Assembly (NCBI RefSeq): GCF_010728925.1
Contig: NZ_AP022608.1
Location: 2,046,001-2,110,000, forward strand
Reading direction: 5' to 3'
Origin: Mycolicibacterium gadium
GTDB taxonomy: Bacteria; Actinomycetota; Actinomycetes; Mycobacteriales; Mycobacteriaceae
Length of the DNA: 64,000 nt
Shown: piece after piece, positions 1 to 64,000 of the stretch
How the letters are laid out: each line of letters opens with the position of its first letter
Numbering within the stretch: the stretch's first letter is position 1
The notes under the pieces: model-generated
Told to the model about the DNA's origin: nothing
Database searches by the model: none
The model's input: only the letters and a program-made list of their open reading frames with translations
Position numbers and translations under genes: made by a program

Positions 1-198
1 AGCGCCCACGCACAGCGCGCGGCCCGCACCGGTGATGATCATCGTCCAGATGTCTTGCGACTTCTCGATCTCCGCGTACGCCACTGCGAGTTCGGCGATC
101 ATCTCGTCGTTGATCGCGTTGAGCACTTCAGGCCGGTTCAGCGTCACACAGGCGGTGTGACCCCGCACCTCCACCTCGATCGTGTCGTATTCGCTCAC
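1..198 (-). CDS. Enoyl-CoA hydratase/isomerase family protein, N-terminal part (gene runs off left edge)
   Basis: The first 66 codons of a crotonase-fold protein are visible on the minus strand. They begin at a GTG (196-198) and read M-S-E-Y-D-T-I-E-V-E-V, then T-L-N-R-P-E-V-L-N-A-I, the classic first beta strands and N-R-P-x-x-x-N-A motif of enoyl-CoA hydratases. A later stretch, I-I-T-G-A-G-R-A-L-C-V-G-A, is where the oxyanion-hole region begins. The catalytic residues lie outside the window, so hydratase and isomerase cannot be told apart. It sits 4 bp downstream of the 2-hydroxyacid dehydrogenase and is the fourth visible gene of a leftward operon starting near 3211. Confidence 0.85.
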   Translation of the reverse strand, partial: MSEYDTIEVEVRGHTACVTLNRPEVLNAINDEMIAELAVAYAEIEKSQDIWTMIITGAGRALCVGA

Positions 199-202
199 CG
201 GA

Positions 203-1279
203 TCAGCCTCTTCTCTCCAAAACCGCTGTGGCGCTGGGTCGGAAACCAAAAACTCCGTGGAACCGCTCACAGTATCGCGGCCACACATCCGGATTCAGCA
301 GCCGAGGCGGCATGCCGCCGGAAAAAATCGTCTGCCACTGCGTTGCGGTGGCGACGGCGATATCGCGCGCCGCCTCAACGGTGATGCCCGCGGTGTGCGG
401 GGTCGCGACCACATTGTCGAGTTGCAGCAGCGGGTTGTCCTCCCGTGGTGGCTCCTCGTGGAACACGTCCAGGCCCGCGCCGGCGATACCTCCGCTGACA
501 AGCGCGTCGTACAGCGCCCTCTCGTCGTGGACGGGCCCGCGCGCTGTCGTGATGAAGAATGCCGTCGGCTTCATGGCCGTGAACTGCGCCTTGCCGATCA
601 GACCCTGCGTCTCCTTCGTCAGTGGACACGTCACCTGTACGAAGTCCGACCGCTCGACGAGCTGGTTCAGCGACACCAGCTGGATTCCGCGATCGCTGGC
701 ACTCGCCTCATCGACATACGGATCGAAGACGATGACTTCCATTCCGAACGGCGCGCACAACTCGACCAGGCGGCTTCCGATGGCGCCGAGCCCGATGACG
801 CCGAGCGTCTTGCCGAGCAACTGACTGCCCCGCAGTGCCAGCCGGTCTCCCAGCGGCCCGCTGCGCAGTGCGCGGTCGGCGATGGTGATCTTCTTGGCGA
901 GATCGAGCATGAAGCCGAGTGCGTGCTCGGCGACCGCCTCGGCACCGGGACCGGAGTTGTTACACACTGCGATCCCCGCCCGGGTGCAGGCCTCGACGTC
1001 GATGACGTCGTATCCCGCCCCCGCCGAGCACACCGCCAGCAGCTGCGGGCAGCGTTCGACCAGCGCCCGGCCGGCCAGCCATTGCGCGCCATCATCCGCC
1101 GACGCCACATCGGTGCGGGTGGCCACCTGGTATCCGTGCGCCGATTCCAGCGCTGCCCAATTGTGTTCAGCGGGCGCGTCCAAGTCGAGCTTGACGATGT
1201 CGACATCGGACACCTCGAGGATGTCCCCCGCGGCAGGATCGGTCCAGCGTTCATAGACCAGTCGCGGCCGTACGCTCAT
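203..1279 (-). CDS. D-isomer-specific 2-hydroxyacid dehydrogenase (NAD-dependent)
   Basis: This 358-residue protein reduces a 2-keto acid or oxidises a D-2-hydroxy acid with NAD(H). The Rossmann motif G-L-G-A-I-G lies at about residues 163-168. The three family catalytic residues are visible: Arg about 247 (T-T-A-R-G-P), Glu about 276 (H-E-E-P-P) and His about 295 (T-P-H-T-A-G). Length and order (split catalytic domain around the NAD domain) are normal for glyoxylate/hydroxypyruvate reductase and phosphoglycerate dehydrogenase relatives. The frame stays open upstream of 1279, but that part is antisense-like and overlaps the dioxygenase; ATG 1279 gives M-S-V-R-P-R-L. Together with the upstream aldolase and dioxygenase it suggests handling of a small oxo-acid fragment. 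The substrate is not evident. Confidence 0.9.
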   Translation of the reverse strand: MSVRPRLVYERWTDPAAGDILEVSDVDIVKLDLDAPAEHNWAALESAHGYQVATRTDVASADDGAQWLAGRALVERCPQLLAVCSAGAGYDVIDVEACTRAGIAVCNNSGPGAEAVAEHALGFMLDLAKKITIADRALRSGPLGDRLALRGSQLLGKTLGVIGLGAIGSRLVELCAPFGMEVIVFDPYVDEASASDRGIQLVSLNQLVERSDFVQVTCPLTKETQGLIGKAQFTAMKPTAFFITTARGPVHDERALYDALVSGGIAGAGLDVFHEEPPREDNPLLQLDNVVATPHTAGITVEAARDIAVATATQWQTIFSGGMPPRLLNPDVWPRYCERFHGVFGFRPSATAVLERRG

Positions 1280-1307
1280 TGCCGTCTGTTCTTCGCGCAG
1301 GCGCTCA

Positions 1308-2423
1308 TCACTGCTTGGCTTTGGGCTTCGCCTGCGCAGCCTTGAACATGTCCGCCAGCGCAGGATCGACATTCTTGTAGTCGTTGCGCGCGATGGTGCC
1401 GTCACGGCCTTCGACGATGTCGTAACCCAACCGGAGGTCTTTGTTCTCCATGTGGAAGTATTCGCGGCCGATCGGCAACCGCCGATCCTCGCGCGGTACC
1501 TCCATCCACGCGCGCAGGAAGCAACGGGCCTTCTTCGGATCATTGCTGCTGACGAAGTCCGATCGCGAGTGGCACATGGCGAAGTTGTTGGCGACCGCCG
1601 CTTCACCGGATTCGAGCCGGAACTCGACCTGCTGCTCGACGAGGATGTTGCGCAGCAGTTCGATGGCCTCCTCCTGCTTCGGGGTGAATTCGCGGCCGAT
1701 GGTCTTCATGGCAGGCAAGATGCTGCTGTAGGTGAAGTTGATACAGATGCGCCCATCGATCTGCGAGAACACCGGTACGTCATACGGCGTGACGTCGGGT
1801 TGGTCATCGGGTTGTTCGCTGCGGCGGTGGTGCGGGAAGCCCTGGTACAGCACGTCGAGCAGATCCGGGCGTTCGGCGAGGATCCGGTTGTGCGCCGCTG
1901 GGCCACTTGCGAACTGGCTTTCGCCGCCCTCGGCCGCCGGATAGACGCACAGCAGAGAGAGGATGTCGGCGGCATCGTTGTGCATCGCCAATTCCGCGCG
2001 GGACTTGGTACCGCGGGCGGGTTGAACGCCGTTGGGCAGGATCTCCTCCTGCACACGTACCATGCGATGGCCGAACGAGTTGTTGGACACCAGATAGCCC
2101 AGATGCGTGCAGAAGGCCCAGTAGATGCGTTCGAGGTCTTCGATCGAGTGCTGTTCCACGGGAAATCCGCGGACGCATGCCAGTCCCTTGCCGAACATCA
2201 GATCCTGGTACAGCCGCGCCAGATCATCGTCGAGGTCGGGGTGACGAGCGTCCTCTGGCGTGATCTCGTCGCGGTCCTTACCGGAGGTCTTGGCCAGAAT
2301 CGATTCCAGCGCAGCGATATTGCGCGCCGAGAGATCGAAAGCGAAGTCTTCCTTACTGGTGAAATCCGCCCCGGTCCATGCCATCGAGTCGGTCACCTGG
2401 TCGGTGTAGATCGCGGTGGGCAT
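1308..2423 (-). CDS. TauD/TfdA-family Fe(II)/2-oxoglutarate dioxygenase
   Basis: This 371-residue protein belongs to the non-haem iron hydroxylases that couple 2-oxoglutarate decarboxylation to substrate hydroxylation. The facial triad is visible: His about 148 and Asp about 150 in M-H-N-D-A-A-D, and the distal His about 285 in A-M-C-H-S-R. An Arg about 304 (F-L-R-A-W) is placed to bind the 2-oxoglutarate carboxylate. The C-terminus is Lys/Ala-rich (A-Q-A-K-P-K-A-K-Q). It lies between the HpcH-type aldolase (9-bp gap) and the 2-hydroxyacid dehydrogenase on the same strand, so the three are probably co-transcribed. Family membership is secure; the substrate, such as an alkyl acid or amino acid, is unknown. 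Confidence 0.88.
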   Translation of the reverse strand: MPTAIYTDQVTDSMAWTGADFTSKEDFAFDLSARNIAALESILAKTSGKDRDEITPEDARHPDLDDDLARLYQDLMFGKGLACVRGFPVEQHSIEDLERIYWAFCTHLGYLVSNNSFGHRMVRVQEEILPNGVQPARGTKSRAELAMHNDAADILSLLCVYPAAEGGESQFASGPAAHNRILAERPDLLDVLYQGFPHHRRSEQPDDQPDVTPYDVPVFSQIDGRICINFTYSSILPAMKTIGREFTPKQEEAIELLRNILVEQQVEFRLESGEAAVANNFAMCHSRSDFVSSNDPKKARCFLRAWMEVPREDRRLPIGREYFHMENKDLRLGYDIVEGRDGTIARNDYKNVDPALADMFKAAQAKPKAKQ

Positions 2424-2431
2424 CCGTCCTC

Positions 2432-3211
2432 CTATTCAGTCTCGAGCTCCCGCAAGTCACGTGCGCGGGCCGTAGCCGCCTCGGTCATCATTCCGACGTC
2501 CGTACCCGCCGAGATGAAGCGCAATCCCAGTCCGGTGAACCGTTTCAGCAGGTCAACGGACTTGATTCCGGCAACTCCGAGCGCCACGCCGTGCTCACGG
2601 CAAGCCGCTGCGACCGAGTCTACTGCATGGTGGAAATGCTCATTCTCATACTGGCCGTGGATGCCCATCTCCGCGGTCAGATCGCTCGGTCCGAGCAGGA
2701 TCATGTCCACGCCATTCACTGCCGCGATGGCACCGCTCGCCTCCACCGCAGCGGGAGTTTCGATCATCACCGCGACCACTGTGCGGCGTTCTAGCACAGC
2801 GGTCAATTCCGCTGCCGGCAGCGAACGGTATCCGCTCACGGGGTTGGGTCCCGATATCGATCGATGACCGAGCGGTGGGAATCGCGCGGCATCGACGACC
2901 GCCTCTGCCTCCTCACTCGAATTGACATGCGGGACAATGACTCCTATGGCACCGTTGTCGAGAACCCGTGCGATCACGCTTGGATCGTGCGACGGTACCC
3001 GCACCAACCCCGAGATACCCGCCCCCAGCGCGCTTGCGCAGAGCATCGCCGCGGTCTCAAGCGACGTCGAGGTGTGCTCGAGATCGACATAGATTGCGTC
3101 GTACCCGCATGCCGCGGCGATGGCGGGAACATCGGGCGTACGCGCGTTCATCAGCGCGAGGCACAGCACCAGGCCGTCGCCGCGAAGTGCGTCTCGCAAA
3201 GATCCCTGCAC
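2432..3211 (-). CDS. HpcH/HpaI-family class II aldolase
   Basis: This TIM-barrel pyruvate aldolase/citrate-lyase-beta-like protein has the family hallmarks Y-V-D-L-E-H, M-I-E-T-P-A-A-V (metal-binding Glu) and L-G-P-S-D-L (metal-binding Asp). Enzymes of this family cleave 2-oxo-4-hydroxy acids to pyruvate and an aldehyde. I place the start at GTG 3211 (M-Q-G-S-L-R-D-A-L-R), giving 259 residues, normal for the family. GTG 3247 is in frame and possible, but would leave only a few bases before the palindromic site at 3254-3268. The longer open frame up to 3664 is antisense to the thiolase and is not real. First gene of the leftward operon, divergent from the thiolase at 3288. Confidence 0.85.
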   Translation of the reverse strand: MQGSLRDALRGDGLVLCLALMNARTPDVPAIAAACGYDAIYVDLEHTSTSLETAAMLCASALGAGISGLVRVPSHDPSVIARVLDNGAIGVIVPHVNSSEEAEAVVDAARFPPLGHRSISGPNPVSGYRSLPAAELTAVLERRTVVAVMIETPAAVEASGAIAAVNGVDMILLGPSDLTAEMGIHGQYENEHFHHAVDSVAAACREHGVALGVAGIKSVDLLKRFTGLGLRFISAGTDVGMMTEAATARARDLRELETE

Positions 3212-3253
3212 GCACCAACGGTAACCGACTGAGAACGAGGATTCCACCAGGTC

Positions 3254-3268
3254 GTTAACGCCATTCTC
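3254..3268. promoter_or_regulatory. Candidate operator, 15-bp variant of the repeated palindrome
   Basis: GTTAACGCCATTCTC lies in the divergent promoter between the aldolase gene and the thiolase gene (ATG 3288). One half, ATTCTC, is perfect; the other, GTTAAC, matches the GATAAC variant with one change, and the spacer is 3 rather than 4. Almost the same word recurs at 9505-9519. It is a weaker member of the GAGAAY-N4-RTTCTC family. Confidence 0.4.
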
Positions 3269-3287
3269 AATGTGGTAACCATTACGT

Positions 3288-4432
3288 ATGCCAGCGAACC
3301 GGGTCGCGCTCGTTGGCGCCGCGCTGTCTGATTGCGGGCGGGTGCCCGAGAAGACCGCCATGGGGCTGATGGCCCAGTCCTCCATACGCGCCATCGCCGA
3401 CGCGGGCCTGACGAAGGACGACATCGACGGACTCGGCGCACACGGGTCCCTGTTGCCGCCGGTCGAGGTGAGCGAGTATCTCGGCCTACGACCCACCTGG
3501 GTCGATGCCACCAACGTCGGCGGCTCATCGTGGGAGGTCATGGCCCGCCACGCCGCCGCAGCCATTGCGGCCGGCGAGATCGACGTTGCACTCCTGACAT
3601 ACGGGTCGACAGCCCGCTCGGACGTGAAACGCCGTGTCCGTGCCTCGGCGGCGGCGATGGGCACCGGCGGTGCCTTGCAGTACGAAACACCTTACGGCGC
3701 CACACTGATCGCGAAGTATGCGATGGCCGCCAGACGCCACATGATCGAGTACGACACGACGGTCGAGCAGTTGGCCGAGGTCGCCGTCGCCGCCCACGAG
3801 TGGGCGGCCATGAACGACAACGCGTTCGAGCGCGATCGCATCACCGTTGCCGATGTCTCGGCTGCGCCGATGCTGGCCGATCCGTTCACATCCAAACATG
3901 TGTGCCTGCGCACCGACGGCGGTGGTGCCGTGGTGCTCGCCAGCGAGCGGGTGGCAAAAGATTGCGCTAAGGAGCCGGTGTGGATACTCGGGTCCGCCGA
4001 TGCGACTTCACATGTCAGCATGAGCGAGTGGGGCGATTTCACCACGTCCGCGGCGGCGGTGTCGGGCCCCCAAGCGTTCGCTCGCGCCGGTGTCTCCCCG
4101 CCGATATAGACGTCTGCCAGCTCTATGACTCGTTCACCTCCACCGTGCTGCTGACGGTCGAAGATCTCGGCTTCTGCCCGAAAGGTGAGGGCGGCCCGTT
4201 CATAGCGTCGGGTGCGCTGCGTCCGGGCGGTGCGTTGCCGACCAACACCGATGGCGGCGGGCTGGCGTCTTGCCATCCCGGCATGCGCGGGATGTTCTTG
4301 CTGGTAGAGGCGGTGCGTCAACTGCGCGGCGAGTGCGGCCCCAGGCAGGTCGACGATGCACGCCTGGCATGCGTACATGCCATGGGCGGCTTCTTCACCC
4401 ACAGCGCGACGATGATCCTCGGGACACGATGA
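3288..4432 (+). pseudogene. Ltp/SCP2-type thiolase-like protein, interrupted by a frameshift near 4100
   Basis: Reading from ATG 3288 gives a lipid-transfer-protein type thiolase (M-P-A-N-R-V-A-L-V-G; then D-A-T-N-V-G-G-S-S) that stops at 4107-4109 after 273 residues. The missing C-terminal third continues perfectly in the next frame: A-D-I-D-V-C-Q-L-Y-D-S-F, then N-T-D-G-G-G-L-A-S-C-H-P-G, then M-G-G-F-F-T-H-S-A-T-M-I-L, ending at 4432. One base seems to be missing in the C/G run at about 4096-4103. The joined product would be about 381 residues, normal for this family. The next gene overlaps the restored stop by ATGA, as in an intact operon. Either a genuine recent mutation or a sequencing error; only 3288-4109 would be translated as written. 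Confidence 0.85.
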
Positions 4433-4866
4433 TGGACGTTCCCGTGGGGCCGAACCGCCCGACCGTCGACTCCGACAGCGAGTCGTGGTGGCAGGCTATT
4501 CAGGACCGGCGCTTGCTGGTCAATGCGTGCGTGTCGTGCGGACGTAAGTCGTTGTACATGCGGCCCTTCTGTCCGCACTGCTGGAGTACCGAGGTCGCGC
4601 CGGCACCGGCGTCCGGACGGGCCACGCTCTATACGTGGAGCGTCGTCCACCAGAACGCAGCGCCCTTCGACGTCCGCACGCCGTATGTTGTGGCGATGGT
4701 CGACCTCGTCGAGGGTCCGCGGCTGATGACAGTGGTTGAGGATTGCCCAATCGAAACGCTCACTGCCGGAATGGAACTCACGATCGCCTTTCGTGATGAC
4801 GACGACGGCTTCACCGTCCCGGTCTTCCGACCGCCGACGGATGTCGAAAGGAAAAGTGATGAATAA
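4429..4866 (+). CDS. DUF35 OB-fold/zinc-ribbon protein, thiolase partner
   Basis: This 145-residue protein has an N-terminal rubredoxin-like zinc ribbon with Cys about 34, 37, 48 and 51 (C-V-S-C ... C-P-H-C), followed by an OB-fold (T-L-Y-T-W-S-V-V-H, P-Y-V-V-A-M-V-D-L). DUF35 proteins bind SCP2-type thiolases and aldolases, as in the Ltp2-ChsH2 complex, and help present acyl-CoA. The start overlaps the stop of the thiolase reading frame (ATGATG at 4429-4434), so the first or second ATG could be used. It overlaps the following amidohydrolase by 8 bp. The pairing with the thiolase supports a joint retro-aldol or thiolytic step, now possibly dead because of the frameshift upstream. Confidence 0.87.
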   Translation: MMDVPVGPNRPTVDSDSESWWQAIQDRRLLVNACVSCGRKSLYMRPFCPHCWSTEVAPAPASGRATLYTWSVVHQNAAPFDVRTPYVVAMVDLVEGPRLMTVVEDCPIETLTAGMELTIAFRDDDDGFTVPVFRPPTDVERKSDE

Positions 4867-6163
4867 AGAAGACATGATCCTGATCAGCGTTGATGATCAC
4901 ATCGTCGAGCCGCCGGATATGTTCAGGAATCATCTGCAGAAGAAATATCTGGATGAGGCGCCGCGGTTGGTGCACAACCCCGATGGTTCTGATACCTGGC
5001 AGTTCCGCGACATCGTGATCCCCAATGTTGCGTTGAACGCGGTCGCGGGCAGGCCCAAGGAGGAGTACGGGCTGGAGCCGCAAGGTCTGGACGAGATCCG
5101 GCCGGGTTGTTACCAGGTCGACGAACGGGTCAAGGACATGAACGCCGGGGGCATTCTGGGCTCGATGTGTTTCCCGTCGTTCCCGGGGTTCGCGGGCCGG
5201 TTGTTCGCCACTGAGGACCACGAGTTCTCCCTGGCGCTGGTGCAGGCCTACAACGACTGGCACGTCGAGGAGTGGTGCGGTGCCTATCCGGCGCGGTTCA
5301 TCCCGATGACGCTGCCGGTGATCTGGGATGCCGAAGCGTGCGCGGCGGAGATCCGGCGTAACGCCAAGCGTGGGGTGCACTCGCTGACGTTCACCGAGAA
5401 TCCCTCGGCGATGGGATACCCGAGCTTCCATGACTTCGATTACTGGAAGCCGATGTGGGATGCGCTCGTGGACACCGACACGGTGCTCAACGTGCACATC
5501 GGTTCGTCGGGGCGGTTGGCGATCACCGCGCCGGATGCCCCGATGGACGTGATGATCACGCTGCAGCCGATGAACATCGTGCAGGCCGCGGCGGATCTAT
5601 TGTGGTCCAAGCCCATCAAGGAGTACAAAGACCTCAAGATCGCGCTGAGCGAGGGTGGCACCGGCTGGATTCCGTACTTCCTGGAACGCGCCGATCGCAC
5701 GTACGAGATGCACTCGACGTGGACCGGACAGGACTTCGGCAAGCAGAAACCTTCTGAAGTGTTCCGCGATCACTTCCTGACGTGCTTCATCTCCGATCAC
5801 GTCGGCGTGCAGCTGCGTAACGACGTCGGCATCGACAACATCTGCTGGGAAGCCGATTACCCACATTCGGATTCGATGTGGCCCGGGGCTCCCGAGCAGC
5901 TCGACGAGGTCCTCAAAGAGCACCACGTGCCCGATGTCGAAATCAACAAGATGACCTACCAGAACGCCATGCGCTGGTATCACTGGGACCCCTTCACCCA
6001 CATCACCAAGGAACAGGCCACCGTCGGTGCGTTACGCAAAGCCGCCGAAGGCCACGACGTCAGCATCCAGGCCCTGAGCAAGCACGAGCACGGCGGCGGC
6101 GGTGCATCGGACTGGCAGTCCCAGATGAGCAAGGTCGCCCAAAACAGCGCAGGCAAGGACTGA
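4859..6163 (+). CDS. Amidohydrolase-2 (ACMSD-like) family protein
   Basis: This 434-residue metal-dependent hydrolase or decarboxylase belongs to the family of ACMSD and gamma-resorcylate decarboxylase. The N-terminal motif V-D-D-H-I-V-E-P-P-D (residues 11-20) and the C-terminal C-W-E-A-D-Y-P-H-S-D carry the expected metal-site acidic and His residues; an internal N-V-H-I-G-S-S-G supplies another His. The start at ATG 4859 follows the purine-rich ribosome site GAAAGGAAAAG and overlaps the DUF35 stop, so translation is coupled. It is the first of four such proteins in the window and the most distant from the pair at 18536 and 34063. The mycobacterial family is very common in steroid and polycyclic catabolic clusters; no substrate can be assigned. 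Confidence 0.88.
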   Translation: MNKEDMILISVDDHIVEPPDMFRNHLQKKYLDEAPRLVHNPDGSDTWQFRDIVIPNVALNAVAGRPKEEYGLEPQGLDEIRPGCYQVDERVKDMNAGGILGSMCFPSFPGFAGRLFATEDHEFSLALVQAYNDWHVEEWCGAYPARFIPMTLPVIWDAEACAAEIRRNAKRGVHSLTFTENPSAMGYPSFHDFDYWKPMWDALVDTDTVLNVHIGSSGRLAITAPDAPMDVMITLQPMNIVQAAADLLWSKPIKEYKDLKIALSEGGTGWIPYFLERADRTYEMHSTWTGQDFGKQKPSEVFRDHFLTCFISDHVGVQLRNDVGIDNICWEADYPHSDSMWPGAPEQLDEVLKEHHVPDVEINKMTYQNAMRWYHWDPFTHITKEQATVGALRKAAEGHDVSIQALSKHEHGGGGASDWQSQMSKVAQNSAGKD

Positions 6164-6189
6164 TCAACACTCGCTGCTTAACGCGGCGA

Positions 6190-7758
6190 TTAGGACGTGG
6201 CGGCGAGGCGGTCGGCGAGCGCCCGCGGCCGTCCCGCCGATTTCGCGTCGAGCTTGTTGCGCTCGACTTTGCCGTTGGCGTTGAGAGGCAACGGTTCGTC
6301 CCAGAAGACGAGCTCCTCGGGAAGTTTGTACTTGGGCAGACCCGCAGACACGAGCGCATCGGTCACGTCTGCGAGCGACACGGCGCCCGCAGACTCGAGA
6401 ACCACAGCCATCGCCAACCGCTCGCCGGTGACGCGGTCCGGTACCGAGTAGGCGGCGCAATCAACGACTCCGGCGAGATTGGCGACCGCTTCCTCGACTT
6501 CGGCAGCGGGGATCTTGAGACCGTTTCGAATGATGATGTCTTTCAACCGGCCGACGATGCGAACCCGGCCGTTGTCGAGTTCCGCGACATCACCGGTGCG
6601 AAACCAATCACCGTCGAAAGCGTCCGCATCGTCGTCCGCGTCCGTGTACCCGAGAAATGTGTGCGGTCCACGGATGCAACATTCGGTGGGATCGCCGCTG
6701 GAGCCGATCCGCACCTCCACGTCGGCCAGTGCGACCCCGTCGTCGGCATGGCGCACGTCCCTGGGTTCCCTACGCAGTCCCGATGTGCTGACCGGCACCT
6801 CTGACGATCCGTAGGCGCGCATGACGATGATGCGGAATTCGTCCTCGATGCGTTCCACTATGCGTCGGTCCAGCATCGTTCCGCCGAGGTACACCGCTCG
6901 CAGCGGGACGATCGCGTTCCGTGCCATCGCCTCGTCGAGTACCCGGTCCAGTAGCCGATCGGGACCGCCGTACCAGGTCGCCCCCGCCGACACGAGCAGC
7001 TCGCAGGTCGCCGATGGATCCCAGCGATCCTCCAATATCACCGGGGCGGTGAGCATCGGCCCGATGAACAGGCCCTGCAGCACCCCGGTGACCGACGCCA
7101 GTGGACTGATCAGGAAGATTCGATCGTCGTCGGTCAGTCCGGCCGCTGCAATGTAGTTCGTCGAAGCCTTGAGCAGCGTGCTCAGCGAATGAATCACGCC
7201 CTTGGGCTTCGATGTGGTCCCCGAGGTGTAGAGCACGAGGCACGGTTCGTCGGCTGCGCGTTCTGAGCGGTATTCCGTGGCCGGTGTGCCGCCGGCGTCC
7301 AACGCGATCCAGGTCGCGCGCCCCGACAGCTCTGGTTCTACCGTCGCAGGCCAATTCGGCGCGACGCCGAACTCTGCGCCGGTGCGCTCGATGATGTCGG
7401 CGACCTGCGTCGCGCCCGCGCTGCGGGGCACCAGCAGGATCACGGCATCGAGGCGCAACGCCGCGTGGACGGCGATGACCGAATCCACGTCATTGCCGAC
7501 AACGACGAGGACCGGTGTCGATGCCGCGACCCCGGCCGCAGCCAGACTGCTAACCGCCCCATCGATGCGCTCGTTGAGTTCGGCATAGGTGAGTTCATCA
7601 CCCCTGGCTATCAGTGCGAGCCGCTCGGGATGTCGTTCTGCGGCTGTGCGCACGACGTCTGCAGGCTGGGCCGACCAGTGGCCCGCCTCACGGTATTGGT
7701 CCCGCAATGCCATGGCACGTCGCTGCGCGTGGTCCAACAGCGCAGTCGAGCCCTTCAT
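6190..7758 (-). CDS. Acyl-CoA synthetase (class I adenylate-forming)
   Basis: This 522-residue AMP-forming ligase activates a carboxylic acid to its CoA thioester with ATP. The P-loop-like motif L-Y-T-S-G-T-T-S-K-P-K-G-V is near residue 180, the aromatic/adenine motif M-R-A-Y-G-S-S-E near 310, W-F-R-T-G-D near 390, the hinge R-L-K-D-I-I-I-R-N-G near 410, and the C-terminal catalytic Lys in N-A-N-G-K-V-E-R-N-K. Length and motif order are normal. It is transcribed leftward and divergently from the SDR at 7814, with a 55-bp promoter gap. The acid may be a ring-bearing or side-chain carboxylate, given the beta-oxidation genes around it; the sequence alone does not fix it. Confidence 0.9.
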   Translation of the reverse strand: MKGSTALLDHAQRRAMALRDQYREAGHWSAQPADVVRTAAERHPERLALIARGDELTYAELNERIDGAVSSLAAAGVAASTPVLVVVGNDVDSVIAVHAALRLDAVILLVPRSAGATQVADIIERTGAEFGVAPNWPATVEPELSGRATWIALDAGGTPATEYRSERAADEPCLVLYTSGTTSKPKGVIHSLSTLLKASTNYIAAAGLTDDDRIFLISPLASVTGVLQGLFIGPMLTAPVILEDRWDPSATCELLVSAGATWYGGPDRLLDRVLDEAMARNAIVPLRAVYLGGTMLDRRIVERIEDEFRIIVMRAYGSSEVPVSTSGLRREPRDVRHADDGVALADVEVRIGSSGDPTECCIRGPHTFLGYTDADDDADAFDGDWFRTGDVAELDNGRVRIVGRLKDIIIRNGLKIPAAEVEEAVANLAGVVDCAAYSVPDRVTGERLAMAVVLESAGAVSLADVTDALVSAGLPKYKLPEELVFWDEPLPLNANGKVERNKLDAKSAGRPRALADRLAATS

Positions 7759-7771
7759 GCCGTCCTCCTAT

Positions 7772-7807
7772 GCAAATGATGGTTCTCACTAGGGGTAAAT
7801 GTAACCT
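7772..7807. promoter_or_regulatory. Divergent promoter with a weak operator copy and a leaderless -10
   Basis: GCAAATGATGGTTCTC (7772-7787) has one perfect GTTCTC half and a degenerate partner. TAACCT at 7802-7807 fits the mycobacterial -10 TANNNT and ends 6 bases before ATG 7814, the spacing expected for a leaderless mRNA; no ribosome site precedes that ATG. Confidence 0.35.
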
Positions 7808-7813
7808 CTCATC

Positions 7814-8671
7814 ATGCCGTCACTCGCATTCGACAACCAGGTAGCCATCGTCACCGGTGCGGGCGGAGGTCTCGGCCGCTGCCACGCCCTTGAACTCGCC
7901 CGCCGCGGGGCGCGGGTCGTGGTGAACGACCTCGGCAGCGCGGTAGACGGTAGCGGCGCGTCAATATCGGCCGCTCAGGCCGTTGTCGACGAGATCACCG
8001 CGGCCGGAGGTACGGCGATCGCCAACGGCGACTCGGTGGCAACCGAAGCGGGCGGAGCCGCGATCGTCGCCGCGGCCGTGGATGCCTTCGGCCAGGTCGA
8101 CATCTTGGTGAACAACGCAGGCATTCTGCGTGATGCTGCATTCAAGAACATGACTGCCGAACAGTTCGACGCCGTCATCGCGGTGCATCTGGCAGGAACA
8201 TTCAATGTCACCCGCGCCGTCTGGCCCGTCATGCGCGGGCAGAACTACGGCCGAATCGTCCAAACAAGCTCCGGTACCGGTCTTTTCGGAAACTTCGGCC
8301 AGGCCAACTACGGCGCGGCAAAGATGGGACTGATCGGCATGATGCATGTACTTGCCATCGAGGGCGCTCGCAACGGCATCGCCGTCAACGCGATCGCGCC
8401 GATCGCCCGCACCCGGATGACGGAGGACATCATGGGCGAGGCGGGTAAGGCGCTGGACCCCGAACTCGTCACTCCGGTCGTCGTTTACCTGTCACATCGC
8501 ACCTGTGAACGGACGGCGCACATCTACTCGGTGGGCGGCGGAAAGGTCTCGCGGGTGTTCATCGGTCAGACCAAGGGCATCGATGATGCGGACCTCAGCG
8601 CGGAATCTGTCGCCGAATCCATTGACCGGATCGATGACAGCTCGTCGTTCACCATCCGCGGAGGGCCCTAA
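7814..8671 (+). CDS. SDR-family (3R)-hydroxyacyl-CoA dehydrogenase-like protein
   Basis: This 285-residue short-chain dehydrogenase resembles the dehydrogenase domain of peroxisomal multifunctional enzyme 2 (17beta-HSD4 type). The NAD-binding motif G-A-G-G-G-L-G is at 15-21 and is followed by the long V-V-V-N-D-L-G-S-A-V-D-G-S-G insertion typical of that subfamily. V-N-N-A-G is at about 99-103, and the catalytic Tyr166 and Lys170 lie in N-Y-G-A-A-K. It probably oxidises a 3-hydroxyacyl-CoA during beta-oxidation. The mRNA looks leaderless: no Shine-Dalgarno, with a TANNNT box 6 bases upstream. It converges on the crotonase gene with overlapping stops at 8668-8671. Confidence 0.87.
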   Translation: MPSLAFDNQVAIVTGAGGGLGRCHALELARRGARVVVNDLGSAVDGSGASISAAQAVVDEITAAGGTAIANGDSVATEAGGAAIVAAAVDAFGQVDILVNNAGILRDAAFKNMTAEQFDAVIAVHLAGTFNVTRAVWPVMRGQNYGRIVQTSSGTGLFGNFGQANYGAAKMGLIGMMHVLAIEGARNGIAVNAIAPIARTRMTEDIMGEAGKALDPELVTPVVVYLSHRTCERTAHIYSVGGGKVSRVFIGQTKGIDDADLSAESVAESIDRIDDSSSFTIRGGP

Positions 8672-9489
8672 CAGCCCCGAAAGCGGGGCTCCCGGCGTTC
8701 GGCGAACGACAGCAACCCTTCTTGCAGGTCCGCGGTGTGCGACACGACTTCGGCGGCCCAGGCCTCCTGCTCGAACGCGCGATCGCGGCCGGACTCCGAC
8801 GACACTGCCAACAGCCGTTTCGTCAGGCTCAGCATCACTGTCGGGCCCGCGGCCAGTCGTCTGACGATCTCCTCTGCGACGGCATCAATGTCCTCCGGCG
8901 CCGCCACGCGGTTGACCAGACCGAGCCGCTCACACGTCGGCGCATCGATCCGTTCACCGAGCATGAGCAGCTCACTCGCCTTCCGCAGCCCGACAATTCG
9001 CGTCAGCAAGTGGATTGCACCGGAATCCGGCAGTATCCCGCGGTGCACGAACGCCTCGACAAGTGTTGCCTCCGTGGACATGACGACGAGGTCCGAAGCC
9101 AGCACAAGACTCGACCCAGCGCCCGCAGCCGTTCCCTTGACCACGGTGACGACGGGCTTGTCGCAGTCCATGATCGAGGTGACCAGCCGCTGCCAACCCT
9201 GCTGGAGCATTCGGGCGATATCCCCGGGCCGCTTGTCCTGGACCGGTCCAGCGTCCCCACCATCGCGCCGAGGGGCCAGACCGGCACCCGCACAAAAATG
9301 CCGGTTACCGGCGGCGCCCAGCAACACGGCGCGCACATGCGGGTCGCCATCGGCCTGCCGGAAAGCCTCCGAAAGAGCATCACGGGCCAAGGGCGACAAC
9401 GAATTTCCAACGTCGGGTCGGTTGATGATGATGCGTTGCACCCCGTCGTCACCGACGGTTACATCGATCCCAGAAGCTTGTTCACTCAT
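8668..9489 (-). CDS. Enoyl-CoA hydratase/isomerase family protein
   Basis: This 273-residue crotonase-fold protein has I-I-I-N-R-P-D-V-G-N-S-L near the start, an oxyanion-hole segment H-F-C-A-G-A-G-L, and G-A-G-S-S-L-V-L-A-S-D. The active-site loop reads G-I-L-P-D-S-G-A, carrying an Asp as in PaaG/isomerase-type members rather than the Glu pair of a classical hydratase, so double-bond isomerisation is plausible. I chose ATG 9489 because AGGG lies 9 bases upstream; ATG 9498 abuts that same AGGG. It is divergent from the hot-dog hydratase operon at 9588, suggesting shared control. Confidence 0.85.
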   Translation of the reverse strand: MSEQASGIDVTVGDDGVQRIIINRPDVGNSLSPLARDALSEAFRQADGDPHVRAVLLGAAGNRHFCAGAGLAPRRDGGDAGPVQDKRPGDIARMLQQGWQRLVTSIMDCDKPVVTVVKGTAAGAGSSLVLASDLVVMSTEATLVEAFVHRGILPDSGAIHLLTRIVGLRKASELLMLGERIDAPTCERLGLVNRVAAPEDIDAVAEEIVRRLAAGPTVMLSLTKRLLAVSSESGRDRAFEQEAWAAEVVSHTADLQEGLLSFAERREPRFRGC

Positions 9490-9504
9490 CGCTGCCATCC
9501 CTGC

Positions 9505-9519
9505 GTTAACGCCGTTTCC
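9505..9519. promoter_or_regulatory. Candidate operator, 15-bp variant
   Basis: GTTAACGCCGTTTCC lies between the divergent crotonase gene (start 9489) and the hot-dog hydratase operon (ATG 9588). It differs at only two positions from the site at 3254-3268, which also lies in a divergent promoter. One half keeps the GTTAAC form; the other is GTTTCC instead of GTTCTC. Confidence 0.35.
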
Positions 9520-9587
9520 GCTTTTCGGGTATCTTAATTTCCACTTCGATCCGACGACGATGCGGGCCACGAGGGGGGAGGCGGCTG

Positions 9588-10859
9588 ATGTCTGATTCCT
9601 CGTCTTCCCCGCCCGAAAGCGGGCGGATCACCGATGACGGGTTGGCCAGGTTGCGGGCCACCATCGGTATCGCCGTACCGCACACCCAGCCGCCGCACTA
9701 CTTCCGCCCCAACGAAGACGCCTTCCGACACGTCGCTGAAAGCTACGGCGATGCGAACCCGTTGTGGGCGGATCCCGACTACGCGGCCAAATCGGTGTGG
9801 GGTGAGCCGATCGCCCCACCGGCGCTGGTCGGCGGTGACACGCTGATCGGCGAGGACGAGGTATCGACACTGTCCGACGAGGATCGCGCATTGACCAAGG
9901 GCGATCCCCTGCGAGGGGTGCATGCGTTCTACGCCTCGTCGTCGCGGGAGTGGTGGGCGCCGCTTCGTGCGAACCACCGCATCTTTCGACGCAACGCCCT
10001 GGTCGCGGCACTCGACAAGAGCAGTGAATTCGCCGACCGCGCCGTTCACGAATGGTCTGCCCAGGTGTTCCGCGATGACGAGGGCGTCATCCTCGGGGGC
10101 CAGTACCGAAACATGATCCGCACCGAACGTACGAAGGCCCGCAGTCGCAAGAAGTACGACGCCGTCGAATTGAAGACCTGGACTGCCGACGAGATTGCCG
10201 AAATCGACGAGAGGTACGCCCGCGAAGTCGCACGCGGTGCAGAGCCCCGCTGGTGGGAGGACGTCAACGAGGGCGACGACGTCGGTCCGCTGACCAAGGG
10301 TCCGCTCACCGTCACGGACATGGTGTGCTGGCACGTCGGTATGGGGACCGGAATGTACGGCGTGCGGCCGCTGCGGTTGGCATGGCGCAACCGACAGCGC
10401 ATCCCCCGTTTTTATACGCCCAACGAGCACGGCGTACCCGACGTTCAGCAGCGCGTGCACTGGGAACCCGACGCCGCCCGTAATGCCGGCAACCCCACAA
10501 CGTTCGACTACGGACGGATGCGCGAAACGTGGCTGATCCATCTGTGCACCGACTGGATGGGCGACGACGCCTGGCTGTGGAAGCTGGACTGCGAGTTCCG
10601 CCTCTTCAACTATGTGGGTGACCTTCACACGATAACCGGCACAGTCGTACACAAATATCTCGCCGACGGGGAGCGGCCCGCCGTCGACCTCGAACTCGCG
10701 GCGACCAATCACCGCGGCGAGGTCACCGCCCCCGGGCACGCCACCATTCTGTTGCCCAGCAGGGAAAGAGGACCCGTGCGCCTTCCGGATCCGCCCGGCG
10801 GGGCGAGCAATCTGACCGAGTTGCTCACCGCGGTCTCGGCCCAGTTCGCCGGACGTTGA
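9588..10859 (+). CDS. Double hot-dog (FAS1-like/MaoC) acyl dehydratase
   Basis: This 423-residue protein starts with an FAS1-type hydratase region (A-E-S-Y-G-D-A-N-P-L-W, a D-x-N-P-L motif near residue 50) and has a second hot-dog fold further on, so it is probably a pseudo-dimeric R-specific enoyl-CoA hydratase. Such long forms are known to accept bulky acyl-CoAs. ATG 9588 follows the excellent ribosome site GGGGGGAGG. It is the first gene of a tight six-gene rightward operon ending at 15959 (two crotonases in tandem, another crotonase, an acyl-CoA dehydrogenase and a synthetase), which together supply most of one beta-oxidation turn. Confidence 0.8.
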   Translation: MSDSSSSPPESGRITDDGLARLRATIGIAVPHTQPPHYFRPNEDAFRHVAESYGDANPLWADPDYAAKSVWGEPIAPPALVGGDTLIGEDEVSTLSDEDRALTKGDPLRGVHAFYASSSREWWAPLRANHRIFRRNALVAALDKSSEFADRAVHEWSAQVFRDDEGVILGGQYRNMIRTERTKARSRKKYDAVELKTWTADEIAEIDERYAREVARGAEPRWWEDVNEGDDVGPLTKGPLTVTDMVCWHVGMGTGMYGVRPLRLAWRNRQRIPRFYTPNEHGVPDVQQRVHWEPDAARNAGNPTTFDYGRMRETWLIHLCTDWMGDDAWLWKLDCEFRLFNYVGDLHTITGTVVHKYLADGERPAVDLELAATNHRGEVTAPGHATILLPSRERGPVRLPDPPGGASNLTELLTAVSAQFAGR

Positions 10860-10863
10860 TGCG

Positions 10864-11670
10864 ATGAGTTACGACAGCGTGCCCGGTCTTCGCGCCGAAC
10901 AGGGTGGTCCGGTCCTTCGTCTGACCCTCGACCGTGCCGACAAGCGAAATGCGGTCAACGACACGATTCTCGACGCGCTCATAGGACACCTCGTCTCAGC
11001 CGGAATCGACGAGTCCGTGCGTGTCATCCGCATCGACGCCGCAGGACCGGATTTCTGCGCCGGATCGGATCTCATCTCCAACAACGCACGCTCGGAACGT
11101 AAACCGCGCGTGGGAAGTACACAGCGGCGGTTGCCAAACAAGGCCAACAGGCTGATCCCGCTCATGCTCGAAACCCAGGTGCCCATCGTGGCGGTGGTCC
11201 GAGGCTGGGCTGCGGGGCTGGGCTTCCACATCGCGTTGGCATCCGACTTCTGTGTCGCGGCCGACGACGCCCGGTTCTGGGAACCGTTCGTGGCTCGTGG
11301 CTTCACCCCGGACAGCGGTGCGGCATGGTTGCTGCCCCGCCTCATCGGCATGGTGCGGACGCGCCAGCTGCTGATGCTGGGCGAAGAGATCTCCGGAACC
11401 ACCGCCGCCGAGTGGGGCATCATCCACGGCGCCCACGCTGACGACCAATTGGGCTCGACTGCAGAGAAACTGGTGGAGAAACTCGCCGGTGCCCCCACTG
11501 TGGCACTCGGACTCACCAAGTGGCTGCTGCAGAGCGGCAACGGACTGGATCTGGATCGCCACCTTCAGAACGAGGCCATGGCGCTGGAGTTGTCCAGCCG
11601 TAGTGACGATTTCAAGGAGGGGCTCGCTGCCTTCCGGGACCGACGCGACGCGAAGTTCCAGGGACGATGA
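10864..11670 (+). CDS. Enoyl-CoA hydratase/isomerase family protein
   Basis: This 268-residue crotonase-fold protein has L-D-R-A-D-K-R-N-A-V-N, D-F-C-A-G-S-D-L for the oxyanion hole, and G-W-A-A-G-L-G-F-H-I. The loop G-F-T-P-D-S-G-A-A-W-L-L-P-R matches PaaG-like isomerases with a catalytic Asp. It lies 4 bp after the hot-dog hydratase and its stop overlaps the following acyl-CoA dehydrogenase start (ATGA). It resembles the 8668-9489 protein in its active-site loop, which suggests the same class of reaction on a related intermediate. Confidence 0.87.
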   Translation: MSYDSVPGLRAEQGGPVLRLTLDRADKRNAVNDTILDALIGHLVSAGIDESVRVIRIDAAGPDFCAGSDLISNNARSERKPRVGSTQRRLPNKANRLIPLMLETQVPIVAVVRGWAAGLGFHIALASDFCVAADDARFWEPFVARGFTPDSGAAWLLPRLIGMVRTRQLLMLGEEISGTTAAEWGIIHGAHADDQLGSTAEKLVEKLAGAPTVALGLTKWLLQSGNGLDLDRHLQNEAMALELSSRSDDFKEGLAAFRDRRDAKFQGR

Positions 11671-12914
11671 CGACGTTATCGATCACCGAGGCCACCACCG
11701 CCGACGACGCTGTCGCGGAGGTCCAGCGGTGGGTCGATACCGAGGTGCCCGCGCGGTGGCTATCGGCGGCCGCCGAGGGGGCGGATGCCCTGAGGGCGGT
11801 TCGCAGCAAGGCGGATTACCGCCAGTGGTACCCGACCTTTGCGGCATCGGGTCTCGTCGTGCCGACCTGGGCACCCGAGCACGGCGGTCTTGGTGTCGGC
11901 AATGAGGTGGCGCGGGCGATCGACCGGGTCTTGAGGCCGTTGCGACTCACCAGACTGAACCCGTTGGGGCTCAACAACACCGCCGCAGCGCTGTTCAGCC
12001 ACGGCACCGAGGATCAGCGGCTACGGTTCCTGCCGCCGATCGTCCGCAACGAAGAGAAATGGTGCCAGTTGTTCAGTGAGCCGGGCGCGGGCTCCGACCT
12101 CGCCTCACTCGCGACGCGAGCCGTGCGCGACGGCGACGACTGGGTGATCACCGGGCAGAAGGTGTGGACGACGTGGGCCGATGAGGCCGACTTCGCGATC
12201 CTGCTCGCACGCACCGACCCTGAAGCGCCGAAGCACAAGGGCATCACCTATTTCCTGCTCGACATGCACCAACCTGGTGTCGAGGTGCGGCCCCTCCGGC
12301 AGATCACCGGGGAGGCGGAGTTCAACGAGGTCTTCATCGACAATGCTCGGATCCCCGATGCGCACCGGGTGGGTGAGATCAACGACGGCTGGCGGGTCAG
12401 CGCGTCAACGCTGTCGAGCGAACGCCAGATGGTATCTGGGTCAGGCTCCGGTGGTATGGGACGCCTCGGCGGTTCCAGTGCCCACCGACTGATCACCCTC
12501 GCCAAGGAAAAAGGCAAGTGGGCTGACCCCTTCGTGCGCAACAAGGTCATGCGGTTGTGGGCTCAGGAGCAGATTCGGGGGTGGACCAATGACCGTGTAC
12601 GCGCGGCGCTTTCGGCCGGCCAGTCCCCCGGCGCCGCGTCGTCGATCGGAAAAGTCCACCAGGCCACGCTCAATCAGCAGATTCAGGACCTGATGGTCGA
12701 CCTGCTCGGAACCGACGCGATCGCCTGGTCGGCAACCGAAGATCAAGATGCGCTTCCCCGCGATGTCCAGGGCATGATGCGCAGCCTCGCCAACGGGACC
12801 GAGGGTGGCACGACCGATATCAACAAGAACATTCTCGGCGAACGCGTCCTCGGATTACCCAAGGAGCCGGATCCGTGGAAGGGCAAGCCTTGGAAGGAAA
12901 TTCCGCGCTCGTGA
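11667..12914 (+). CDS. Acyl-CoA dehydrogenase
   Basis: This 415-residue FAD-dependent dehydrogenase introduces a 2,3-double bond in an acyl-CoA. The FAD-contacting F-S-E-P-G-A-G-S-D-L-A-S-L motif is near residue 135, followed by I-T-G-Q-K-V-W-T-T-W-A-D-E-A-D. The usual C-terminal catalytic region is represented by G-T-T-D-I-N-K-N-I-L-G-E-R-V-L-G. The start overlaps the upstream crotonase stop and its own stop overlaps the next start (GTGA at 12911-12914), so translation is coupled throughout. Its electrons would pass to ETF, which is not encoded here. Confidence 0.9.
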   Translation: MTTLSITEATTADDAVAEVQRWVDTEVPARWLSAAAEGADALRAVRSKADYRQWYPTFAASGLVVPTWAPEHGGLGVGNEVARAIDRVLRPLRLTRLNPLGLNNTAAALFSHGTEDQRLRFLPPIVRNEEKWCQLFSEPGAGSDLASLATRAVRDGDDWVITGQKVWTTWADEADFAILLARTDPEAPKHKGITYFLLDMHQPGVEVRPLRQITGEAEFNEVFIDNARIPDAHRVGEINDGWRVSASTLSSERQMVSGSGSGGMGRLGGSSAHRLITLAKEKGKWADPFVRNKVMRLWAQEQIRGWTNDRVRAALSAGQSPGAASSIGKVHQATLNQQIQDLMVDLLGTDAIAWSATEDQDALPRDVQGMMRSLANGTEGGTTDINKNILGERVLGLPKEPDPWKGKPWKEIPRS

Positions 12915-13714
12915 GTACGTATGAGCGCCTCGTCGTCGAGAGATCAGATGGCATTGGCTGGCTGATACTGAACCGGCCGGACGCCGGAAACGCGTTCGAT
13001 GCCTTGATGCTGGACGAACTGGAAGCTGCGTGGGCGGACCTCGACGCCGACCCCGATGTACGCGTGATCGTGAACACCGCGAACGGGAGGGCTTTCTGCA
13101 CCGGTATGGACGTGGTGCAGGTCGCGCGTGATAAGTCGGCGATGCGCAAGCACTCCCGCCGGACACGTGATGCCCAACTGAAGATCTCGTCCTGGCACTG
13201 CGGGGTCTGGAAGCCGGTGATCGCCGCCGTCAACGGTGTATGCGCGGGCGGTGGTCTGCATCTGGTGGCCGACGCGGACATCGTGATTGCCGCCGAATCG
13301 GCGTCGTTCGTCGACCCCCACGTCTCTGTGGGCCAGGCCGTGGCATACGAGGCGATCACGCTGTTGCGCAAATCCCCGATGGAGGCCATTACCCGCATGA
13401 CCCTCAGCGGTAAGGGTGAGCGCATCTCCGCCCGGCGTGCATACGAGCTCGGTATTGTGTCGGAAATCGTTGCACCGGAAGAACTCACGGCTGCCGCCGG
13501 GCGGTTGGCCGGCGCCGTGGCCGCCAATTCACCGAACGCGATGCGCGCCACCAAAAAGGCCTTATGGCGTTCGCTCGAAGTAGGCCTCTCCCAAGCCAAG
13601 CGTGAGGCCAGCGACGAGATCTGGCGGTTGCGCAACCACCCTGACCACGCCGAGGGTGTTCGGGCCTGGCGTGAGAAGCGAGCCGCGCACTGGCAGCCGC
13701 TGGAGGCGTCATGA
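12911..13714 (+). CDS. Enoyl-CoA hydratase/isomerase family protein (tandem paralogue A)
   Basis: This 267-residue crotonase-fold protein starts at GTG 12911, overlapping the acyl-CoA dehydrogenase stop. Features are L-N-R-P-D-A-G-N-A-F-D, A-F-C-T-G-M-D-V at the oxyanion hole, V-C-A-G-G-G-L-H-L-V-A-D-A-D and F-V-D-P-H-V-S-V-G-Q. The next gene is clearly a paralogue along its whole length (shared D-A-D-P-D-V-R-V-I-V and F-V-D-P-H-V-S motifs), so the pair arose by tandem duplication. The active-site loop differs from the two PaaG-like members upstream, which implies a separate hydration or isomerisation step. Confidence 0.88.
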   Translation: MSTYERLVVERSDGIGWLILNRPDAGNAFDALMLDELEAAWADLDADPDVRVIVNTANGRAFCTGMDVVQVARDKSAMRKHSRRTRDAQLKISSWHCGVWKPVIAAVNGVCAGGGLHLVADADIVIAAESASFVDPHVSVGQAVAYEAITLLRKSPMEAITRMTLSGKGERISARRAYELGIVSEIVAPEELTAAAGRLAGAVAANSPNAMRATKKALWRSLEVGLSQAKREASDEIWRLRNHPDHAEGVRAWREKRAAHWQPLEAS

Positions 13715-14511
13715 CGTACGAGCGGCTCATCGTCGAGCGTCGAGGACCGGTGGGCTGGATCATCAACAACCGCCCCGATCGCTTGAACGCCTACGACGTC
13801 GTGATGCGCGAGGAGTTCCCGAAGGCCTGGGCGGAATTGGATGCCGACCCCGACGTCCGCGTCATCGTGCACACGGGAAACGGCCGGGCATTCCAGGTCG
13901 GTGCCGACGTGGAGGAACTCGACGGCGAGGCCGTACTGCAGTTCCAGGAGACCATGCGCACGCTCGACCTGAAGCTCACAGGATGGCACTGCAATGTCGG
14001 CAAGCCGGTCATCACCGCGGTCAACGGTGTGTGCGCGGGCGGCGGGCTGCACTGGGTCGCCGACGCTGATGTCGTCATCGCGTCGTCTGACGCCACGTTC
14101 GTCGACCCCCACGTCTCGATCGGTCAGGTCAGTGCTCTGGAGACCATCGCCCTGATGCGAAAGATGCCCGCCGAGGCGGTGCTGCGGATGGCGCTCGTCG
14201 GAAGCCACGAACGACTCACGGCACAGCGCGCCTACGAGCTAGGCATGATCAGCCAGGTCGTCGACCCGCCCGAGAAGCTGCGTGAGGTTGCGCAGGAACT
14301 GGCCGAGAAGATCGCCAGAAATTCCCCAGCCGCCATGCGTGCCACCAAACGCGCGTTGTGGGGGGCGTTGGAATACGGACTGACCGACGCGTGCCGCGAG
14401 GGCGCGAAGCACCTCACATCGATGTGGGGCCACCCCGACCAGAACGAGGGCCCGCTCGCGTTCGCCGACAAGCGGACACCGGATTGGCAACCGCTGGAGC
14501 GTGATTCATGA
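13711..14511 (+). CDS. Enoyl-CoA hydratase/isomerase family protein (tandem paralogue B)
   Basis: This 266-residue crotonase-fold protein has M-T-Y-E-R-L-I-V-E-R, N-N-R-P-D-R-L-N-A-Y-D, A-F-Q-V-G-A-D-V for the oxyanion hole, and V-C-A-G-G-G-L-H-W-V-A-D. It is a tandem duplicate of the preceding gene and overlaps it by ATGA. The oxyanion-hole segment differs between the two (C-T-G-M-D against Q-V-G-A-D), hinting at diverged specificity or a heteromeric assembly. The stop overlaps the start of the downstream synthetase. Confidence 0.88.
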   Translation: MTYERLIVERRGPVGWIINNRPDRLNAYDVVMREEFPKAWAELDADPDVRVIVHTGNGRAFQVGADVEELDGEAVLQFQETMRTLDLKLTGWHCNVGKPVITAVNGVCAGGGLHWVADADVVIASSDATFVDPHVSIGQVSALETIALMRKMPAEAVLRMALVGSHERLTAQRAYELGMISQVVDPPEKLREVAQELAEKIARNSPAAMRATKRALWGALEYGLTDACREGAKHLTSMWGHPDQNEGPLAFADKRTPDWQPLERDS

Positions 14512-15959
14512 GCCTGACGGATCTGCTTGACGGACTGCCCGAAATCGCCGTCCACACGGTGGCCTCCGATGTCCCGCGCGCCGACCTCGCAGCAAGCGCA
14601 CACCGGCTAGGTGCTCTGCTCACCGACAGCGGCCTCGAGACCGGCCAGGTCGTGGCGGCGATGCTGCCCAACGAGGCCACGACCATTGCCGCGCTGTTCG
14701 GGACATGGCTGGCCGGCGGCGTGTACACCCCGCTTAACCCCAGGGCGGCCGATGCCGAACTCGCCACCCAACTACAGACACTGCGACCTGTTGTGATCAT
14801 CACGACGCCTGATCTCGCGCATCGCTTTTCGCGCTTCGCTCTTCCGGTTGCCACGGGTGCCGATCTGGCGTGGACACTCGCACCGTCATCGGAGCGACCC
14901 GACGAGCCCAGGCAGTACGACTCGGACGTGGCGCTTTTGCAGTTCACGTCGGGCACGACCGGCCCGCCCAAGCCGGTACCGCTTCGGCACGCGACGGTCC
15001 TCGACCTGATCGACCGACTGCTGGCCAAGCTGCGCGGCAACAAGCAGCCGTCTGCGAAAGCGAACCGGCCCCCGATGCCGAATCTGGTTCCACTGTCACT
15101 GTCGTTGTGGGCGGGCATCTACCAAGTGCTTTTTGCGTTCCGCGCGGGCTCGGGCGTCGTGCTCATGGACCGCTTCTCCCCCAAGGATTTCGCTGCCCTG
15201 GTCAAGCAACATCAATTGCGTTCGACGGTGCTTCCCCCTGCCGCGCTCACGATGGTGTTGCACGACGACTCGGTGAGCGACCTGGCACCTTTGAAGATCG
15301 TTCGGTCCATCACGGCGCCGCTATCGCCGGTGCAAGCCGCGCGGTTCCGGGACAAGTTCGGCGTGATCGTGCTCAACTCCTACGGTCAGACCGAGCTCGG
15401 CGGCGAGGTCGTCGGGTGGTCTGCCGCGGACGCGCGCGAGTGGGGAGAGGCGAAGCTCGGTTCGGTCGGCCGGCCATTGCCCGGGATCGACGTGACGATC
15501 GCCGACGACGAGGTCATGGTCCGTACTCCGACGACGGCGGCCCGCAACATCGATGCCGCGTTCCTGGACAGGCTGACCGATGACGGCTGGTTTCACACCG
15601 GTGACCTGGGTTGGTTCGACGACGACGGTTTCCTGTGGCTCGACGGCAGGGTCTCGGACATGATCAACCGCGGCGGACTCAAGATCTTTCCCGGCACCGT
15701 CGAGGACGTCCTGCTGGCTGCCGACGGTGTCCGGGAAGCCGCGGTCGTGGGTGTGCCCGATGAGCGGCTCGGTGAGGTTCCATGGGCTTTCGTTGTGCGC
15801 GATGACGAAGCGGTTTCCGAGGACGGACTGCTGGCGTGGTGCCGCGAGCGGTTGACGCCCTACCGCGTACCCGCTCGAATCGTGTTCATCGAGCAGTTGC
15901 CTCGCAATGACGTCGGCAAGGTCGTCAAACGCGACCTCACCGCGGTGACAACGGCCTGA
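14508..15959 (+). CDS. Acyl-CoA synthetase (class I adenylate-forming)
   Basis: This 483-residue AMP-forming ligase ends the six-gene operon. Motifs: Q-F-T-S-G-T-T-G-P-P-K-P-V near 150 (Pro replaces the usual Gly after the P-K pair), N-S-Y-G-Q-T-E near 290, W-F-H-T-G-D-L-G-W near 365, R-V-S-D-M-I-N-R-G-G near 385, and the C-terminal catalytic Lys in N-D-V-G-K-V-V-K-R. It is shorter than the other three synthetases in the window, mainly at the N-terminus. It presumably activates the acid that the preceding dehydrogenase and hydratases then degrade. The stop lies 2 bp from the stop of the convergent epimerase gene. Confidence 0.9.
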   Translation: MSLTDLLDGLPEIAVHTVASDVPRADLAASAHRLGALLTDSGLETGQVVAAMLPNEATTIAALFGTWLAGGVYTPLNPRAADAELATQLQTLRPVVIITTPDLAHRFSRFALPVATGADLAWTLAPSSERPDEPRQYDSDVALLQFTSGTTGPPKPVPLRHATVLDLIDRLLAKLRGNKQPSAKANRPPMPNLVPLSLSLWAGIYQVLFAFRAGSGVVLMDRFSPKDFAALVKQHQLRSTVLPPAALTMVLHDDSVSDLAPLKIVRSITAPLSPVQAARFRDKFGVIVLNSYGQTELGGEVVGWSAADAREWGEAKLGSVGRPLPGIDVTIADDEVMVRTPTTAARNIDAAFLDRLTDDGWFHTGDLGWFDDDGFLWLDGRVSDMINRGGLKIFPGTVEDVLLAADGVREAAVVGVPDERLGEVPWAFVVRDDEAVSEDGLLAWCRERLTPYRVPARIVFIEQLPRNDVGKVVKRDLTAVTTA

Positions 15960-15961
15960 GC

Positions 15962-17014
15962 TCAATCGGGTCTGGCGCCGGGCCACCGCTGATAGGCCAG
16001 ACCCCACGGATCGGCGTATATTCCCGGCTGTCCCCGGTAAGGGGTCCGGCGTCTCAGCACGACTCGCGCGATCGGCGAAAGCGCCGTCAAGAGGTATCGC
16101 AAGGCACCGATCCTGGTGCGAATCTCTGCAAGCATGTCCGGCCACGAGTGGTGCTGGAAATCGAGGACCTCCTGCGCACGCGCAGTGTCCATCCAATCGC
16201 AGACGAACCATGCGGAGTCGTCATTCGGGTTGCCCGCCCTGCCTCGCGGATAGACGTTTCTCAACCCCATCGCTTCCGCCACGGCTGGGCCCATGTCACC
16301 CTGCAATTGGCGGTGGGATTCGTCTCCCCCGATCATCAGCACCTCCCTCGACACGTCTGCGCTGACGGCCGCAGCGAAGGCCGCGGCGACATCACGGACG
16401 TCGACCGTGTTGATACGACCATCGGAGGGCGAGGACCACTCCAGAAACATCACGTCGGCGCTGACCGGTAAGGAACGCACATCGGTGCTGACGACCGCGC
16501 CCAGTCGCAAGATCAGCCAGTCGAGACTCGACTGGCGCACGACGCCCTCGGCCGCCAGCTTCTGAGCACCGTAGGAGTCGACGGGATTCAGCGGTGAATC
16601 AGCCGTCAGGATGCGATTGTGGTGCGGATTGCGCGAGCCGTGCACTGCCACGCTGGAGGCATGCACGAATCGCGGGCGCTGCGAAAGCTGCTCTGCCACC
16701 TCGACCAGGAGTCTGCTGGCGTCGACGTTGACCTTCCGCGACAGTTTCGCGTTGAGGTACGTGGCGGCGGGTATGACCGCCGCCAGATGGACGATCGCTG
16801 CCGGCGCCACATCGGCCAATAAGCTGGCTACCTGGTCCCTCTGGGTGAGATCCGCCCAGCGCACGTCGACTCCCGATGGCAGGCGACGTGCCGCCTTCCG
16901 ATTGGCGGGAGTGTCGATATCGGTGGGAACTACCGTGTCGCCCTGTTCGTGGAGTCGTGCGACGGTCTGCGTCCCGACGTAACCCAGCGCCCCCGTGACC
17001 AGGACCGTGCTCAC
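15962..17014 (-). CDS. NAD-dependent epimerase/dehydratase (extended SDR)
   Basis: This 350-residue extended SDR has the N-terminal motif V-T-G-A-L-G-Y-V-G (G-x-x-G-x-x-G), then H-L-A-A-V-I near residue 70, S-S-V-A-V-H-G and the catalytic pair Y-G-A-Q-K near 150. Members include nucleotide-sugar epimerases and 3beta-hydroxysteroid dehydrogenases; with these neighbours a hydroxysteroid-type oxidation is at least as likely as sugar chemistry. I start it at GTG 17014 (M-S-T-V-L-V-T-G); the frame is open further upstream but runs through the divergent promoter. Its stop is 2 bp from that of the synthetase, with no terminator in between. Confidence 0.85.
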   Translation of the reverse strand: MSTVLVTGALGYVGTQTVARLHEQGDTVVPTDIDTPANRKAARRLPSGVDVRWADLTQRDQVASLLADVAPAAIVHLAAVIPAATYLNAKLSRKVNVDASRLLVEVAEQLSQRPRFVHASSVAVHGSRNPHHNRILTADSPLNPVDSYGAQKLAAEGVVRQSSLDWLILRLGAVVSTDVRSLPVSADVMFLEWSSPSDGRINTVDVRDVAAAFAAAVSADVSREVLMIGGDESHRQLQGDMGPAVAEAMGLRNVYPRGRAGNPNDDSAWFVCDWMDTARAQEVLDFQHHSWPDMLAEIRTRIGALRYLLTALSPIARVVLRRRTPYRGQPGIYADPWGLAYQRWPGARPD

Positions 17015-17052
17015 CTGACGCCTCCCGCCACGGAAATGTTTGTTCTCGATTT

Positions 17053-17068
17053 CGAGAGCGATGTTATC
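17053..17068. promoter_or_regulatory. Candidate operator, weak copy
   Basis: CGAGAGCGATGTTATC contains a perfect GTTATC half (GATAAC on the other strand) and a GAGAGC half. It lies in the 96-bp divergent gap between the epimerase (start 17014) and the SDR-like gene (start 17111). A separate CTCGATTTCGAG dyad overlaps its left side at 17045-17056, so which element is bound is unclear. Confidence 0.3.
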
Positions 17069-17110
17069 AATGTGCCGCCGCAGACTCTTCGGCCGGTGAT
17101 ACTTCCAACC

Positions 17111-17716
17111 ATGGCGGACAAAGTCATCGTGATCGGCACAGTCGGGGGTGTGGCGAGCGCACTTGCCGACGGGCTCGGCGCCGCATTGGGCGAACCCGAC
17201 ACTCTGTCCGCGTCCGACGTCAATTCGGTTGTGATCACTGTCGGCACCGAACCGGCGCCGCGCCTTCAGGACACCGCGGCGGTGAGTTCGGCCGAATGGG
17301 ACATCCGTGTGGGCGAGACCATGTGGAAAGCCCTCGTCACACTGCAATCAGCCCATTCCGCGCTAGCGAGCCGAGGTGGCCGCATCGTCCTCGTCGTGCC
17401 GACGGTAGGGATTGCCGGAGCGGCCGGCCTCGTGCCGTACACCACAGCCGTCGAGGGAATCCGCGCCATGGCCAAATCGGCCGCGCGTCAGTGGGGTCGC
17501 GACGGCGTCGTGGTGAACCTCATCGCTGCGCCGATACGAGTCTTCGCCGAGGCCCTGTCTGAATCCGAGGGCCACCTGACGAACGCAGCTGTGGCGGACG
17601 ACCCCACCCTCGTTCATTCGCTCGTCGAGACCGCGAAGTTTCTGCTACGCAGCGATGTCGCGCATGTCGCCGGTGCGACAGTCGTCGTCGACGGAGGGTC
17701 GGTGATGTTGCCGTGA
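17111..17716 (+). CDS. Degenerate SDR-fold protein lacking the catalytic lysine
   Basis: This 201-residue protein has an SDR-like layout (R-I-V-L-V-V-P-T-V-G strand, then V-P-Y-T-T-A-V-E-G helix, then V-V-V-D-G-G-S-V-M-L-P at the end). The Tyr at about 110 is present but the Lys expected four residues later is Val114, and the N-terminal G-T-V-G-G-V does not fit G-x-x-x-G-x-G. It is also about 50 residues shorter than normal. It may be a structural partner of the normal SDR that follows, whose GTG start overlaps its stop. An upstream in-frame ATG at 17036 is possible, but the M-A-D-K start aligns better with the fold. Confidence 0.7.
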   Translation: MADKVIVIGTVGGVASALADGLGAALGEPDTLSASDVNSVVITVGTEPAPRLQDTAAVSSAEWDIRVGETMWKALVTLQSAHSALASRGGRIVLVVPTVGIAGAAGLVPYTTAVEGIRAMAKSAARQWGRDGVVVNLIAAPIRVFAEALSESEGHLTNAAVADDPTLVHSLVETAKFLLRSDVAHVAGATVVVDGGSVMLP

Positions 17717-18465
17717 GTCTCGACGGTCACACCGTTTTGGTGACCGGGTCAGGCGCAGGGGTGGGACGCGGTATCGCGATGGCCCTGGGGACTGCAGGCG
17801 CACACGTGATCGTGGCCTCGCGCTCCGATACCGGTGTCGCAGCCGAGATCGTGTCCATGGGACACCGCGCCACCTGGACCCGCTGCGACGTCACCGCGCC
17901 TGACGACGTCGCTGCGGCGGTCGACACAGCGCTGTCATCCAGCGGACGGCTGGATGCGGTGGTGCACAACGCGACGAGCAATAGGTCCAGCCAGCCGCAT
18001 CAACTGGCCGACGTGGACCGGCAGCTGTTCGACGACCACTACTCCGTGTCGGTCGGCGGGGCACGCCACTGCGCGGCCGCGGCATTCGATGCGCTCAAGG
18101 CTCGTGGTGGCACATTCCTGGTGTTCACCTCACCGGCGGGCATCGAAGGCAGCGCGACGCTGCCGCTCTACGCCACCATGAAGGGCGCGCTCCGGGGTTT
18201 CGCCAAGAGCCTCGCACGTGAGTGGGCACCCCATGCGATCACCGTCAATGTGGTTTCACCGCTTGCTTATTCACCGGCGATGACGGCCGCGATCGAAGCG
18301 GATCCCGCGATGGAGGAGCGTTTGTCCCGCAGAGTCCCGCTCGGCCGGATCGGCGATCCGGAGCGCGATATCGGGTCGGCCATCGCCTTCCTCGTGGGAC
18401 CCTCCTCGCGATACATCACCGGTCAGACCCTTGGTGTCGACGGTGGGCACTTCATGAATCTCTGA
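17713..18465 (+). CDS. SDR-family oxidoreductase
   Basis: This 250-residue classical SDR has V-T-G-S-G-A-G-V-G-R-G at 10-20, V-V-H-N-A near 83 (N-A-T in place of N-A-G) and the catalytic pair Tyr153 and Lys157 in Y-A-T-M-K. The C-terminus G-Q-T-L-G-V-D-G-G is typical. It starts at GTG 17713, overlapping the stop of the degenerate SDR, so the two are translationally coupled and could form a mixed oligomer. The reaction is probably NAD(P)-dependent alcohol/ketone interconversion; the substrate is not visible. Confidence 0.87.
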   Translation: MSLDGHTVLVTGSGAGVGRGIAMALGTAGAHVIVASRSDTGVAAEIVSMGHRATWTRCDVTAPDDVAAAVDTALSSSGRLDAVVHNATSNRSSQPHQLADVDRQLFDDHYSVSVGGARHCAAAAFDALKARGGTFLVFTSPAGIEGSATLPLYATMKGALRGFAKSLAREWAPHAITVNVVSPLAYSPAMTAAIEADPAMEERLSRRVPLGRIGDPERDIGSAIAFLVGPSSRYITGQTLGVDGGHFMNL

Positions 18466-18494
18466 CCCAGTATTCAACGGATACCACCGTTTGC

Positions 18495-18516
18495 TATGTT
18501 GAGAATCAACATTCTC
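18495..18516 (+). promoter_or_regulatory. Operator copy GAGAATCAACATTCTC with adjacent -10
   Basis: GAGAATCAACATTCTC (18501-18516) is a perfect 6-4-6 palindrome immediately downstream of TATGTT (18495-18500), a good TANNNT -10. Transcription would start inside the operator, about 28 bases before the amidohydrolase GTG at 18536. A bound protein would block initiation. Confidence 0.7.
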
Positions 18517-18535
18517 AAGCATGTTGGAGGCGCTG

Positions 18536-19714
18536 GTGACCGAGGGAAGAGCATTCGAGGTCTGGGATGCCGACAATCACATGTACGAGACCATCGACGC
18601 GTACACCCGCTACCTGCCGGAGAAGTACTCCGAGGCGCTGAAGTTCATCGACGTCAAGGGTCGTAAAAAGCTGCAGATCCTCGGCACGATCACCGAGACG
18701 ATCCCCAATCCGACGTACGAGGTGATTCCCACACCTGGGGCATGGGCCGACTACTTCCGGGGCATAAATCCCGAGGGCAAGACGCTGCGCGAGCTGGCCG
18801 AGCCCATCCGCTGTCCCGACGAGTTCCGCCGTCCCGACCTGCGCCTGGCGTTGATGGACCGCCAGGGGGTCGACGGCGCCGTGATGTTCCCGACCACGGC
18901 GGGCATGCTGGAGGAGCGAATCAAGTCCGACACCGAGCTGACTCACGCCGTCACCCATGCCTTCAACCGGTGGCTGCTCGACGACTGGACCTTCAACTAT
19001 CACAACCGGATTTTCCCAGTGCCGGCGATCTCGCTGAACGATCCCGCACTCGGCGTGCAGGAGCTCGAATGGTGTCTGGAGAACGGCGCCAGAACGGTTC
19101 TGATCCGACCGGCACCCGTCCCGCGAGCGGACGGCACCTCCCGTTCGGCAGCATTGCCCGAATTCGACGACTTCTGGCGGCTGGTCGAGTCGTCGGGCAT
19201 CTCGGTACAGATGCACAATTCGGACTCCGGCTATGAGCGCTACATCGACGACTGGGAGGACGCTGCGGAGTTCAACGGATTCGCGCTGAGCAAGCTGCGG
19301 GGTTTCATCTACGAGGAGAGCCGAAATATCTTCGATACTCTCGCTGCGTTCATCGCTCACGGAGTGTTCGAGCGCTTTCCCGGAGCGCGCATCGGGGTGG
19401 TCGAGAACGGTGGCTCATGGGCGCACCGCTTGTTGGACGTCTTCGATCGCGTTTACCGCAAGAGGCCGTACGACTTCAGCGAACATCCCAGTGACGTCTT
19501 CCGCAGGCACGTCTGGATCAATCCGTTCCACGAGGAGGACATGTCCCATCTCGTCGAGCTTCTCGGCGCGGACCGCGTGATGTTCGGTTCGGATTACCCA
19601 CACCCCGAAGGTCTCGCCGAACCCGTCGACTTCGTCAAGGAGCTGAGCGGCCTACCGGCTGACACCACCGCACGGGTGATGGGCGGCAATCTCAAAGAGC
19701 TGATCGGGATCTGA
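18536..19714 (+). CDS. Amidohydrolase-2 (ACMSD-like) family protein
   Basis: This 392-residue TIM-barrel metal hydrolase or decarboxylase has D-A-D-N-H-M-Y-E near residue 11, V-Q-M-H-N-S-D-S-G-Y (His) and M-F-G-S-D-Y-P-H-P-E-G near the end, the metal and catalytic positions of the family. I prefer GTG 18536 because GGAGG sits 5 bases upstream; ATG 18521 is in frame but overlaps the region just after the operator and has no ribosome site. It is closely related to the 34063-35259 protein (shared D-N-H-M-Y-E-T/I, W-T-F-N-Y and R-P-A-P-V-P motifs), and both genes carry the palindromic operator. Confidence 0.9.
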   Translation: MTEGRAFEVWDADNHMYETIDAYTRYLPEKYSEALKFIDVKGRKKLQILGTITETIPNPTYEVIPTPGAWADYFRGINPEGKTLRELAEPIRCPDEFRRPDLRLALMDRQGVDGAVMFPTTAGMLEERIKSDTELTHAVTHAFNRWLLDDWTFNYHNRIFPVPAISLNDPALGVQELEWCLENGARTVLIRPAPVPRADGTSRSAALPEFDDFWRLVESSGISVQMHNSDSGYERYIDDWEDAAEFNGFALSKLRGFIYEESRNIFDTLAAFIAHGVFERFPGARIGVVENGGSWAHRLLDVFDRVYRKRPYDFSEHPSDVFRRHVWINPFHEEDMSHLVELLGADRVMFGSDYPHPEGLAEPVDFVKELSGLPADTTARVMGGNLKELIGI

Positions 19715-19761
19715 CTCGTGCGCCGGCACCTGCCCGGGACATGTCTCACGTGCCGACCTCG

Positions 19762-19823
19762 GAGCGACAATGTCGCTCAACTGCGACCGTCCGTGCCTTG
19801 GTAGTTGAGCGACTTAGTCGCTC
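19762..19823. terminator. Twin stem-loops between convergent genes
   Basis: Two near-identical hairpins, GAGCGAC-aat-GTCGCTC (19762-19778) and GAGCGAC-tta-GTCGCTC (19807-19823), lie 29 bases apart, and their flanks are also inverted relative to each other (CTCAACTGC against GTAGTTGAG). They sit between the amidohydrolase stop (19714) and the stop of the leftward DapB-like gene (19943). A bidirectional terminator or a small interspersed repeat would fit; no U-tract is present. Confidence 0.55.
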
Positions 19824-19942
19824 AGAGGTTGGCACCAAAGGTATATCCGCCTTGGAGACGGTGACGCTTCGAATTGGCGGCTCAATCCCCCGCCCAGGTC
19901 ATCTATTGCGTATCGGGATGGTCGAGAACGGTGGCAAGTTGC

Positions 19943-21055
19943 CTACCGACGTGTGGTCCTCGATTGTCTGCTGACGATGGAGGGGCCCGCCAACGGACGC
20001 GAGATCAACCCAGCAGGTGCGTCGACGACTTCGGGTATCGCATTCACCGCAGCCAGCGCCGTGACGGCCACGCCCGGGTTGACCCGATCTGAGGCCGACT
20101 GCTCCATGTACAGTTCCATGCTCATACTCGGCCGGCCCTCGACACGGAAGACCATGCCGCCTTGGTCCTGTCTCGAAGGCCGTGGCCAGCGTTCCGGCCA
20201 GGGTGTCGAACTCACCGTCGCGAAATACTGAACCGCGACCGCCTTCCGCCCATCGACGACACCGGCAAGCTGCCAACGGTGCGCGCAAATCGTCCCCTCC
20301 GGGATCACGCCCAGCGCGGTCTTGAGGTCCGTTGGTGCGAGCAATGTTTCCCAGTCCAATTCGACACCGTCGAGTTCCAACCCGAGGATGTCGGCTATAT
20401 AGCGCACCACGGTTTCCCAATCGTGGTTCACCTTTCCCGATGCGATTCGAGCGGGCACGTGCCCTTCCGGTTTTCCGAACCCCATCGATTCGTGCAGCAC
20501 ATCCCAGATCGGATAAGCCTTATCCAGGTTGATCGCGTATTCGTCCATCCGGTATGAGTCGATGGTGCCGGCACCCGCAAGTAGCGCGGTGGGGATGTTC
20601 AGACTGATGAAGCCCGGCTCCGCGCCGGTCGCGTAAAACGTCGATTTGCCCTTCGCCGCTGCGGCTTCCACGGCAGCACGCCATTCGGGTGGCGCAGCCG
20701 GCGGATAGACCATCGGTATCGTCGAGATCGTCACGACGTTGATCCCGCCCTGGAGGTAGGCGACGATGTCCGCGATAGCTTCGGCCTCGCGACGGACGGC
20801 AGTGGAACAGTACAGAATGCAGTCAGGCTCCAAAGCTAGGATGACATCGAGGTCATCGGTCGCCGCGATTCCAACATCCGCAGTGTCGACGAGTCGACCC
20901 GCGTCCACACCAACCTTGTCGGGCGTCGACACCTTGACTCCGACGAGTTCCAGCGCCGGGTCATTGATTGTCGCCCGCAGGGCCTCCCGCCCTGTCAAAC
21001 CGGTTCCGACATGGACGACCCGATACGGTCGGGACGAACCCGATTCGATTGTCAC
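19943..21055 (-). CDS. DapB-like NAD(P)-dependent dehydrogenase
   Basis: This 370-residue protein has the dihydrodipicolinate-reductase-like N-terminal domain (V-V-H-V-G-T-G-L-T-G at 13-22, then D-P-A-L-E-L-V-G-V) found in 2,4-diaminopentanoate dehydrogenase and many mycobacterial homologues. The middle has P-D-C-I-L-Y-C-S-T and G-I-N-V-V-T-I-S. It is the last gene of the six-gene leftward operon starting at the alcohol dehydrogenase (24884). Two paralogues occur at 53288-54367 and 56052-57140. The true substrate of these proteins in catabolic clusters is not established; a carbonyl or imine reduction is the simplest guess. Confidence 0.82.
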   Translation of the reverse strand: MTIESGSSRPYRVVHVGTGLTGREALRATINDPALELVGVKVSTPDKVGVDAGRLVDTADVGIAATDDLDVILALEPDCILYCSTAVRREAEAIADIVAYLQGGINVVTISTIPMVYPPAAPPEWRAAVEAAAAKGKSTFYATGAEPGFISLNIPTALLAGAGTIDSYRMDEYAINLDKAYPIWDVLHESMGFGKPEGHVPARIASGKVNHDWETVVRYIADILGLELDGVELDWETLLAPTDLKTALGVIPEGTICAHRWQLAGVVDGRKAVAVQYFATVSSTPWPERWPRPSRQDQGGMVFRVEGRPSMSMELYMEQSASDRVNPGVAVTALAAVNAIPEVVDAPAGLISRPLAGPSIVSRQSRTTRR

Positions 21056-21058
21056 TGT

Positions 21059-21622
21059 TCAACTCCCGCTGTGTGTCTCTACTGCCCCTTCGCGTAGGAA
21101 GTTGACGGTGTACTGCTGACTCGTCAACCCCTTCGCTTCGAGTCCGACGAGCGAAAGCAACTGCTCCCACTTGTCGGGGTCGACAAACCAGTCCCACCGC
21201 GTGACCTGGCCCTCTTCGTTGATCCAGATGTAGTCCCACTCGCGCAGTGTCAACACCGTGCCGTCGGCGAGCGTCCCCGCGTAGGTGTCGCAGGATAGAA
21301 AGCCCCAATCGCCGGCTACACATTCGAACGGACTAACCAGACGGTAGTCCGGCATGTGTTTCCACCACATACGCCACTCCGAGGTGAGCATGTCGCCGTC
21401 CGGCGCATACTCGGCCATGGCCGCGGCCACTTCATCGGAGAACATCTCCGCCGCCGTCTGGGGCACGCCGTCGTTGAAATGTGGACTCATCATCACGTAA
21501 TCGGGCGCAAAGACGAACTTCTCACCAAAATTGACGTGGCGGCCACGGTCGATGGGTTTCGCATAACCCTCCCATTTCTGGAAGGCGATCTCTTCGTTCA
21601 AGGTCACGCGATCGCTGCTCAT
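21059..21622 (-). CDS. SnoaL/NTF2-like protein
   Basis: This 187-residue protein looks like a cone-shaped SnoaL/NTF2-like fold: an N-terminal helical part (V-T-L-N-E-E-I-A-F-Q-K-W), S-E-W-R-M-W-W-K-H-M-P-D-Y and a beta-rich end with W-D-Y-I-W-I-N-E-E-G-Q-V-T-R-W-D. Members include isomerases (ketosteroid isomerase), hydratases and cyclases. ATG 21622 has an ideal GAGGAAG ribosome site. It lies 3 bp from the DapB-like gene and 13 bp after the luciferase-like oxidoreductase. The catalytic residues cannot be assigned by eye; an isomerase or dehydratase acting on a cyclic ketone is possible. Confidence 0.72.
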   Translation of the reverse strand: MSSDRVTLNEEIAFQKWEGYAKPIDRGRHVNFGEKFVFAPDYVMMSPHFNDGVPQTAAEMFSDEVAAAMAEYAPDGDMLTSEWRMWWKHMPDYRLVSPFECVAGDWGFLSCDTYAGTLADGTVLTLREWDYIWINEEGQVTRWDWFVDPDKWEQLLSLVGLEAKGLTSQQYTVNFLREGAVETHSGS

Positions 21623-21635
21623 GACTTCCTCTCCA

Positions 21636-22592
21636 CTAGACCAGCCCAACGAACGTCTTCAGGTACCGCCACGCGATCTCTGGCGGTATTCCGCCGCACA
21701 GCGGATTGATGTTGAACACCTCACCGGCCGCGAGGCGCTTTCGCGCTTCATCGACTGGCAGTATCACGTGGGACGTCGATTCGTACCGCAGTTCATCGAC
21801 GGTCTTTGCGGTGGTGATATTGGCTGAAACGGTGTTGTCGGGATTCCATTCCGAGTAGGCCATCGCATCATGCAGCAAGTACTTACCGATCTCGTCCCAC
21901 GCCGCGTCGACATCCTCGGCGACAAAGCAGTTGGTTGCAGCATCACGCTCGGGGATCAGCACGAACCCGGGCTCAAAGCCGTTGTCCCGACATGCTTTGT
22001 CATAAGCTTCTTGCATTCCCGGAACGCCTCCGTTGGCCAATAGGCCAAGACCGTTGCGTCCCGCGCGGCGCGCGGCGGCGAGGCTCGCCCCGCCCCAGCT
22101 CATCATCGGACCATCTGGTGTGCGCGGCTGCGGCGTCACCTTCATTCGCCGGCCCTCGTGAACGACCTCCTCACCGGCGAGCAGCCGACGCAAGAGCCCG
22201 AGCTTCTCATCGGCGAGACGGCCGCGATCGGAGAGGGAGAGACCAAAGTGGGCGTATTCCTCGGCCCGGTAGCCGATTCCGAACACGTAGGTGGCCCGGC
22301 CCGCGCTGATGTGGTCCAAGACCGCCATATCCTCTGCCAGACGGGCGGGATCGTAAAAGGGCAGCAGGATCACCAGGTTCAGCATCAGTTGCTCCGTGCG
22401 CGCGGCAATCGCCGCGCCCAGGAGCAGCGGCGACGGCAGATAACCGTCGTCAGCGCAATGATGTTCGCACAACACCGCGGCAACGCACCCGCGAGTTTCG
22501 GCCCATGCCGACATCTCGCAGGCCGCCCTGTACAGCTCCGTCGGTGGTGCACCGATCGAGGGTGCCCGCATGTCGAAACGAAGGGTGAACAT
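21636..22592 (-). CDS. Luciferase-like (LLM) flavin-dependent oxidoreductase
   Basis: This 318-residue bacterial-luciferase-fold protein (TIM barrel) has L-C-E-H-H-C near residue 42, I-S-A-G-R-A-T-Y-V-F-G-I-G-Y near 95 and M-S-W-G-G-A-S near 165. In mycobacteria such proteins use FMN or F420 for monooxygenation (including Baeyer-Villiger type) or hydride transfer; the cofactor cannot be chosen from sequence here. It sits inside the IclR-divergent operon between the SDR (8-bp gap) and a SnoaL-like gene, so an oxidation followed by rearrangement or isomerisation is suggested. Confidence 0.85.
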   Translation of the reverse strand: MFTLRFDMRAPSIGAPPTELYRAACEMSAWAETRGCVAAVLCEHHCADDGYLPSPLLLGAAIAARTEQLMLNLVILLPFYDPARLAEDMAVLDHISAGRATYVFGIGYRAEEYAHFGLSLSDRGRLADEKLGLLRRLLAGEEVVHEGRRMKVTPQPRTPDGPMMSWGGASLAAARRAGRNGLGLLANGGVPGMQEAYDKACRDNGFEPGFVLIPERDAATNCFVAEDVDAAWDEIGKYLLHDAMAYSEWNPDNTVSANITTAKTVDELRYESTSHVILPVDEARKRLAAGEVFNINPLCGGIPPEIAWRYLKTFVGLV

Positions 22593-22600
22593 TTGGACGG

Positions 22601-23437
22601 CTAACTCCCCGGACGTTCGTCGGTACCCATGACTTCGGTGCTCATCTGCATGATCAGTTGGACCACCTCGTTGCGTGACATGGACTTGAAGAGTTCAAAG
22701 GCCATGCGGATGTCGTCACCGGTCGCGACAGTCGGTCCGTTGCCAAGATTGGCGAACGCCTCGTCAACGACACTTGCTGCGGTGACCGCACCCTTGGGCA
22801 CCTCATCGACAGATGCCAGACGCCCGCGCTCGTACTCCAACTTGCGAAGCGCAGGCGTGTCGGTCATGCCGAGGACAAGCCCGAGGACATCCACCCCCTT
22901 GTCATGCAGCTCGACCCACAACCCCTCGGTGAATACCATGTCGAAGGCCTTGGTTCCGCCGTAAGCCACCATGTTTCGGCCACCGGCCAACGCAGCCCCC
23001 GACGTGAAGTTAACGATGCCGCCGCGACCCCGCTCGACCATGGGACCGGCGAAGTGGTGACACAGCCGCATGAGTACGAGACAGTTGCGTTGCAGCAGGG
23101 ATTCAGCGGCAGACACCGGGTTGGCAAGGAAGGATTGATAATTCGGATCGCCGCCTGCGCAATAGACCAACATGCCGACGTCGATATCAGCTGTGGCGTC
23201 GATGATCGTCTTAGATGCGTCAGCGTCGGTGAGGTCCACGGGCAGCGTCCTGGTCTGAGCCTTGGTGCGCGCGCGGATGCCCTCGGCCACCTCCTCGAGC
23301 ACATGTTGACGACGAGCGACCAGCACCACGTTGACGCCTTCGGACGCGATTCGCTCCGCGAACAAGGCCCCGACGCCATCGGACGCGCCGACGACGATCG
23401 CCCAGGGCCCGTACTTGGTCGCGAAGTCATCGGTCAT
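22601..23437 (-). CDS. SDR-family oxidoreductase
   Basis: This 278-residue classical SDR has V-V-G-A-S-D-G-V-G at 15-23, V-Y-C-A-G near 91-95 and the catalytic Tyr159/Lys163 in A-Y-G-G-T-K. It ends with a long C-terminal helix region (R-M-A-F-E-L-F-K-S-M-S-R). The start overlaps the stop of the small SnoaL-like gene by ATGA. In the order of the operon it follows the zinc alcohol dehydrogenase and SnoaL protein, so it may act on the same hydroxylated intermediate. Confidence 0.87.
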   Translation of the reverse strand: MTDDFATKYGPWAIVVGASDGVGALFAERIASEGVNVVLVARRQHVLEEVAEGIRARTKAQTRTLPVDLTDADASKTIIDATADIDVGMLVYCAGGDPNYQSFLANPVSAAESLLQRNCLVLMRLCHHFAGPMVERGRGGIVNFTSGAALAGGRNMVAYGGTKAFDMVFTEGLWVELHDKGVDVLGLVLGMTDTPALRKLEYERGRLASVDEVPKGAVTAASVVDEAFANLGNGPTVATGDDIRMAFELFKSMSRNEVVQLIMQMSTEVMGTDERPGS

Positions 23438-23835
23438 TGAGCTGACACCCCGACGAGCCGCACCGAGGTGTACGTGCGGCGCGCGATTCGCCAGCCGTCG
23501 ACGGTGCGCACAGCGTAATCGTCGTAGTAGCCAACGGGATTGGCGCCCGAGCCGTCCTCGGCCAAGATCAAGGCATCGACGTACGTCCGCAGTTCGGCAG
23601 CATCACCGTCGATATCGATCGCCTGGTTGGTCATCCGGTGCATGGTGTGGGCAGCCCCGACGTGGACCGCCGCCATGAACTCGGCGACTTGAGCACCGCC
23701 GGTCCAATGGCCGACCTCGCCGTAGTCCACCTCGGCATCGGAGGTGAAAACCGTCGACAGCAGGTGGTATTGCTGTCTGTCGATTGCGGTGGCGTAGCGG
23801 ATCGTCAGATCGACCAGTTCCTCGCGGTCGGTCAT
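23434..23835 (-). CDS. Small SnoaL/NTF2-like protein
   Basis: This 133-residue one-domain NTF2-like protein has L-T-I-R-Y-A-T-A-I-D-R near the start, V-F-T-S-D-A-E-V-D-Y-G, H-T-M-H-R-M-T-N (candidate catalytic His residues) and W-R-I-A-R-R-T-Y-T at the end. This is the layout of the SnoaL-like domain family found beside steroid and aromatic catabolic genes; members act as isomerases or hydratases, or bind ligands. It overlaps both neighbours by 4 bp. It resembles the protein at 32849-33286 in layout. Confidence 0.8.
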   Translation of the reverse strand: MTDREELVDLTIRYATAIDRQQYHLLSTVFTSDAEVDYGEVGHWTGGAQVAEFMAAVHVGAAHTMHRMTNQAIDIDGDAAELRTYVDALILAEDGSGANPVGYYDDYAVRTVDGWRIARRTYTSVRLVGVSAQ

Positions 23836-24884
23836 GCGACATCTCCGTTCGGATGGATGACGATCCGAGGGGGCCCCTCAGATCTTCGAGCCTGCTCCAG
23901 CGCATCGGGCACGTCGTCCAGCCCGATGATCCGACCGATGCTGGGCAACGGGTCGAGCCGCCCTTCGGCCACAGCATCCAGGACGCCGTACCAATCCTGC
24001 GGCATCGGTCCGCCTCCGAATTGGAGCGTCAGCCCGTTGCGGGTGGCCTCGGTGATGTCGAGGGTGTCACCGGTGTACCAGCCACCGGCGCAGTAGATCC
24101 GCGAAGAGAACTCCGCTTCCTTGACGATCGAATCGATGAGCCCTGATGCACCAACGCATTCAAAGACCACCGCCGAGCCACCCAGATGACGTTCGGCACG
24201 CACCTCGCGAAACACATCGAACACCGAGCGCTGTGCGGGGTCGACCATGACATGGGCGCCAAAGCTCGCCGCGGCCAGTTCGCGGCGATCTTCCTGGAAA
24301 TCGGAGACGATGATCGGCTCGATTCCGCGGGCGGACAGCGCCGCAACCGCGGACAGGCCGATCGCCCCCGCTCCGATCACGATGGGGACTTCGCCGGGTT
24401 CGAGTCGGGAGGCGCGGACGTAGAACTCACCGACGGCGAAGGCGTCGACGACTGCGATGGCGTCGATGGACACGGATCCGTCGACGACCTTCGCCGTCGC
24501 CTCGGGCACCACGAGAAGCTCACCGAAGCTGCCCTGGGCTTCGGGATGCTGACCGATGATGCGCAGACCTCCGGCGCCTCCGTCGACCAGCCGGATCGGC
24601 ATCGACGTGACACGCGAACCGATAGGAAACGCATCGCTACACCCGGGTCCGTGACCGATCACCTCACCGACGAACTCGTGCCCCATGACGATGTCGCGCT
24701 GCTCGTCGTACAGGGATCGCCCCGTCGGGTCGTCGATCGCGAGTTCTGGATGGTCCATGAAATGCACGTCGGAAGCGCAGATCGCGGTGCTGAGCGTCTT
24801 CAGCAGCAACTCACCCTGTCCGGGAACGGGATCGGCGGTTTCACGAACGTGCAGCCGGCCGCCTCTCAACACCACAGCGCGCAA
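23832..24884 (-). CDS. Zinc-dependent alcohol dehydrogenase (MDR family)
   Basis: This 350-residue medium-chain dehydrogenase has the catalytic-zinc ligands Cys36 (I-C-A-S-D) and the G-H-E motif at 68-70, and the NAD-binding G-A-G-A-I-G-L at 171-177. The usual four-cysteine structural-zinc loop is missing: the region after R-V-T-S-M-P has no C-x-x-C. A TTG start at 24884 gives M-R-A-V-V-L-R-G-G-R-L, which aligns with the family start; the frame is open upstream but that part lies antisense to iclR. First gene of the six-gene leftward operon, 82 bp from the divergent IclR gene. Confidence 0.82.
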   Translation of the reverse strand: MRAVVLRGGRLHVRETADPVPGQGELLLKTLSTAICASDVHFMDHPELAIDDPTGRSLYDEQRDIVMGHEFVGEVIGHGPGCSDAFPIGSRVTSMPIRLVDGGAGGLRIIGQHPEAQGSFGELLVVPEATAKVVDGSVSIDAIAVVDAFAVGEFYVRASRLEPGEVPIVIGAGAIGLSAVAALSARGIEPIIVSDFQEDRRELAAASFGAHVMVDPAQRSVFDVFREVRAERHLGGSAVVFECVGASGLIDSIVKEAEFSSRIYCAGGWYTGDTLDITEATRNGLTLQFGGGPMPQDWYGVLDAVAEGRLDPLPSIGRIIGLDDVPDALEQARRSEGPPRIVIHPNGDVA

Positions 24885-24903
24885 GGCTTCTCGTTTCTCT
24901 ATT

Positions 24904-24925
24904 ATTCGAGATATTATTCTCGAAT
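24904..24925. promoter_or_regulatory. Perfect palindrome in the adh/iclR divergent promoter
   Basis: ATTCGAGA and TCTCGAAT form a perfect 8-bp inverted repeat separated by six AT-only bases. It lies 20 bp from the alcohol dehydrogenase start and 42 bp from the iclR start. The GAGA/TCTC half-sites are two bases closer together than in the dispersed GAGAAY-N4-RTTCTC element, so this is probably the separate operator of the adjacent IclR regulator. Confidence 0.65.
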
Positions 24926-24966
24926 TACTGAGATGACGGTAGAAGCCGTCCACCGAGGAGTCAAGG

Positions 24967-25824
24967 TTGCGCGGAGCGGGTTCGGCACCGACTGAACGGG
25001 TTCTCGACGTCATCGAGTTGCTCAGCCACCCGGAGAACCAGCAACTGCGATTTTCGGATGTGGTTCGTGAACTCGAGCTATCCCAGGCCACCGCGCACGC
25101 AATCCTCAAGACCCTGGCCGATCGCGGGTGGATCAGTCGAGATCCTGCAGCCAAAACGTTCAGCCTCGGCCCGGCGCTGTCACTGATTGCCGGGCGTCTC
25201 GCCACTATGCGACCGGTGACCCATCTGGCGCGCGATGCGGCACGCCGGCTCGCCATCGCGGTGGACGTCCCGGCTTCGGTCATCGAGCGTGCGGGAGATG
25301 ATCTCGTCATCACGGCGTTCGAGCAGCCGAAGGGCGGCGCGATCCCGGCACCGCACGAACGCATTCCGTATACCGCGCCGTTCGGCGTCGCTTTCGCGGC
25401 GTGGGACACCCCAGTCGCGCAGGGCGCGTGGATTCAGCGTGCCGCAACAGATGACGCCGATCTGATCCGGCAACTGCAGGATGTGCTGGCCCAGACCCGC
25501 AAGCGCGGCTATGACATCGACTCGATGACACCCGCACTTGCGCAGGCAGCACACGCCATCGGATCGCTGTCCGAACATGCCCTGCCTGTCAATATGCGTT
25601 CGATCATTGACCAGCTGCGGCTCGAATTCACCTCAGCGGCACTGACTTCAGATGACGATCCCCGCGCGCCTCGCCCCGTAGCCACCATTTCCGCTCCCGT
25701 CCTCGACAAGAACGGCCATATTCAACTGGTGCTCGGAATTCACCCAGTGCGGGCGATGACGATGAAAGAAATCCGTTCCGCGGCAGAGCCTCTGCTTCGC
25801 GAGATCGAATTGCTCACGGGCTAG
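24967..25824 (+). CDS. IclR-family transcriptional regulator
   Basis: This 285-residue regulator has an N-terminal winged helix (helix-turn-helix about residues 29-54, F-S-D-V-V-R-E-L ... A-T-A-H-A-I-L-K-T-L) and a GAF-like effector domain. TTG 24967 is chosen because GAGGAG lies 6 bases upstream and the frame begins there. It is divergent from the six-gene operon 19943-24884 and likely controls it through the palindrome at 24904-24925, as IclR regulators typically act on adjacent divergent operons with the pathway substrate as effector. Its stop shares a CTAG tetramer with the stop of the convergent synthetase gene. Confidence 0.88.
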   Translation: MRGAGSAPTERVLDVIELLSHPENQQLRFSDVVRELELSQATAHAILKTLADRGWISRDPAAKTFSLGPALSLIAGRLATMRPVTHLARDAARRLAIAVDVPASVIERAGDDLVITAFEQPKGGAIPAPHERIPYTAPFGVAFAAWDTPVAQGAWIQRAATDDADLIRQLQDVLAQTRKRGYDIDSMTPALAQAAHAIGSLSEHALPVNMRSIIDQLRLEFTSAALTSDDDPRAPRPVATISAPVLDKNGHIQLVLGIHPVRAMTMKEIRSAAEPLLREIELLTG

Positions 25825-27356
25825 GCGAACCGTGCACGTAGCTCGTTCTTCAGCACCTTACCGGTGAGGTTTCGCGGCAATTCGTCCACCAGCTCGAGAC
25901 GCTCCGGAGATTTGTGACGGCTCAAGCCCTGTGCTGCACAGTGCTCCGCCAGTGCGCCCACTGTGACGTCACCGCCGGGCGCAGCGACGACAACGGCACA
26001 AACGCGTTCTCCCGTAAGAGAATCGGGCACACCGATCACAGCGACGTCTGCGACCGCCGGATGCTTCGCCAGCACTCCCTCGACCTCCAGTGCCGAGATG
26101 TTCTCCGCATTGCGAATGATGGCGTCCTTGATCCGGCCCGTCACGACAACGTTGCCGTCGGGGTCGATGCGCCCCCGGTCGCCGCTGCGGAACCACCCGT
26201 CGGCGTCGAACGCATCGGCGTTCAGGGTCTCATCGACGTAACCCAGAAAGCACTGCGGCCCCTTGAGTCGCAGCTCGCCTTCCTCTCCCGGGCCGACCTC
26301 GCGCTCGTTGTCATCGACGACGCGGACCGTCACCCCGGGGACTGGACGGCCGACCGTGTGGTCGAGCACTTCGGGTGGTCCGTCCGGCGGCGGCGACGTG
26401 ACGACCGGAAATTCGGTCAGCCCCCACGCATTGGCCACCCCTGCAACCGAAAGCGTCTCCCGCACTTGTCGCCCCAACTCCGCGGTAATCGGCGCGCCGC
26501 CCCCGACACAACCGCGCAGATCGGGAAAGAGTGGGTCGGCGCCGTGTTCTCTTTGTGCCGCCATGAAGGCGACGAAGAACGGGGTGGCCGAGCCGAGCAT
26601 CGTGGGCCGGTGTCCAGCGATCGCCTTGGGTGTGAGCACCGGATCGAACGCGTCGAACAACACCAGCCGCATGCCGGTGAGCAGGCTGGCCGCCAACATC
26701 GCCGCACCCCCGATGTGCGACACCGGGAACGCGATCGGATTGACGTCGTTACTGGAGGCACCGATCATCCCCACCACACCAGACGACCCGGCGATCACCG
26801 AACGGTCGCAATGCCGCACGCCCTTCGGCGCCGCGGTGGTGCCCGACGAGTAGTAAACCCACCGCGGCAATGTCGCCTCCGTCGGCGGCGCCGGTAGCGA
26901 CGCCGGATCCCCGGCGGGAAGGCGAAGGCCAGCCGTGACCGGGGCGCCGTGATCGGCCACGATGATTGTCATCGGCTGATCTCGTGCCAGCTCGTCGGCA
27001 AGCGCGACGTGATCGAAACCGCGCCACACTCCGGGAACGATGATCACCTCGGTACCGAGTTGTGCTGTCACGAAACGGACTTCGCTCTCCCGCCAGATGG
27101 GCAGGATGGGATTCTGCACGGCCCCGAGGCGCGTCAGCGCCACCATGACCACCATCGTCTCGAGCGTGGTCGGTAGTTGCCAGGACACCACCGACCCGTC
27201 GACGATTCCGCGTTCGGCGAAAGCAGCTGCGGTACTGGCGGCCGCATCGCGCAGCTGCGCGTTCGTCAAGCTGCGACCGAAGTCATCGACGAGAACGATG
27301 CGCTCGGGGTGTGTCGCAGCCGCTTCTTCGACCAGGCTCCAGTACGTTCCGGACAT
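25821..27356 (-). CDS. Acyl-CoA synthetase (class I adenylate-forming)
   Basis: This 511-residue AMP-forming ligase has V-Y-Y-S-S-G-T-T-A-A-P-K-G-V near 165, N-A-W-G-L-T-E near 310, W-F-R-S-G-D-R-G near 390, R-I-K-D-A-I-I-R-N-A near 405 and the C-terminal Lys in N-L-T-G-K-V-L-K. It resembles mycobacterial FadD-type ligases and cyclohexanecarboxylate-CoA ligases. Last gene of the leftward operon that begins with the amidohydrolase at 30730; its ATG overlaps by one base the stop of the upstream acyl-CoA dehydrogenase. Its stop shares CTAG with iclR. Confidence 0.9.
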   Translation of the reverse strand: MSGTYWSLVEEAAATHPERIVLVDDFGRSLTNAQLRDAAASTAAAFAERGIVDGSVVSWQLPTTLETMVVMVALTRLGAVQNPILPIWRESEVRFVTAQLGTEVIIVPGVWRGFDHVALADELARDQPMTIIVADHGAPVTAGLRLPAGDPASLPAPPTEATLPRWVYYSSGTTAAPKGVRHCDRSVIAGSSGVVGMIGASSNDVNPIAFPVSHIGGAAMLAASLLTGMRLVLFDAFDPVLTPKAIAGHRPTMLGSATPFFVAFMAAQREHGADPLFPDLRGCVGGGAPITAELGRQVRETLSVAGVANAWGLTEFPVVTSPPPDGPPEVLDHTVGRPVPGVTVRVVDDNEREVGPGEEGELRLKGPQCFLGYVDETLNADAFDADGWFRSGDRGRIDPDGNVVVTGRIKDAIIRNAENISALEVEGVLAKHPAVADVAVIGVPDSLTGERVCAVVVAAPGGDVTVGALAEHCAAQGLSRHKSPERLELVDELPRNLTGKVLKNELRARFA

Positions 27357-28555
27357 CAGCGCATAGGCAGCAAGAGCCGCCGTTTGGCCAGAATATTGCG
27401 CATCATTTCATTGCTTCCGCCGGACACCGTATACGCACGCGACCACAACCAGCATTCTCGCAGACGCTGCTTCGCCTCCTCGACGCTCGGATCGGCTGCC
27501 ACGGTACAGACCATCGGCGCGAGTTCGGCACCGTATGCCGAAACTCGGTGGTACGTCTCGGCAAAGCTCAGCTTGGCGATGGAGCCATCGCCCGGTTGCT
27601 CGGCCCCGACGGTGAGACGTTCGACATGGTCGTCGATGAACGACTTCGCCACCTCGACCTCGACGGCCAATTCGGCCACCTTCTGGCGGATGTCCTCATG
27701 CTCGAAGGCCGGCCTCCCGTCCAGCGCGGCGTGGCGCACCACCGTGACGAGATCGTCGATCAGCAGCTCAAGCAGGATCACGTTTCCGCCGATCCCGAAA
27801 CGTTCGAAGTCCAGTCCCGCCATGATGATCGACCACCCTTGGCCGACTTCACCGATCAGGCTGTCTGCAGGCAGCGTGACACCGTCGAGAAAGACCTCGT
27901 TCACCTCGATCGCCTCGTTGATCGTCCGGATCGGACGGACCTCGACGCCGACCGCTGACAACGGGACGACAAATGCGGACAAGCCGTGGTGACGCGTCGA
28001 TGTAGGGTCAGTCCGGACGAGGGCAAGACCCATATCCGCCCAGTGCCCGTCGGTGATCCACGTCTTCTGGCCGTCGATGACCCACGTTTCGTCGTCCTGC
28101 TGCACTCCCCTGGTCCGGACATTGGCGATGTCGCTGCCGGCGTCGGGCTCACTGAGCAACTGACACCACACATGTTCGCTACGCCGGATCGGCGGGAGCA
28201 GCGTTCTCTTCTGCTCGTCGGACCCGAAGTGCAGTAGCACATGAGCCGCGAGGTTGACCTGGTCGACCGGACGCGGTGCGCGGGCGCGCAGGATCTCTTC
28301 ACTGAGGACGCGGTCATGCAGCGGATGGTGGTCGGCGCGTCCACCGTGCTCGACGGGCCAGTCGGCGCCGACGAAGCCGGCGTCGAACAGTGTGGCGAAC
28401 CATCTGCGCAGTTGTGCTTCCTGCTCGGCATTTTCGGGCGCGCGTCGCCCCTCTCTGGCGTCGAACGGTGGTGCGTGGTCAGCGATGTGCGCCCTGACCC
28501 TGTCTCTGAATTCGGCCAGCTGCGCATCGCTTGGCCTGGCGCCTGGGGCACTCAC
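27356..28555 (-). CDS. Acyl-CoA dehydrogenase
   Basis: This 399-residue FAD-dependent dehydrogenase has L-S-E-P-D-A-G-S-D-I-A near residue 130, V-I-D-G-Q-K-T-W-I-T-D-G and the C-terminal signature Y-T-V-S-G-G-S-N-E-M-M-R, where the Glu is in the catalytic-base position of many family members. The start is GTG 28555, overlapping the stop of the preceding acyl-CoA dehydrogenase by GTGA; the longer open frame upstream is a shadow of that gene. Paired with it, this is likely one subunit of a heteromeric (alpha2beta2) enzyme, as known for mycobacterial steroid-type acyl-CoA dehydrogenases. Confidence 0.88.
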   Translation of the reverse strand: MSAPGARPSDAQLAEFRDRVRAHIADHAPPFDAREGRRAPENAEQEAQLRRWFATLFDAGFVGADWPVEHGGRADHHPLHDRVLSEEILRARAPRPVDQVNLAAHVLLHFGSDEQKRTLLPPIRRSEHVWCQLLSEPDAGSDIANVRTRGVQQDDETWVIDGQKTWITDGHWADMGLALVRTDPTSTRHHGLSAFVVPLSAVGVEVRPIRTINEAIEVNEVFLDGVTLPADSLIGEVGQGWSIIMAGLDFERFGIGGNVILLELLIDDLVTVVRHAALDGRPAFEHEDIRQKVAELAVEVEVAKSFIDDHVERLTVGAEQPGDGSIAKLSFAETYHRVSAYGAELAPMVCTVAADPSVEEAKQRLRECWLWSRAYTVSGGSNEMMRNILAKRRLLLPMR

Positions 28556-29526
28556 CAGCCGGCCTCGTCGGCGAGCAGTGCGCGACTGGCACGAGCAGTT
28601 CCGAGCAGATAGGCGTTGGTGAACACCCGGCGCAGTTCGTGATGCAAGGGGTACTCCCAGGTGAATCCGATGCCGCCCGACAGTTGCATGCACTCGTCGA
28701 CGGCGGCGGTTGCCTTTGCGGTGACGAAGGCGTGGGCTGCGGTGGACAACGCGACAGCGTCCGCCGCGGCGTCCTCGGAGAGCAATGCTCGGGCGGCTTT
28801 CATGATGACTGCTCGCGCTTTGGCTTCGAACACCAGCAGATCGACCAACCGGTGTTGCACCGCTTGGAAACTGGCGATCGGCACTCCGAACGCGATGCGT
28901 TCTTTGAGGTAGGAGACGAGTCGCTCGAAGGTGGCCGAGAACGCTCCCAGCGAGTCGGCGCTCAGCAGGATCCTGGCCATCGCGAGCAATTGGTCCGCCC
29001 GCTCGGGCCCTCCGATCAGCACGCTGTCCGCCGCGGAGACGTCGACTCGCCATGCTGCACGGTCGATGTCCAACAGCTCGTCGTCGAGACTTCGCGTCAT
29101 CGCGTCGGATAGCTCGAACAGGTGGACGCCATTGCGCCCCAGCGTGACCAGAATGTCGATCGCGTCGCCGGATGCGACCCTGACGGTGTCACCGGACAGC
29201 GCGCAGCCTGCGCTCGCGGTTCCGTCGAGCATGGCGGGCAGCCACCGGTCACGCACATCGTCCGGTGCGGACGCGAACGCCGCCGCAGCCAGCACACAAC
29301 CGAACCACGTCGATGAGTTCTGCACGCGACCGAGTTCCTCGGCAATCACGGTTGCCTCAACCGGACGCCATCCGCTGCCACCGAGGTTCTCCTCGACGAG
29401 CAGACCGGTCCAGTCCATCGCCGCGAGCTCCTTGACGGAGTCCTGCACAACCCTTCCGGTCAGGAATTCATGCGCTGACTCCCGCAACAAATCGAGGTCG
29501 ACATCCGCCGAGCCCTCGTCAGCCAT
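28552..29526 (-). CDS. Acyl-CoA dehydrogenase, short partner subunit
   Basis: This 324-residue protein is shorter than a standard acyl-CoA dehydrogenase (about 380) and has a weak FAD-motif region (A-G-C-A-L-S-G-D-T in place of the T-E-P-x-A-G-S-D pattern). The C-terminal half is conserved: F-G-V-P-I-A-S-F-Q-A-V-Q-H-R near 225 and L-S-G-G-I-G-F-T-W-E-Y near 290. This division between a degenerate and a normal partner fits the FadE heteromers of steroid side-chain degradation, where one subunit lacks some catalytic or FAD residues. It lies 7 bp downstream of the amidohydrolase and is coupled to the next dehydrogenase. Confidence 0.86.
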   Translation of the reverse strand: MADEGSADVDLDLLRESAHEFLTGRVVQDSVKELAAMDWTGLLVEENLGGSGWRPVEATVIAEELGRVQNSSTWFGCVLAAAAFASAPDDVRDRWLPAMLDGTASAGCALSGDTVRVASGDAIDILVTLGRNGVHLFELSDAMTRSLDDELLDIDRAAWRVDVSAADSVLIGGPERADQLLAMARILLSADSLGAFSATFERLVSYLKERIAFGVPIASFQAVQHRLVDLLVFEAKARAVIMKAARALLSEDAAADAVALSTAAHAFVTAKATAAVDECMQLSGGIGFTWEYPLHHELRRVFTNAYLLGTARASRALLADEAGW

Positions 29527-29533
29527 ACCGCGG

Positions 29534-30730
29534 CTAGCCCCGACTCAGCAGGTGATCGGCGTTGTCGCGCATGATCCGCTTCTTGGCGGCGTCGTCGAGC
29601 GGATCGAGCAGCTTGACGAAGTCAGCCGGTTCGGCCAGACCCTCGGCGTGGGGATAATCCGAGCCCATCACGAGACAGTCGTCGTAACCCATGGCTGCGA
29701 CGATCGCCGGGATGTCGTCCTCGGGATATGGCACCACCCGAACGTGCTCCCGGAAGATCGTCGAGGGACGTTCTGTGAGTTTCCCGCCGATCCACGGACC
29801 ATTTCGGCCCATGCCCCGACTCTTGTCCATGTGCTTGGTGAAGAACGGCACCCATTCGGCGCCGTGTTCGGCAACAAGCACATTCAGCCCCGGGAAGCGG
29901 CCGAACAAGTTGTCGAAGATGAGCGCCGAAAGAGTGTCTTCGATCGGACGCTGGCCGTAAATGTTCATCCACTGCCACGCCGACATGTGCCATGAGGCCG
30001 GATCGGCACTGTGCCCCCATGCAGGTGAAATCGCATCGAAGTACCAGAACGGCATGATGTGGAACACCAGAACGCAGCCGGCCTCCTCCAGGCGAGAGTA
30101 GATCGGATCGAAGTACGGGTCGCCGGGGGAACGACCGTACGCCGGCCCGGTTGGCAGCAGGACGAACTTCGCACCCTGCGCGATGAGCGCCTCCGTTTCG
30201 GCGACAGCGGAGTCCAGGTCGCGGAGCGAAAGCAGCCCTGTGGCGTAGAGCCGATCCTCGTGATTGAAGCCCCACTCCTCGTCGAACCACCGATTGAACG
30301 ACCTGAGGTTCGCATACAGCGCGGCGGTGTCGTCGACATAGTGCTCCGCGGCAAGTGCCATCCCGCTCGGATAGATGACCATCCGCTCGACGTTCTGCTT
30401 CTCCATCACCGCAATGCGTGCCGAGCGCTCGATGTACTCGGGTTGCATGGGCTGCGGTTCATACGATTCCTCGGGATTACCCGATCCCATCTGCTTGAGC
30501 ATCTCTTTCAGCGATCCCGGACGGTACGCGACGTCGAGCCCCAAACCCCCCTCGCTGTTGAATGTCGCGACGCGACGCCCGGCAAGGATCACCTCGACGC
30601 CGTCTGCTCCGCGCACCGTGGTGATCGCCCGATCGTGAAATTCCTTGGGAAGGTGGCGGGTAAACGCATCTCGCGTCTCATAGCAGTGCGTGTCGCAATC
30701 GAAGATCCCGTAGTCGAGTCTCGTCGTCAT
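29534..30730 (-). CDS. Amidohydrolase-2 (ACMSD-like) family protein
   Basis: This 398-residue metal-dependent hydrolase or decarboxylase has D-C-D-T-H-C-Y-E near residue 11, L-V-F-H-I-M-P-F (His), V-A-E-H-G-A-E-W and M-G-S-D-Y-P-H-A-E-G near the C-terminus. It is the most diverged of the D-x-D-x-H-x-Y-E trio (18536, 34063 and this one). It heads the leftward operon with two acyl-CoA dehydrogenases and a synthetase. AGGAGGAG lies just upstream of its ATG, and the operator palindrome (30749-30764) lies 18 bp upstream. Confidence 0.88.
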   Translation of the reverse strand: MTTRLDYGIFDCDTHCYETRDAFTRHLPKEFHDRAITTVRGADGVEVILAGRRVATFNSEGGLGLDVAYRPGSLKEMLKQMGSGNPEESYEPQPMQPEYIERSARIAVMEKQNVERMVIYPSGMALAAEHYVDDTAALYANLRSFNRWFDEEWGFNHEDRLYATGLLSLRDLDSAVAETEALIAQGAKFVLLPTGPAYGRSPGDPYFDPIYSRLEEAGCVLVFHIMPFWYFDAISPAWGHSADPASWHMSAWQWMNIYGQRPIEDTLSALIFDNLFGRFPGLNVLVAEHGAEWVPFFTKHMDKSRGMGRNGPWIGGKLTERPSTIFREHVRVVPYPEDDIPAIVAAMGYDDCLVMGSDYPHAEGLAEPADFVKLLDPLDDAAKKRIMRDNADHLLSRG

Positions 30731-30748
30731 CGCGCTCCTCCTTCGTGC

Positions 30749-30764
30749 GAGAATGCATATTCTC
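30749..30764. promoter_or_regulatory. Operator copy GAGAATGCATATTCTC in a divergent promoter
   Basis: A perfect palindrome (the GCAT spacer region is itself symmetric within ATGCAT) lies between the leftward amidohydrolase operon (start 30730) and the rightward acyl-CoA dehydrogenase (start 30835). TATTCT at 30758-30763 fits a rightward -10. One bound dimer could control both directions. It is the closest copy to the consensus. Confidence 0.75.
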
Positions 30765-30834
30765 TCATTTAGAAAAAGATACTATCCTCGTCCGGGAATG
30801 CCCATCCCGGGGTCGGAACGGCAGGAGGGTGCGC

Positions 30835-31944
30835 GTGGCGGCAAGTGAGGCCGACGACCTCCGAGCGGCAGTTCGGGAGTTTCTGCAAGCCAACTCGCCC
30901 AGCAGCCGGGTACGCGAGCTCATGGCCACCGACAACGGTTATGACGAGGTCGTATGGCGCAAGATGGCCGAGCAACTCGGACTGCACGGCATCGCAGTCC
31001 CCGAGCGCTACGGGGGCGCCGGTGCAGGGCTCCGCGAGCTTGCCGTCGTGTTCGAGGAGATGGGCGCAGCACTGCTGTGCTCTCCGTTCTTCTCCACCGT
31101 CGCGATGGCTATCCCGGCGATCGTCGCCAGCGACGACGAGCAAGCATCGAACGAGTTTTTGCCCTCGCTCGTCGACGGCACGCGCACCGCGACGCTCGTT
31201 CTCAACGACCGGCTTGAAGCCTGGGATCCGGCGGCTGTGACGCTGACGGCACAACGCGGCGGCGACTGTTTCCGCGTGTCCGGGGACGCCGCTCTGGTGC
31301 TCGACGGCCACACCGCAGACCTCCTACTGGTCGCGGCTGCCAGCGGATCCGGGATTTCCTTATTGGCCGTTGCCGGCGACGCCAAAGGGCTGACGCGCCA
31401 GCCTTTGGCCACTCTGGACCGCACCCGAAAGCTCGCCAGGATCAGCCTCGACGATGTCGACGCGCGCCTCATCGGCGACGACGGCGCAGCAGCAGGTGTC
31501 TTGGCACGCACCTATGACCTCGCCGTCGTCGCGCTGGCCGCTGAGCAGGTCGGCGCGGCGCAACGATGCCTCCACATGGCTGTCGACTATGCCAGGGAAC
31601 GCATCCAGTTCGGTCGCGCCATCGGTAGCTTTCAGGCCGTCAAACATCGTTGCGCCGACATGCTCATCCTCGTCGAAGGTGCGCGTTCCGCGGCCGTTCA
31701 TGCAGCCGCTGCTGCCGACGAAGACGATTTACCGATAGCCGCATCGGTGGCGAAAATGGCTTGCTCAGAAGCCTTTATGCAGGTCGCCCTGGACAGTATG
31801 CGCACACACGGTGGAATCGGATTCACTTGGGAGCACGACGCGCACCTCTATGTTCGCCGAGCAAAAGCCACCCAGCTGATGCTCGGCAGTCCCGACTTCC
31901 ACGCCGAGCGACTGGCGCGCCTCGTCACATCATCAAGCCACTGA
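30835..31944 (+). CDS. Acyl-CoA dehydrogenase
   Basis: This 369-residue acyl-CoA dehydrogenase starts at GTG 30835 with AGGAGG 6 bases upstream; the open frame before it covers the operator and is not coding. Features are P-E-R-Y-G-G-A-G-A-G near residue 60, F-G-R-A-I-G-S-F-Q-A-V-K-H-R near 265 and H-G-G-I-G-F-T-W-E-H near 335. As in the protein at 28552, the central FAD motif is atypical, so it may be the weaker partner of a two-gene enzyme. Its product may pair with one of the divergent operon's dehydrogenases under the same operator. Confidence 0.87.
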   Translation: MAASEADDLRAAVREFLQANSPSSRVRELMATDNGYDEVVWRKMAEQLGLHGIAVPERYGGAGAGLRELAVVFEEMGAALLCSPFFSTVAMAIPAIVASDDEQASNEFLPSLVDGTRTATLVLNDRLEAWDPAAVTLTAQRGGDCFRVSGDAALVLDGHTADLLLVAAASGSGISLLAVAGDAKGLTRQPLATLDRTRKLARISLDDVDARLIGDDGAAAGVLARTYDLAVVALAAEQVGAAQRCLHMAVDYARERIQFGRAIGSFQAVKHRCADMLILVEGARSAAVHAAAAADEDDLPIAASVAKMACSEAFMQVALDSMRTHGGIGFTWEHDAHLYVRRAKATQLMLGSPDFHAERLARLVTSSSH

Positions 31945-31959
31945 CCCGGAAGGACCACC

Positions 31960-32859
31960 GTGACCATCTCGTTCTCCCTAGAACTACCCACTCACCGAGT
32001 GGACGCGGTATCGGAGTTCGTCTCCGCCGAAGCGATCTCAGAAATCGCCCGTTCCGCCGAGGCGAGCGGCTTCCGCGCGGTACACGTCACCGATCATCCG
32101 GCTCCCGATGCGAAATGGCTGGACCACGGCGGTCATCATGCTCTTGACCCGTTCGTCGCCTTGTCGTTCGCCGCCGCGGCCACCACCGAGGTCAAGTTGT
32201 TGACCAACGTCTACATCGCGGCCTATCGCAACCCGTTCCTCGGCGCAAAGTCGATTCAGAGTCTCGCCGTACTCTCCGGCGGCAGGCTGATCCTGGGCAC
32301 CGCCGCGGGCTATCTCAAGCCCGAATTCAAAGCGCTGGGAATCGATTTCGATAGTCGCGGAGCTCTACTCGACGAGGCACTGGACGTCCTCGACAAGTTG
32401 CTCACCGGCGATGATGTGGCCTACGAGGGCAGCTCATTCTCTGCGCGAGGAGTGCGGCTCTTCCCCTTACCTGCGGCTCGCCCGCCCATTTGGGTCGGCG
32501 GCAACAGCAAGCCCGCAGTCCGTCGTGCAGTCACTCGAGCGCAAGGCTGGGCGCCGTTCAACACTTTCGGTTATGCGGCGGCGTCGCGGACAGCCGAGAT
32601 CTCGACACTCGACGAGTTGGAATCGGCCATCGCGTGGGCCACAAAGTACGCCGCGGAGGTCGGCCGGACTGAGCCACTGGACATCTGCTTCTCCGCGGGC
32701 AACCTGCTCGACGAGACCAAGTCCGCCGATGAGCGACACGCCACGATCGCGAAGCTCGAAGGCATGGGCGTGACGTGGCTGACGATCGCCCCCCAAGCAG
32801 ACACGCGGGCGGAGGCCGTCGATCACGCACACGCGTTTGCCGAGGAGTTCATCGCATGA
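31960..32859 (+). CDS. Luciferase-like F420/flavin-dependent oxidoreductase
   Basis: This 299-residue bacterial-luciferase-fold protein has V-H-V-T-D-H-P near residue 43, L-L-T-N-V-Y near 85, L-S-G-G-R-L-I-L-G-T-A-A-G near 107 and P-P-I-W-V-G-G-N near 180, the layout of mycobacterial F420-dependent LLM proteins. It starts at GTG 31960 after GGAAGGACC. Downstream of the acyl-CoA dehydrogenase and probably co-transcribed with it. The 3' end overlaps the convergent SnoaL-like gene by 11 bp. Confidence 0.85.
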   Translation: MTISFSLELPTHRVDAVSEFVSAEAISEIARSAEASGFRAVHVTDHPAPDAKWLDHGGHHALDPFVALSFAAAATTEVKLLTNVYIAAYRNPFLGAKSIQSLAVLSGGRLILGTAAGYLKPEFKALGIDFDSRGALLDEALDVLDKLLTGDDVAYEGSSFSARGVRLFPLPAARPPIWVGGNSKPAVRRAVTRAQGWAPFNTFGYAAASRTAEISTLDELESAIAWATKYAAEVGRTEPLDICFSAGNLLDETKSADERHATIAKLEGMGVTWLTIAPQADTRAEAVDHAHAFAEEFIA

Positions 32860-33286
32860 GACTGGATGCAGCGAACGCGTCCACGGTTATTCGGCGATGA
32901 GCGAACAGCCATCGCCCATCTGTCTCGACGAGAACGTCTCGGTATCGCCCCCAGTGGTCGAGTCCGACGTCGGTGTGGACGGCGAAATAGCTGCTGACCT
33001 CCACTCGGTCGGAGGCCACCGATCCGAACCGGATGCTCGAAACGTGATGGCGCACATGCGTCGGCGCCTGCCTGTGCGGATCCGGATTCCTGGCCATCGC
33101 CGAGCCAAGGCCCGCTTCGATCGCCGCAGGACCTTTCAGTGGTTCATCGCCACCGGTGAACTCGAGAACACCGTCCGGCGCGAAGCAGCCTGCCAGCGCG
33201 TGCAGGTCGAAGCGATCGGTCGCGGCGGTGTAGTCCGATAACGTCTGCCGCACCTGTTCGCGGACGTCGATCTCCCAACCCTGCAT
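32849..33286 (-). CDS. SnoaL/NTF2-like protein
   Basis: This 145-residue NTF2-like protein has L-S-D-Y-T-A-A-T-D-R-F-D near the start, C-F-A-P-D-G-V-L-E-F-T-G-G, H-V-R-H-H-V-S-S-I-R (candidate catalytic His cluster) and W-L-F-A-H-R-R-I-T-V. It is transcribed toward the luciferase-like gene, with overlapping 3' ends, and divergently from the isochorismatase-fold gene at 33337. The fold points to isomerase, hydratase or binding function; no specific substrate is visible. Confidence 0.78.
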   Translation of the reverse strand: MQGWEIDVREQVRQTLSDYTAATDRFDLHALAGCFAPDGVLEFTGGDEPLKGPAAIEAGLGSAMARNPDPHRQAPTHVRHHVSSIRFGSVASDRVEVSSYFAVHTDVGLDHWGRYRDVLVETDGRWLFAHRRITVDAFAASSLMR

Positions 33287-33320
33287 CTCGTTCTCCTCTG
33301 GAATTGACGCTGCGCCACAC

Positions 33321-33336
33321 GATAACGTCTGTTCTC
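33321..33336 (+). promoter_or_regulatory. Operator copy GATAACGTCTGTTCTC abutting a start codon
   Basis: The palindrome ends at the base just before ATG 33337. TAACGT (33323-33328) inside it fits a -10 box, so the mRNA may be leaderless and the operator would cover both promoter and start. The identical 16-mer recurs at 34001-34016. It lies in the divergent gap with the SnoaL-like gene. Confidence 0.7.
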
Positions 33337-33972
33337 ATGCCGCAACCCAAACTGCTCGACCTGATCGCCCCGGAGACGACCGCCCTCGTCACGCAGGAAT
33401 GCCAGGGCGGTGTGATCGGTCCGCAGGCCGGCCTTCCCATGCTCGCCGAGGAGGCGCAGCGCGAGGCAGTCCCGAACATCTCCAAGCTTCTCGACGCCGC
33501 GCGTGGCGCGGGTGTCGCGGTCGTCCACTGCTTGATTCACCGACGCCCCGACGGTCGCGGTTCCAACACGAACGCCCGGCTGTTCATGGCGGGCAGGTCC
33601 TTCGCGGCCGATTTGACGCCCGGCAGCCCCGGAGGGTCGGTGCTTCCCGAACTCAATCAGCAGCCGACCGACATCGAGCTCACGAGGTATCACGGTGTCG
33701 GGCCGATGACCGGGACCGATCTCGACTCTGTGCTACGCAATCTCAACATCAAGACCATTGTGGGCGTTGGCGTTTCGGTCAACATCGCAATTCAGAACTT
33801 CGTGATGGACGCGGTCAACCGTAGCTATCAATTCGTGCTGCCACGTGACGCGGTGGCCGGGTTCCCCCGGGAGTACGCGGAGTCGGTCATCGACAACACC
33901 CTGGCCCTGCTGACCACGGTGACCACGACCGACGCGGTCGTGGCGGCATGGAAGGAGCTCGCCGGATCCTGA
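33337..33972 (+). CDS. Isochorismatase-fold cysteine-hydrolase homologue lacking the catalytic Cys
   Basis: This 211-residue protein has the isochorismatase-like fold: A-L-V-T-Q-E-C-Q near residue 16, M-T-G-T-D-L-D-S-V-L near 124 and G-V-G-V-S-V-N-I-A-I-Q near 143. The usual triad is Asp-Lys-Cys. Here the Asp position is Glu21 by my alignment, the Lys position is probably Arg117, and the nucleophile Cys is Ala151. It therefore cannot work by the normal covalent mechanism. It may be an isomerase-like or binding relative, or use acid-base chemistry. It starts at ATG 33337 directly after the operator, with no Shine-Dalgarno. Confidence 0.78.
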   Translation: MPQPKLLDLIAPETTALVTQECQGGVIGPQAGLPMLAEEAQREAVPNISKLLDAARGAGVAVVHCLIHRRPDGRGSNTNARLFMAGRSFAADLTPGSPGGSVLPELNQQPTDIELTRYHGVGPMTGTDLDSVLRNLNIKTIVGVGVSVNIAIQNFVMDAVNRSYQFVLPRDAVAGFPREYAESVIDNTLALLTTVTTTDAVVAAWKELAGS

Positions 33973-34000
33973 CCCGATCTGGATGTTGTCGGCCGATGGT

Positions 34001-34016
34001 GATAACGTCTGTTCTC
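34001..34016 (+). promoter_or_regulatory. Operator copy GATAACGTCTGTTCTC
   Basis: Identical 16-mer to 33321-33336, 46 bp before the amidohydrolase ATG at 34063. TAACGT inside it can serve as -10. Unlike the upstream copy, the gene here has a proper leader with the ribosome site GAGGAGGG. Confidence 0.7.
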
Positions 34017-34062
34017 ATCAGGCGTAAACGCTGATATTCGCTGCTCTGAGGAGGGTTCCCTC

Positions 34063-35259
34063 ATGTCTCCGCGGTCCTTGCCGTATCCGGTCTTCGACAT
34101 CGACAATCACATGTATGAGACCAAGGACGCGTTGCTGAAATACCTGCCCAAAGAGCACAAAGGCAAGGTCGGCTACGTCGAGGTGAACGGACGACCGAAG
34201 CTCGTCGTCAAAGACCACATCAGCCATATGATCCCCAACCCGACGTTCGAGCGGGTCGCGCGGCCGGGCAGTGCCGAGGACTACTTCCTCGGCAACAATC
34301 CCGAGGGGCTCAACTTCCGCGAGTTCATCGGCGAGGCTATGGATGTGATCCCGGCTTACCAGGAGCCCGGGCCGCGCCTAGAACTGATGGACGAGCTCGG
34401 CATCGATCAGTGCGTGATGTACCCCACCCTCGCAAGCCTCATCGAAGAGCGTACGACCGATGACGTCGTGCTGACCCACGCGATCATCCACGCATTGAAC
34501 GAGTGGATGCACGAGCACTGGACCTTCAATTACAAGGACCGCATCTTCGCCACGCCGGTGATCTGCCTGCCGCTGGTCGACGAGGCGATCAAGGAGTTCC
34601 GTTGGTGCCTCGAGCGCGGCATGAAGACCTTCCTGGTGCGCCCGGCACCAGTGCCCAGCCGGTTCGGCGGATCGCGCTCCATGGGCCTGCCCGAGTTCGA
34701 TCCCTTCTGGCAGGAGGTGGTCGACGCGAACATCCCGGTGACCTTCCACGCCTCGGACAGCGGCTACCAGAAGCACCTGATGGAGTGGGAGGGCGGCGAC
34801 GAATACCTGTCCTTCAAGACGAGCACCCTGCGCGAGGTGGTGATGGGGTTCCGCGCCATGGAGGACACCCTGGCGGCCCTGATCTGCCACGGTGCGCTGT
34901 CGCGGTTCCCCGATCTCAAGGTGCTGGTGGTGGAGAACGGCAGTGGTTGGGTGCGAAACTTGCTGCGGTTGCTCGACAAGGCCTACCGAACCATGCCCAA
35001 GGAGTTCGACGAGCATCCGGTCGAGGTCTTCAAACGCAACGTCTACATCCACCCGTTCCTCGAGGACGACGTCAAGGGAATCGTCGAGATCATGGGTGAG
35101 GACCACGTGATGTTCGGCTCCGACTTCCCGCACCCCGAGGGCATCGGTGACCCGCTCAGCTTCGTCGACCGGCTGGAAGGCCTGTCCGACACCGCGAAAG
35201 CGAAGATCATGGGCGGCAACGCGATCAAGCAGTTGGGACTCGCCAAGGTCTCCGTATGA
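34063..35259 (+). CDS. Amidohydrolase-2 (ACMSD-like) family protein
   Basis: This 398-residue TIM-barrel metal enzyme has D-I-D-N-H-M-Y-E-T at 12-20, V-T-F-H-A-S-D-S-G-Y (His), V-V-E-N-G-S-G-W and M-F-G-S-D-F-P-H-P-E-G near the end. It is the closest paralogue of 18536-19714, with the same length and same order of motifs. Both lie under copies of the palindromic operator. The ATG overlaps nothing upstream, but its stop overlaps the MaoC gene start (ATGA), so hydrolysis/decarboxylation and hydration are linked in one mRNA. Confidence 0.9.
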   Translation: MSPRSLPYPVFDIDNHMYETKDALLKYLPKEHKGKVGYVEVNGRPKLVVKDHISHMIPNPTFERVARPGSAEDYFLGNNPEGLNFREFIGEAMDVIPAYQEPGPRLELMDELGIDQCVMYPTLASLIEERTTDDVVLTHAIIHALNEWMHEHWTFNYKDRIFATPVICLPLVDEAIKEFRWCLERGMKTFLVRPAPVPSRFGGSRSMGLPEFDPFWQEVVDANIPVTFHASDSGYQKHLMEWEGGDEYLSFKTSTLREVVMGFRAMEDTLAALICHGALSRFPDLKVLVVENGSGWVRNLLRLLDKAYRTMPKEFDEHPVEVFKRNVYIHPFLEDDVKGIVEIMGEDHVMFGSDFPHPEGIGDPLSFVDRLEGLSDTAKAKIMGGNAIKQLGLAKVSV

Positions 35260-35732
35260 CGCAGGCGCCGCCCGCCCCGAGGATCTACGAGGGCATCGAC
35301 GGGTTCGAAGCACATGTCGGCGAACATCTCGGTTACAGCGGATGGCGCACAGTCACGCAGACCGAGATCGACTTGTTCGCCGAGGCGACGGGCGACCACC
35401 AGTGGATCCACGTCGATCCCGAGAAAGCGGCAGCAGGACCGTACGGCAGAACCATCGCCCACGGCTATCTGACGCTGTCGTTGGTTCCTGTTCTGGTGCA
35501 ACAGATCTACCAGGTGACCGGCCTGTCGATGCAAGTGAATTACGGCGTCGACAAGCTTCGTTTTCCCGCTCCAGTCCCCGTCGACTCGCGTATCCGTGCC
35601 GGTGCAGAACTGATCAAGGTCGAGCGCAACGACAAGGGTGGCCGAGCCACCGTTCGAGTCACCGTCGAGGTGGAGGGCTCAGACCGTCCGGCATGCGTGG
35701 TGGACACCATCGCCGCCATGGTCGATGCCTGA
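35256..35732 (+). CDS. MaoC-type (R)-enoyl-CoA hydratase
   Basis: This 158-residue single hot-dog protein has the hydratase-2 motif A-T-G-D-H-Q-W-I-H-V-D with the catalytic Asp47 and His52, followed by I-A-H-G-Y-L-T-L-S-L. It adds water to a trans-2-enoyl-CoA to give the R-hydroxyacyl-CoA. Length and motif are typical of MaoC-like and PhaJ-like hydratases, such as mycobacterial HtdZ. It is translationally coupled to the upstream amidohydrolase. The stop lies 6 bp from the stop of the convergent CoA-transferase. Confidence 0.9.
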   Translation: MTQAPPAPRIYEGIDGFEAHVGEHLGYSGWRTVTQTEIDLFAEATGDHQWIHVDPEKAAAGPYGRTIAHGYLTLSLVPVLVQQIYQVTGLSMQVNYGVDKLRFPAPVPVDSRIRAGAELIKVERNDKGGRATVRVTVEVEGSDRPACVVDTIAAMVDA

Positions 35733-35737
35733 GCCCG

Positions 35738-38098
35738 TTACGAGTTGAGTAGCCGCTCGCCGATGACCTGGTCTTGACGCAACGTCGAGATCTCGTCGTC
35801 GGACAGTCCCATTGCCCTGAAGACCTCGTCGTTGTGCTGACCCAATGTGGGTGACGGCGTGTGGTGATGCCGCGACGGTCCCGGTGTGATCCGGAAGGGC
35901 CAGCCTGGATACCTCTGACGGCCGGAGAGCGGGTGCTCGAGCTCTTCGTAGAAGCCGCGCGCCTCGAGCTGGTCGACGTCGTACATGCGGTCGCCGGTCA
36001 GCAATCGCTCTGCAGGCACACCGCGGCGCCGCAGTTCGTCGGAAGCCTCATCCGGACCCTGCGTGGTCGTCCACTGCCGCAAGACCTCGTCGAACGCATC
36101 ATGGTTGGCCAGGCGCGCCGCTGCGGTACCGAACCGCGGATCGCCGGCGAGTTCGGGCCTGCCGATCACGTCGAGCGCCGCGGCCCAGTCGGCATCGTCG
36201 CGCACCGAGATGGCCACCCACTCGTCGTCGCCGGCCGCCGGGTAGACCCCCTGCGCGTAGCTGCGGTGCCGGTTCCCCTCTCGCTCGGGCACTCGACCGG
36301 TCAACGAGTATTCGATGACAGGTTCCGCCGTCACGACGGCGCCGACCTCGATCTGCGCGACCTCGATGAGTTGGCCCTCACCGGTTCTGCGCTTGTGTTC
36401 GAGCGCAGCGAGGAGCGCGGCGGTAGCGTGCGTACCGACGACCGGATCGGCGGGACCCTGCAGGTTGCACGGCGGGCCGTCGGGATAGCCGGTGGCGGCC
36501 GACATTCCCGACAACTGCTCGAAGTTCAGTGCCCAGCCGACGTAGTCGCGCCATGGACCCTCGAGCCCGAGCCCGGGCATGCGCACCATGATCACATCCG
36601 GGTTGACCTTCACCAGCGAGTCGTAGTCCAGTCCGAACTGTTCCACCACGCGTGGTGAGAAGTTCTCGACCACCACGTCGGCCTCAGCGGCGAGCCGCAG
36701 CGCCAGTTCGCGGCCGGCCTGCGATGTCAGGTCGAGGGTGATGTCGCGCTTGTTGAGATTGGTGGCCTGCCACATCGGCCCGACTTCGTACCAGTCATCG
36801 CTGTTGCGTAGCAGCGAGCCCGAATACCGATGTCCGTCCGGGCGCTGAATCGATTCGACCTTGACAACGTCCGCACCGAACGCACCCAGATACATCGTCA
36901 GGTAGGCGCCGGACCAAAAGGTACTCAGGTCAAAGACTTTCAAGCCCGCGAACGGCGCGTCGAGGTCAGCGAGAGCGGCGGATGACGGACCTTCGGCACG
37001 GGTATCCCAGTCCGCGGACGAGTCGTCGCCCAGCCGCGGCGCAGGCCCCGGAGCGTCCACCGGCGTCCTGGAGAACCGGAATGGTGCCCCTGGTCGCGAG
37101 AACGGTGTGCCCGCAGCGTCACTGTTGATGAAGAACCCGCGGTCGCGATACTGCGGGCAGTCCAGGATCGTCGCGCCGTCGTTGATGGGCGCCGCAGGTA
37201 TCCGCATCGCCTGACTCAACTCCACCAGGTCTGCCACGTTCATCGAGTCGAGAAACGGCTGCGCCTTGGCGAAGAAGTCGTCGCGTTCAGGGCCACCCAG
37301 CATGATGGCGATCTGCTTATCACCGAACTCAGGAAGCCCGACCATCGCGCACACATCCAGCCAATGCTGACCGGTGAGACAGTTGATTCCGATCCAGCCG
37401 TCGGCCGCACGCACGATGCCCAGCATCGGTGCCGCTTTCGAATTCGGCGGTAGACCCATGCCTTTCAACTTGGCCGCCATGAGCATCGGATACGGCAGGG
37501 TCGACAACAGCGCCTCGAACGTCGACACGTCGACCTCGACCACCCTGTCTGTGACTGCGGCGATCCGCAATGCCGTCAACGCGCCGAGAGCGGCGTAACC
37601 GCCTGCGATGTATTCGGGGATGCGCGCCCCGGCCTGCACAGGCGGCCGATCGGGCTCACGAGGGCTCACCCATCCAGACGCCGCCTGGACCGTCAGCGGC
37701 GTGGACTGGCGGTCACACCGCGGCCCGTCCTGTCCATAGTCCGAGACACGGACGACGACAAGGTTCGAATTGATCTGTTGCAGGCTGTCGCGGTCGATTC
37801 CGAGGTCCCAGCGAAGGGACGAGCCGGGTGTCAGGTTCTCGACCAGCAGATCGGCCTGCGCTATCAGATCGTGAAGCACTTCGCCGCCGGAGTCGAAATC
37901 GACTGTCAGTCCGCGCTTTCCGGCGTTCAGATATTCGAACAGCCCACCGGATGCACCCCAGCTTCGCAGGGGATCGCCGGACTCTGGCTCAATCTTGACG
38001 ACATCAGCACCGAGATCGACGAGTAGCTTCGTGCAATACGGCGCGGTGATATCGGTTCCGAGTTCGACGACTCGCAGCCCTGCCAGCGCTCCGGTCAC
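35738..38098 (-). CDS. Tandem-fused class III (CaiB/BaiF) CoA-transferase
   Basis: This 786-residue protein consists of two complete CaiB/BaiF domains (about 1-375 and 383-786), each starting with the family pattern (G-L-R-V-V-E-L-G-T and G-L-K-V-F-D-L-S-T) and containing G-A-D-V-V-K-V/I-E. The catalytic Asp that forms the aspartyl-CoA intermediate is Asp551 in the second half (G-P-A-D-P-V-V-G), but the matching residue in the first half is Glu162 (R-I-P-E-Y-I-A-G). The first domain may thus be structural. Family III enzymes normally act as interlaced dimers, so fusion gives an internal heterodimer. It is coupled to ALDH by a 4-bp overlap. Confidence 0.9.
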   Translation of the reverse strand: MTGALAGLRVVELGTDITAPYCTKLLVDLGADVVKIEPESGDPLRSWGASGGLFEYLNAGKRGLTVDFDSGGEVLHDLIAQADLLVENLTPGSSLRWDLGIDRDSLQQINSNLVVVRVSDYGQDGPRCDRQSTPLTVQAASGWVSPREPDRPPVQAGARIPEYIAGGYAALGALTALRIAAVTDRVVEVDVSTFEALLSTLPYPMLMAAKLKGMGLPPNSKAAPMLGIVRAADGWIGINCLTGQHWLDVCAMVGLPEFGDKQIAIMLGGPERDDFFAKAQPFLDSMNVADLVELSQAMRIPAAPINDGATILDCPQYRDRGFFINSDAAGTPFSRPGAPFRFSRTPVDAPGPAPRLGDDSSADWDTRAEGPSSAALADLDAPFAGLKVFDLSTFWSGAYLTMYLGAFGADVVKVESIQRPDGHRYSGSLLRNSDDWYEVGPMWQATNLNKRDITLDLTSQAGRELALRLAAEADVVVENFSPRVVEQFGLDYDSLVKVNPDVIMVRMPGLGLEGPWRDYVGWALNFEQLSGMSAATGYPDGPPCNLQGPADPVVGTHATAALLAALEHKRRTGEGQLIEVAQIEVGAVVTAEPVIEYSLTGRVPEREGNRHRSYAQGVYPAAGDDEWVAISVRDDADWAAALDVIGRPELAGDPRFGTAAARLANHDAFDEVLRQWTTTQGPDEASDELRRRGVPAERLLTGDRMYDVDQLEARGFYEELEHPLSGRQRYPGWPFRITPGPSRHHHTPSPTLGQHNDEVFRAMGLSDDEISTLRQDQVIGERLLNS

Positions 38099-39546
38099 GT
38101 GGGCACCCCGATCGCCTTCGGCTCCATGTATGCTCGCAGCCCCATGACGCCGCCTTCACGCCCGATCCCGCTCTGCTTGAAACCTCCGAACGGGGCGTCG
38201 CCGGGAATTGTGCCGTTGATCGAGACCTGCCCGGTCCTGATCCGTCGCGCAATGCCGAGTGCGCGCTCTACGTCGCTTCCCCACACCGCACCGCCGAGGC
38301 CGTAGGCCGAATTGTTGGCAATCGCCACCGCTTCGTCGTCGTTGCGGTAGCGCATCACGGTCAGCACCGGACCGAACACCTCCTCCTGCGCGATGTACGA
38401 CTCGGCGGTGGCATCGGTCAAGACGGTTGGCTCGAAGTAGAAGCCGCGGTCGAGACCCTTCGGACGCCCGCCGCCGGCAACGATCTTCGCGCCGTCGCTC
38501 TCGGCTCGTCTGACGAAACCCTCAACCCTCTCGAGATGTTCCCGACTGATCAGCGGTCCCATACCGACTTCCGGATCGGTGGGATCTCCGACGGTGACAT
38601 TGCCGGCCAATGCGGCCAGGCGTTCGACGACGTCATCGTGCAGCTTGTCCGATACCAAGAGACGGCTGTTGAGGATGCATGCCTGCCCCGCGTGCAAGGT
38701 GCAGCCCTCGAAGAGCAATCGTTCGAGCAGCTCATCGGTCAGGTCGACGTCGTCGAGCAGGATACTGGCCGACTTGCCACCGCACTCGAGCAGAATCCGC
38801 TTCATAGTCGTTGCCGCACCGGCCATCACATCCCGGCCGACGACCGAACTACCGGTGAAGCTCACCATGTCGACCCGCCGGTCGAGGGTCAATATCCTGC
38901 TGGCCTCGACGCTCCTCGGAGTGACGACATTGACGACGCCGGGCGGGATGTCGGTCTCGTCGTCGATCAGTCGCGCAAGTGCCAACCCCGCTAACGGGGT
39001 GAGCGGGGACGGCTTGAGCACCAGCGTATTTCCGGCAGCGAGCGCCGCGCCCAGCTTCATCACATTCAGAGTGTGCGGAAAGTTCCACGGAGTCATCGCC
39101 GCCACCACACCGAGGGGCTCGTAACGCAACAGAGTGGTACCTGCCGCGCCCCAGGCATCCATCGGCGCCTCGGCCGGCTCCATTGCCAGCTCTGCGGCGT
39201 GCCCGACCATGAACGCCGGCCCATCCACATGGATCAGCCGCTCGTTTGCTGTGCAGCCCCATTCGGCCTGTGCCAGCGCGTAGATCTCATCGCCGCGGGA
39301 CAGCAGCGCATCGCTGAGCTGTTGCAGACACCGCGACCGCTCCGCCGGTTCGGCCGCCGACCACGATTCGAAGGCGCCTCGCGCCGCGCCGATAGCCTGT
39401 TGGACCTGAGTGACGCCGGCGTCTGGCGCCGAAGCGATCACCTGCTCGGTCGCCGGGTTCAGGACGTCGTACCGTCCGCCGTCCGCCTCGACCCAACTGC
39501 CGTCGATGTACAGGTCGTAGCTGTCGACGAAGCTCGATTCGGCCAT
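38095..39546 (-). CDS. Aldehyde dehydrogenase (NAD(P)-dependent)
   Basis: This 483-residue ALDH oxidises an aldehyde to a carboxylic acid. Asn155 (P-W-N-F-P), general base Glu254 (L-L-E-C-G-G-K-S) and nucleophile Cys290 (H-A-G-Q-A-C-I) are present, with N-P-A-T near the start and F-G-P-V-L near 380. ATG 39546 gives M-A-E-S-S-F; the longer open frame is in the promoter gap. Followed by the tandem CoA-transferase with a 4-bp overlap, so an aldehyde is probably oxidised to an acid that then receives CoA. Divergent from the igr-like operon across 238 bp, which makes side-chain aldehyde oxidation after P450 attack a natural idea. Confidence 0.9.
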   Translation of the reverse strand: MAESSFVDSYDLYIDGSWVEADGGRYDVLNPATEQVIASAPDAGVTQVQQAIGAARGAFESWSAAEPAERSRCLQQLSDALLSRGDEIYALAQAEWGCTANERLIHVDGPAFMVGHAAELAMEPAEAPMDAWGAAGTTLLRYEPLGVVAAMTPWNFPHTLNVMKLGAALAAGNTLVLKPSPLTPLAGLALARLIDDETDIPPGVVNVVTPRSVEASRILTLDRRVDMVSFTGSSVVGRDVMAGAATTMKRILLECGGKSASILLDDVDLTDELLERLLFEGCTLHAGQACILNSRLLVSDKLHDDVVERLAALAGNVTVGDPTDPEVGMGPLISREHLERVEGFVRRAESDGAKIVAGGGRPKGLDRGFYFEPTVLTDATAESYIAQEEVFGPVLTVMRYRNDDEAVAIANNSAYGLGGAVWGSDVERALGIARRIRTGQVSINGTIPGDAPFGGFKQSGIGREGGVMGLRAYMEPKAIGVPT

Positions 39547-39729
39547 CAGTTCACGAGACCTTCCCTGTAGTCCGTCGAAACGCACGGTCCCTCGTCGGGG
39601 CGCACGAGCCGTCCGACATATTGTTCCCCTGTGTACACCCATGACGGTGATGGCGTCAACGTTATCTGTGCCTCAACTGCATTAACGATAATTGACATGG
39701 TCAGCGCCGGTGCGGTAGACAGATAGCGG

Positions 39730-39756
39730 TCGGACATTTTTGTAATATCTGTCCGA
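39730..39756. promoter_or_regulatory. Inverted repeat upstream of the igr-like operon
   Basis: TCGGACA (39730-39736) and TGTCCGA (39750-39756) form a perfect 7-bp inverted repeat with a 13-bp AT-rich spacer, 29 bp before GTG 39785. A related GTCCGACA half-site lies at 39611-39618. This is unlike the GAGAAY palindrome, so the operon may answer to a different regulator. GATAAC/GATAAT words also occur at 39656-39692 but without second halves. Confidence 0.5.
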
Positions 39757-39784
39757 TCAGCCCACGTGTTGAGGAAGGCCCCCT

Positions 39785-40996
39785 GTGCCCACTGACTCCA
39801 CCTCCAGACCGACGTCCACGCTCCCCTTGCACTCACCAGACTTCTACGCAGGCGACCCGTACCCGGCGTACCGTGAATTGCGCAGCAGCACGCCCATCGT
39901 CTGGAACGACGCCACGAACTTTTGGGCGCTGACGAAGTACGAGGACATCCGCTACGTATCCGGTCATCCGCTCACGTTCACGTCAACCAAGGGCATCACG
40001 ATTCCGGACCCGAGCCAGCCGGAGCCGGTCCAAGAAGGCAACCTCATCTTCACGGACCCACCCCGGCACCGGCAGCTACGCAAGCTCATCAACTCGGGGT
40101 TCACTCGCCGTCAGGTGACGTTGCTGGAGCCGAAAGTGCGCGAGATCGTCAAGGGCATCCTCGATGACGTCGATACGTCCCGGGAATACGAGTTCGCCGA
40201 GGAAATCGCCGCACCCCTGCCTACCCGGCTGATTGCCGAGATGCTTGGTGCGCCGCCCGAGGACTGGGAGCAGTTCCGGACTTGGTCGGATGCCGCCGTC
40301 GGAGCCGATGATCCTGATATCGAGATGGAACCCATGGCTGCGACGCTGGAGCTCTACGAGTACTTCACCAAACTGATCGAAGCACGGCGTTCCGGTGAGG
40401 TCGTCGGTGACGACCTCCTGAGCATTCTGGCTGCCGCGGAGGTCGACGGTGAGCGACTCACCGATGCGGACCTGCTGAACTTCTCCTTCTTACTCCTCGT
40501 GGCGGGCAACGAGACCACCCGCAATCTCATCGCGCTCGGAACGCAGGCGCTGCTGGATCATCCGGACCAATTCGCCCTCCTGCGCGCCAACCCGGAGTTG
40601 CTGCCGCTGGCCGTCGAGGAGATGCTGCGATTCACCAGCCCCGTGACACACATGGCGCGCGAGGCCACCGAGGACGTCGAAATCCGCGGCCAGCGGATCA
40701 GGGCAGGCGAAAAGGTCGTGATGCTGTACGGCGCGGCCAATCGCGACGCAGAGATTTTCGGCCCCACCAGCGAAGAATTCGACATCACCCGAAATCCGAA
40801 CCCGCACATCGCCTTCGGCGCAGGAGAGCATGCGTGCCTCGGTGCACAACTGGCACGCCTCGAGGCACGGATCATGTTCGAAGTACTGCTTGGCACCTAC
40901 CCGACGATCGAACTGACCGGCGACGTGACCCGCTTGCGGGCCACGATGGTGCCGGGCGTGAAGAAGATGCCGGTACGTCTGAAAGCGAGTGTCTGA
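39785..40996 (+). CDS. Cytochrome P450 (CYP125/CYP142-like position in igr-like operon)
   Basis: This 403-residue soluble bacterial P450 has the I-helix oxygen motif V-A-G-N-E-T-T, the E-x-x-R motif in E-E-M-L-R and the haem loop F-G-A-G-E-H-A-C-L-G with Cys351. GTG 39785 follows GAGGAAGG. It is the first gene of an operon whose other members match the M. tuberculosis igr operon, where CYP125 oxidises the terminal side-chain carbon of cholesterol. By position this one should hydroxylate or carboxylate a side-chain methyl, but the CYP family number cannot be fixed by eye. No ferredoxin gene is nearby. Confidence 0.88.
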   Translation: MPTDSTSRPTSTLPLHSPDFYAGDPYPAYRELRSSTPIVWNDATNFWALTKYEDIRYVSGHPLTFTSTKGITIPDPSQPEPVQEGNLIFTDPPRHRQLRKLINSGFTRRQVTLLEPKVREIVKGILDDVDTSREYEFAEEIAAPLPTRLIAEMLGAPPEDWEQFRTWSDAAVGADDPDIEMEPMAATLELYEYFTKLIEARRSGEVVGDDLLSILAAAEVDGERLTDADLLNFSFLLLVAGNETTRNLIALGTQALLDHPDQFALLRANPELLPLAVEEMLRFTSPVTHMAREATEDVEIRGQRIRAGEKVVMLYGAANRDAEIFGPTSEEFDITRNPNPHIAFGAGEHACLGAQLARLEARIMFEVLLGTYPTIELTGDVTRLRATMVPGVKKMPVRLKASV

Positions 40997-42177
40997 TGGA
41001 TTTCGAGTACACGCCCGAGCAGGAACAGCTCCGCAAGGAATACCGTGAACGCCTCGAGGCCGTGATGACCCCGGAGCGGCGGAAGTCCGTCGCCAAGCTC
41101 ATGGAGGGTGGCGACGCCATGACCGAGTGCCGGCAGGCCCTCGGCGAGGCTGGCCTGCTGGGCGTCGCCTGGCCCGTCGAGTACGGCGGCAGCGGTCTGA
41201 CCGCGCTCGAGCAGTACATCTTCGGCGAGGAGGCGCGTCGCGTAAATGCGCCGTTGCCGATGATCACGCTGAACACCGTCGGTCCCACCCTGATTCAGTA
41301 CGGGACCGAAGAGCAGAAGCAGAAGTTTCTGCCCGCGATCCTCAAGGGCGAGGTCGAATTCGCAATCGGATACTCCGAGCCCGGGGCCGGCAGCGATCTC
41401 GCCTCGCTGCGGACCACGGCGGTGCGCGACGGCGACCACTTCGTGATCAACGGATCCAAGATGTTCACCAGTGGTGCGGAGTTCGCCGACTACATCTGGC
41501 TGGCCGCCCGCACCGATCCGGAGGCCAAGAAGCACAAGGGCATCACGGTTTTCATGGTGCCCACCGACTCGCCTGGGTTCTCCTGGAAACCGCTGAACAC
41601 CATGCCCGGCGTGCAGACCTACTACACCTTCTATGACGACGTGCGCGTGCACGAGAGCGCGATCGTCCTCGGTGAGAACGAAGGCTGGAAGCTGATCACC
41701 AATCAGCTGAACCTGGAACGCGCTGCGCTGGGCAATCTCGGCGCACTCGAGCCGCTGTTCAACAAAACCCTGGAATGGGCCAAGACCACCGAGCTCGACG
41801 ACGGCCTGGTGATCGACCAGCCGTGGGTGCAACAAGCACTGGCCCGGGTGGAAGCCCAAGTCTCCGCGTACCGGCTGCTCAACCTGCGAGTGAACAGCAA
41901 CATGAGTTCCGGTGCGCTCGGCATGGGCGAGGCCTCGGCCGCAAAGGTTTTCGGCACCGAGCTCACCCAGCAGGTGGCGCGCGAGCTTCTCGACGTGGTG
42001 GGCCAGGCGGGCCTGCGCAAGGAGGCGTCGGCGCCACTCAAGGGCGAATTGGAAAGCGCGTACCGGCTTGCCGTCATCAACACCTTCGGTGGCGGCGCCA
42101 ACGAACTGCAACGCGACATCATCGCCATGGCCGGACTCTTGATGCCGCGCGCACCCCGTGACATGCGAGCCTCCTGA
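40996..42177 (+). CDS. FadE29/ChsE2-like acyl-CoA dehydrogenase
   Basis: This 393-residue protein resembles M. tuberculosis FadE29 (ChsE2, igr operon) along its length: M-D-F-E-Y-T-P-E-Q-E-Q-L, L-N-T-V-G-P-T-L-I-Q-Y-G near 100, F-A-I-G-Y-S-E-P-G-A-G-S-D-L, K-V-F-G-T-E near 325 and T-F-G-G-G-A-N-E near 375. ChsE2 and ChsE1 (FadE28) form an alpha2beta2 dehydrogenase for the three-carbon steroid side chain. The start overlaps the P450 stop (TGATG). The FadE28-like partner is encoded at 43199, three genes downstream rather than adjacent as in the igr operon. Confidence 0.88.
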   Translation: MDFEYTPEQEQLRKEYRERLEAVMTPERRKSVAKLMEGGDAMTECRQALGEAGLLGVAWPVEYGGSGLTALEQYIFGEEARRVNAPLPMITLNTVGPTLIQYGTEEQKQKFLPAILKGEVEFAIGYSEPGAGSDLASLRTTAVRDGDHFVINGSKMFTSGAEFADYIWLAARTDPEAKKHKGITVFMVPTDSPGFSWKPLNTMPGVQTYYTFYDDVRVHESAIVLGENEGWKLITNQLNLERAALGNLGALEPLFNKTLEWAKTTELDDGLVIDQPWVQQALARVEAQVSAYRLLNLRVNSNMSSGALGMGEASAAKVFGTELTQQVARELLDVVGQAGLRKEASAPLKGELESAYRLAVINTFGGGANELQRDIIAMAGLLMPRAPRDMRAS

Positions 42178-42185
42178 AAGGAACA

Positions 42186-42767
42186 GTGACTGTGACCGAA
42201 CTCGCCAAGGACGAACTACGGGAGCGCCTCGATGCGCTCATCGGCACGCCGACGGACGGGGTCGGCAAAAAGTCTCATGCCCCCGATCCGGTGAATGCCG
42301 CGATGATCCGGCACTGGGCCTATGCGCTCGATGACATGAACCCGGCCTATCTGGATCCGGAGTTCGCCGAGAACTCCCGCTACGGCGGACTCGTGTCCCC
42401 GCCCGTGATGCTGCAGAGCTGGACGATGCCACCGCCGAAACTCGCGGGCATTCATGAGCGCGGCGGCGTGCCGATCGAGATCAAGACCAATCCGCTGCAG
42501 TTCCTCTCGGATGCGGGCTACACCGGCATCATCGCGACCAACTCCGAGTTCGAGATCGAACGTTATCCCCGCGTCGGAGACCAGATCACCGCAGAGACGG
42601 TCTTCGACTCGATCTCGGACGAGAAGAAGACCGCGATGGGCAACGGCTTCTTCGTCACATGGGTCACCACCTATCGCGATCAGAACGACGAAGTCATCGG
42701 ACGACAGTGGTTCCGCACCCTGCGCTTCAAGACTGGTGGAGCCCCCGCCGGAACGGCCGGGGACTGA
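42186..42767 (+). CDS. MaoC-like hydratase subunit (equivalent to the N-terminal half of ChsH2)
   Basis: This 193-residue hot-dog protein has H-W-A-Y-A-L-D-D-M-N-P-A-Y-L-D near residue 40 (a D-D-M-N-P variant of the hydratase motif) and Y-G-G-L-V-S-P-P-V-M near 65. In M. tuberculosis ChsH2 (Rv3542c) this domain is fused to DUF35 and pairs with ChsH1 to hydrate the enoyl side chain; here the two domains are separate genes overlapping by TGATG at 42765-42769. The start is GTG 42186, with a second GTG at 42192. The separation is the main difference from igr. Confidence 0.85.
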   Translation: MTVTELAKDELRERLDALIGTPTDGVGKKSHAPDPVNAAMIRHWAYALDDMNPAYLDPEFAENSRYGGLVSPPVMLQSWTMPPPKLAGIHERGGVPIEIKTNPLQFLSDAGYTGIIATNSEFEIERYPRVGDQITAETVFDSISDEKKTAMGNGFFVTWVTTYRDQNDEVIGRQWFRTLRFKTGGAPAGTAGD

Positions 42768-43180
42768 TGGCCACCAGACTCGCCCCTTCGGTCAGTCCCG
42801 ACACGGAGTTTTTCTGGTCGGGATTGAAGGAGCACGAGCTTCGCATCCAGCGCTGCACGGACTGCAACACGTTGCGGGTGCCGCCGCGGCCGATGTGCGG
42901 CAAATGTCAGTCGCTGAACTGGGATTACGTCGTGTCGACAGGCCGAGGCACGGTGTACAGCTTCGTCATGCCGAAGTATCCGCCGCTGCCGTTCCTCGAA
43001 TACCCCTATGTCGTCGCACTCATCGAGCTCGACGAAGGCGTTCGCATCGTCTCGAACCTCTGCGGGATCGAACCCGCCGACATCGAGGTTGGAATGCCCG
43101 TCGAGGCGTTTTATGAGACCTTCGAGGCCCTCCCGAGCGGCGACGAGTTGACGCTGCACCAGTTCCGGCCCGTCGGCTGA
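42767..43180 (+). CDS. DUF35 zinc-ribbon/OB-fold protein (equivalent to the C-terminal half of ChsH2)
   Basis: This 137-residue protein has a zinc ribbon with Cys30, 33, 44 and 47 (C-T-D-C ... C-G-K-C), followed by an OB-fold (G-T-V-Y-S-F-V-M, Y-P-Y-V-V-A-L-I-E-L). In the structurally characterised Ltp2-ChsH2 complex, the DUF35 domain is required for retro-aldol activity of Ltp2. The Ltp2-like protein encoded at 44754 is the likely partner. It is translationally coupled to the MaoC gene. A second, unlinked DUF35 at 4429 shows the same thiolase-DUF35 pairing. Confidence 0.9.
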   Translation: MATRLAPSVSPDTEFFWSGLKEHELRIQRCTDCNTLRVPPRPMCGKCQSLNWDYVVSTGRGTVYSFVMPKYPPLPFLEYPYVVALIELDEGVRIVSNLCGIEPADIEVGMPVEAFYETFEALPSGDELTLHQFRPVG

Positions 43181-43198
43181 CCGAGACGAGAGTTCACA

Positions 43199-44308
43199 AT
43201 GGATTTCACATTCACCGAAGAGCAAGAGACGGTCGCCAAAGTCGCCCGTCAGCTGTTCGAGGCGCGCGCCACGCCAGAGCATCTGACCGAACTCGAATCC
43301 ACCGATGTGCGGTACGACGCCGCGCTGTGGAGCGAACTGGCTGCCTCGGACTTGCTCGGTATCGCCTTGCCTGAGACCGTGGGCGGTAGCGGGAGCGGGT
43401 TCCTCGAGCTGGCTGTCCTGCTGAGCGAGGTCGGCTTCAGCGTCGCGCCGGTACCGGTCTACGCGACCCTCGTGTTGGGAGCGGATACGATCGCGCGACA
43501 CGGAGACTCCGACTTGCAGAAGCGGTTCCTGCCCGGCGTCATCGACGGCAGCACGATCCTCACCGCGGCACTCACCGAGCCGGGGAACTCCGACCCGGCC
43601 ACGCCGCGCACCACCGCGCGCGCCGATGGCGACTCGTGGCGACTCGACGGCACCAAGGATCTGGTGCCCGCGGCACAGCTGGCTTCCGCGGTCGTCGTGT
43701 CCGCGCAGGCCGACGACGGACCCGGCCTGTTCGTCGTCGAGACAGGCTCAGCAGGAGTCACCGTCACCCCGGTCGTCACGACCAACGGCGAACCCCACGC
43801 CGACGTCGAACTGTCGGGCGCGGTCGGTCACCGGCTCACCGAGCACGCCGGTGCGGACATCGTTACCGCTTTGTACTCCCGCGCACTGGTGGGACTGTGC
43901 GCCATCCAGATCGGCGTTGTGGAACGGGCTTTGAAGCTCGCTGCGTCCTACACCACCGAGCGTGAGCAGTTCGGCAGACCCATCGGATCGTTCCAGGCGG
44001 TTCAGCAGCGGCTGGCCGACGCCTTCATCGACGTCGAGGCCATCCGCTGGACCGCGTGGTACGCGGCGTGGTTGATCGCTGAGGGCAGGCCCGTCGAACG
44101 CGAAGCCGGTGTAGCCAAGTTCTGGGCCGCCGAGGCTGGTGCGCGCGTCGCGGCCTCGGCCCAGCAGGTGCACGGTGGCATGGGTATCGACGTGACCTAC
44201 CCGTTGTCGCGGTACTTCCTGTGGGCCAAGCAGATCGAACTCGCCCTCGGGTCGGCGTCACAACAGTTGGCTCGCCTCGGCCGAACCTATTCGGAAGGAA
44301 CGAAATGA
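43199..44308 (+). CDS. FadE28/ChsE1-like acyl-CoA dehydrogenase
   Basis: This 369-residue protein matches the FadE28 (ChsE1) type: M-D-F-T-F-T-E-E-Q, A-L-T-E-P-G-N-S-D-P-A near residue 125 (degenerate FAD motif), F-G-R-P-I-G-S-F-Q-A-V-Q near 262 and H-G-G-M-G-I-D-V-T-Y-P-L-S-R-Y near 325, where an Asp follows Gly-Ile rather than the usual Trp-Glu. That H-G-G-M-G-x-D-V-T-Y-P block is shared with FadE28. Likely partner of the 40996 dehydrogenase in a heterotetramer. Its stop overlaps the ChsH1-like start. Confidence 0.87.
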   Translation: MDFTFTEEQETVAKVARQLFEARATPEHLTELESTDVRYDAALWSELAASDLLGIALPETVGGSGSGFLELAVLLSEVGFSVAPVPVYATLVLGADTIARHGDSDLQKRFLPGVIDGSTILTAALTEPGNSDPATPRTTARADGDSWRLDGTKDLVPAAQLASAVVVSAQADDGPGLFVVETGSAGVTVTPVVTTNGEPHADVELSGAVGHRLTEHAGADIVTALYSRALVGLCAIQIGVVERALKLAASYTTEREQFGRPIGSFQAVQQRLADAFIDVEAIRWTAWYAAWLIAEGRPVEREAGVAKFWAAEAGARVAASAQQVHGGMGIDVTYPLSRYFLWAKQIELALGSASQQLARLGRTYSEGTK

Positions 44309-44757
44309 CCGCCACCATCGGACGCACCACCACGCTCGCGTTCAACGCCGTCAACGTCGGCGACGAAGTCACGCCGATGGACGTCCCTGTCACGACGACG
44401 CTGATCGTCGCGGGGGCCATTGCATCTCGTGACTACATGCCGGTCCACCACGACCGCGACTTCGCCAATTCGCAGGGCTCCAAGGACATCTTCCTCAACA
44501 TCCTGACCACGAACGGGCTGTGCGTGAAATTCCTGCACGACTGGGCGGGGCCCGAGGCGATGGTCAAGAAGCTGTCGATTCGCCTCGGGGTGCCCGCCTA
44601 TCCGAACGATCCGATGCGCTTCGAGGGCAGCGTCACTGACAAGTCGTCGTCGGACGGCGAGGGTCTCGTCGAGGTCACCTTCAAGGGCACCAACAGCCTC
44701 GGAGATCACGTGAAGGGCACCGCGGTGCTCAGTCTGCTCGACGGAGTCGACGCGTGA
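44305..44757 (+). CDS. ChsH1-like MaoC hydratase subunit
   Basis: This 150-residue single hot-dog protein matches M. tuberculosis ChsH1 (Rv3541c) block by block: S-R-D-Y-M-P-V-H-H-D-R-D near 41-52, Q-G-S-K-D-I-F-L-N-I-L-T near 57-68, D-W-A-G-P near 78 and N-S-L-G-D-H-V near 130. The D-x-x-x-x-H-H-D segment holds the catalytic Asp and His of the hydratase-2 class. With the 42186 protein it should form the heteromeric hydratase that makes the tertiary alcohol for retro-aldol cleavage. ATG 44305 has GGAAGGA upstream. Confidence 0.9.
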   Translation: MTATIGRTTTLAFNAVNVGDEVTPMDVPVTTTLIVAGAIASRDYMPVHHDRDFANSQGSKDIFLNILTTNGLCVKFLHDWAGPEAMVKKLSIRLGVPAYPNDPMRFEGSVTDKSSSDGEGLVEVTFKGTNSLGDHVKGTAVLSLLDGVDA

Positions 44758-45923
44758 GAGACGGGATCGGCGGCAAGGCAGCGCTCGCCGGCATCGGGCA
44801 GACCGAATTCTCGAAGGAGTCCGGTCGCACCGAGATGCAATTGGCCTGCGAGGCAGTCAAAGCGGCGATCGACGACGCCGGGCTTCGTGCGAGCGACATC
44901 GACGGCATGGTCACCTTCACTGTCGACGAGAACGAGGAAATCGAAGTCGCACGCAACGTCGGCATCGAGAACCTCACGTTCTTCACGAGGGTGCCACACG
45001 GCGGTGGAGCCGCCGCCGGCACCGTGATGCAGGCCGCCATGGCGATCGCAACGGGTGCCGCCGAAGCGGTCGTGTGCTACCGCGCATTCAATGAGCGCTC
45101 CGGGTTTCGATTCGGCGGCGCGGGCCGCCAACCCGGAGTGACCCCGCTGTGGATGGCGCCGTATGCACCGTTCGGGTTCATGACACCGGCCGCTTGGGTC
45201 GCCTTGCACGCTCAGCGGTACATGTCGACCTACGGCGTCACCAATGCCGACTTCGGCAAGATCTCCGTCATCGACCGCAAGCACGCCGCGACGAACCCGG
45301 ACGCTTGGTTCTACGGGAAGCCGATCACCATTGAGCAACACCAGGAGTCGCGCTGGATCATCGATCCTGTGCTGCGCCTACTCGACTGCTGTCAGGAGAG
45401 CGACGGCGGTGTGGCAATGGTGGTGACCAGTCTCGAGCGCGCCCGCGATCTCCCCAAGCCGCCCGCGGTGATCACCGCTGCCGCCCAGGGCGCCGCCTTC
45501 GACGGTGAAGTCATGACCAGCTACTACCGCGATGACATCACCGGCCTGCCAGAAATGGGTGTGGTGGGCAACAAACTCTGGGGCAACTCGGGGCTCAAGC
45601 CCGACGACATCTCGACGGCGTTTCTCTACGACCACTTCACTCCGTTCGTCTTCACGCAGCTCGAGGAGCTCGGCTTTTGCGGGCGCGGCGAGGCCAAGGA
45701 TTTCGTATCCGTCGAGGAGCTGTCGATCGGCGGACGGCTGCCGATCAACACGAACGGCGGGCTGCTGGGCGAGGCGTACATCCACGGCATGAATGGCATC
45801 ACTGAGGGGGTGCGCCAGGTTCGGGGCACCTCGCACAACCAGGTCCACAACGTCGAGCACGTATTGGTCACTTCGGGTACCGGCGTCCCCACCAGCGGAC
45901 TCATCCTGGCCCCGGACCGCTGA
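44754..45923 (+). CDS. Ltp2-like thiolase-fold aldolase
   Basis: This 389-residue SCP2-thiolase-fold protein matches M. tuberculosis Ltp2 (Rv3540c) blocks: F-N-E-R-S-G near residue 108, D-R-K-H-A-A-T-N-P near 175, F-Y-G-K-P-I-T-I-E near 190, L-Y-D-H-F-T-P-F near 290, P-I-N-T-N-G-G near 335 and Y-I-H-G-M-N-G-I near 345. Ltp2 is an aldolase that releases a short acyl-CoA from the tertiary alcohol at C17, not a true thiolase. The start is GTG 44754, overlapping the ChsH1-like stop. The last catabolic gene of the igr-like operon; the TetR gene follows after 17 bp. Confidence 0.9.
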   Translation: MRDGIGGKAALAGIGQTEFSKESGRTEMQLACEAVKAAIDDAGLRASDIDGMVTFTVDENEEIEVARNVGIENLTFFTRVPHGGGAAAGTVMQAAMAIATGAAEAVVCYRAFNERSGFRFGGAGRQPGVTPLWMAPYAPFGFMTPAAWVALHAQRYMSTYGVTNADFGKISVIDRKHAATNPDAWFYGKPITIEQHQESRWIIDPVLRLLDCCQESDGGVAMVVTSLERARDLPKPPAVITAAAQGAAFDGEVMTSYYRDDITGLPEMGVVGNKLWGNSGLKPDDISTAFLYDHFTPFVFTQLEELGFCGRGEAKDFVSVEELSIGGRLPINTNGGLLGEAYIHGMNGITEGVRQVRGTSHNQVHNVEHVLVTSGTGVPTSGLILAPDR

Positions 45924-45940
45924 GCAGTTAATGTCGAGCG

Positions 45941-46564
45941 GTGAGCTCTGAGATGACGCAGGCCCAGTTCGTTCAGGCGACCGATACCCGGGACGCCATC
46001 CTCTCGGCTGCGTTCCTCTGCTTCCGCACTCAGGGCCTTCGCAAGACGACCATCGTCGACATCGCGAAGGCAGCCGAGGTCTCCCGCAGCACCTTCTACG
46101 AGTACTTCCGGGATAAAGAGACGATCGTCGAGGCGTGTGCGGAGGCCGCGTCCCAGCGGTTCTACCGCAATATGGCCACGGCCATCGACAGGCACGGCGG
46201 CAGCACACTGCAGGGGCGACTGGTCCAGGCAGCCGTATTCGTCTCCCAAGCACGCAGAGTCGTCGAACCCGAGGTGTACTTCGACGAAGAAGAAGTCAAC
46301 CTGATGATGACGAAGAACGCGGCCACTCTGCTGCAGGAGTGCACCGAGTTCCTCGCTCCATATGTGTCTGCGGCCAGATTGACCGGTGAGGTGCGTCGCG
46401 ACCTCGATGTCCCATCAGCGGCCGAATGGTTCGCGCGGATGCTCTTCTCACTGTTCACCACGCCATCCCCAACTATCGATATGCGCGATGACGACGCGGT
46501 GGCGAATTTCGTACGACCTTATGTCGTCGGCGGATTTGTCGAGGACCGGTCCCGGAGGCGCTGA
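45941..46564 (+). CDS. TetR-family transcriptional regulator
   Basis: This 207-residue one-component repressor has an N-terminal helix-turn-helix at about 38-57 (T-I-V-D-I-A-K-A-A-E-V then S-R-S-T-F-Y-E-Y-F) and an all-helical ligand domain. It is probably co-transcribed with the igr-like operon. It is the only TetR protein in the window. TetR dimers typically bind 15-20-bp palindromes, so it is the best local candidate to bind the dispersed GAGAAY-N4-RTTCTC element, although no copy lies directly in front of it or of the igr-like operon. The pathway intermediate, probably a CoA ester, would be the expected ligand. Confidence 0.9.
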   Translation: MSSEMTQAQFVQATDTRDAILSAAFLCFRTQGLRKTTIVDIAKAAEVSRSTFYEYFRDKETIVEACAEAASQRFYRNMATAIDRHGGSTLQGRLVQAAVFVSQARRVVEPEVYFDEEEVNLMMTKNAATLLQECTEFLAPYVSAARLTGEVRRDLDVPSAAEWFARMLFSLFTTPSPTIDMRDDDAVANFVRPYVVGGFVEDRSRRR

Positions 46565-46604
46565 CAACCATCTGTAACGGATTCCCGATTCCTGTGCGCT
46601 GTGC

Positions 46605-46620
46605 GATAATGCACATTCTC
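46605..46620 (+). promoter_or_regulatory. Operator copy GATAATGCACATTCTC
   Basis: The palindrome has halves GATAAT and ATTCTC around a GCAC spacer, 23 bp before the GTG of the hypothetical gene at 46644 and 40 bp after the TetR stop. Its halves are the same two types seen at the other sites (GATAAY and RTTCTC). Confidence 0.68.
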
Positions 46621-46643
46621 ACAAACGAAAGTGATGATATCCA

Positions 46644-47171
46644 GTGAGACCGACTGCAGCATCCGCCAAAGACGACCGCCAACCCTCGCAGATCAGCGCT
46701 CAGCCATCGGCCCGTGGGCTGGCGACTCCGTGCAGACTGGTTGTCGCGGCGGTCGATACCGCCGAGTGTGTGTCAGCTGCGGGCGGCCTCATCTTCGATT
46801 CAGTTCGCGCCGGTTGGAGTGTCGAGATCTACCTCGAATCGCCGGCCGATGAAAGGGCTCTGCATATCCTCGGCGCGAATGGCGTCGGTCTTCCCGAAGT
46901 ATTCGAGTTCGAGCCTGCATGGCCCGACGCGGTATTCCTATCCGCCGCGCTGCACAATCGCCATCGCGGCGTTCAGCGCCTCGTGGCAACGTCCATCCGC
47001 CGACATGTCACCGATATCGGAGTCTGGGGAGGCGGCGTGACAGGTTTCGACGCCGAGGCCGGTCGTGAACACCGTCTGAGCACCGCCGCGCGGGCCTTCA
47101 AGTTCCATGCGATGAAGGCTGCCGGGTTGGGAGCCGAGGTCGCGGTCGTCGAGCCGTTTCACGCTCGGTAG
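46644..47171 (+). CDS. Hypothetical protein under an operator copy
   Basis: I do not recognise this 175-residue protein. It starts at GTG 46644 with a low-complexity, Ser/Ala/Gln-rich N-terminus, then alternates strands and helices in a Rossmann-like way: C-R-L-V-V-A-A-V-D-T-A near 31, S-V-E-I-Y-L-E-S near 60, V-A-T-S-I-R-R-H near 115 and an end A-M-K-A-A-G-L-G-A-E-V-A-V-V-E-P. Codon use looks coding (high GC at third positions) and it carries the shared operator, so it is very probably a real member of the regulon. It converges on the P450 at 47177 with a 5-bp gap. The ribosome site is weak. Confidence 0.65.
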   Translation: MRPTAASAKDDRQPSQISAQPSARGLATPCRLVVAAVDTAECVSAAGGLIFDSVRAGWSVEIYLESPADERALHILGANGVGLPEVFEFEPAWPDAVFLSAALHNRHRGVQRLVATSIRRHVTDIGVWGGGVTGFDAEAGREHRLSTAARAFKFHAMKAAGLGAEVAVVEPFHAR

Positions 47172-47176
47172 CGGCG

Positions 47177-48403
47177 TCAGACCTTCCGCACCGGTACGTT
47201 CGACCAGCCGCAGACATTCGACATCGCAACACGCTGCAGTCCATCGCGGTCGACTTCGTACTCCGGAATGAGATCCAGCAGTGCATCAAGCGCTATGCGA
47301 CTCTCCATCCGTGCCAGTGCCGCACCCAGGCAGGTGTGTATGCCGTATCCGAATGCGAGATTGAAACCCATCCTTCGCTCACGGTCGATGTCGAGAATGT
47401 CGGGATTCTCGAACATGCGCTCATCGCGTGTCGCGGAACCGGTCACGAGGAGCACGGCACTGCCTTCGGGAATGGTCGTTGCGTAGTACGTAACATCTCG
47501 TGTCGCGGTGCGGACCTGGTACTGCGACGGCGCCTCGTACCGCAGGAGCTCCTCCACAGCAGCTGGGATCTTGCTTCGGTCCTCACGCAACTTATGCCAC
47601 TGGTCTGGGAAGTCGGCAAAAGCGACCATCGCATTTCCCACCAGCTTCGTCACGGTCTCCGCGCCCGCTCCCCCCAGCATCGTCGCGAAGCCGGTGATGT
47701 CGACGTCGGTCAGCTTCTCCACCACACCGTCGCGCTCGATCTCCGTATCGATGAGGCGACTGATCATGTCGTCTTCGCGCCGCGCACGTCGCTGCTGAAC
47801 GAGGTCGTAGTAGTAGAGGCCCGTATTCATCGACGCCTCGTATCCGGTCTTGGGGACGGCGATCTCTCCTGTATGACGTTCCAAGAGCAGGTCCAACCAG
47901 AGTCTGATCTGATTGCGATCCTCCTTGGGCACGCCGAGCATGGTTGTGATGACCTCGTTGGGAAACAGCGCCGAGAAGTCCGCGACGATGTCGAATCCCG
48001 ATGGGTCGAGCCCATCGAGGCATTCGTAGATCTTCTCGCGCACCATATCTTCCAGCGCGGCGATGGCGCGCGGGGTGAACACCTTGCTGACGAGCTTGCG
48101 CATCTTCTCGTGCTCAGGAGGATCCATCGAGATGATCACCTTGGGCACTGGTATCGCGTCGTCGTGTGAATGGACCATGTCGAGGGTGGCGCCCTTGGCG
48201 GACGAAAAGGTTTCGTGGTCCTTGGTTCCCGGTGCCACATCGTCGTAGCGCGTCAGCGCCCAGAAATCCCATTTGGCGCTGTAGTAGACCGGCGCTTCGT
48301 CACGCAGTCTCCGATATGTGTCGTACGCCCCATCGAAGAAATCCTGAGAGAACGGGTCGAACTCAATCGGACTGCCGGCAACCTCGGATTTCGTCGCATT
48401 CAC
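47177..48403 (-). CDS. Cytochrome P450
   Basis: This 408-residue soluble P450 has the I-helix motif G-G-A-G-A-E-T-V, E-x-x-R in E-E-L-L-R and the haem loop F-G-Y-G-I-H-T-C-L-G with Cys358. The GTG 48403 start overlaps the CoA-transferase stop (48400) by GTGA, so the two are an operon transcribed from about 49620 leftward. It is clearly different in sequence from the P450 at 39785 and closer in its C-terminal pattern (C-G-W-S-N-V-P-V-R) to that at 61353 (R-G-W-A-S-L-P-V-R). Electron partners are not encoded in the window. Confidence 0.9.
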   Translation of the reverse strand: MNATKSEVAGSPIEFDPFSQDFFDGAYDTYRRLRDEAPVYYSAKWDFWALTRYDDVAPGTKDHETFSSAKGATLDMVHSHDDAIPVPKVIISMDPPEHEKMRKLVSKVFTPRAIAALEDMVREKIYECLDGLDPSGFDIVADFSALFPNEVITTMLGVPKEDRNQIRLWLDLLLERHTGEIAVPKTGYEASMNTGLYYYDLVQQRRARREDDMISRLIDTEIERDGVVEKLTDVDITGFATMLGGAGAETVTKLVGNAMVAFADFPDQWHKLREDRSKIPAAVEELLRYEAPSQYQVRTATRDVTYYATTIPEGSAVLLVTGSATRDERMFENPDILDIDRERRMGFNLAFGYGIHTCLGAALARMESRIALDALLDLIPEYEVDRDGLQRVAMSNVCGWSNVPVRKV

Positions 48404-49593
48404 AGAATCGCTCCGGATTTCTTGTATTCCTCGATCGTGTCCCAGTCGATGCCCGCGTCCATCAACACTTCTTCAGTGTGCTGACCGTGCTCCGGCGCGC
48501 CTGGTGGGATTACCTGTCGTTCGTCGAACTGAACAGGGTTGGTCGGCAAGGAGAACGGCACCCCATTGACCGTTTCGGTATGCGCGACATATCCATTCGC
48601 GGTGACAGCCGGGTCCTGACACAGTTCAGCCGGCGTCTGGACAATCCCCCAGGCTCCCGAAAGTGGCGCCAACGTCACGCGCCACTCGGCAAGCGTGCGC
48701 TTGGCGAACGCATCGTCGAGCAACGCGATCAGCTCAACGCGATTCTCGAATCGCGAAGCGGGATCAGCGAATCGTGGATCGTCCACCAGATCGGGAAGTC
48801 CTATCACCCGCATTGCCTCGGCGTAGAACTTGTCGAGTTGAAGCATCATCAACTGCACATAGCGGTTGTCCTTTGTCCGATACGTGCCGACCAGCGGATT
48901 GGGTGCATCAGCGTGAGTGAACTTCGGAATCGCACTCCCACCGTGGATTTGGCTGACCGCGACGTCCGGGCTCAGGTTCCAGGCCGCCAGTCCCAGCAAC
49001 GACACGTCGACGATCGAACCCTTGCCGGTCGTCGCCTTCTTGTACAGCGCACCGGCGATACCGCCCGCGATCGTCATGCCGCCGAGGAGGTCACCGAATG
49101 CCGGCCGGGACCTCACCAACTCATCGGCCTCCTCCGTCAGGACCGTGGCAATTCCGCCGCGCGCCCAGTAGGACACGCCGTCGTATCCCGGCTTGTCCGC
49201 ATCAGGACCTTTGGGCCCGTGACCGGAGCCGCGCACGTACACGATGCTCGGGTTCACCGCACGGATGTCCTCGACATCGATGCCGAACTTCTTGCGTCGC
49301 TCGGGAAGGTAACTGGTCAAGAAGACGTCGCAGTTCTTGGCCAACTCGCGGACCACTTCCCGGCCCCCCGGCGTGCTCAGGTCGACACCGATGGACTTCT
49401 TTCCGCGGTTGGGAATCTCGATCATGTAGTTGACCGAGCCTCCCCCTTCATCGACGATCCCCATGGTGACGAGGCCGCGCTGCGGGTCACCTCCGTTTCG
49501 CGGCTCGACCTTGATGACCTCCGCACCCCACTCCGCCAACACTGCCCCGGCCGAGGGAACGAACGTCCAGGCGGCGACCTCCAGCACGCGCAC
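48400..49593 (-). CDS. Class III (CaiB/BaiF) CoA-transferase
   Basis: This 397-residue single-domain CoA-transferase has V-L-E-V-A-A-W-T-F near the start, G-A-E-V-I-K-V-E-P near 23-31 and the catalytic Asp168 in P-A-F-G-D-L-L-G-G. It moves CoA between carboxylic acids. The only standard in-frame start is GTG 49593, but GGGAGG lies 6 bases ahead of an in-frame ATT at 49618-49620 that would restore the usual family N-terminus (S-D-D-K-V-L-S-G-V-R-V). The real start may therefore be this unusual codon. First gene of the operon with the P450; the two candidate operators lie just upstream. Confidence 0.87.
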   Translation of the reverse strand: MRVLEVAAWTFVPSAGAVLAEWGAEVIKVEPRNGGDPQRGLVTMGIVDEGGGSVNYMIEIPNRGKKSIGVDLSTPGGREVVRELAKNCDVFLTSYLPERRKKFGIDVEDIRAVNPSIVYVRGSGHGPKGPDADKPGYDGVSYWARGGIATVLTEEADELVRSRPAFGDLLGGMTIAGGIAGALYKKATTGKGSIVDVSLLGLAAWNLSPDVAVSQIHGGSAIPKFTHADAPNPLVGTYRTKDNRYVQLMMLQLDKFYAEAMRVIGLPDLVDDPRFADPASRFENRVELIALLDDAFAKRTLAEWRVTLAPLSGAWGIVQTPAELCQDPAVTANGYVAHTETVNGVPFSLPTNPVQFDERQVIPPGAPEHGQHTEEVLMDAGIDWDTIEEYKKSGAIL

Positions 49594-49639
49594 TCCACTG
49601 AGTACCTTGTCGTCGGAAATGACGTTCCTCCCTAGCTGC

Positions 49640-49676
49640 GATAACGGTGCTTTCCAATAATGAGAATGGCATTTTC
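49640..49676 (-). promoter_or_regulatory. Two adjacent operator-like elements
   Basis: GATAACGGTGCTTTCC (49640-49655; the second half has two changes) and GAGAATGGCATTTTC (49662-49676; 3-base spacer, one change) lie 22 bp apart centre to centre. That is about two helical turns, a spacing compatible with cooperative binding. They precede the CoA-transferase/P450 operon; downstream lies only the 3' end of the SnoaL-like gene. Confidence 0.55.
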
Positions 49677-49704
49677 GCGCGGCTTTGTAAACTGCAGCTC
49701 GAGG

Positions 49705-50268
49705 TCATGGCAACCTCGACAGCCGTGCCGGCAGATCCGGATCGCCGGCGTCCCAAAAGGCCTTCCACGTCGGCATTCGGTGCGGCATGGCGGTCCGAAG
49801 CGTCACGTCCGGCGGCCATCTGACGAAATCGGGCCCCGGCCGCTCGGTCACGTCGACGGAATACCACGGATGTTCGCGCCGCTGCACGAAGCACCATTCG
49901 CCGTTACGGCGCGCGTAGACATCGTCGTAACGCATGGTGATCACGTACCAACCGTCGCCGTCCTCGTGCTCGGCACGGCAGTAGACCGATCCGGTCGCAT
50001 TGTCGTCGTCGACGAAGTCGAACCGGTGCCCGCAGACAAGGTGGATGCTTCGATAGAACCGCCGCAAAACACAGTTGTACCAGCGCTTCAGCGCGTCCCT
50101 TCCGACCCCCTCAGCGCCGGCGTCGACGTCAGGTACGAACACCGCCACCAGCGAATCGAGATCGCGCGCATCCAGCGCCATCGCGTAGCGGCTGGGGAGC
50201 TGGCTGATCGCCAAACTGGATTCGATCCGGTCCAGTCGCGCCGCTTCAGCCGAGTCGGTGACCGCCAT
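49705..50268 (-). CDS. SnoaL/NTF2-like protein
   Basis: This 187-residue NTF2-like protein has Q-L-P-S-R-Y-A-M-A-L-D-A-R-D near residue 25, S-I-H-L-V-C-G-H-R-F-D-F near 77 and R-Y-D-D-V-Y-A-R-R-N-G-E-W near 118, the pattern of the SnoaL-like hydratase/isomerase group. The C-terminal extension (W-K-A-F-W-D-A-G) is longer than the core fold. ATG 50268 is 31 bp from the palindrome at 50300-50315, which it shares with the divergent synthetase. The enzymatic role is not determinable by eye. Confidence 0.78.
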   Translation of the reverse strand: MAVTDSAEAARLDRIESSLAISQLPSRYAMALDARDLDSLVAVFVPDVDAGAEGVGRDALKRWYNCVLRRFYRSIHLVCGHRFDFVDDDNATGSVYCRAEHEDGDGWYVITMRYDDVYARRNGEWCFVQRREHPWYSVDVTERPGPDFVRWPPDVTLRTAMPHRMPTWKAFWDAGDPDLPARLSRLP

Positions 50269-50299
50269 GACTGCAGCATAGTTGGCCCGTATCGATGGT

Positions 50300-50315
50300 G
50301 AGAACCGGTATTCTC
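50300..50315. promoter_or_regulatory. Operator copy GAGAACCGGTATTCTC in a divergent promoter
   Basis: A near-perfect palindrome (the core ACCGGT is also symmetric) lies between the SnoaL-like gene (start 50268) and the synthetase (start 50382). TATTCT at 50309-50314 fits the rightward -10, giving a leader of about 60 bases. Confidence 0.73.
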
Positions 50316-50381
50316 GATTTCGGTCAGGGGCAACTATCCTGTTGGAGCCCAACGATCGTCCGAGATGAGGAAGCCAACGTA

Positions 50382-51995
50382 ATGCCCTTCCCGACCATCA
50401 CCCCCACTATCCCCGCACTGGTGAGGTCATGTGCGGCGCGCTTTGGCGAGAAGGCATTCCTCATTGCGGACGGACAGATGCTCAGCTATGTCGATCTGGA
50501 CCTGCGCTCAGCGACATTGGCACGGGCGCTGCTCGCCGCGGGCATCGGCAAAGGCGACCACGTAGGAATCCTGATGCCCAACAGCGTCGAGTGGGCGATC
50601 GCTTGGTTCGCGACGACGCGCATCGGTGCCGTCGCGGTTCCCATGAACACCTTCTACAAAGCCTCGGAGCTCGCCTGGACGACGCGTCATGCCGATCTGC
50701 GAGCGATCTTGGGGTGGTCGTCGTTTCGCAACCATGATTTCGTCGAACGCCTCGAGGAGGCATTGCCCGGATTATCCGATGAATGCGATGCAGGGCAGAT
50801 CTTCCTGCGCAAGACGCCGTATCTCCGCATGATCGCGGTATGGGGCTCCTGCGACAGACCCTGGGCGACCGCGCTCGGCGACCACGATCCGACCGACATC
50901 GACGATGACTTCCTGGTCGCCGTTGAATCATGCGTGACACCGGCGGACGACGCCATGATCATCTACACCTCGGGCAGCACCGGTGATCCCAAGGCACCCG
51001 TGCACACCCAAGGCACGCTCGTGCGCCACACCTATAACCTCACGTTCGACTACGGCGTCACCCACGACACGGTCATGTTCACCGCCATGCCGTTCTTCTG
51101 GGTCGGCGGCCTGATCACAGGCATACACGCAGTGATCCACCACGGCGCAACCCTTGTCACCCAACCCGCCTTCGATGCCGCGGATGCACTGGAGCTCATC
51201 GAGATTCACCGAGCGACCATCGCACTGGGCTGGCCGCAACAGGGCAAGACACTTGCCGAGCATCCGGACTTTCCGCAACGGGACCTGACTTCTGTCCAGC
51301 GCACCAGCATGCCGGCGATGGTGCCCCCAGAGCGCCGGCCGCAGGGGCCGAATGCTCTCGGGATGACAGAACTGTGCGGCAACCACATCGGCGTCGATCC
51401 GTATCCTGCGCAGCCACTGGACCGCGCCGAGACAGGCGGACGGTCTATCGAAGGCTTGTCACACCTACTCGTCGATCCTGAGTCAGGTAAGCCCGTGCCC
51501 GTGGGAACCAATGGGGAGATCTGGGTGCGCGGGTACTCGTTGATGCAGCGGCTGTACAAACGCGAGCGCGAGGACGTGTTCACTGCCGACGGCTACTACC
51601 GAACCGGCGACTGCGGCATCGCGTCCGACGATGGCTGGATCAAATTCACCGGCCGTCTCGGCGATCTGATCAAGACCGCGGGCGGAACCAATGTGACCCC
51701 GTCCGAGGTCGAACTCGCCCTGACCGCTTGCGACGGCGTCCTCGAGGCGTACGTCGTCGGCGCCGACGACGGCAGCAATGGCACGATCGTGGCCGCCGCG
51801 GTGGTTCCACGGGGCGGCTCGGTACTCGATGGCGACGACTTGCGTGCGCAGGTGCGCAGCCGGCTCTCGGCCTACAAGGTGCCGAAGTTCATCTGGATCA
51901 CAACCAAGGACGCGCTGCCCTTCACCGCCACCGGCAAGGTGAAGAAGTCCGACCTGGCCGTGCAGGTGAGCGAGCTGCTGACCAACCGTCCCTAG
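50382..51995 (+). CDS. Acyl-CoA synthetase (class I adenylate-forming)
   Basis: This 537-residue AMP-forming ligase is the longest of the four. Motifs: I-I-Y-T-S-G-S-T-G-D-P-K-A-P near 205 (Ala-Pro instead of Gly-Val after the Lys), N-A-L-G-M-T-E-L near 325, Y-Y-R-T-G-D-C-G near 407, R-L-G-D-L-I-K-T-A-G near 425 and the catalytic Lys in A-T-G-K-V-K-K-S. ATG 50382 has AGGAAG about 9 bases upstream. Under the shared operator, it likely activates the entry acid or a side-chain acid of the pathway. The stop shares CTAG with the convergent VOC gene. Confidence 0.9.
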   Translation: MPFPTITPTIPALVRSCAARFGEKAFLIADGQMLSYVDLDLRSATLARALLAAGIGKGDHVGILMPNSVEWAIAWFATTRIGAVAVPMNTFYKASELAWTTRHADLRAILGWSSFRNHDFVERLEEALPGLSDECDAGQIFLRKTPYLRMIAVWGSCDRPWATALGDHDPTDIDDDFLVAVESCVTPADDAMIIYTSGSTGDPKAPVHTQGTLVRHTYNLTFDYGVTHDTVMFTAMPFFWVGGLITGIHAVIHHGATLVTQPAFDAADALELIEIHRATIALGWPQQGKTLAEHPDFPQRDLTSVQRTSMPAMVPPERRPQGPNALGMTELCGNHIGVDPYPAQPLDRAETGGRSIEGLSHLLVDPESGKPVPVGTNGEIWVRGYSLMQRLYKREREDVFTADGYYRTGDCGIASDDGWIKFTGRLGDLIKTAGGTNVTPSEVELALTACDGVLEAYVVGADDGSNGTIVAAAVVPRGGSVLDGDDLRAQVRSRLSAYKVPKFIWITTKDALPFTATGKVKKSDLAVQVSELLTNRP

Positions 51996-52408
51996 AGGTT
52001 GGTCTTCAGAAGCGTCAACGGGATTCCATACATCGGTTCCAGTTTCACTTCAGTGACCTCGAATCCGTCTCCCTGGACGTGCTGCCGGAAGTCGGCGTTG
52101 ACGCCGTGGCCCCGTGCAATGTGCTCAGCGGCATCACAATCTGCGGTTCGTACGACAACGGAGAACAATCCGTCGCCGTTGCGCGCGAGGAACTCGGCAG
52201 CGGTTCCCTTATCGGTCGGTGCATCCGCCAGCGGCGATATGAGTTCGAACCCACGGTCCCAATCGAGCCTGATCGCCAGGCGCAACTCCTCGTGGTCGAA
52301 CGACTGGAATTGAAACCCCAACGCGGTGAGGAACTCCGCCGCGCTGTCCAGGCGCTCCTGCGCGATGGCGAAGACCACGTGGTGCAGTAGCGGCACAGGT
52401 TGGCTCAT
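51992..52408 (-). CDS. VOC (glyoxalase/extradiol dioxygenase fold) superfamily protein
   Basis: This 138-residue protein has two beta-alpha-beta-beta-beta modules. It begins L-L-H-H-V-V-F-A-I near residue 7 (metal His), has R-G-F-E-L-I-S-P-L with a Glu near 55, H-I-A-R-G-H-G near 96 and V-K-L-E-P-M-Y-G-I-P near 120. This is the layout of methylmalonyl-CoA epimerase and small glyoxalase-like proteins. An epimerase for a 2-methylacyl-CoA would suit a branched side-chain pathway that yields propionyl units, but this is inference. Divergent from the SDR at 52481 across the operator. Confidence 0.78.
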   Translation of the reverse strand: MSQPVPLLHHVVFAIAQERLDSAAEFLTALGFQFQSFDHEELRLAIRLDWDRGFELISPLADAPTDKGTAAEFLARNGDGLFSVVVRTADCDAAEHIARGHGVNADFRQHVQGDGFEVTEVKLEPMYGIPLTLLKTNL

Positions 52409-52445
52409 GGAGGCAACTTAGACGGAAGTGAGGTTTCCATTATGC

Positions 52446-52474
52446 GTAAACTCTCATTCTCAGTCCGGTAGATT
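52446..52474 (+). promoter_or_regulatory. Operator-like GTAAACTCTCATTCTC plus leaderless -10
   Basis: The 16-mer (52446-52461) has a perfect ATTCTC half. Seven bases later TAGATT (52469-52474) fits TANNNT and ends exactly 6 bases before GTG 52481, so the SDR mRNA should be leaderless. The operator covers the region between -35 and -10. The same arrangement recurs at 55190-55226. Confidence 0.62.
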
Positions 52475-52480
52475 CGCCGC

Positions 52481-53269
52481 GTGGCGCTAGAACAGTTCCA
52501 GCTGGACGGACAGGTTGCAATTGTGACGGGCGCCGGGCGCGGCGTCGGTGAGGGTATCGCGAGAGTGCTCGCGGAAGCCGGTGCGACAGTGGTCGGGACA
52601 GCACGTACCTCCGCAGAAGTCGAATCGACCATCGAGGACATCAAGGCCGCGGGCGGCAACGGCCTGGCGTTGACGGCCGACGCCCTCAAGCGCGAAGACA
52701 GCGAGCGCGTCGTACAGACCGCGGTCGACGAGTTCGGCCGCATCGACATCCTCGTCAACAACGTCGGATTCGCTACATACGGGCCGTTCCTGAGCCTCAC
52801 CTCGGACAATCTTCGCAGCACATTCGACTACTGCGTGACGTCGGCGTTCGACATGAGTCAGCTCGTCGTCCCGCACATGCTCGAGGTGGGGCGAGGTTCG
52901 ATCGTCAACATCTCCTCGGGTGCGGGCCGGTTCGGAATTCGCGGACTGCTCCCCTACTCCGTCGCCAAAGGTGGACTGGAGGCACTGACACGCGCCATGG
53001 CCCAGGAGCTCGCGCCCAAGATCCGGGTGAACGCGATCGCCCTCGGTGCCTTCCTGACGACAGGACTGCAGTCGAGCTTCGACCTGATGCCGGGCTCCGA
53101 GGAGAAGCTGAAGGAGCGGACGCCGTTGCACCGGATCGGCGACGTGGCTGATCTCGGTCGGCTGACCCTCTACTTGTGCACGAAGGACTGCTACGCCACC
53201 AACTCGACGTTCATCGTCGACGGGGGTCTGCAGGGACCGAATTCCGAACTGCCCATCCCCGACCTGTAA
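52481..53269 (+). CDS. SDR-family oxidoreductase
   Basis: This 262-residue classical SDR has V-T-G-A-G-R-G-V-G-E-G at 15-25, L-V-N-N-V-G near 91-96 and the catalytic Tyr159/Lys163 in Y-S-V-A-K. F-I-V-D-G-G-L-Q ends the fold. It resembles 7alpha-hydroxysteroid dehydrogenase and FabG-like proteins in general layout, which fits but does not prove a steroid substrate. The probable leaderless start is GTG 52481. Followed after 18 bp (with GAAGGAGC ribosome site) by a DapB-like gene. Confidence 0.87.
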   Translation: MALEQFQLDGQVAIVTGAGRGVGEGIARVLAEAGATVVGTARTSAEVESTIEDIKAAGGNGLALTADALKREDSERVVQTAVDEFGRIDILVNNVGFATYGPFLSLTSDNLRSTFDYCVTSAFDMSQLVVPHMLEVGRGSIVNISSGAGRFGIRGLLPYSVAKGGLEALTRAMAQELAPKIRVNAIALGAFLTTGLQSSFDLMPGSEEKLKERTPLHRIGDVADLGRLTLYLCTKDCYATNSTFIVDGGLQGPNSELPIPDL

Positions 53270-53287
53270 CCAGAAGGAGCAGAGCTC

Positions 53288-54367
53288 ATGAGCAGCGCGC
53301 CGTTGAAGGTCGCCGTCATCTCCACAGGCTGGATCAGCAGCCTCGCCATCCGCGCGATCGTCAAGCGCCCTCACCTGGAACTCGTCGGAGTATGGGTACA
53401 CAGCCCCGAGAAAACCGGACGCGACGCCGGCGAGGTCGTCGGGATCGACCCGATCGGAGTCATCACGACCAACGATCTCGACGACATCATCTCGCTGAGG
53501 CCCGATTGCGTCGTCTACGGCGCGGCGAGCGCCGAGATGGACGCCGCCGCAGTGCGAGACTACGTGCGGCTGCTCAACGGTGGACTCAACGTGGTCACCA
53601 CCAATACCCCGGGAATGATGTTCCCCGACAGGTGGATTCCCGAGCTCGCCAGCCAGGTGCGCGAGGCCGCGCTGGCGGGCGGGGTCACGATCTACACGTC
53701 GGGTATCGAACCCGGTTTCGCCGGTGACCAGTTTGCAATACTGCTGACAACACTGTCCAACAGGATCCGGTCCATCCGTGCCCAGGAGATCTTCGACTAC
53801 TCGGCATACCCCAATCGGGACTTGATGGTCACCGCGATGGGTTTCGGAGAACCCCTGGATTACACGCCCCTCCTCGAACTCGACGGCGCGCAGCAGCTCG
53901 CGTGGGGGCCACCGATCGGCCTGGTCGCCAAGGCCCTGAGCGTCGAACTCGACGAGGTCACCGAGTCCTACGAACGCGTGATCACCCCGCGCGACCTCCA
54001 CGTCGCCTGCGGCACCATTCCGGCCGGGACGGTCGGCGCCGTAAGGGCCGTGACGAGCGGTGTCGTCGACGGTAAGCCGGTGATCACCATCGAGCACATC
54101 AACCGAATGGCACCCGATCTGGGACCCGAGTGGGCGACGGCGCCCAACGGCACCTACCGTCTCATCATCGAGGGCGAGCCACACATGCAATGTGACCTTC
54201 GGCTCGGCACCGAGGACACCGCGGAGTCGGCCAATGCCAATGCGATGGAGGCGACAGCCATGCGCGTTGTCAACGCCATTCCCTACGTTGTTGATGCGGC
54301 TCCGGGGATCGTGACGTCGTTGGACCTGCCGATCACCGCACCGCGCAACGCCATCGACACCGACTAG
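53288..54367 (+). CDS. DapB-like NAD(P)-dependent dehydrogenase
   Basis: This 359-residue paralogue of the 19943 and 56052 proteins has the same body (P-H-L-E-L-V-G-V-W-V-H-S, P-D-C-V-V-Y-G-A-A, G-G-L-N-V-V-T-T). The nucleotide loop is S-T-G-W-I-S-S-L, which lacks the second Gly of G-x-G-x-x-G. It also has G-M-M-F-P-D and I-E-P-G-F-A-G-D near 140. The pattern of one DapB-like protein per SDR operon recurs in the window. The stop shares CTAG with the convergent SDR gene. Confidence 0.82.
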   Translation: MSSAPLKVAVISTGWISSLAIRAIVKRPHLELVGVWVHSPEKTGRDAGEVVGIDPIGVITTNDLDDIISLRPDCVVYGAASAEMDAAAVRDYVRLLNGGLNVVTTNTPGMMFPDRWIPELASQVREAALAGGVTIYTSGIEPGFAGDQFAILLTTLSNRIRSIRAQEIFDYSAYPNRDLMVTAMGFGEPLDYTPLLELDGAQQLAWGPPIGLVAKALSVELDEVTESYERVITPRDLHVACGTIPAGTVGAVRAVTSGVVDGKPVITIEHINRMAPDLGPEWATAPNGTYRLIIEGEPHMQCDLRLGTEDTAESANANAMEATAMRVVNAIPYVVDAAPGIVTSLDLPITAPRNAIDTD

Positions 54368-55152
54368 ACCGTGAACATGGGTCCGCGCGGCGCGCCGCGG
54401 ACCTCGTTGCCGCCATCGATGGCGAAGCTCTGTCCGGTCATCCAACTGGATTCCGGGCCGGCCAGATAGCGCACGCCGGGCGCGATGTCATTGGATACGC
54501 CGAGTCTGCCCAGTGGAACCCGTTCCAGGAAGCTGCTCGTCAACTCCTCGAGGTGAATGTATCCCTGCGTGGTAGCCGCCTCGGTCAGGCCGGGACGCAC
54601 CGCGTTGACACGGATTCCACGCGGTCCCAGTTCGGAAGCGGCGACGCGGATGAGCATCTCGAGCGCGGCCTTGCCTGCCGAATAGTGCCCCAGGCCCTCC
54701 ATCGGGATCTTCGACGACGTCGACGAGATGAAAACGATCGAACCGCCGTCGGTCATCAGCGGGGCCGCATAGCGTAAGGCAAGGAAATTCGACCGCAGGT
54801 TACCCATCACGAAGTCGGTGAAGGTAGCCAGATTCTGCTCGACGAGCGGGCCCGTGCCGCCAGAGGCGACGGTGCCGACGACGATGTTCAGACGGTTGTG
54901 CACGTCGTAGGCCGCCTGCGCCGCGGCCTTGACGGTGGCTTCATCCTCCGGATCGCCCTTGTGCAGCACGATTTCGGCCTCGGGGACAGTGTCGAGGATG
55001 CCGTCACGGGTCGCTTCCAGTCGGGTAGTCGATCTTCCGAGCAGAAACAACGTGGCACCGTCGGCGGCCAGGAGCTTTGCGCTCGCCTGCGCGATACCCG
55101 CCGACGCTCCGAGGATGAAGGCAGTCTGTCCGTCAAGCACACCCATGCCCAC
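54364..55152 (-). CDS. SDR-family oxidoreductase
   Basis: This 262-residue SDR has I-L-G-A-S-A-G-I-A-Q near 13-22 (Ala replaces the last Gly of the usual G-x-x-x-G-x-G) and V-G-T-V-A-S-G-G near 92 in place of N-N-A-G. The catalytic pair is Tyr157/Lys161 in H-Y-S-A-G-K. The end reads S-F-A-I-D-G-G-N-E-V-R-G. Divergent from the carveol-type SDR at 55226 across a 73-bp gap containing an operator-like element. The reaction is probably alcohol oxidation or ketone reduction. Confidence 0.86.
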   Translation of the reverse strand: MGMGVLDGQTAFILGASAGIAQASAKLLAADGATLFLLGRSTTRLEATRDGILDTVPEAEIVLHKGDPEDEATVKAAAQAAYDVHNRLNIVVGTVASGGTGPLVEQNLATFTDFVMGNLRSNFLALRYAAPLMTDGGSIVFISSTSSKIPMEGLGHYSAGKAALEMLIRVAASELGPRGIRVNAVRPGLTEAATTQGYIHLEELTSSFLERVPLGRLGVSNDIAPGVRYLAGPESSWMTGQSFAIDGGNEVRGAPRGPMFTV

Positions 55153-55189
55153 GACGCTACCCGTCCGCCAAGCGGTATTCTCGTAATTC

Positions 55190-55219
55190 AGAAACGCTTA
55201 TTCTCAGGTGCGGTAGCTT
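55190..55219 (+). promoter_or_regulatory. Operator-like AGAAACGCTTATTCTC plus leaderless -10
   Basis: The 16-mer (55190-55205) has a perfect ATTCTC half and a poorer partner. TAGCTT (55214-55219) follows after eight bases and ends 6 bases before GTG 55226, predicting a leaderless mRNA. A second ATTCTC word lies at 55177-55182. The layout copies that at 52446-52481. Confidence 0.58.
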
Positions 55220-55225
55220 ACGCAC

Positions 55226-56047
55226 GTGGCAGACATGACCGACAAGGTCGCGCTCATCACCGGGGCAGCCCGGGGCCAGGGCCGCGCACACGCCGAGCGA
55301 CTCAGTGCCGACGGTGCCGACGTGATCCTCATCGATATCGCCGGGCCGCTGCCGCCCAGCGTGCCCTACGACTCGGCGACACCAGAGGACCTAGCCGAGA
55401 CTGCTGAACTTGTCGCGGCGAATGGTCGACGCGCCCTCACGGCGATCGTCGACACCCGGGATCACGACGGTATGTGTGCGGCGGTAGCGAGCGGAGTCGC
55501 CGAATTGGGGCGGCTGGACGTCATCGTCGCGAACGCGGGAATCTGCGTCCCGTCGACGTGGGATCGGGTGTCGGCTCGCGATTTCCAGGACACCATCGAC
55601 ATCAACCTCGTCGGTACGTGGAACACAGTGATGGCAGGTGCCCGGCACATCATCGACGGTGGTCGCGGCGGGTCCATCATTCTCATCGGATCTGCCGCCG
55701 GTCTGACGATGGAGCCGTTCATGATCGCCTACACCGCCAGTAAACACGCCATCACAGGGTTGGCGCGATCTTTCGCCGCGGAGCTCGGAAAGCACAGGAT
55801 CCGGGTCAACAGTCTGCACCCCGGTTCCGTGGTGACACCGATGGGCAGCGAGAGGATGGTTGCGGCGATGGCCGATGCGGCCGAATCCAATCCTGTTCTG
55901 CGGCCTGGCTTTGTCAAGCAGCTCATTCCCGACTCAATCGCGATGCCTGAAGACATCGCTGCGGCCGTCGCCTGGCTGGCCTCCGACGAGGCCCGCTACG
56001 TCACTGGCGCCGCCATACCGGTGGATGTCGGTGTGACCGGCACCTGA
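55226..56047 (+). CDS. Carveol-dehydrogenase-type (mycofactocin-coupled) SDR
   Basis: This 273-residue SDR starts K-V-A-L-I-T-G-A-A-R-G-Q-G-R-A-H-A, the N-terminal signature of the mycofactocin-associated SDR group, whose NAD is not freely exchanged and is re-oxidised through mycofactocin. V-I-L-I-D-I-A-G follows, then V-A-N-A-G near 101 and catalytic Tyr169/Lys173 in A-Y-T-A-S-K. These enzymes oxidise terpenoid and other secondary alcohols. The start is GTG 55226, probably leaderless. Mycofactocin biosynthesis genes are not in the window. Confidence 0.85.
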   Translation: MADMTDKVALITGAARGQGRAHAERLSADGADVILIDIAGPLPPSVPYDSATPEDLAETAELVAANGRRALTAIVDTRDHDGMCAAVASGVAELGRLDVIVANAGICVPSTWDRVSARDFQDTIDINLVGTWNTVMAGARHIIDGGRGGSIILIGSAAGLTMEPFMIAYTASKHAITGLARSFAAELGKHRIRVNSLHPGSVVTPMGSERMVAAMADAAESNPVLRPGFVKQLIPDSIAMPEDIAAAVAWLASDEARYVTGAAIPVDVGVTGT

Positions 56048-56051
56048 CGCC

Positions 56052-57140
56052 CTATAGACCGCTGACGAAGCCTCGTGGTGAGGTCAGACGCAGGTCGTTG
56101 TAGGTCGCGATTCCCGGATCCGCCGCGACGACAGCCGGGATGGCGTTGATGGCGGGCATCGCGGTGATGATCATGCCGAGCACCATGAAGTCGCTCATAC
56201 TCTGGGCTTCGAAGTCGGCCGGTGGCAGAAAGTCGAGGGTGGTTGTCACCGCAGGCTGGCCGGCGATCTCGATGAGATACCCGCCCGGCTTGTGCTGCCA
56301 ATCCGGCTGCAGCGTCTGGCCTTTACGCCAGCGCATCCGGATCTCGATGACATCGCGGTCGCCGATGAATCCCTGCCAGCGCAGATCGACACCTGCTACG
56401 CAGCCCCTCTCGATCACCCAGTCTGCAGGGAGATGAAGATCTTCTGTCGTCTGCGCGTACTCGGCAGTGCACCGGACACCGTCGAGTTCGACGCCGATCG
56501 CATCGGCGAGCATCAGGACAGCTTCGCGGAACACAGCTGTCCCTGACGCCGTCATCTCCTGCAGGCCGGGGTGATCGATGGGTTGACCGAAACCGACCGG
56601 CTTCTCGGTTTCCGGAGAGTCGTAGAGGGTACTGTCCCCGAACTCGGTGATGCTCACCTTGTCGATGCGGTCACAGATAGTCGCCGAGACGATGGCGAGC
56701 AACTGGGCCGCGCCGGGGTTGATCCCCGACCCGAATATCGTTGCCTCGCCTCGTTGGCACGCTTCCTCGACTCGGGCGCGATCCTCGCCGAGGTTGTGGC
56801 CAGTGATGAACGCCGCGGTCGTGACGACATTTGCACCGGTGGAAAGAATCTCCACTATTTCGTCGACATCCGGCCACATGGGGTTGTAGACAACGCAGTC
56901 AGGCCGCAGCGTGAGGAGTTCGGAGGTGTCATTGGTTGCGGCAACCCCGAGTTCGTCGATGCCGGCCAACGTGCCGGCATCCTCTCCGACCTTGTCCGGC
57001 GACCAGGCATAGCAACCAACGAGCTCCAGAAGCGGATTGGTCGCTATGGCACGTACCGAACGACGACCAACATTTCCCGTTGTCCATTGCACTACTCGGA
57101 TCGACGAATGCTCACCCGCCGCGTGCTGCTTCGCGCTCAC
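56052..57140 (-). CDS. DapB-like NAD(P)-dependent dehydrogenase
   Basis: This 362-residue member of the DapB-like set has the canonical start [12 protein letters not shown] at about 14-25, P-L-L-E-L-V-G-C-Y near 36, P-D-C-V-V-Y-N-P near 77 and G-S-G-I-N-P-G near 134. I start at GTG 57140, which overlaps the upstream membrane-protein gene by 29 bp; the longer frame to 57248 would overlap still more. Last gene of the leftward operon with the small membrane proteins, so it may be the soluble enzyme served by that membrane module. Confidence 0.8.
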
Positions 57141-57525
57141 TATGAATGCGTACCAGTTCGCGGAAGCCGACGCGAGGATATTCCGGCACCGGCTGAATCC
57201 CCCACCGGTCCTGCGCTGTCTGCTGCCCTGCGGCTTCCGGTGCACCACCGAAGGGCGGCCCCGACAGCGGATAGGGCTGAGTGCAGTCGAGGGTGTCGTC
57301 GGAATAGCGAACTTTCATCAACTCGCTACAGATTTCTGTGAGCGACAAACTGGGCCAGCCGTACCAGACCGCCAGTGCGGGCACCGTAAGTGCGCCTTCG
57401 ATGACGAGACCGAACAGGCAGACGTACAGTCCACGCTTCAGCCATTTGTGCATGCGCGCGAACGGCGGTGTGGTGCCGAGGGGCGGTTCCGGCGCGGCGT
57501 CGGCCTCGGCGGACTTCTCGCTCAT
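57112..57525 (-). CDS. Single-pass membrane protein, unknown function
   Basis: I do not recognise this 137-residue protein. An acidic N-terminus ([14 protein letters not shown]) is followed by K-W-L-K-R and one hydrophobic helix at about 32-54 ([15 protein letters not shown]). The remainder is polar with two Cys residues (C-S-E-L and D-C-T-Q-P-Y) that could form a disulfide if exported. GGAAGG precedes ATG 57525. It follows the multispanning protein by 28 bp and overlaps the DapB-like gene, so all are co-transcribed from the palindrome at 58498. Confidence 0.7.
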
Positions 57526-57553
57526 ACGGGCGTCCTTCCTGTTTCCACGTGTC

Positions 57554-58228
57554 TCAGTCCGAGAAGATTTCGCGGTTCACGGTGTGCAGGTAGGGAATTG
57601 CCAGGAACGGCGTGATGTAGAAGATGTTGTACAGCCACCACCCGAGAACCGGGAACGCGACACCGGCGTAACGCACGTCGGCGTACATGGTCATGTTGAG
57701 GATGTAGCCCATCCACGCGATGAGCCCGAACCAGCAGGTCACGACCATCCATTGATGGCCCCACCGCCTCATCTGCAGAAAGCCGATCGCTGCCGCGATA
57801 CGCATCGGGAAGACGACGACGATGCATACGATGATCCAGGCTTTCTCACCCGGCGCACCCGCACCACCGATCCACAGTTCGTTGTAATGCCAGAAGTATC
57901 CGCCGTCCATCAGATTGCCCCACGCGGTGAAGATCGTGCGGGTGATCAGGGCATGATTGGCGAAAATGTCCAAGCCCCAACCGATGCTGTTGATGGCCGC
58001 ATCGAGGATGACGACGTAGCCGATCAGCGTGACCATCATCGGTCGTACGGAGAGGCCTGCGGACTGCGCCTTGCGTAACAGATAGATTCCGCGGCAGAAA
58101 ACCGGGAGGCCGAACGGCCCGAGCACCAGAGTGCCCATGAGGATTGTGCCCACAATAAGCCAGCGGTCGGCGCTTTTTTGCGCTCGGCGACTCTCGTCCT
58201 CGTGCAGATCCAATGTCATCGAGTTCAT
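57554..58228 (-). CDS. Multispanning membrane protein, unknown function
   Basis: This 224-residue protein has about five transmembrane helices (roughly residues 22-44, 62-84, 128-150, 158-180 and 187-212). Conserved-looking polar features between them include [12 protein letters not shown] near 110, [10 protein letters not shown] and a C-terminal Y-L-H-T-V-N-R-E. The size and the Trp/Tyr/Asn-rich loop between helices 2 and 3 recall the AveC-like protein encoded at 60296, but I cannot show homology by eye. It follows two tiny single-helix proteins in the same operon. Confidence 0.72.
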
Positions 58229-58238
58229 CTGCCGCGCC

Positions 58239-58376
58239 CTACCAGTCCTTCACAAAGAGCATCTGCAGCTGAATGAGGAACATGGCGATCAGACACCCGT
58301 AGACGAAGACCTGGAACACGATCAGTGCTCGGTGCCTACGCCGATCCTGTTCGCTCATCGGGGGTTTCGCGGACAT
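58239..58376 (-). CDS. Small single-pass membrane protein (45 aa)
   Basis: This 45-residue protein has a charged N-terminus (S-A-K-P-P-M-S-E-Q-D-R-R-R-H-R) and one hydrophobic helix (A-L-I-V-F-Q-V-F-V-Y-G-C-L-I) ending in F-V-K-D-W. Its ATG (58374-58376) overlaps the stop of the 32-residue protein upstream by TGATG, and its stop lies 10 bp before the multispanning gene. Such coupling argues strongly that it is translated. It may be an accessory subunit of the membrane complex. Confidence 0.68.
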   Translation of the reverse strand: MSAKPPMSEQDRRRHRALIVFQVFVYGCLIAMFLIQLQMLFVKDW

Positions 58377-58474
58377 CAAAAGGTTCCGATGTTGGACAGC
58401 AGCCAATACCAGAACCAGACGATCGCGCCCATCGCCCCCCACGCAAACGTCAGTCGCACCAACTCTTGGAGCAT
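58376..58474 (-). CDS. Small single-pass membrane protein (32 aa)
   Basis: This tiny gene has an excellent ribosome site (GGAGGGG, 5 bases before ATG 58474) and encodes one hydrophobic, Trp-rich helix: M-L-Q-E-L-V-R-L-T-F-A-W then G-A-M-G-A-I-V-W-F-W-Y-W-L-L-S-N. Its stop TGA overlaps the next start (TGATG). It is the first gene of the operon, 24 bp downstream of the operator palindrome. I know of no named family; the layout suggests a small subunit of the same membrane assembly. Confidence 0.68.
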   Translation of the reverse strand: MLQELVRLTFAWGAMGAIVWFWYWLLSNIGTF

Positions 58475-58497
58475 GCCAACCCCTCCGCCGCCCATAC

Positions 58498-58513
58498 GAG
58501 AACGGCTATTCTC
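58498..58513 (-). promoter_or_regulatory. Operator copy GAGAACGGCTATTCTC
   Basis: A perfect 6-4-6 palindrome directly upstream of the small-membrane-protein operon (start 58474), downstream of the GntR gene stop (58588). This links the membrane module to the same regulon as the amidohydrolases, synthetase and P450s. Confidence 0.72.
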
Positions 58514-58587
58514 AGTGAATATTGTTGACTGTATCCAAAATGTCAAATGGCAAGGACACGCGGGGCCCGCTCCTCGGAGATGGGCGG

Positions 58588-59250
58588 TTAGACCTGGCGG
58601 GACCTCAGCGCCACCACGAGATGCTCGGCGGCCGCCCGCTGCGTCTCGATCTGGTTCTGCGACGCGCGCTTGCCGTCACCTGCGCGGATCAGCGAAATAG
58701 TCTTGAGGATACCGAGTTTCGTGGTCTCGACGGCCTCCGGCGAAACTGCCTGGACATCGCTGACCTCGACCAGAACGCGCAGCTTACGTAAGGTGCGGTT
58801 CATCCGTTTCGACACGCCGACTTCCATGATGGCGTCGACGTACTTGCCGACGATCCGCCATACGTCGCCATCGGATGTCGCTGTCTCCAGCTCTGCGCCG
58901 ATGGTCGCCAACGTCGCGTCGAGTTCGTCCGTCAGGCGCTCGGCCGCCTTCCTCGCGACGTGCGCGTAGATCAGGCCGAAGATCTCGGTGTTCTCGAGAA
59001 CGGAGTCCGGGTCAATGGGGAGGACGAAGGCTCCGCGGTGCAACTCGATCTCGATCCGGCCCTCGTTCTCGAGTATTGCGAGAGCTTCACGCACCGGCAC
59101 ACGACTGACTCCGAGTAGCTCGGCGGTCTCTTCTTGGTTGATCCTGTCACCGGGAGCCAGCCGACCCGCCATGATCTCGTCTCTCAAGAACGCCGCAACC
59201 TGTTCCCCGCTGCTGCGTCTTTTCAACCTGGCATCCGGCGAAGCGCTCAC
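58588..59250 (-). CDS. GntR-family regulator, FCD subfamily
   Basis: This 220-residue regulator has an N-terminal winged helix (helix-turn-helix about 39-60, Q-E-E-T-A-E-L-L-G-V then R-V-P-V-R-E-A-L) and a helical FCD-type C-terminal domain (about 85-210). The start is GTG 59250. FCD regulators of this kind are often controlled by organic acids or acyl-CoA. It lies between the SDR (59287) and the membrane operon on the same strand. The gap between them (58514-58587) holds AATATT-rich sequence with no clear GntR-type palindrome. Confidence 0.88.
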   Translation of the reverse strand: MSASPDARLKRRSSGEQVAAFLRDEIMAGRLAPGDRINQEETAELLGVSRVPVREALAILENEGRIEIELHRGAFVLPIDPDSVLENTEIFGLIYAHVARKAAERLTDELDATLATIGAELETATSDGDVWRIVGKYVDAIMEVGVSKRMNRTLRKLRVLVEVSDVQAVSPEAVETTKLGILKTISLIRAGDGKRASQNQIETQRAAAEHLVVALRSRQV

Positions 59251-59286
59251 CTGTCGCGACTCCTTTCCGATCTCGCGACAATACCG

Positions 59287-60168
59287 TCACCCCTCTCGAT
59301 GATCGCGGAGCGCGCCGAAGCGCGGTTGCGCGAGGCCGACCCTGACGAGTTGATGCATGACGGCGGTCGGCGTGAAACGCGCGAACGTCCGGAACATCTT
59401 GGCGTCGACGCCTGCTCCGCGGTGCACAATCGGTTCGCGATCTCGCTCGAGCGTCCTGGCAAGCGTTCGCGCGAAGCGAACCGGTGGATTCGCCATTCGC
59501 ACGGCTAAACTGCCACGTTTCTCCATCTTGAGGTGCATCAACCCGTATGGGCCGTCGATGTCCTGGAAGACGGGCGTTCCGTCGCCGGTGATCTCGGTGT
59601 CATACGTTCCGGCCATCAAGATGGTCACGCCGAGACCGAACGGTGCCACCTCCCCCGCAAGCGACTCGGCCCACCGTTCCACGCCGGCCTTCGTGGCCGA
59701 GTAGATGGAGGCCAGCGGCATTCCGCGGACAGCCACCGTGCTCGACACCACCACGATGCGGCCATGACCGGCAGCTCGCATCGCGGGCAGGAGGGCATTG
59801 GTCAACGCAGCGGGACCGAAGAGATTGGTCGCGAAGAGCCGAGTCCACTCCGAGGAGGGAGTCTCTTCGACAAAGCCCGCGCTCGCGACGGCCGCGTTGT
59901 GGACCAAGGCATCCGGGGCACCCACCTTCTCGAGGATGTTGCTGGCAGCAGCCGAAATCGATTCGGGATCAACGAGATCGAGGCCTACTCCCAGGAGGCG
60001 GGAATCGTCGCGTCGCGCACCTGCCAACTCACGGATCCGATCGAGCCCAGTCTCGACGGAACGCATGGCCCCCACGACACGCCAGCCGCGGCGATAGAGC
60101 TCAGCGGCAGAAGCAAGCCCGAGGCCGCGTGAGGCGCCAGTGACAACTACCGTGCGAACGTCGGCCAT
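59287..60168 (-). CDS. SDR-family oxidoreductase
   Basis: This 293-residue classical SDR has V-T-G-A-S-R-G-L-G at 9-17, V-H-N-A-A near 89-93 and the catalytic Tyr156/Lys160 in I-Y-S-A-T-K. The C-terminal third is extended with V-F-Q-D-I-D-G-P-Y-G-L and resembles the SDRs that act on retinol/steroid-like alcohols. ATG 60168 gives M-A-D-V-R-T. The longer frame to 60351 runs through the promoter gap and is not supported. The 127-bp gap upstream (60169-60295) shows no convincing operator copy. Confidence 0.86.
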   Translation of the reverse strand: MADVRTVVVTGASRGLGLASAAELYRRGWRVVGAMRSVETGLDRIRELAGARRDDSRLLGVGLDLVDPESISAAASNILEKVGAPDALVHNAAVASAGFVEETPSSEWTRLFATNLFGPAALTNALLPAMRAAGHGRIVVVSSTVAVRGMPLASIYSATKAGVERWAESLAGEVAPFGLGVTILMAGTYDTEITGDGTPVFQDIDGPYGLMHLKMEKRGSLAVRMANPPVRFARTLARTLERDREPIVHRGAGVDAKMFRTFARFTPTAVMHQLVRVGLAQPRFGALRDHREG

Positions 60169-60295
60169 CAAATCCTCACTGTCGCCTCGAGGGATGTGGG
60201 AATGGTGTATGTAGTCGGCGAATCCCGCAGTTCTGCAATGTTTTTCGCTCGCATGATGCTCGCTACCAGGCACAAGGTGAGCATGACTGAAGCTC

Positions 60296-61351
60296 CTATT
60301 TGAAGAACGGGCCCGGCTTTCCCGCTTCTTCAAGGTGGCCGTATGGGTCATAGACCTTCACGTTCGGGTACGGGTTCTGGTCATAGGCCGGCCGCGACAG
60401 GCCCGCTTCGCGCAGTCCAGCAAGCACTGCCAACGGCGTGGCGAACGAAATGAGGCCCACCGCGACCGAGATGAGCAACTGACGGGTCACCGTTACCTTC
60501 TGGCGGCCGGCGCGCGCGGGAAGCCATCGCGCGATGCGGTTGATCAGCACCAGGTCACCGTTCTCGTCGCGGACGCACATGACGGCGACCATCCCGAAGA
60601 TGACCGAGTCGTAGACCGCCATGATCAGCGGGAAATGGACGTGACCGATCTGTAGCACCGGCCCTACGGCTTCGGTGTAAAAGAAGATGCCTGCCCGCAT
60701 CCAGGTGAACTGGATGAGGCCGTTGATCGGGATGGCGACGATGGTCGCGCCGATGAAGACCGCGACCAGCCGATGACGGACGAACCAACTCGATCGCCGC
60801 ATCAGTGGGTCGACAAGACGATCGTGCAATTGCAGAAAACCCAGGCCGTTGAGCAGGTAATAGGCCGCATACCCGCCCAGGAACGCCAGCGCGGGCTCGA
60901 GGTTGGGCGAGATGTTGACGTAAGGCCACGACAGCGGAAAGTGCAGCATCCGCGGATCGAAGATCGCGAAGGTCGCCCAGTTGGCGAGCGGGTCGAGCGC
61001 ACCGGTGATGAGCCCCGCGAAGGCGATGATGACCGCCCAGTGCACCTTGCGCTGACGCCACGACAGCCAGCTCAGCGCCGCGATCAGCCCGATCGCCATC
61101 GGTATCGAGCTGATGGCGACGGCTAGAGGCCAGTTATCGAACCCGAGAAACGGCGGGTACGGCACCGAACCCGGGTTGGGGTTGGTCCGCTCAGGGTCAC
61201 CGTGCAGCCCCGACTGGATAGTCGCCACGGTGACCACCGCGAAGACCAGGTAGGCGATGCCGAACATTCCCCACCCGATCCGCGCCGGCCACGGCGAATG
61301 GGTGCGCTCGCCGGTACTTGAATCCGCAGTCGAGTCAATGGTATTCGTCAT
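60296..61351 (-). CDS. AveC-like (spirocyclase AveC family) membrane protein
   Basis: This 351-residue integral membrane protein has about seven to eight transmembrane helices and ends with Y-P-N-V-K-V-Y-D-P-Y-G and then A-G-K-P-G-P-F-F-K, a tail that I recognise from mycobacterial proteins annotated as spirocyclase AveC family. AveC of Streptomyces avermitilis is a bifunctional spirocyclase/dehydratase in avermectin biosynthesis. No polyketide genes are present here, so a different cyclic substrate is expected. Its ATG lies 1 bp after the stop of the P450 upstream, so the two are one operon under the palindrome at 62555. Loops rich in Trp/Pro (P-Y-P-P-F-L-G-F-D-N-W-P) face the membrane surface. 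Confidence 0.82.
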   Translation of the reverse strand: MTNTIDSTADSSTGERTHSPWPARIGWGMFGIAYLVFAVVTVATIQSGLHGDPERTNPNPGSVPYPPFLGFDNWPLAVAISSIPMAIGLIAALSWLSWRQRKVHWAVIIAFAGLITGALDPLANWATFAIFDPRMLHFPLSWPYVNISPNLEPALAFLGGYAAYYLLNGLGFLQLHDRLVDPLMRRSSWFVRHRLVAVFIGATIVAIPINGLIQFTWMRAGIFFYTEAVGPVLQIGHVHFPLIMAVYDSVIFGMVAVMCVRDENGDLVLINRIARWLPARAGRQKVTVTRQLLISVAVGLISFATPLAVLAGLREAGLSRPAYDQNPYPNVKVYDPYGHLEEAGKPGPFFK

Positions 61352-61352
61352 C

Positions 61353-62549
61353 TCACACCCTCACCGGAAGGGAAGCCCAGCCCCTGACGCTCGTTGTGTG
61401 AGCGCGCTTCGCGCGGGTGTAATCCACTTCCCAGTCAGGCCATCGCGAAAGCACCTCTTCCAGTGCGACCTTTGCTTGCACCCGTGCCAGGGCGGCGCCA
61501 AGACAGAAGTGAATGCCGTGCCCGAATGACAGGTGCGCGCCTCTGCGGTGGATGTCGAACGTGTCCGCATCGGGGAACTGTCGCTCGTCGCGGTTCGCCG
61601 AACCATTGAGCAGAAGCATCACCGAACCTTCGGGAACCGTCTGCCGGTAATGCTCGACATCACGGGCGACATACCGAGCTTGCACCGGGGACGGCGCCTC
61701 GAACCGGAGTACCTCCTCGATCGCGTTGGGAATCAGGCCGAAATCGGCTGCGAGCGCACGTCGCTGGTCAGGATGGTCCGACAGCAGCTGGCCGGCGAAA
61801 CCGATCAGCCGCGTCGTGGTCTCGTTGCCGGCACCGACGACAGTGCTTGTGTACGTCAGAACCTCGCCGCGGGTGAGCCGTCTACGGCTGCCGTCCGGCT
61901 CCTCCACCTCCGCGTTGACGAGGTCCGTCATCAGATCGTCGGACGGATGGTCGTAGCGCCAGTCGATGAACTCCTCCAGCATCGACCCCGAACTGGTCAA
62001 CATGTCTGCTGCGACATCCCCAGGACCGTTGTCGGATAGTTCAAGCAACTTGTCGCTCTTCTGCCGAATGGCGACCTGTTTGTCCTCGGGTATGCCCAAC
62101 AGGTATCCGATGGTTCGCATCGGCATCCACGCACCGAGATCGGCGATGAAGTCGAATCGATCGGTCTCGGCCAGCGGTTCCAGTGATCGCCGGCAGAACT
62201 CCCTGGCCAATGGCTCGATGGCGGCCATGCGCCGCGGAGTGAAAACGCCCGACAACAGGCGTCGGTGCAGGTCATGAATCGGTGGGTCTTCGAACAAGAT
62301 GATGCCCGGGGGCACCTCGATATTGTTGAGCAGCACCTCGATGACCGTGCCGCGGCCGGATCGATAGTCCTGCCAGTTCACCAACTCCCGGGCGACGTCC
62401 GAGTGCCTGCTGAGCGCATAAAAGCCGTACTTCTCGTTGTGGTAGAGCGGCGCTTCCTCGCGCAGGCGCCGCCACACCGGGTACGGATCGTCATCGATCT
62501 CGAAGTCGAAAGGGTCGTAGTACGGGTCAACCTTCACCCTGTATGTCAC
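61353..62549 (-). CDS. Cytochrome P450
   Basis: This 398-residue soluble P450 has the I-helix motif G-A-G-N-E-T-T-T, E-x-x-R in E-E-V-L-R and the haem loop F-G-H-G-I-H-F-C-L-G with Cys349. It starts at GTG 62549. In the minus orientation TATTCT, embedded in the operator palindrome, ends 6 bases before that GTG, so the transcript is probably leaderless. Co-transcribed with the AveC-like membrane protein (1-bp gap), suggesting P450 oxidation followed by a membrane-associated cyclisation or dehydration. Confidence 0.9.
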   Translation of the reverse strand: MTYRVKVDPYYDPFDFEIDDDPYPVWRRLREEAPLYHNEKYGFYALSRHSDVARELVNWQDYRSGRGTVIEVLLNNIEVPPGIILFEDPPIHDLHRRLLSGVFTPRRMAAIEPLAREFCRRSLEPLAETDRFDFIADLGAWMPMRTIGYLLGIPEDKQVAIRQKSDKLLELSDNGPGDVAADMLTSSGSMLEEFIDWRYDHPSDDLMTDLVNAEVEEPDGSRRRLTRGEVLTYTSTVVGAGNETTTRLIGFAGQLLSDHPDQRRALAADFGLIPNAIEEVLRFEAPSPVQARYVARDVEHYRQTVPEGSVMLLLNGSANRDERQFPDADTFDIHRRGAHLSFGHGIHFCLGAALARVQAKVALEEVLSRWPDWEVDYTRAKRAHTTSVRGWASLPVRV

Positions 62550-62554
62550 GAGCC

Positions 62555-62570
62555 GAGAATAAGCGTTATC
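62555..62570 (-). promoter_or_regulatory. Operator copy GAGAATAAGCGTTATC overlapping a leaderless promoter
   Basis: Read leftward it is GATAACGCTTATTCTC, followed by GGCTC and GTG 62549. TATTCT within it is a TANNNT -10 ending exactly 6 bases before the GTG. The operator therefore covers the -10 and transcription start of the P450/AveC operon. Confidence 0.72.
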
Positions 62571-62593
62571 GGCTGTCGCAACTACGTTTTCTG

Positions 62594-63424
62594 TTATTCC
62601 GCAGGCCGCATGCTGTTGCCTTTGATGACCGGCATGTTCGTCCAGGTGCCCCTGTCATCGCGATACCAGCCCGCAGCGGCCAGGGCGCCACCGTCGGCGT
62701 GCACGACGGATCCCGAGACCCACGCGGCCAACGGACTGGCCAGGAAAAGCACGCAGCCCGCGATGTCTTCCGGAGTGCCGAACCGCCCCAGCGGAATCCA
62801 CCGCGGCATGTGATGCCGTTGCGATGGGTGGATCATCCTGTCGAGAGGAACCTGGGCGCTATCGGTGGTCTCTGGTGCGACCGCGTTGACCCGAATGCCT
62901 TCCGGCCCCAATTCCAGGGCCAAGCTCATGGTGAAACCGGTGATCGCGGCCTTGAACGCGCCGTAGACCGCGAACTGTGGGATACCGCGGAAGCCTTCGA
63001 TCGACGAGATGTTCACAATGCTCGCGCCGCCGCCCGCGGCTCGCAGCAGCGGCAGCATCACCCGTGTGACGGAGAAGATGTGCTTGAGGTTCACCCGGTA
63101 GATGTCGTCGATCTGCTCGTCTGTCAGCTTCTCGAACGGCGTCGGACGCGTCATGAAGTGCCCGACGTTGTTGACCAACACATCGAGGCGCCCGAATCGA
63201 TCAGCGATTGTCGTTGCGAGTTCCGCCACGTCGACGGCGTCGGTCGCATCGCCGTGTATCACTGTGACGTTGGCGCCCGCAGTCCGCAGTTCGTCGGCTC
63301 GGGTCTCGTCGATCTCGAGCGCGACGACCGAGGCGCCCTGTTCGGCGAATATCGACACGGTCGCTCGCCCGATTCCTGCGCCGCCACCGGTGACCAGAAC
63401 AACCTTGTCGGTGAAGTCGATCAT
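62594..63424 (-). CDS. SDR-family oxidoreductase
   Basis: This 276-residue classical SDR has V-T-G-G-G-A-G-I-G-R-A at 11-21, V-N-N-V-G near 84-88 and the catalytic Tyr154/Lys158 in V-Y-G-A-F-K. Asp/Glu near residue 38 (A-L-E-I-D-E) suggests NAD preference. ATG 63424 follows GGAGG with a 5-base spacer, better than GTG 63436. The operator at 63439-63454 is 14 bp upstream and shared with the divergent gene. The stop lies 45 bp before the P450 start on the same strand, so read-through is possible. Confidence 0.87.
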   Translation of the reverse strand: MIDFTDKVVLVTGGGAGIGRATVSIFAEQGASVVALEIDETRADELRTAGANVTVIHGDATDAVDVAELATTIADRFGRLDVLVNNVGHFMTRPTPFEKLTDEQIDDIYRVNLKHIFSVTRVMLPLLRAAGGGASIVNISSIEGFRGIPQFAVYGAFKAAITGFTMSLALELGPEGIRVNAVAPETTDSAQVPLDRMIHPSQRHHMPRWIPLGRFGTPEDIAGCVLFLASPLAAWVSGSVVHADGGALAAAGWYRDDRGTWTNMPVIKGNSMRPAE

Positions 63425-63438
63425 GCCTACCTCCACTA

Positions 63439-63454
63439 GAGAACCAATATTCTC
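63439..63454. promoter_or_regulatory. Operator copy GAGAACCAATATTCTC in a divergent promoter
   Basis: The palindrome lies between the leftward SDR (start 63424) and the rightward gene at 63475. A further GAGAAT half-site occurs at 63461-63466. TATTCT (63448-63453) can serve as a rightward -10. Confidence 0.73.
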
Positions 63455-63474
63455 ACATGCGAGAATCGTCGATC

Positions 63475-64000
63475 ATGGGCGACACCGCACTCCGCAGCTT
63501 CGTCTTTGCGGTTGAGTTCGCGGTCGGCGAACCCGAACGCGTGTGGCCGGTTCTGACGCATCACGAAGAAAACCTGCGAGAGCTCGGCGCGCACTACGCG
63601 TTCATTTACGAATCGATCGTCGAGGCAGGACGGGTGCTGGTCGTCATCGGCGTTCGGACCCGGGAGCCGCTGTTGGACTTTCTCCGATCACCGCAGCTCT
63701 TCGAATGGTTCGACGCGGTTGGCCTCGACGATCTGCCCGCCGTATTCGCAGGGGAGGCTGTTGCACGATTCGATATCGGCGAGGCGCCCGCACCGGGCAC
63801 GGAGATCGTCGTCGCCGCGGTCACTCCGGTCGAAGACGTCGACGGGTTCATCGCCCGGGTGCGTGCATCGCTCTTCAAGTTCGGCAGGGCCGGGATTCGC
63901 AGGACCCTGGTCTACCGAGCGTTCGACACCCCGCACGAGGTGATGTTCCTGCAGCAACTGGCGGATCCGGACAAGGCACTCGTATGGGTCGAGCACTCGG
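63475..64000 (+). CDS. Hypothetical protein, 3' end outside window
   Basis: At least 175 residues are open to the right edge, starting M-G-D-T-A-L-R-S-F-V-F-A-V-E-F. ATG 63457 is in frame six codons earlier but sits 3 bases after the operator. The sequence alternates strands and helices and seems to repeat a ferredoxin-like unit (E-A-G-R-V-L-V-V-I-G-V near 50; L-V-Y-R-A-F-D-T-P-H-E-V-M-F near 150; then A-D-P-D-K-A-L-V-W-V), as in dimeric alpha-beta barrel proteins. No catalytic motif is visible. The shared operator suggests it belongs to the regulon. Confidence 0.7.
   Translation, partial: MGDTALRSFVFAVEFAVGEPERVWPVLTHHEENLRELGAHYAFIYESIVEAGRVLVVIGVRTREPLLDFLRSPQLFEWFDAVGLDDLPAVFAGEAVARFDIGEAPAPGTEIVVAAVTPVEDVDGFIARVRASLFKFGRAGIRRTLVYRAFDTPHEVMFLQQLADPDKALVWVEHS

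Follow-up and report, generated by a model that had tools for sequence, protein, structure and literature searches.

A 16-bp promoter palindrome of a patchy mycobacterial catabolic island as the probable operator of a local TetR-family repressor

The 16-bp palindrome GAGAAYN4RTTCTC, found in promoters of a catabolic island of Mycolicibacterium gadium, is a genuine signal; very probably it is the operator of TetR3, a KstR-like local repressor of the island that would also repress its own gene. The palindrome marks the starts of many genes in this one large degradation island, which about one fifth of the mycobacterial genomes sampled possess. The window is the whole 64,000-nucleotide stretch analysed (contig NZ_AP022608.1); coordinates are those of the window, negative values lying to its left.

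The palindrome and its distribution

When up to two mismatches to GAGAAYN4RTTCTC were allowed, 17 matches were found in the window against 6.18 +/- 2.61 in shuffled sequences, and 0/100 shuffles reached 17. Within the whole 5.96-Mb genome, exact copies lie inside the window in 5/5 cases, and exact copies of the looser GAKAAYN4RTTMTC lie within contig positions 2064501-2112775 in 10/10 cases (48 kb, 0.8% of the genome); the reversed-pattern control gave 0 for each. Equal density in coding DNA was not what the scan returned: across 14 related islands 109/117 strong matches were non-coding, a density about 48-fold above that of coding DNA.

Sites were scored with a position weight matrix (PWM), using levels of at least 14 and at least 10 across islands; the counts for each site cover the other islands where the downstream gene was found.

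17032..17047: weak site GGAAATGTTTGTTCTC, between 15962-17014 (minus) and 17111 (plus); PWM 12.6; at least 10 in 3/3 islands and at least 14 in 1/3, the present island counted
18501..18516: upstream of amidohydrolase 18521-19714 (plus); PWM at least 14 in 10/12 other islands
30749..30764: divergent promoter of amidohydrolase 29534-30730 (minus) and acyl-CoA dehydrogenase 30835-31944 (plus); other islands 13/13 and 9/13
33321..33336: divergent promoter of 32849-33286 (minus) and isochorismatase-fold gene 33337-33972 (plus); other islands 11/11 and 13/13
34001..34016: upstream of amidohydrolase 34063-35259 (plus); just 1/13 other islands
46605..46620: 3' of the TetR1 gene and 5' of 46770-47171 (plus); PWM at least 14 in 0/2 other islands, at least 10 in 1/2
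50300..50315: divergent promoter of 49705-50268 (minus) and acyl-CoA ligase 50382-51995 (plus); other islands 9/10 and 12/13
52446..52461: weak site GTAAACTCTCATTCTC, divergent promoter of 51992-52396 (minus) and SDR 52481 (plus); PWM 6.0; other islands at least 14 in 1/7, at least 10 in 4/7
55190..55205: weak site AGAAACGCTTATTCTC, divergent SDR promoter, 54364-55152 (minus) and 55226 (plus); PWM 5.4; other islands at least 14 in 4/9, at least 10 in 7/9
58498..58513: 270 bp ahead of 57554-58228 (minus), first called gene of a membrane module
62555..62570: upstream of P450 61353-62537 (minus); other islands 5/5
63439..63454: divergent promoter of SDR 62594-63424 (minus) and 63475-64116 (plus); other islands 4/5 and 5/5
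-6502, -2057 (with a weaker site at -1969) and 66760: sites outside the window that continue the series

The nine copies that the sequence-only reading of this DNA had called good were all recovered at their positions with 0 or 1 mismatch, are intergenic by the present gene calls (9/9), and include four between divergent genes (30749, 33321, 50300 and 63439), in agreement with its count. Its weaker copies at 52446 and 55190 do lie in divergent promoters, with low scores in this genome; the third, at 49640, finds no support in this genome (best PWM 2.4), although the region upstream of the same gene scores at least 10 in 7/13 other islands. The extent of 45 kb that it gave the regulon was too small: the strong sites begin at -6502 and the last lies at 66760, past the window edge on either side. 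The 200 bp upstream of 57554 held a match in 0/7 other islands, a stretch too short to reach site 58498; small membrane-like ORFs were seen by eye between that site and gene 57554-58228 (minus). A match at 42552 is strong-scoring yet coding.

Assignment of a regulator

Three TetR genes were found in the island, and are given here with the operon and second palindrome that bear upon them.

-2855..-2067, minus: TetR3, 262 aa, 2.1 kb left of the window
45953..46564, plus: TetR1 (ORF from 45941)
74996-75628: TetR2, outside the window, in the island
39785..46564, plus: igr-like operon of P450, acyl-CoA dehydrogenase, FAS1_DH/MaoC-like gene, small ORF, acyl-CoA dehydrogenase, MaoC, Ltp2-like thiolase and TetR1
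39731..39755: palindrome CGGACA-N13-TGTCCG in the igr-like operon promoter, proposed TetR1 operator

TetR3 is predicted from its sequence to belong to the TetR/AcrR family. The helix-turn-helix is almost invariant among 25 orthologs, and the listed relatives carry PF00440 (TetR_N helix-turn-helix) in precomputed annotation. Sequence matches to solved TetRs are weak (the strongest, to 2qwt, has E 9.3e-8 and covers residues 41-197; that to KstR2 has E 0.0059 and covers 46-136), nothing was returned from NCBIfam at 1e-30, and a plasmid search for TetR3 gave no match. The AlphaFold model of an ortholog, of low confidence (mean pLDDT 53.7), is all-helical, with ten helices.

TetR3 shows the family trait of a palindrome, its putative operator, in its own promoter; one half of this site is usually degenerate, a point against the assignment. 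The promoter scored at least 10 in 69/81 loci and at least 14 in 53/81 (the 81 include some genomes fetched twice); also against TetR3, 12/81 fell below 10, and random 290-bp pieces reach 10.7 at the 95th percentile and 16.8 at the 99th. Diverged orthologs retain a promoter site (PWM 22.0 in genome G067, 13.4 in G206 and 10.5 in G156). Present at a level of at least 70% in 58/297 genomes of the genus, TetR3 is accompanied by at least two exact sites in 56/58 genomes, against 13/239 without it (Fisher 3.5e-45, related genomes not being independent). The 13 TetR3-less genomes, among them G101 with four exact sites, weigh against TetR3 and suggest that a similar motif could also serve proteins other than TetR3. 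A further counterpoint comes from G012, where a TetR3-like paralog (63%) has the identical recognition helix SLRAFYQHF and its 8-kb locus holds no match above PWM 9.

That the motif is bound instead by a regulator from outside the island, or by a conserved steroid regulator (KstR, KstR2 or an Rv0767c-type protein), appears very unlikely. KstR2 and Rv0767c-type regulators are generally conserved through the genus; exact sites are missing from 194/297 genus genomes, a distribution that a genus-wide conserved regulator does not predict. The half-site AGAAC is common to KstR, and a 'motif X' described in PMC6593523, tied to an Rv0767c ortholog, likewise marks P450 and SDR genes. KstR, conserved through the genus, has the 14-bp palindrome TAGAAC-N2-GTTCTA as given in PMC1995591, but the spacer here is 4 rather than 2, and in this respect the dyad had rightly been set apart from that of KstR. 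The KstR operator TNNAACNNGTTNNA was not matched, and KstR was rejected as the binder.

TetR2 is a still less probable repressor for the GAGAAY palindrome, even though its gene lies in the island and, at a level of at least 59%, it occurs in 60 genomes, of which 56/60 have at least two exact sites. TetR2 and TetR3 co-occur almost perfectly, so that only two genomes separate them, which tempers the case for TetR3; both side with TetR3, TetR2 being present in G069 with 0 exact sites and in G308 with 1. The GAGAAY motif was found in 0/30 TetR2 promoters, which carry a different palindrome (CAACAT type) matching CAACATNCANNNTGAANGTTG in 9/11 sequences and with one mismatch in 2/11; exact copies of it occur in this genome only at the TetR2 promoter and at the 72607/73852 promoter.

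Least probable of all is TetR1, the regulator named by the sequence-only reading, probably wrongly. It is positioned inside the cluster with site 46605 directly 3' of its gene, and it occurs at a level of at least 71% in 52/297 genomes, 48/52 of which have at least two exact sites. Its own-gene promoters, however, are without the motif in all loci (0/43, including 61-68% relatives), and the head of its operon scores PWM 7.0 here and at least 14 in just 1/11 other islands; that exception, a P450 promoter in G270 at 17.5, speaks for TetR1 and against TetR3. The operon head instead carries the conserved palindrome CGGACA-N13-TGTCCG, exact in 11/15 promoter sequences and variant in G030, G270, G183 and the G036 paralog. 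Where TetR1 and TetR3 are separated, the presence of TetR1 does not predict sites: eight genomes with TetR3 and lacking a close TetR1 copy (71%) have 2-4 exact sites each, whereas the two with TetR1 and lacking TetR3 (G114 and G183) have 0, G114 showing two looser-pattern matches; the discordant genomes thus side with TetR3 in 8/8 and 2/2 cases. On own-promoter, other-palindrome and co-occurrence counts, TetR3 fits better than TetR1.

Two further regulators were tried and rejected: GntR 58588-59172 has no counterpart in the site-keeping regions of G036, G027, G001, G030 and G007 (tblastn, 1e-30), and IclR 24967-25824, named by eye, occurs among these only in G001.

Proposed regulation of the island

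TetR-family repressors are usually dimeric, and from this family habit we assume that TetR3 would act as a dimer. As long as its ligand is lacking, TetR3 would occupy its sites. These start mostly 20-90 bp ahead of start codons, where they would overlap the promoters or follow them closely, and the bound TetR3 would hold down many operons of the ~75-kb island together with its own gene. Binding of the ligand, a metabolite of the pathway and probably an acyl-CoA, would then release it. The igr-like operon and the 72607/73852 module would be governed by separate TetRs, TetR1 and TetR2, each with its own operator. On balance we lean toward a patchy ~75-kb island under three TetR-operator pairs (TetR3 with GAGAAYN4RTTCTC island-wide, TetR1 with CGGACA-N13-TGTCCG at the igr-like side-chain operon, and TetR2 with CAACATNCANNNTGAANGTTG at the small module) that may degrade a polycyclic or branched substrate new for these bacteria. 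For a large degradation island that is still uncharacterised, this names an operator, a regulator and a set of target genes that can be put to the test, and the combination of own-promoter sites with genomes that separate the candidates offers a way to assign operators among clustered TetR genes; the ligand of TetR3 would hint at the substrate.

The proposed TetR3 regulon resembles the KstR regulon of M. smegmatis and relatives in having a TetR repressor with an operator in its own and many catabolic promoters, and in the half-site AGAAC/GTTCT; it differs in an operator of 16 bp with N4 as opposed to 14 bp with N2, and in being confined to a patchy island. BkaR and 11 motifs predicted for mycobacterial TetRs in PMC4482099 are similar in placing a palindrome between a divergent TetR and its neighbour; GAGAA and TTCTC are absent from the main text of that paper, but its motif logos are images, and the palindrome may coincide with one of them. 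Among the matches listed from open-licence PMC text, in which logos are not text, no paper was about the motif or island by title or abstract.

Operon 39785-45923 resembles the classical igr operon, as its gene order is generally known, in combining a P450 with a pair of acyl-CoA dehydrogenases, MaoC-like proteins and a thiolase of the Ltp2 kind; it differs in closing with a TetR gene that has a palindrome of its own. None of the four P450s or three acyl-CoA dehydrogenases scanned against NCBIfam matched above the cut-off. The thiolase is a predicted homolog of the steroid side-chain aldolase Ltp2, matching 6ok1 (lipid-transfer protein, E 6.5e-171) and NCBIfam PRK07855 (lipid-transfer protein; 648.9 bits, cut-off 469), and the solved sequence nearest to the operon's P450 is CYP125MRCA (E 2.5e-101).

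Distribution of the palindrome in the genome

The nine good copies of GAGAAYN4RTTCTC that the sequence-only reading had picked out by eye were all recovered at their coordinates, with 0–1 mismatch. The exact palindrome occurred five times in the 5,964,999-base genome, each time inside the window, and the looser pattern GAKAAYN4RTTMTC gave 10 exact copies genome-wide, all between 2064501 and 2112775 (about 0.8% of the chromosome); backward-read controls of both patterns gave no match in the whole genome. With up to one mismatch, the looser pattern was found at 45 places versus 5 for the control. The 35 one-mismatch places beyond the exact set were dispersed, except for 2039498 and 2043943, which lie close to the window's left edge, and for 2088552 (window 42552), a word within coding sequence that is common to the sampled genomes G000 and G270.

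Nine distinct site sequences (18501, 30749, 33321/34001, 46605, 50300, 58498, 62555, 63439 and 66760) went into a weight matrix (PWM), and the search was extended 20 kb leftward and 56 kb rightward of the window. The next-best ranks after the building sites were -6502 and -2057, and strong intergenic sites spanned -6502 to 66760. In the frequency table, drawn from PWM-selected sites and so biased toward the starting motif, half-site positions 1, 2, 4 and 5 were nearly invariant, position 3 was G (83%) or T (17%), and the 4-bp spacer was almost unconstrained.

Sites outside the window (window coordinates; gene names at -6502 by eye)
-6502, GAGAACATACCTTCTC, flanked by DapB-like and enoyl-CoA-hydratase-like genes
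-2057, GAGAATACGCGTTCTG, 10 bp from the TetR3 start, with a divergent amidohydrolase-like gene
66760, GAGAACAAACATTATC, between SDR 65891 and DapB-like 66885; 5/5 and 7/10 other islands
71511 (L007:11511-11526, locus right of the window), conserved site in the 71457 gene, weaker in this genome than in five others

Placement and conservation of sites

Fourteen islands (this genome and 13 others) held 117 matches of PWM ≥ 14, with 109 in non-coding DNA (about 240 kb) and 8 in coding DNA (about 844 kb), a 48-fold difference in density; here "non-coding" covers DNA outside matches to the proteins of this island, plus positions no more than 20 bases from the end of such a match, and the test is circular for the window's own genome and non-circular for the other 13. 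Five of the 8 coding matches fell at one conserved spot, 61–62 bp into the 71457 ortholog counted from its 5' end (in G001, G169, G270, G247 and G157); either the start called for this gene is too far upstream or the operator sits within the gene. Another coding match lay inside TetR3 of G109, and G000 and G270 contributed the 42552 word in common. Conservation was counted as PWM ≥ 14 within 200 bp upstream, in those other islands with a recognised copy of the gene. The upstream site was kept in 13/13 for both 29534 and 33337, 11/11 for 32849, 12/13 for 50382, 10/12 for 18521 and 7/7 for -6439, and weakly kept for 34063 (1/13) and 46770 (0/2). Over 177 gene-site pairs, with divergent sites entered once per flanking gene, the site 5' end lay upstream of the start codon at a median distance of 50 bp (10th–90th percentile -144 to -20). 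Short ORFs resembling tiny membrane proteins were seen at 58228-58480, between site 58498 and the membrane gene 57554-58228.

Candidate regulators and their promoters

Regulator genes of the island
45953-46564, TetR1, PF00440
74996-75628 (L007:14996-15628), TetR2, first recognised by eye
-2855 to -2067 (L006:17145-17933, locus left of the window), minus strand, TetR3, first recognised by eye
58588-59172, GntR
24967-25824, IclR-like gene, named by eye

Beyond these three TetR, GntR and IclR-like genes, further regulator genes lie farther away. Promoters of TetR3 orthologs carried a match of PWM ≥ 10 in 69 and ≥ 14 in 53 of 81 loci (some genomes entered twice), most commonly 23–25 bp upstream of the start. 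Since random 290-bp pieces gave 95th and 99th percentiles of 10.7 and 16.8, lone TetR3 promoters are suggestive and the whole set convincing. The motif was present in 0/30 TetR2 promoters and 0/43 TetR1 promoters (47 loci supplied, 4 dropped for E-value limit or short upstream sequence; the 43 include 61–68% relatives).

Co-occurrence was scored in one set of 297 genus genomes, used throughout. TetR3 (≥70% identity) was found in 58; genomes with and without it held at least one exact site in 58/58 vs 45/239, at least two in 56/58 vs 13/239, and at least three in 51/58 vs 3/239. For at least two sites the figures were 48/52 vs 21/245 for TetR1 (≥71%) and 56/60 vs 13/237 for TetR2 (≥59%). Because all three proteins accompany the island, it is the genomes that separate them that carry weight. 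Exact sites numbered 2–4 in genomes with TetR3 and without TetR1 at 71% (G007 3, G067 3, G072 4, G156 2, G206 3, G211 2, G234 3 and G259 3), some of which, e.g. G007, hold a 61–67% relative. With TetR2 and without TetR3, G069 had none and G308 one. The proposal of the sequence-only reading that TetR1 is the regulator is not upheld: its own promoters lack the motif, and the genomes with TetR1 and without TetR3, G114 and G183, have no exact site (G114 has two matches to the looser pattern despite this). G183 retains the igr-like operon together with TetR1, which directly separates TetR1 from the motif. The promoter and co-occurrence data together indicate that TetR3 is very probably the repressor acting at GAGAAYN4RTTCTC.

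Several exact sites occurred despite absence of TetR3 in G101 (4), G269 (3) and G275 (3). In G101 two exact GAGAACN4GTTCTC palindromes are spaced 31 bp apart (C1:6450986-6451032), possibly the arrangement of another regulator; G254 has a pair resembling it. Recognition of the motif by a regulator outside the island, or by a conserved steroid regulator, is improbable. Diverged TetR3 orthologs kept a promoter site (PWM 22.0 in G067, 13.4 in G206, 10.5 in G156), and in 11 TetR3 paralogs (55–63% identity) no match exceeded 9 over the 240 bp preceding the aligned start. The G007 paralog had a weak match (10.2) farther out, some 290 bp upstream of the aligned start and about 200 bp upstream of what is likely the true one. 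Past the 3' end of the gene, the paralog loci of G007 and G104 each had a single stronger match (15.7 and 17.6). The recognition helix was S[LV]RTFYQHF in 10 of the 11 paralogs and SLRAFYQHF in TetR3. The exceptional paralog, of G012, has the TetR3 helix and lacks a site, an observation that speaks against a simple reading; this slightly lowers confidence in TetR3 as the repressor and slightly raises the standing of an outside regulator.

A protein search with TetR3 gave 193 relatives; among the best 120 of 193, the names given were TetR/AcrR family, plain transcriptional regulator or uncharacterised, and every organism named was mycobacterial, bar one MAG labelled Sinobacteraceae. Modelling of a TetR3 ortholog gave a low-confidence structure. 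Among known designs the nearest is KstR, a TetR protein whose operator lies in its own promoter as well as in many lipid-degradation promoters. The KstR palindrome, TAGAAC-N2-GTTCTA (PMC1995591), shares the AGAAC half with the island motif, but its spacer is 2 bp rather than 4 bp.

Palindromes near TetR1 and TetR2

39731-39755, CGGACA-N13-TGTCCG, just upstream of the igr-like operon
L007:14961-14983, perfect 10-bp-arm palindrome GCAACATTCA-GCA-TGAATGTTGC, before TetR2
L007:13758-13778, word related to the TetR2 palindrome, 72607/73852 promoter

Read by eye, 11 of 15 sequences of the TetR1 operon promoter, other species among them, had CGGACA-N13-TGTCCG in its exact form, and a variant stood in G030, G270, G183 and the paralogous operon of G036. 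In this genome the exact word occurred at 39731-39755 and one other place; at up to one mismatch it occurred at 23 places vs 9 in the control, so the word alone is unspecific. We infer its assignment to the neighbouring TetR, and the copy at 39731-39755 is the probable TetR1 operator. Of 11 TetR2 promoter sequences, again read by eye, 9 matched CAACATNCANNNTGAANGTTG and the other two each differed from it at a single position; exact copies in this genome were confined to the TetR2 and 72607/73852 promoters, and the palindrome presumably belongs to the neighbouring TetR2. A copy with 2 mismatches adjoins site 62555 at 62528-62548.

Gene content of the island

By Pfam, the island encodes SDRs, P450s, acyl-CoA dehydrogenases, MaoC proteins, type III CoA-transferases, acyl-CoA ligases, amidohydrolases, luciferase-like enzymes and DapB-like dehydrogenases. 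Operon 39785-45923 is similar to igr, with a thiolase that matched PDB 6ok1, named lipid-transfer protein (6.5e-171), and a P450 that matched a protein under the name CYP125MRCA (2.5e-101). These two matches suggest that the island may remove the side chain of a steroid- or terpenoid-like acid. A paralog of the whole P450-to-TetR operon (39785-46564) is present on contig C31 of G036 (locus L075), its TetR about 61–64% identical to TetR1; the TetR of this second operon also accompanies TetR1 in further genomes, e.g. G001 and G030. The 786-aa protein encoded at 35738-38098 contains two stretches of type III CoA-transferase, apparently as a fusion of two such proteins.
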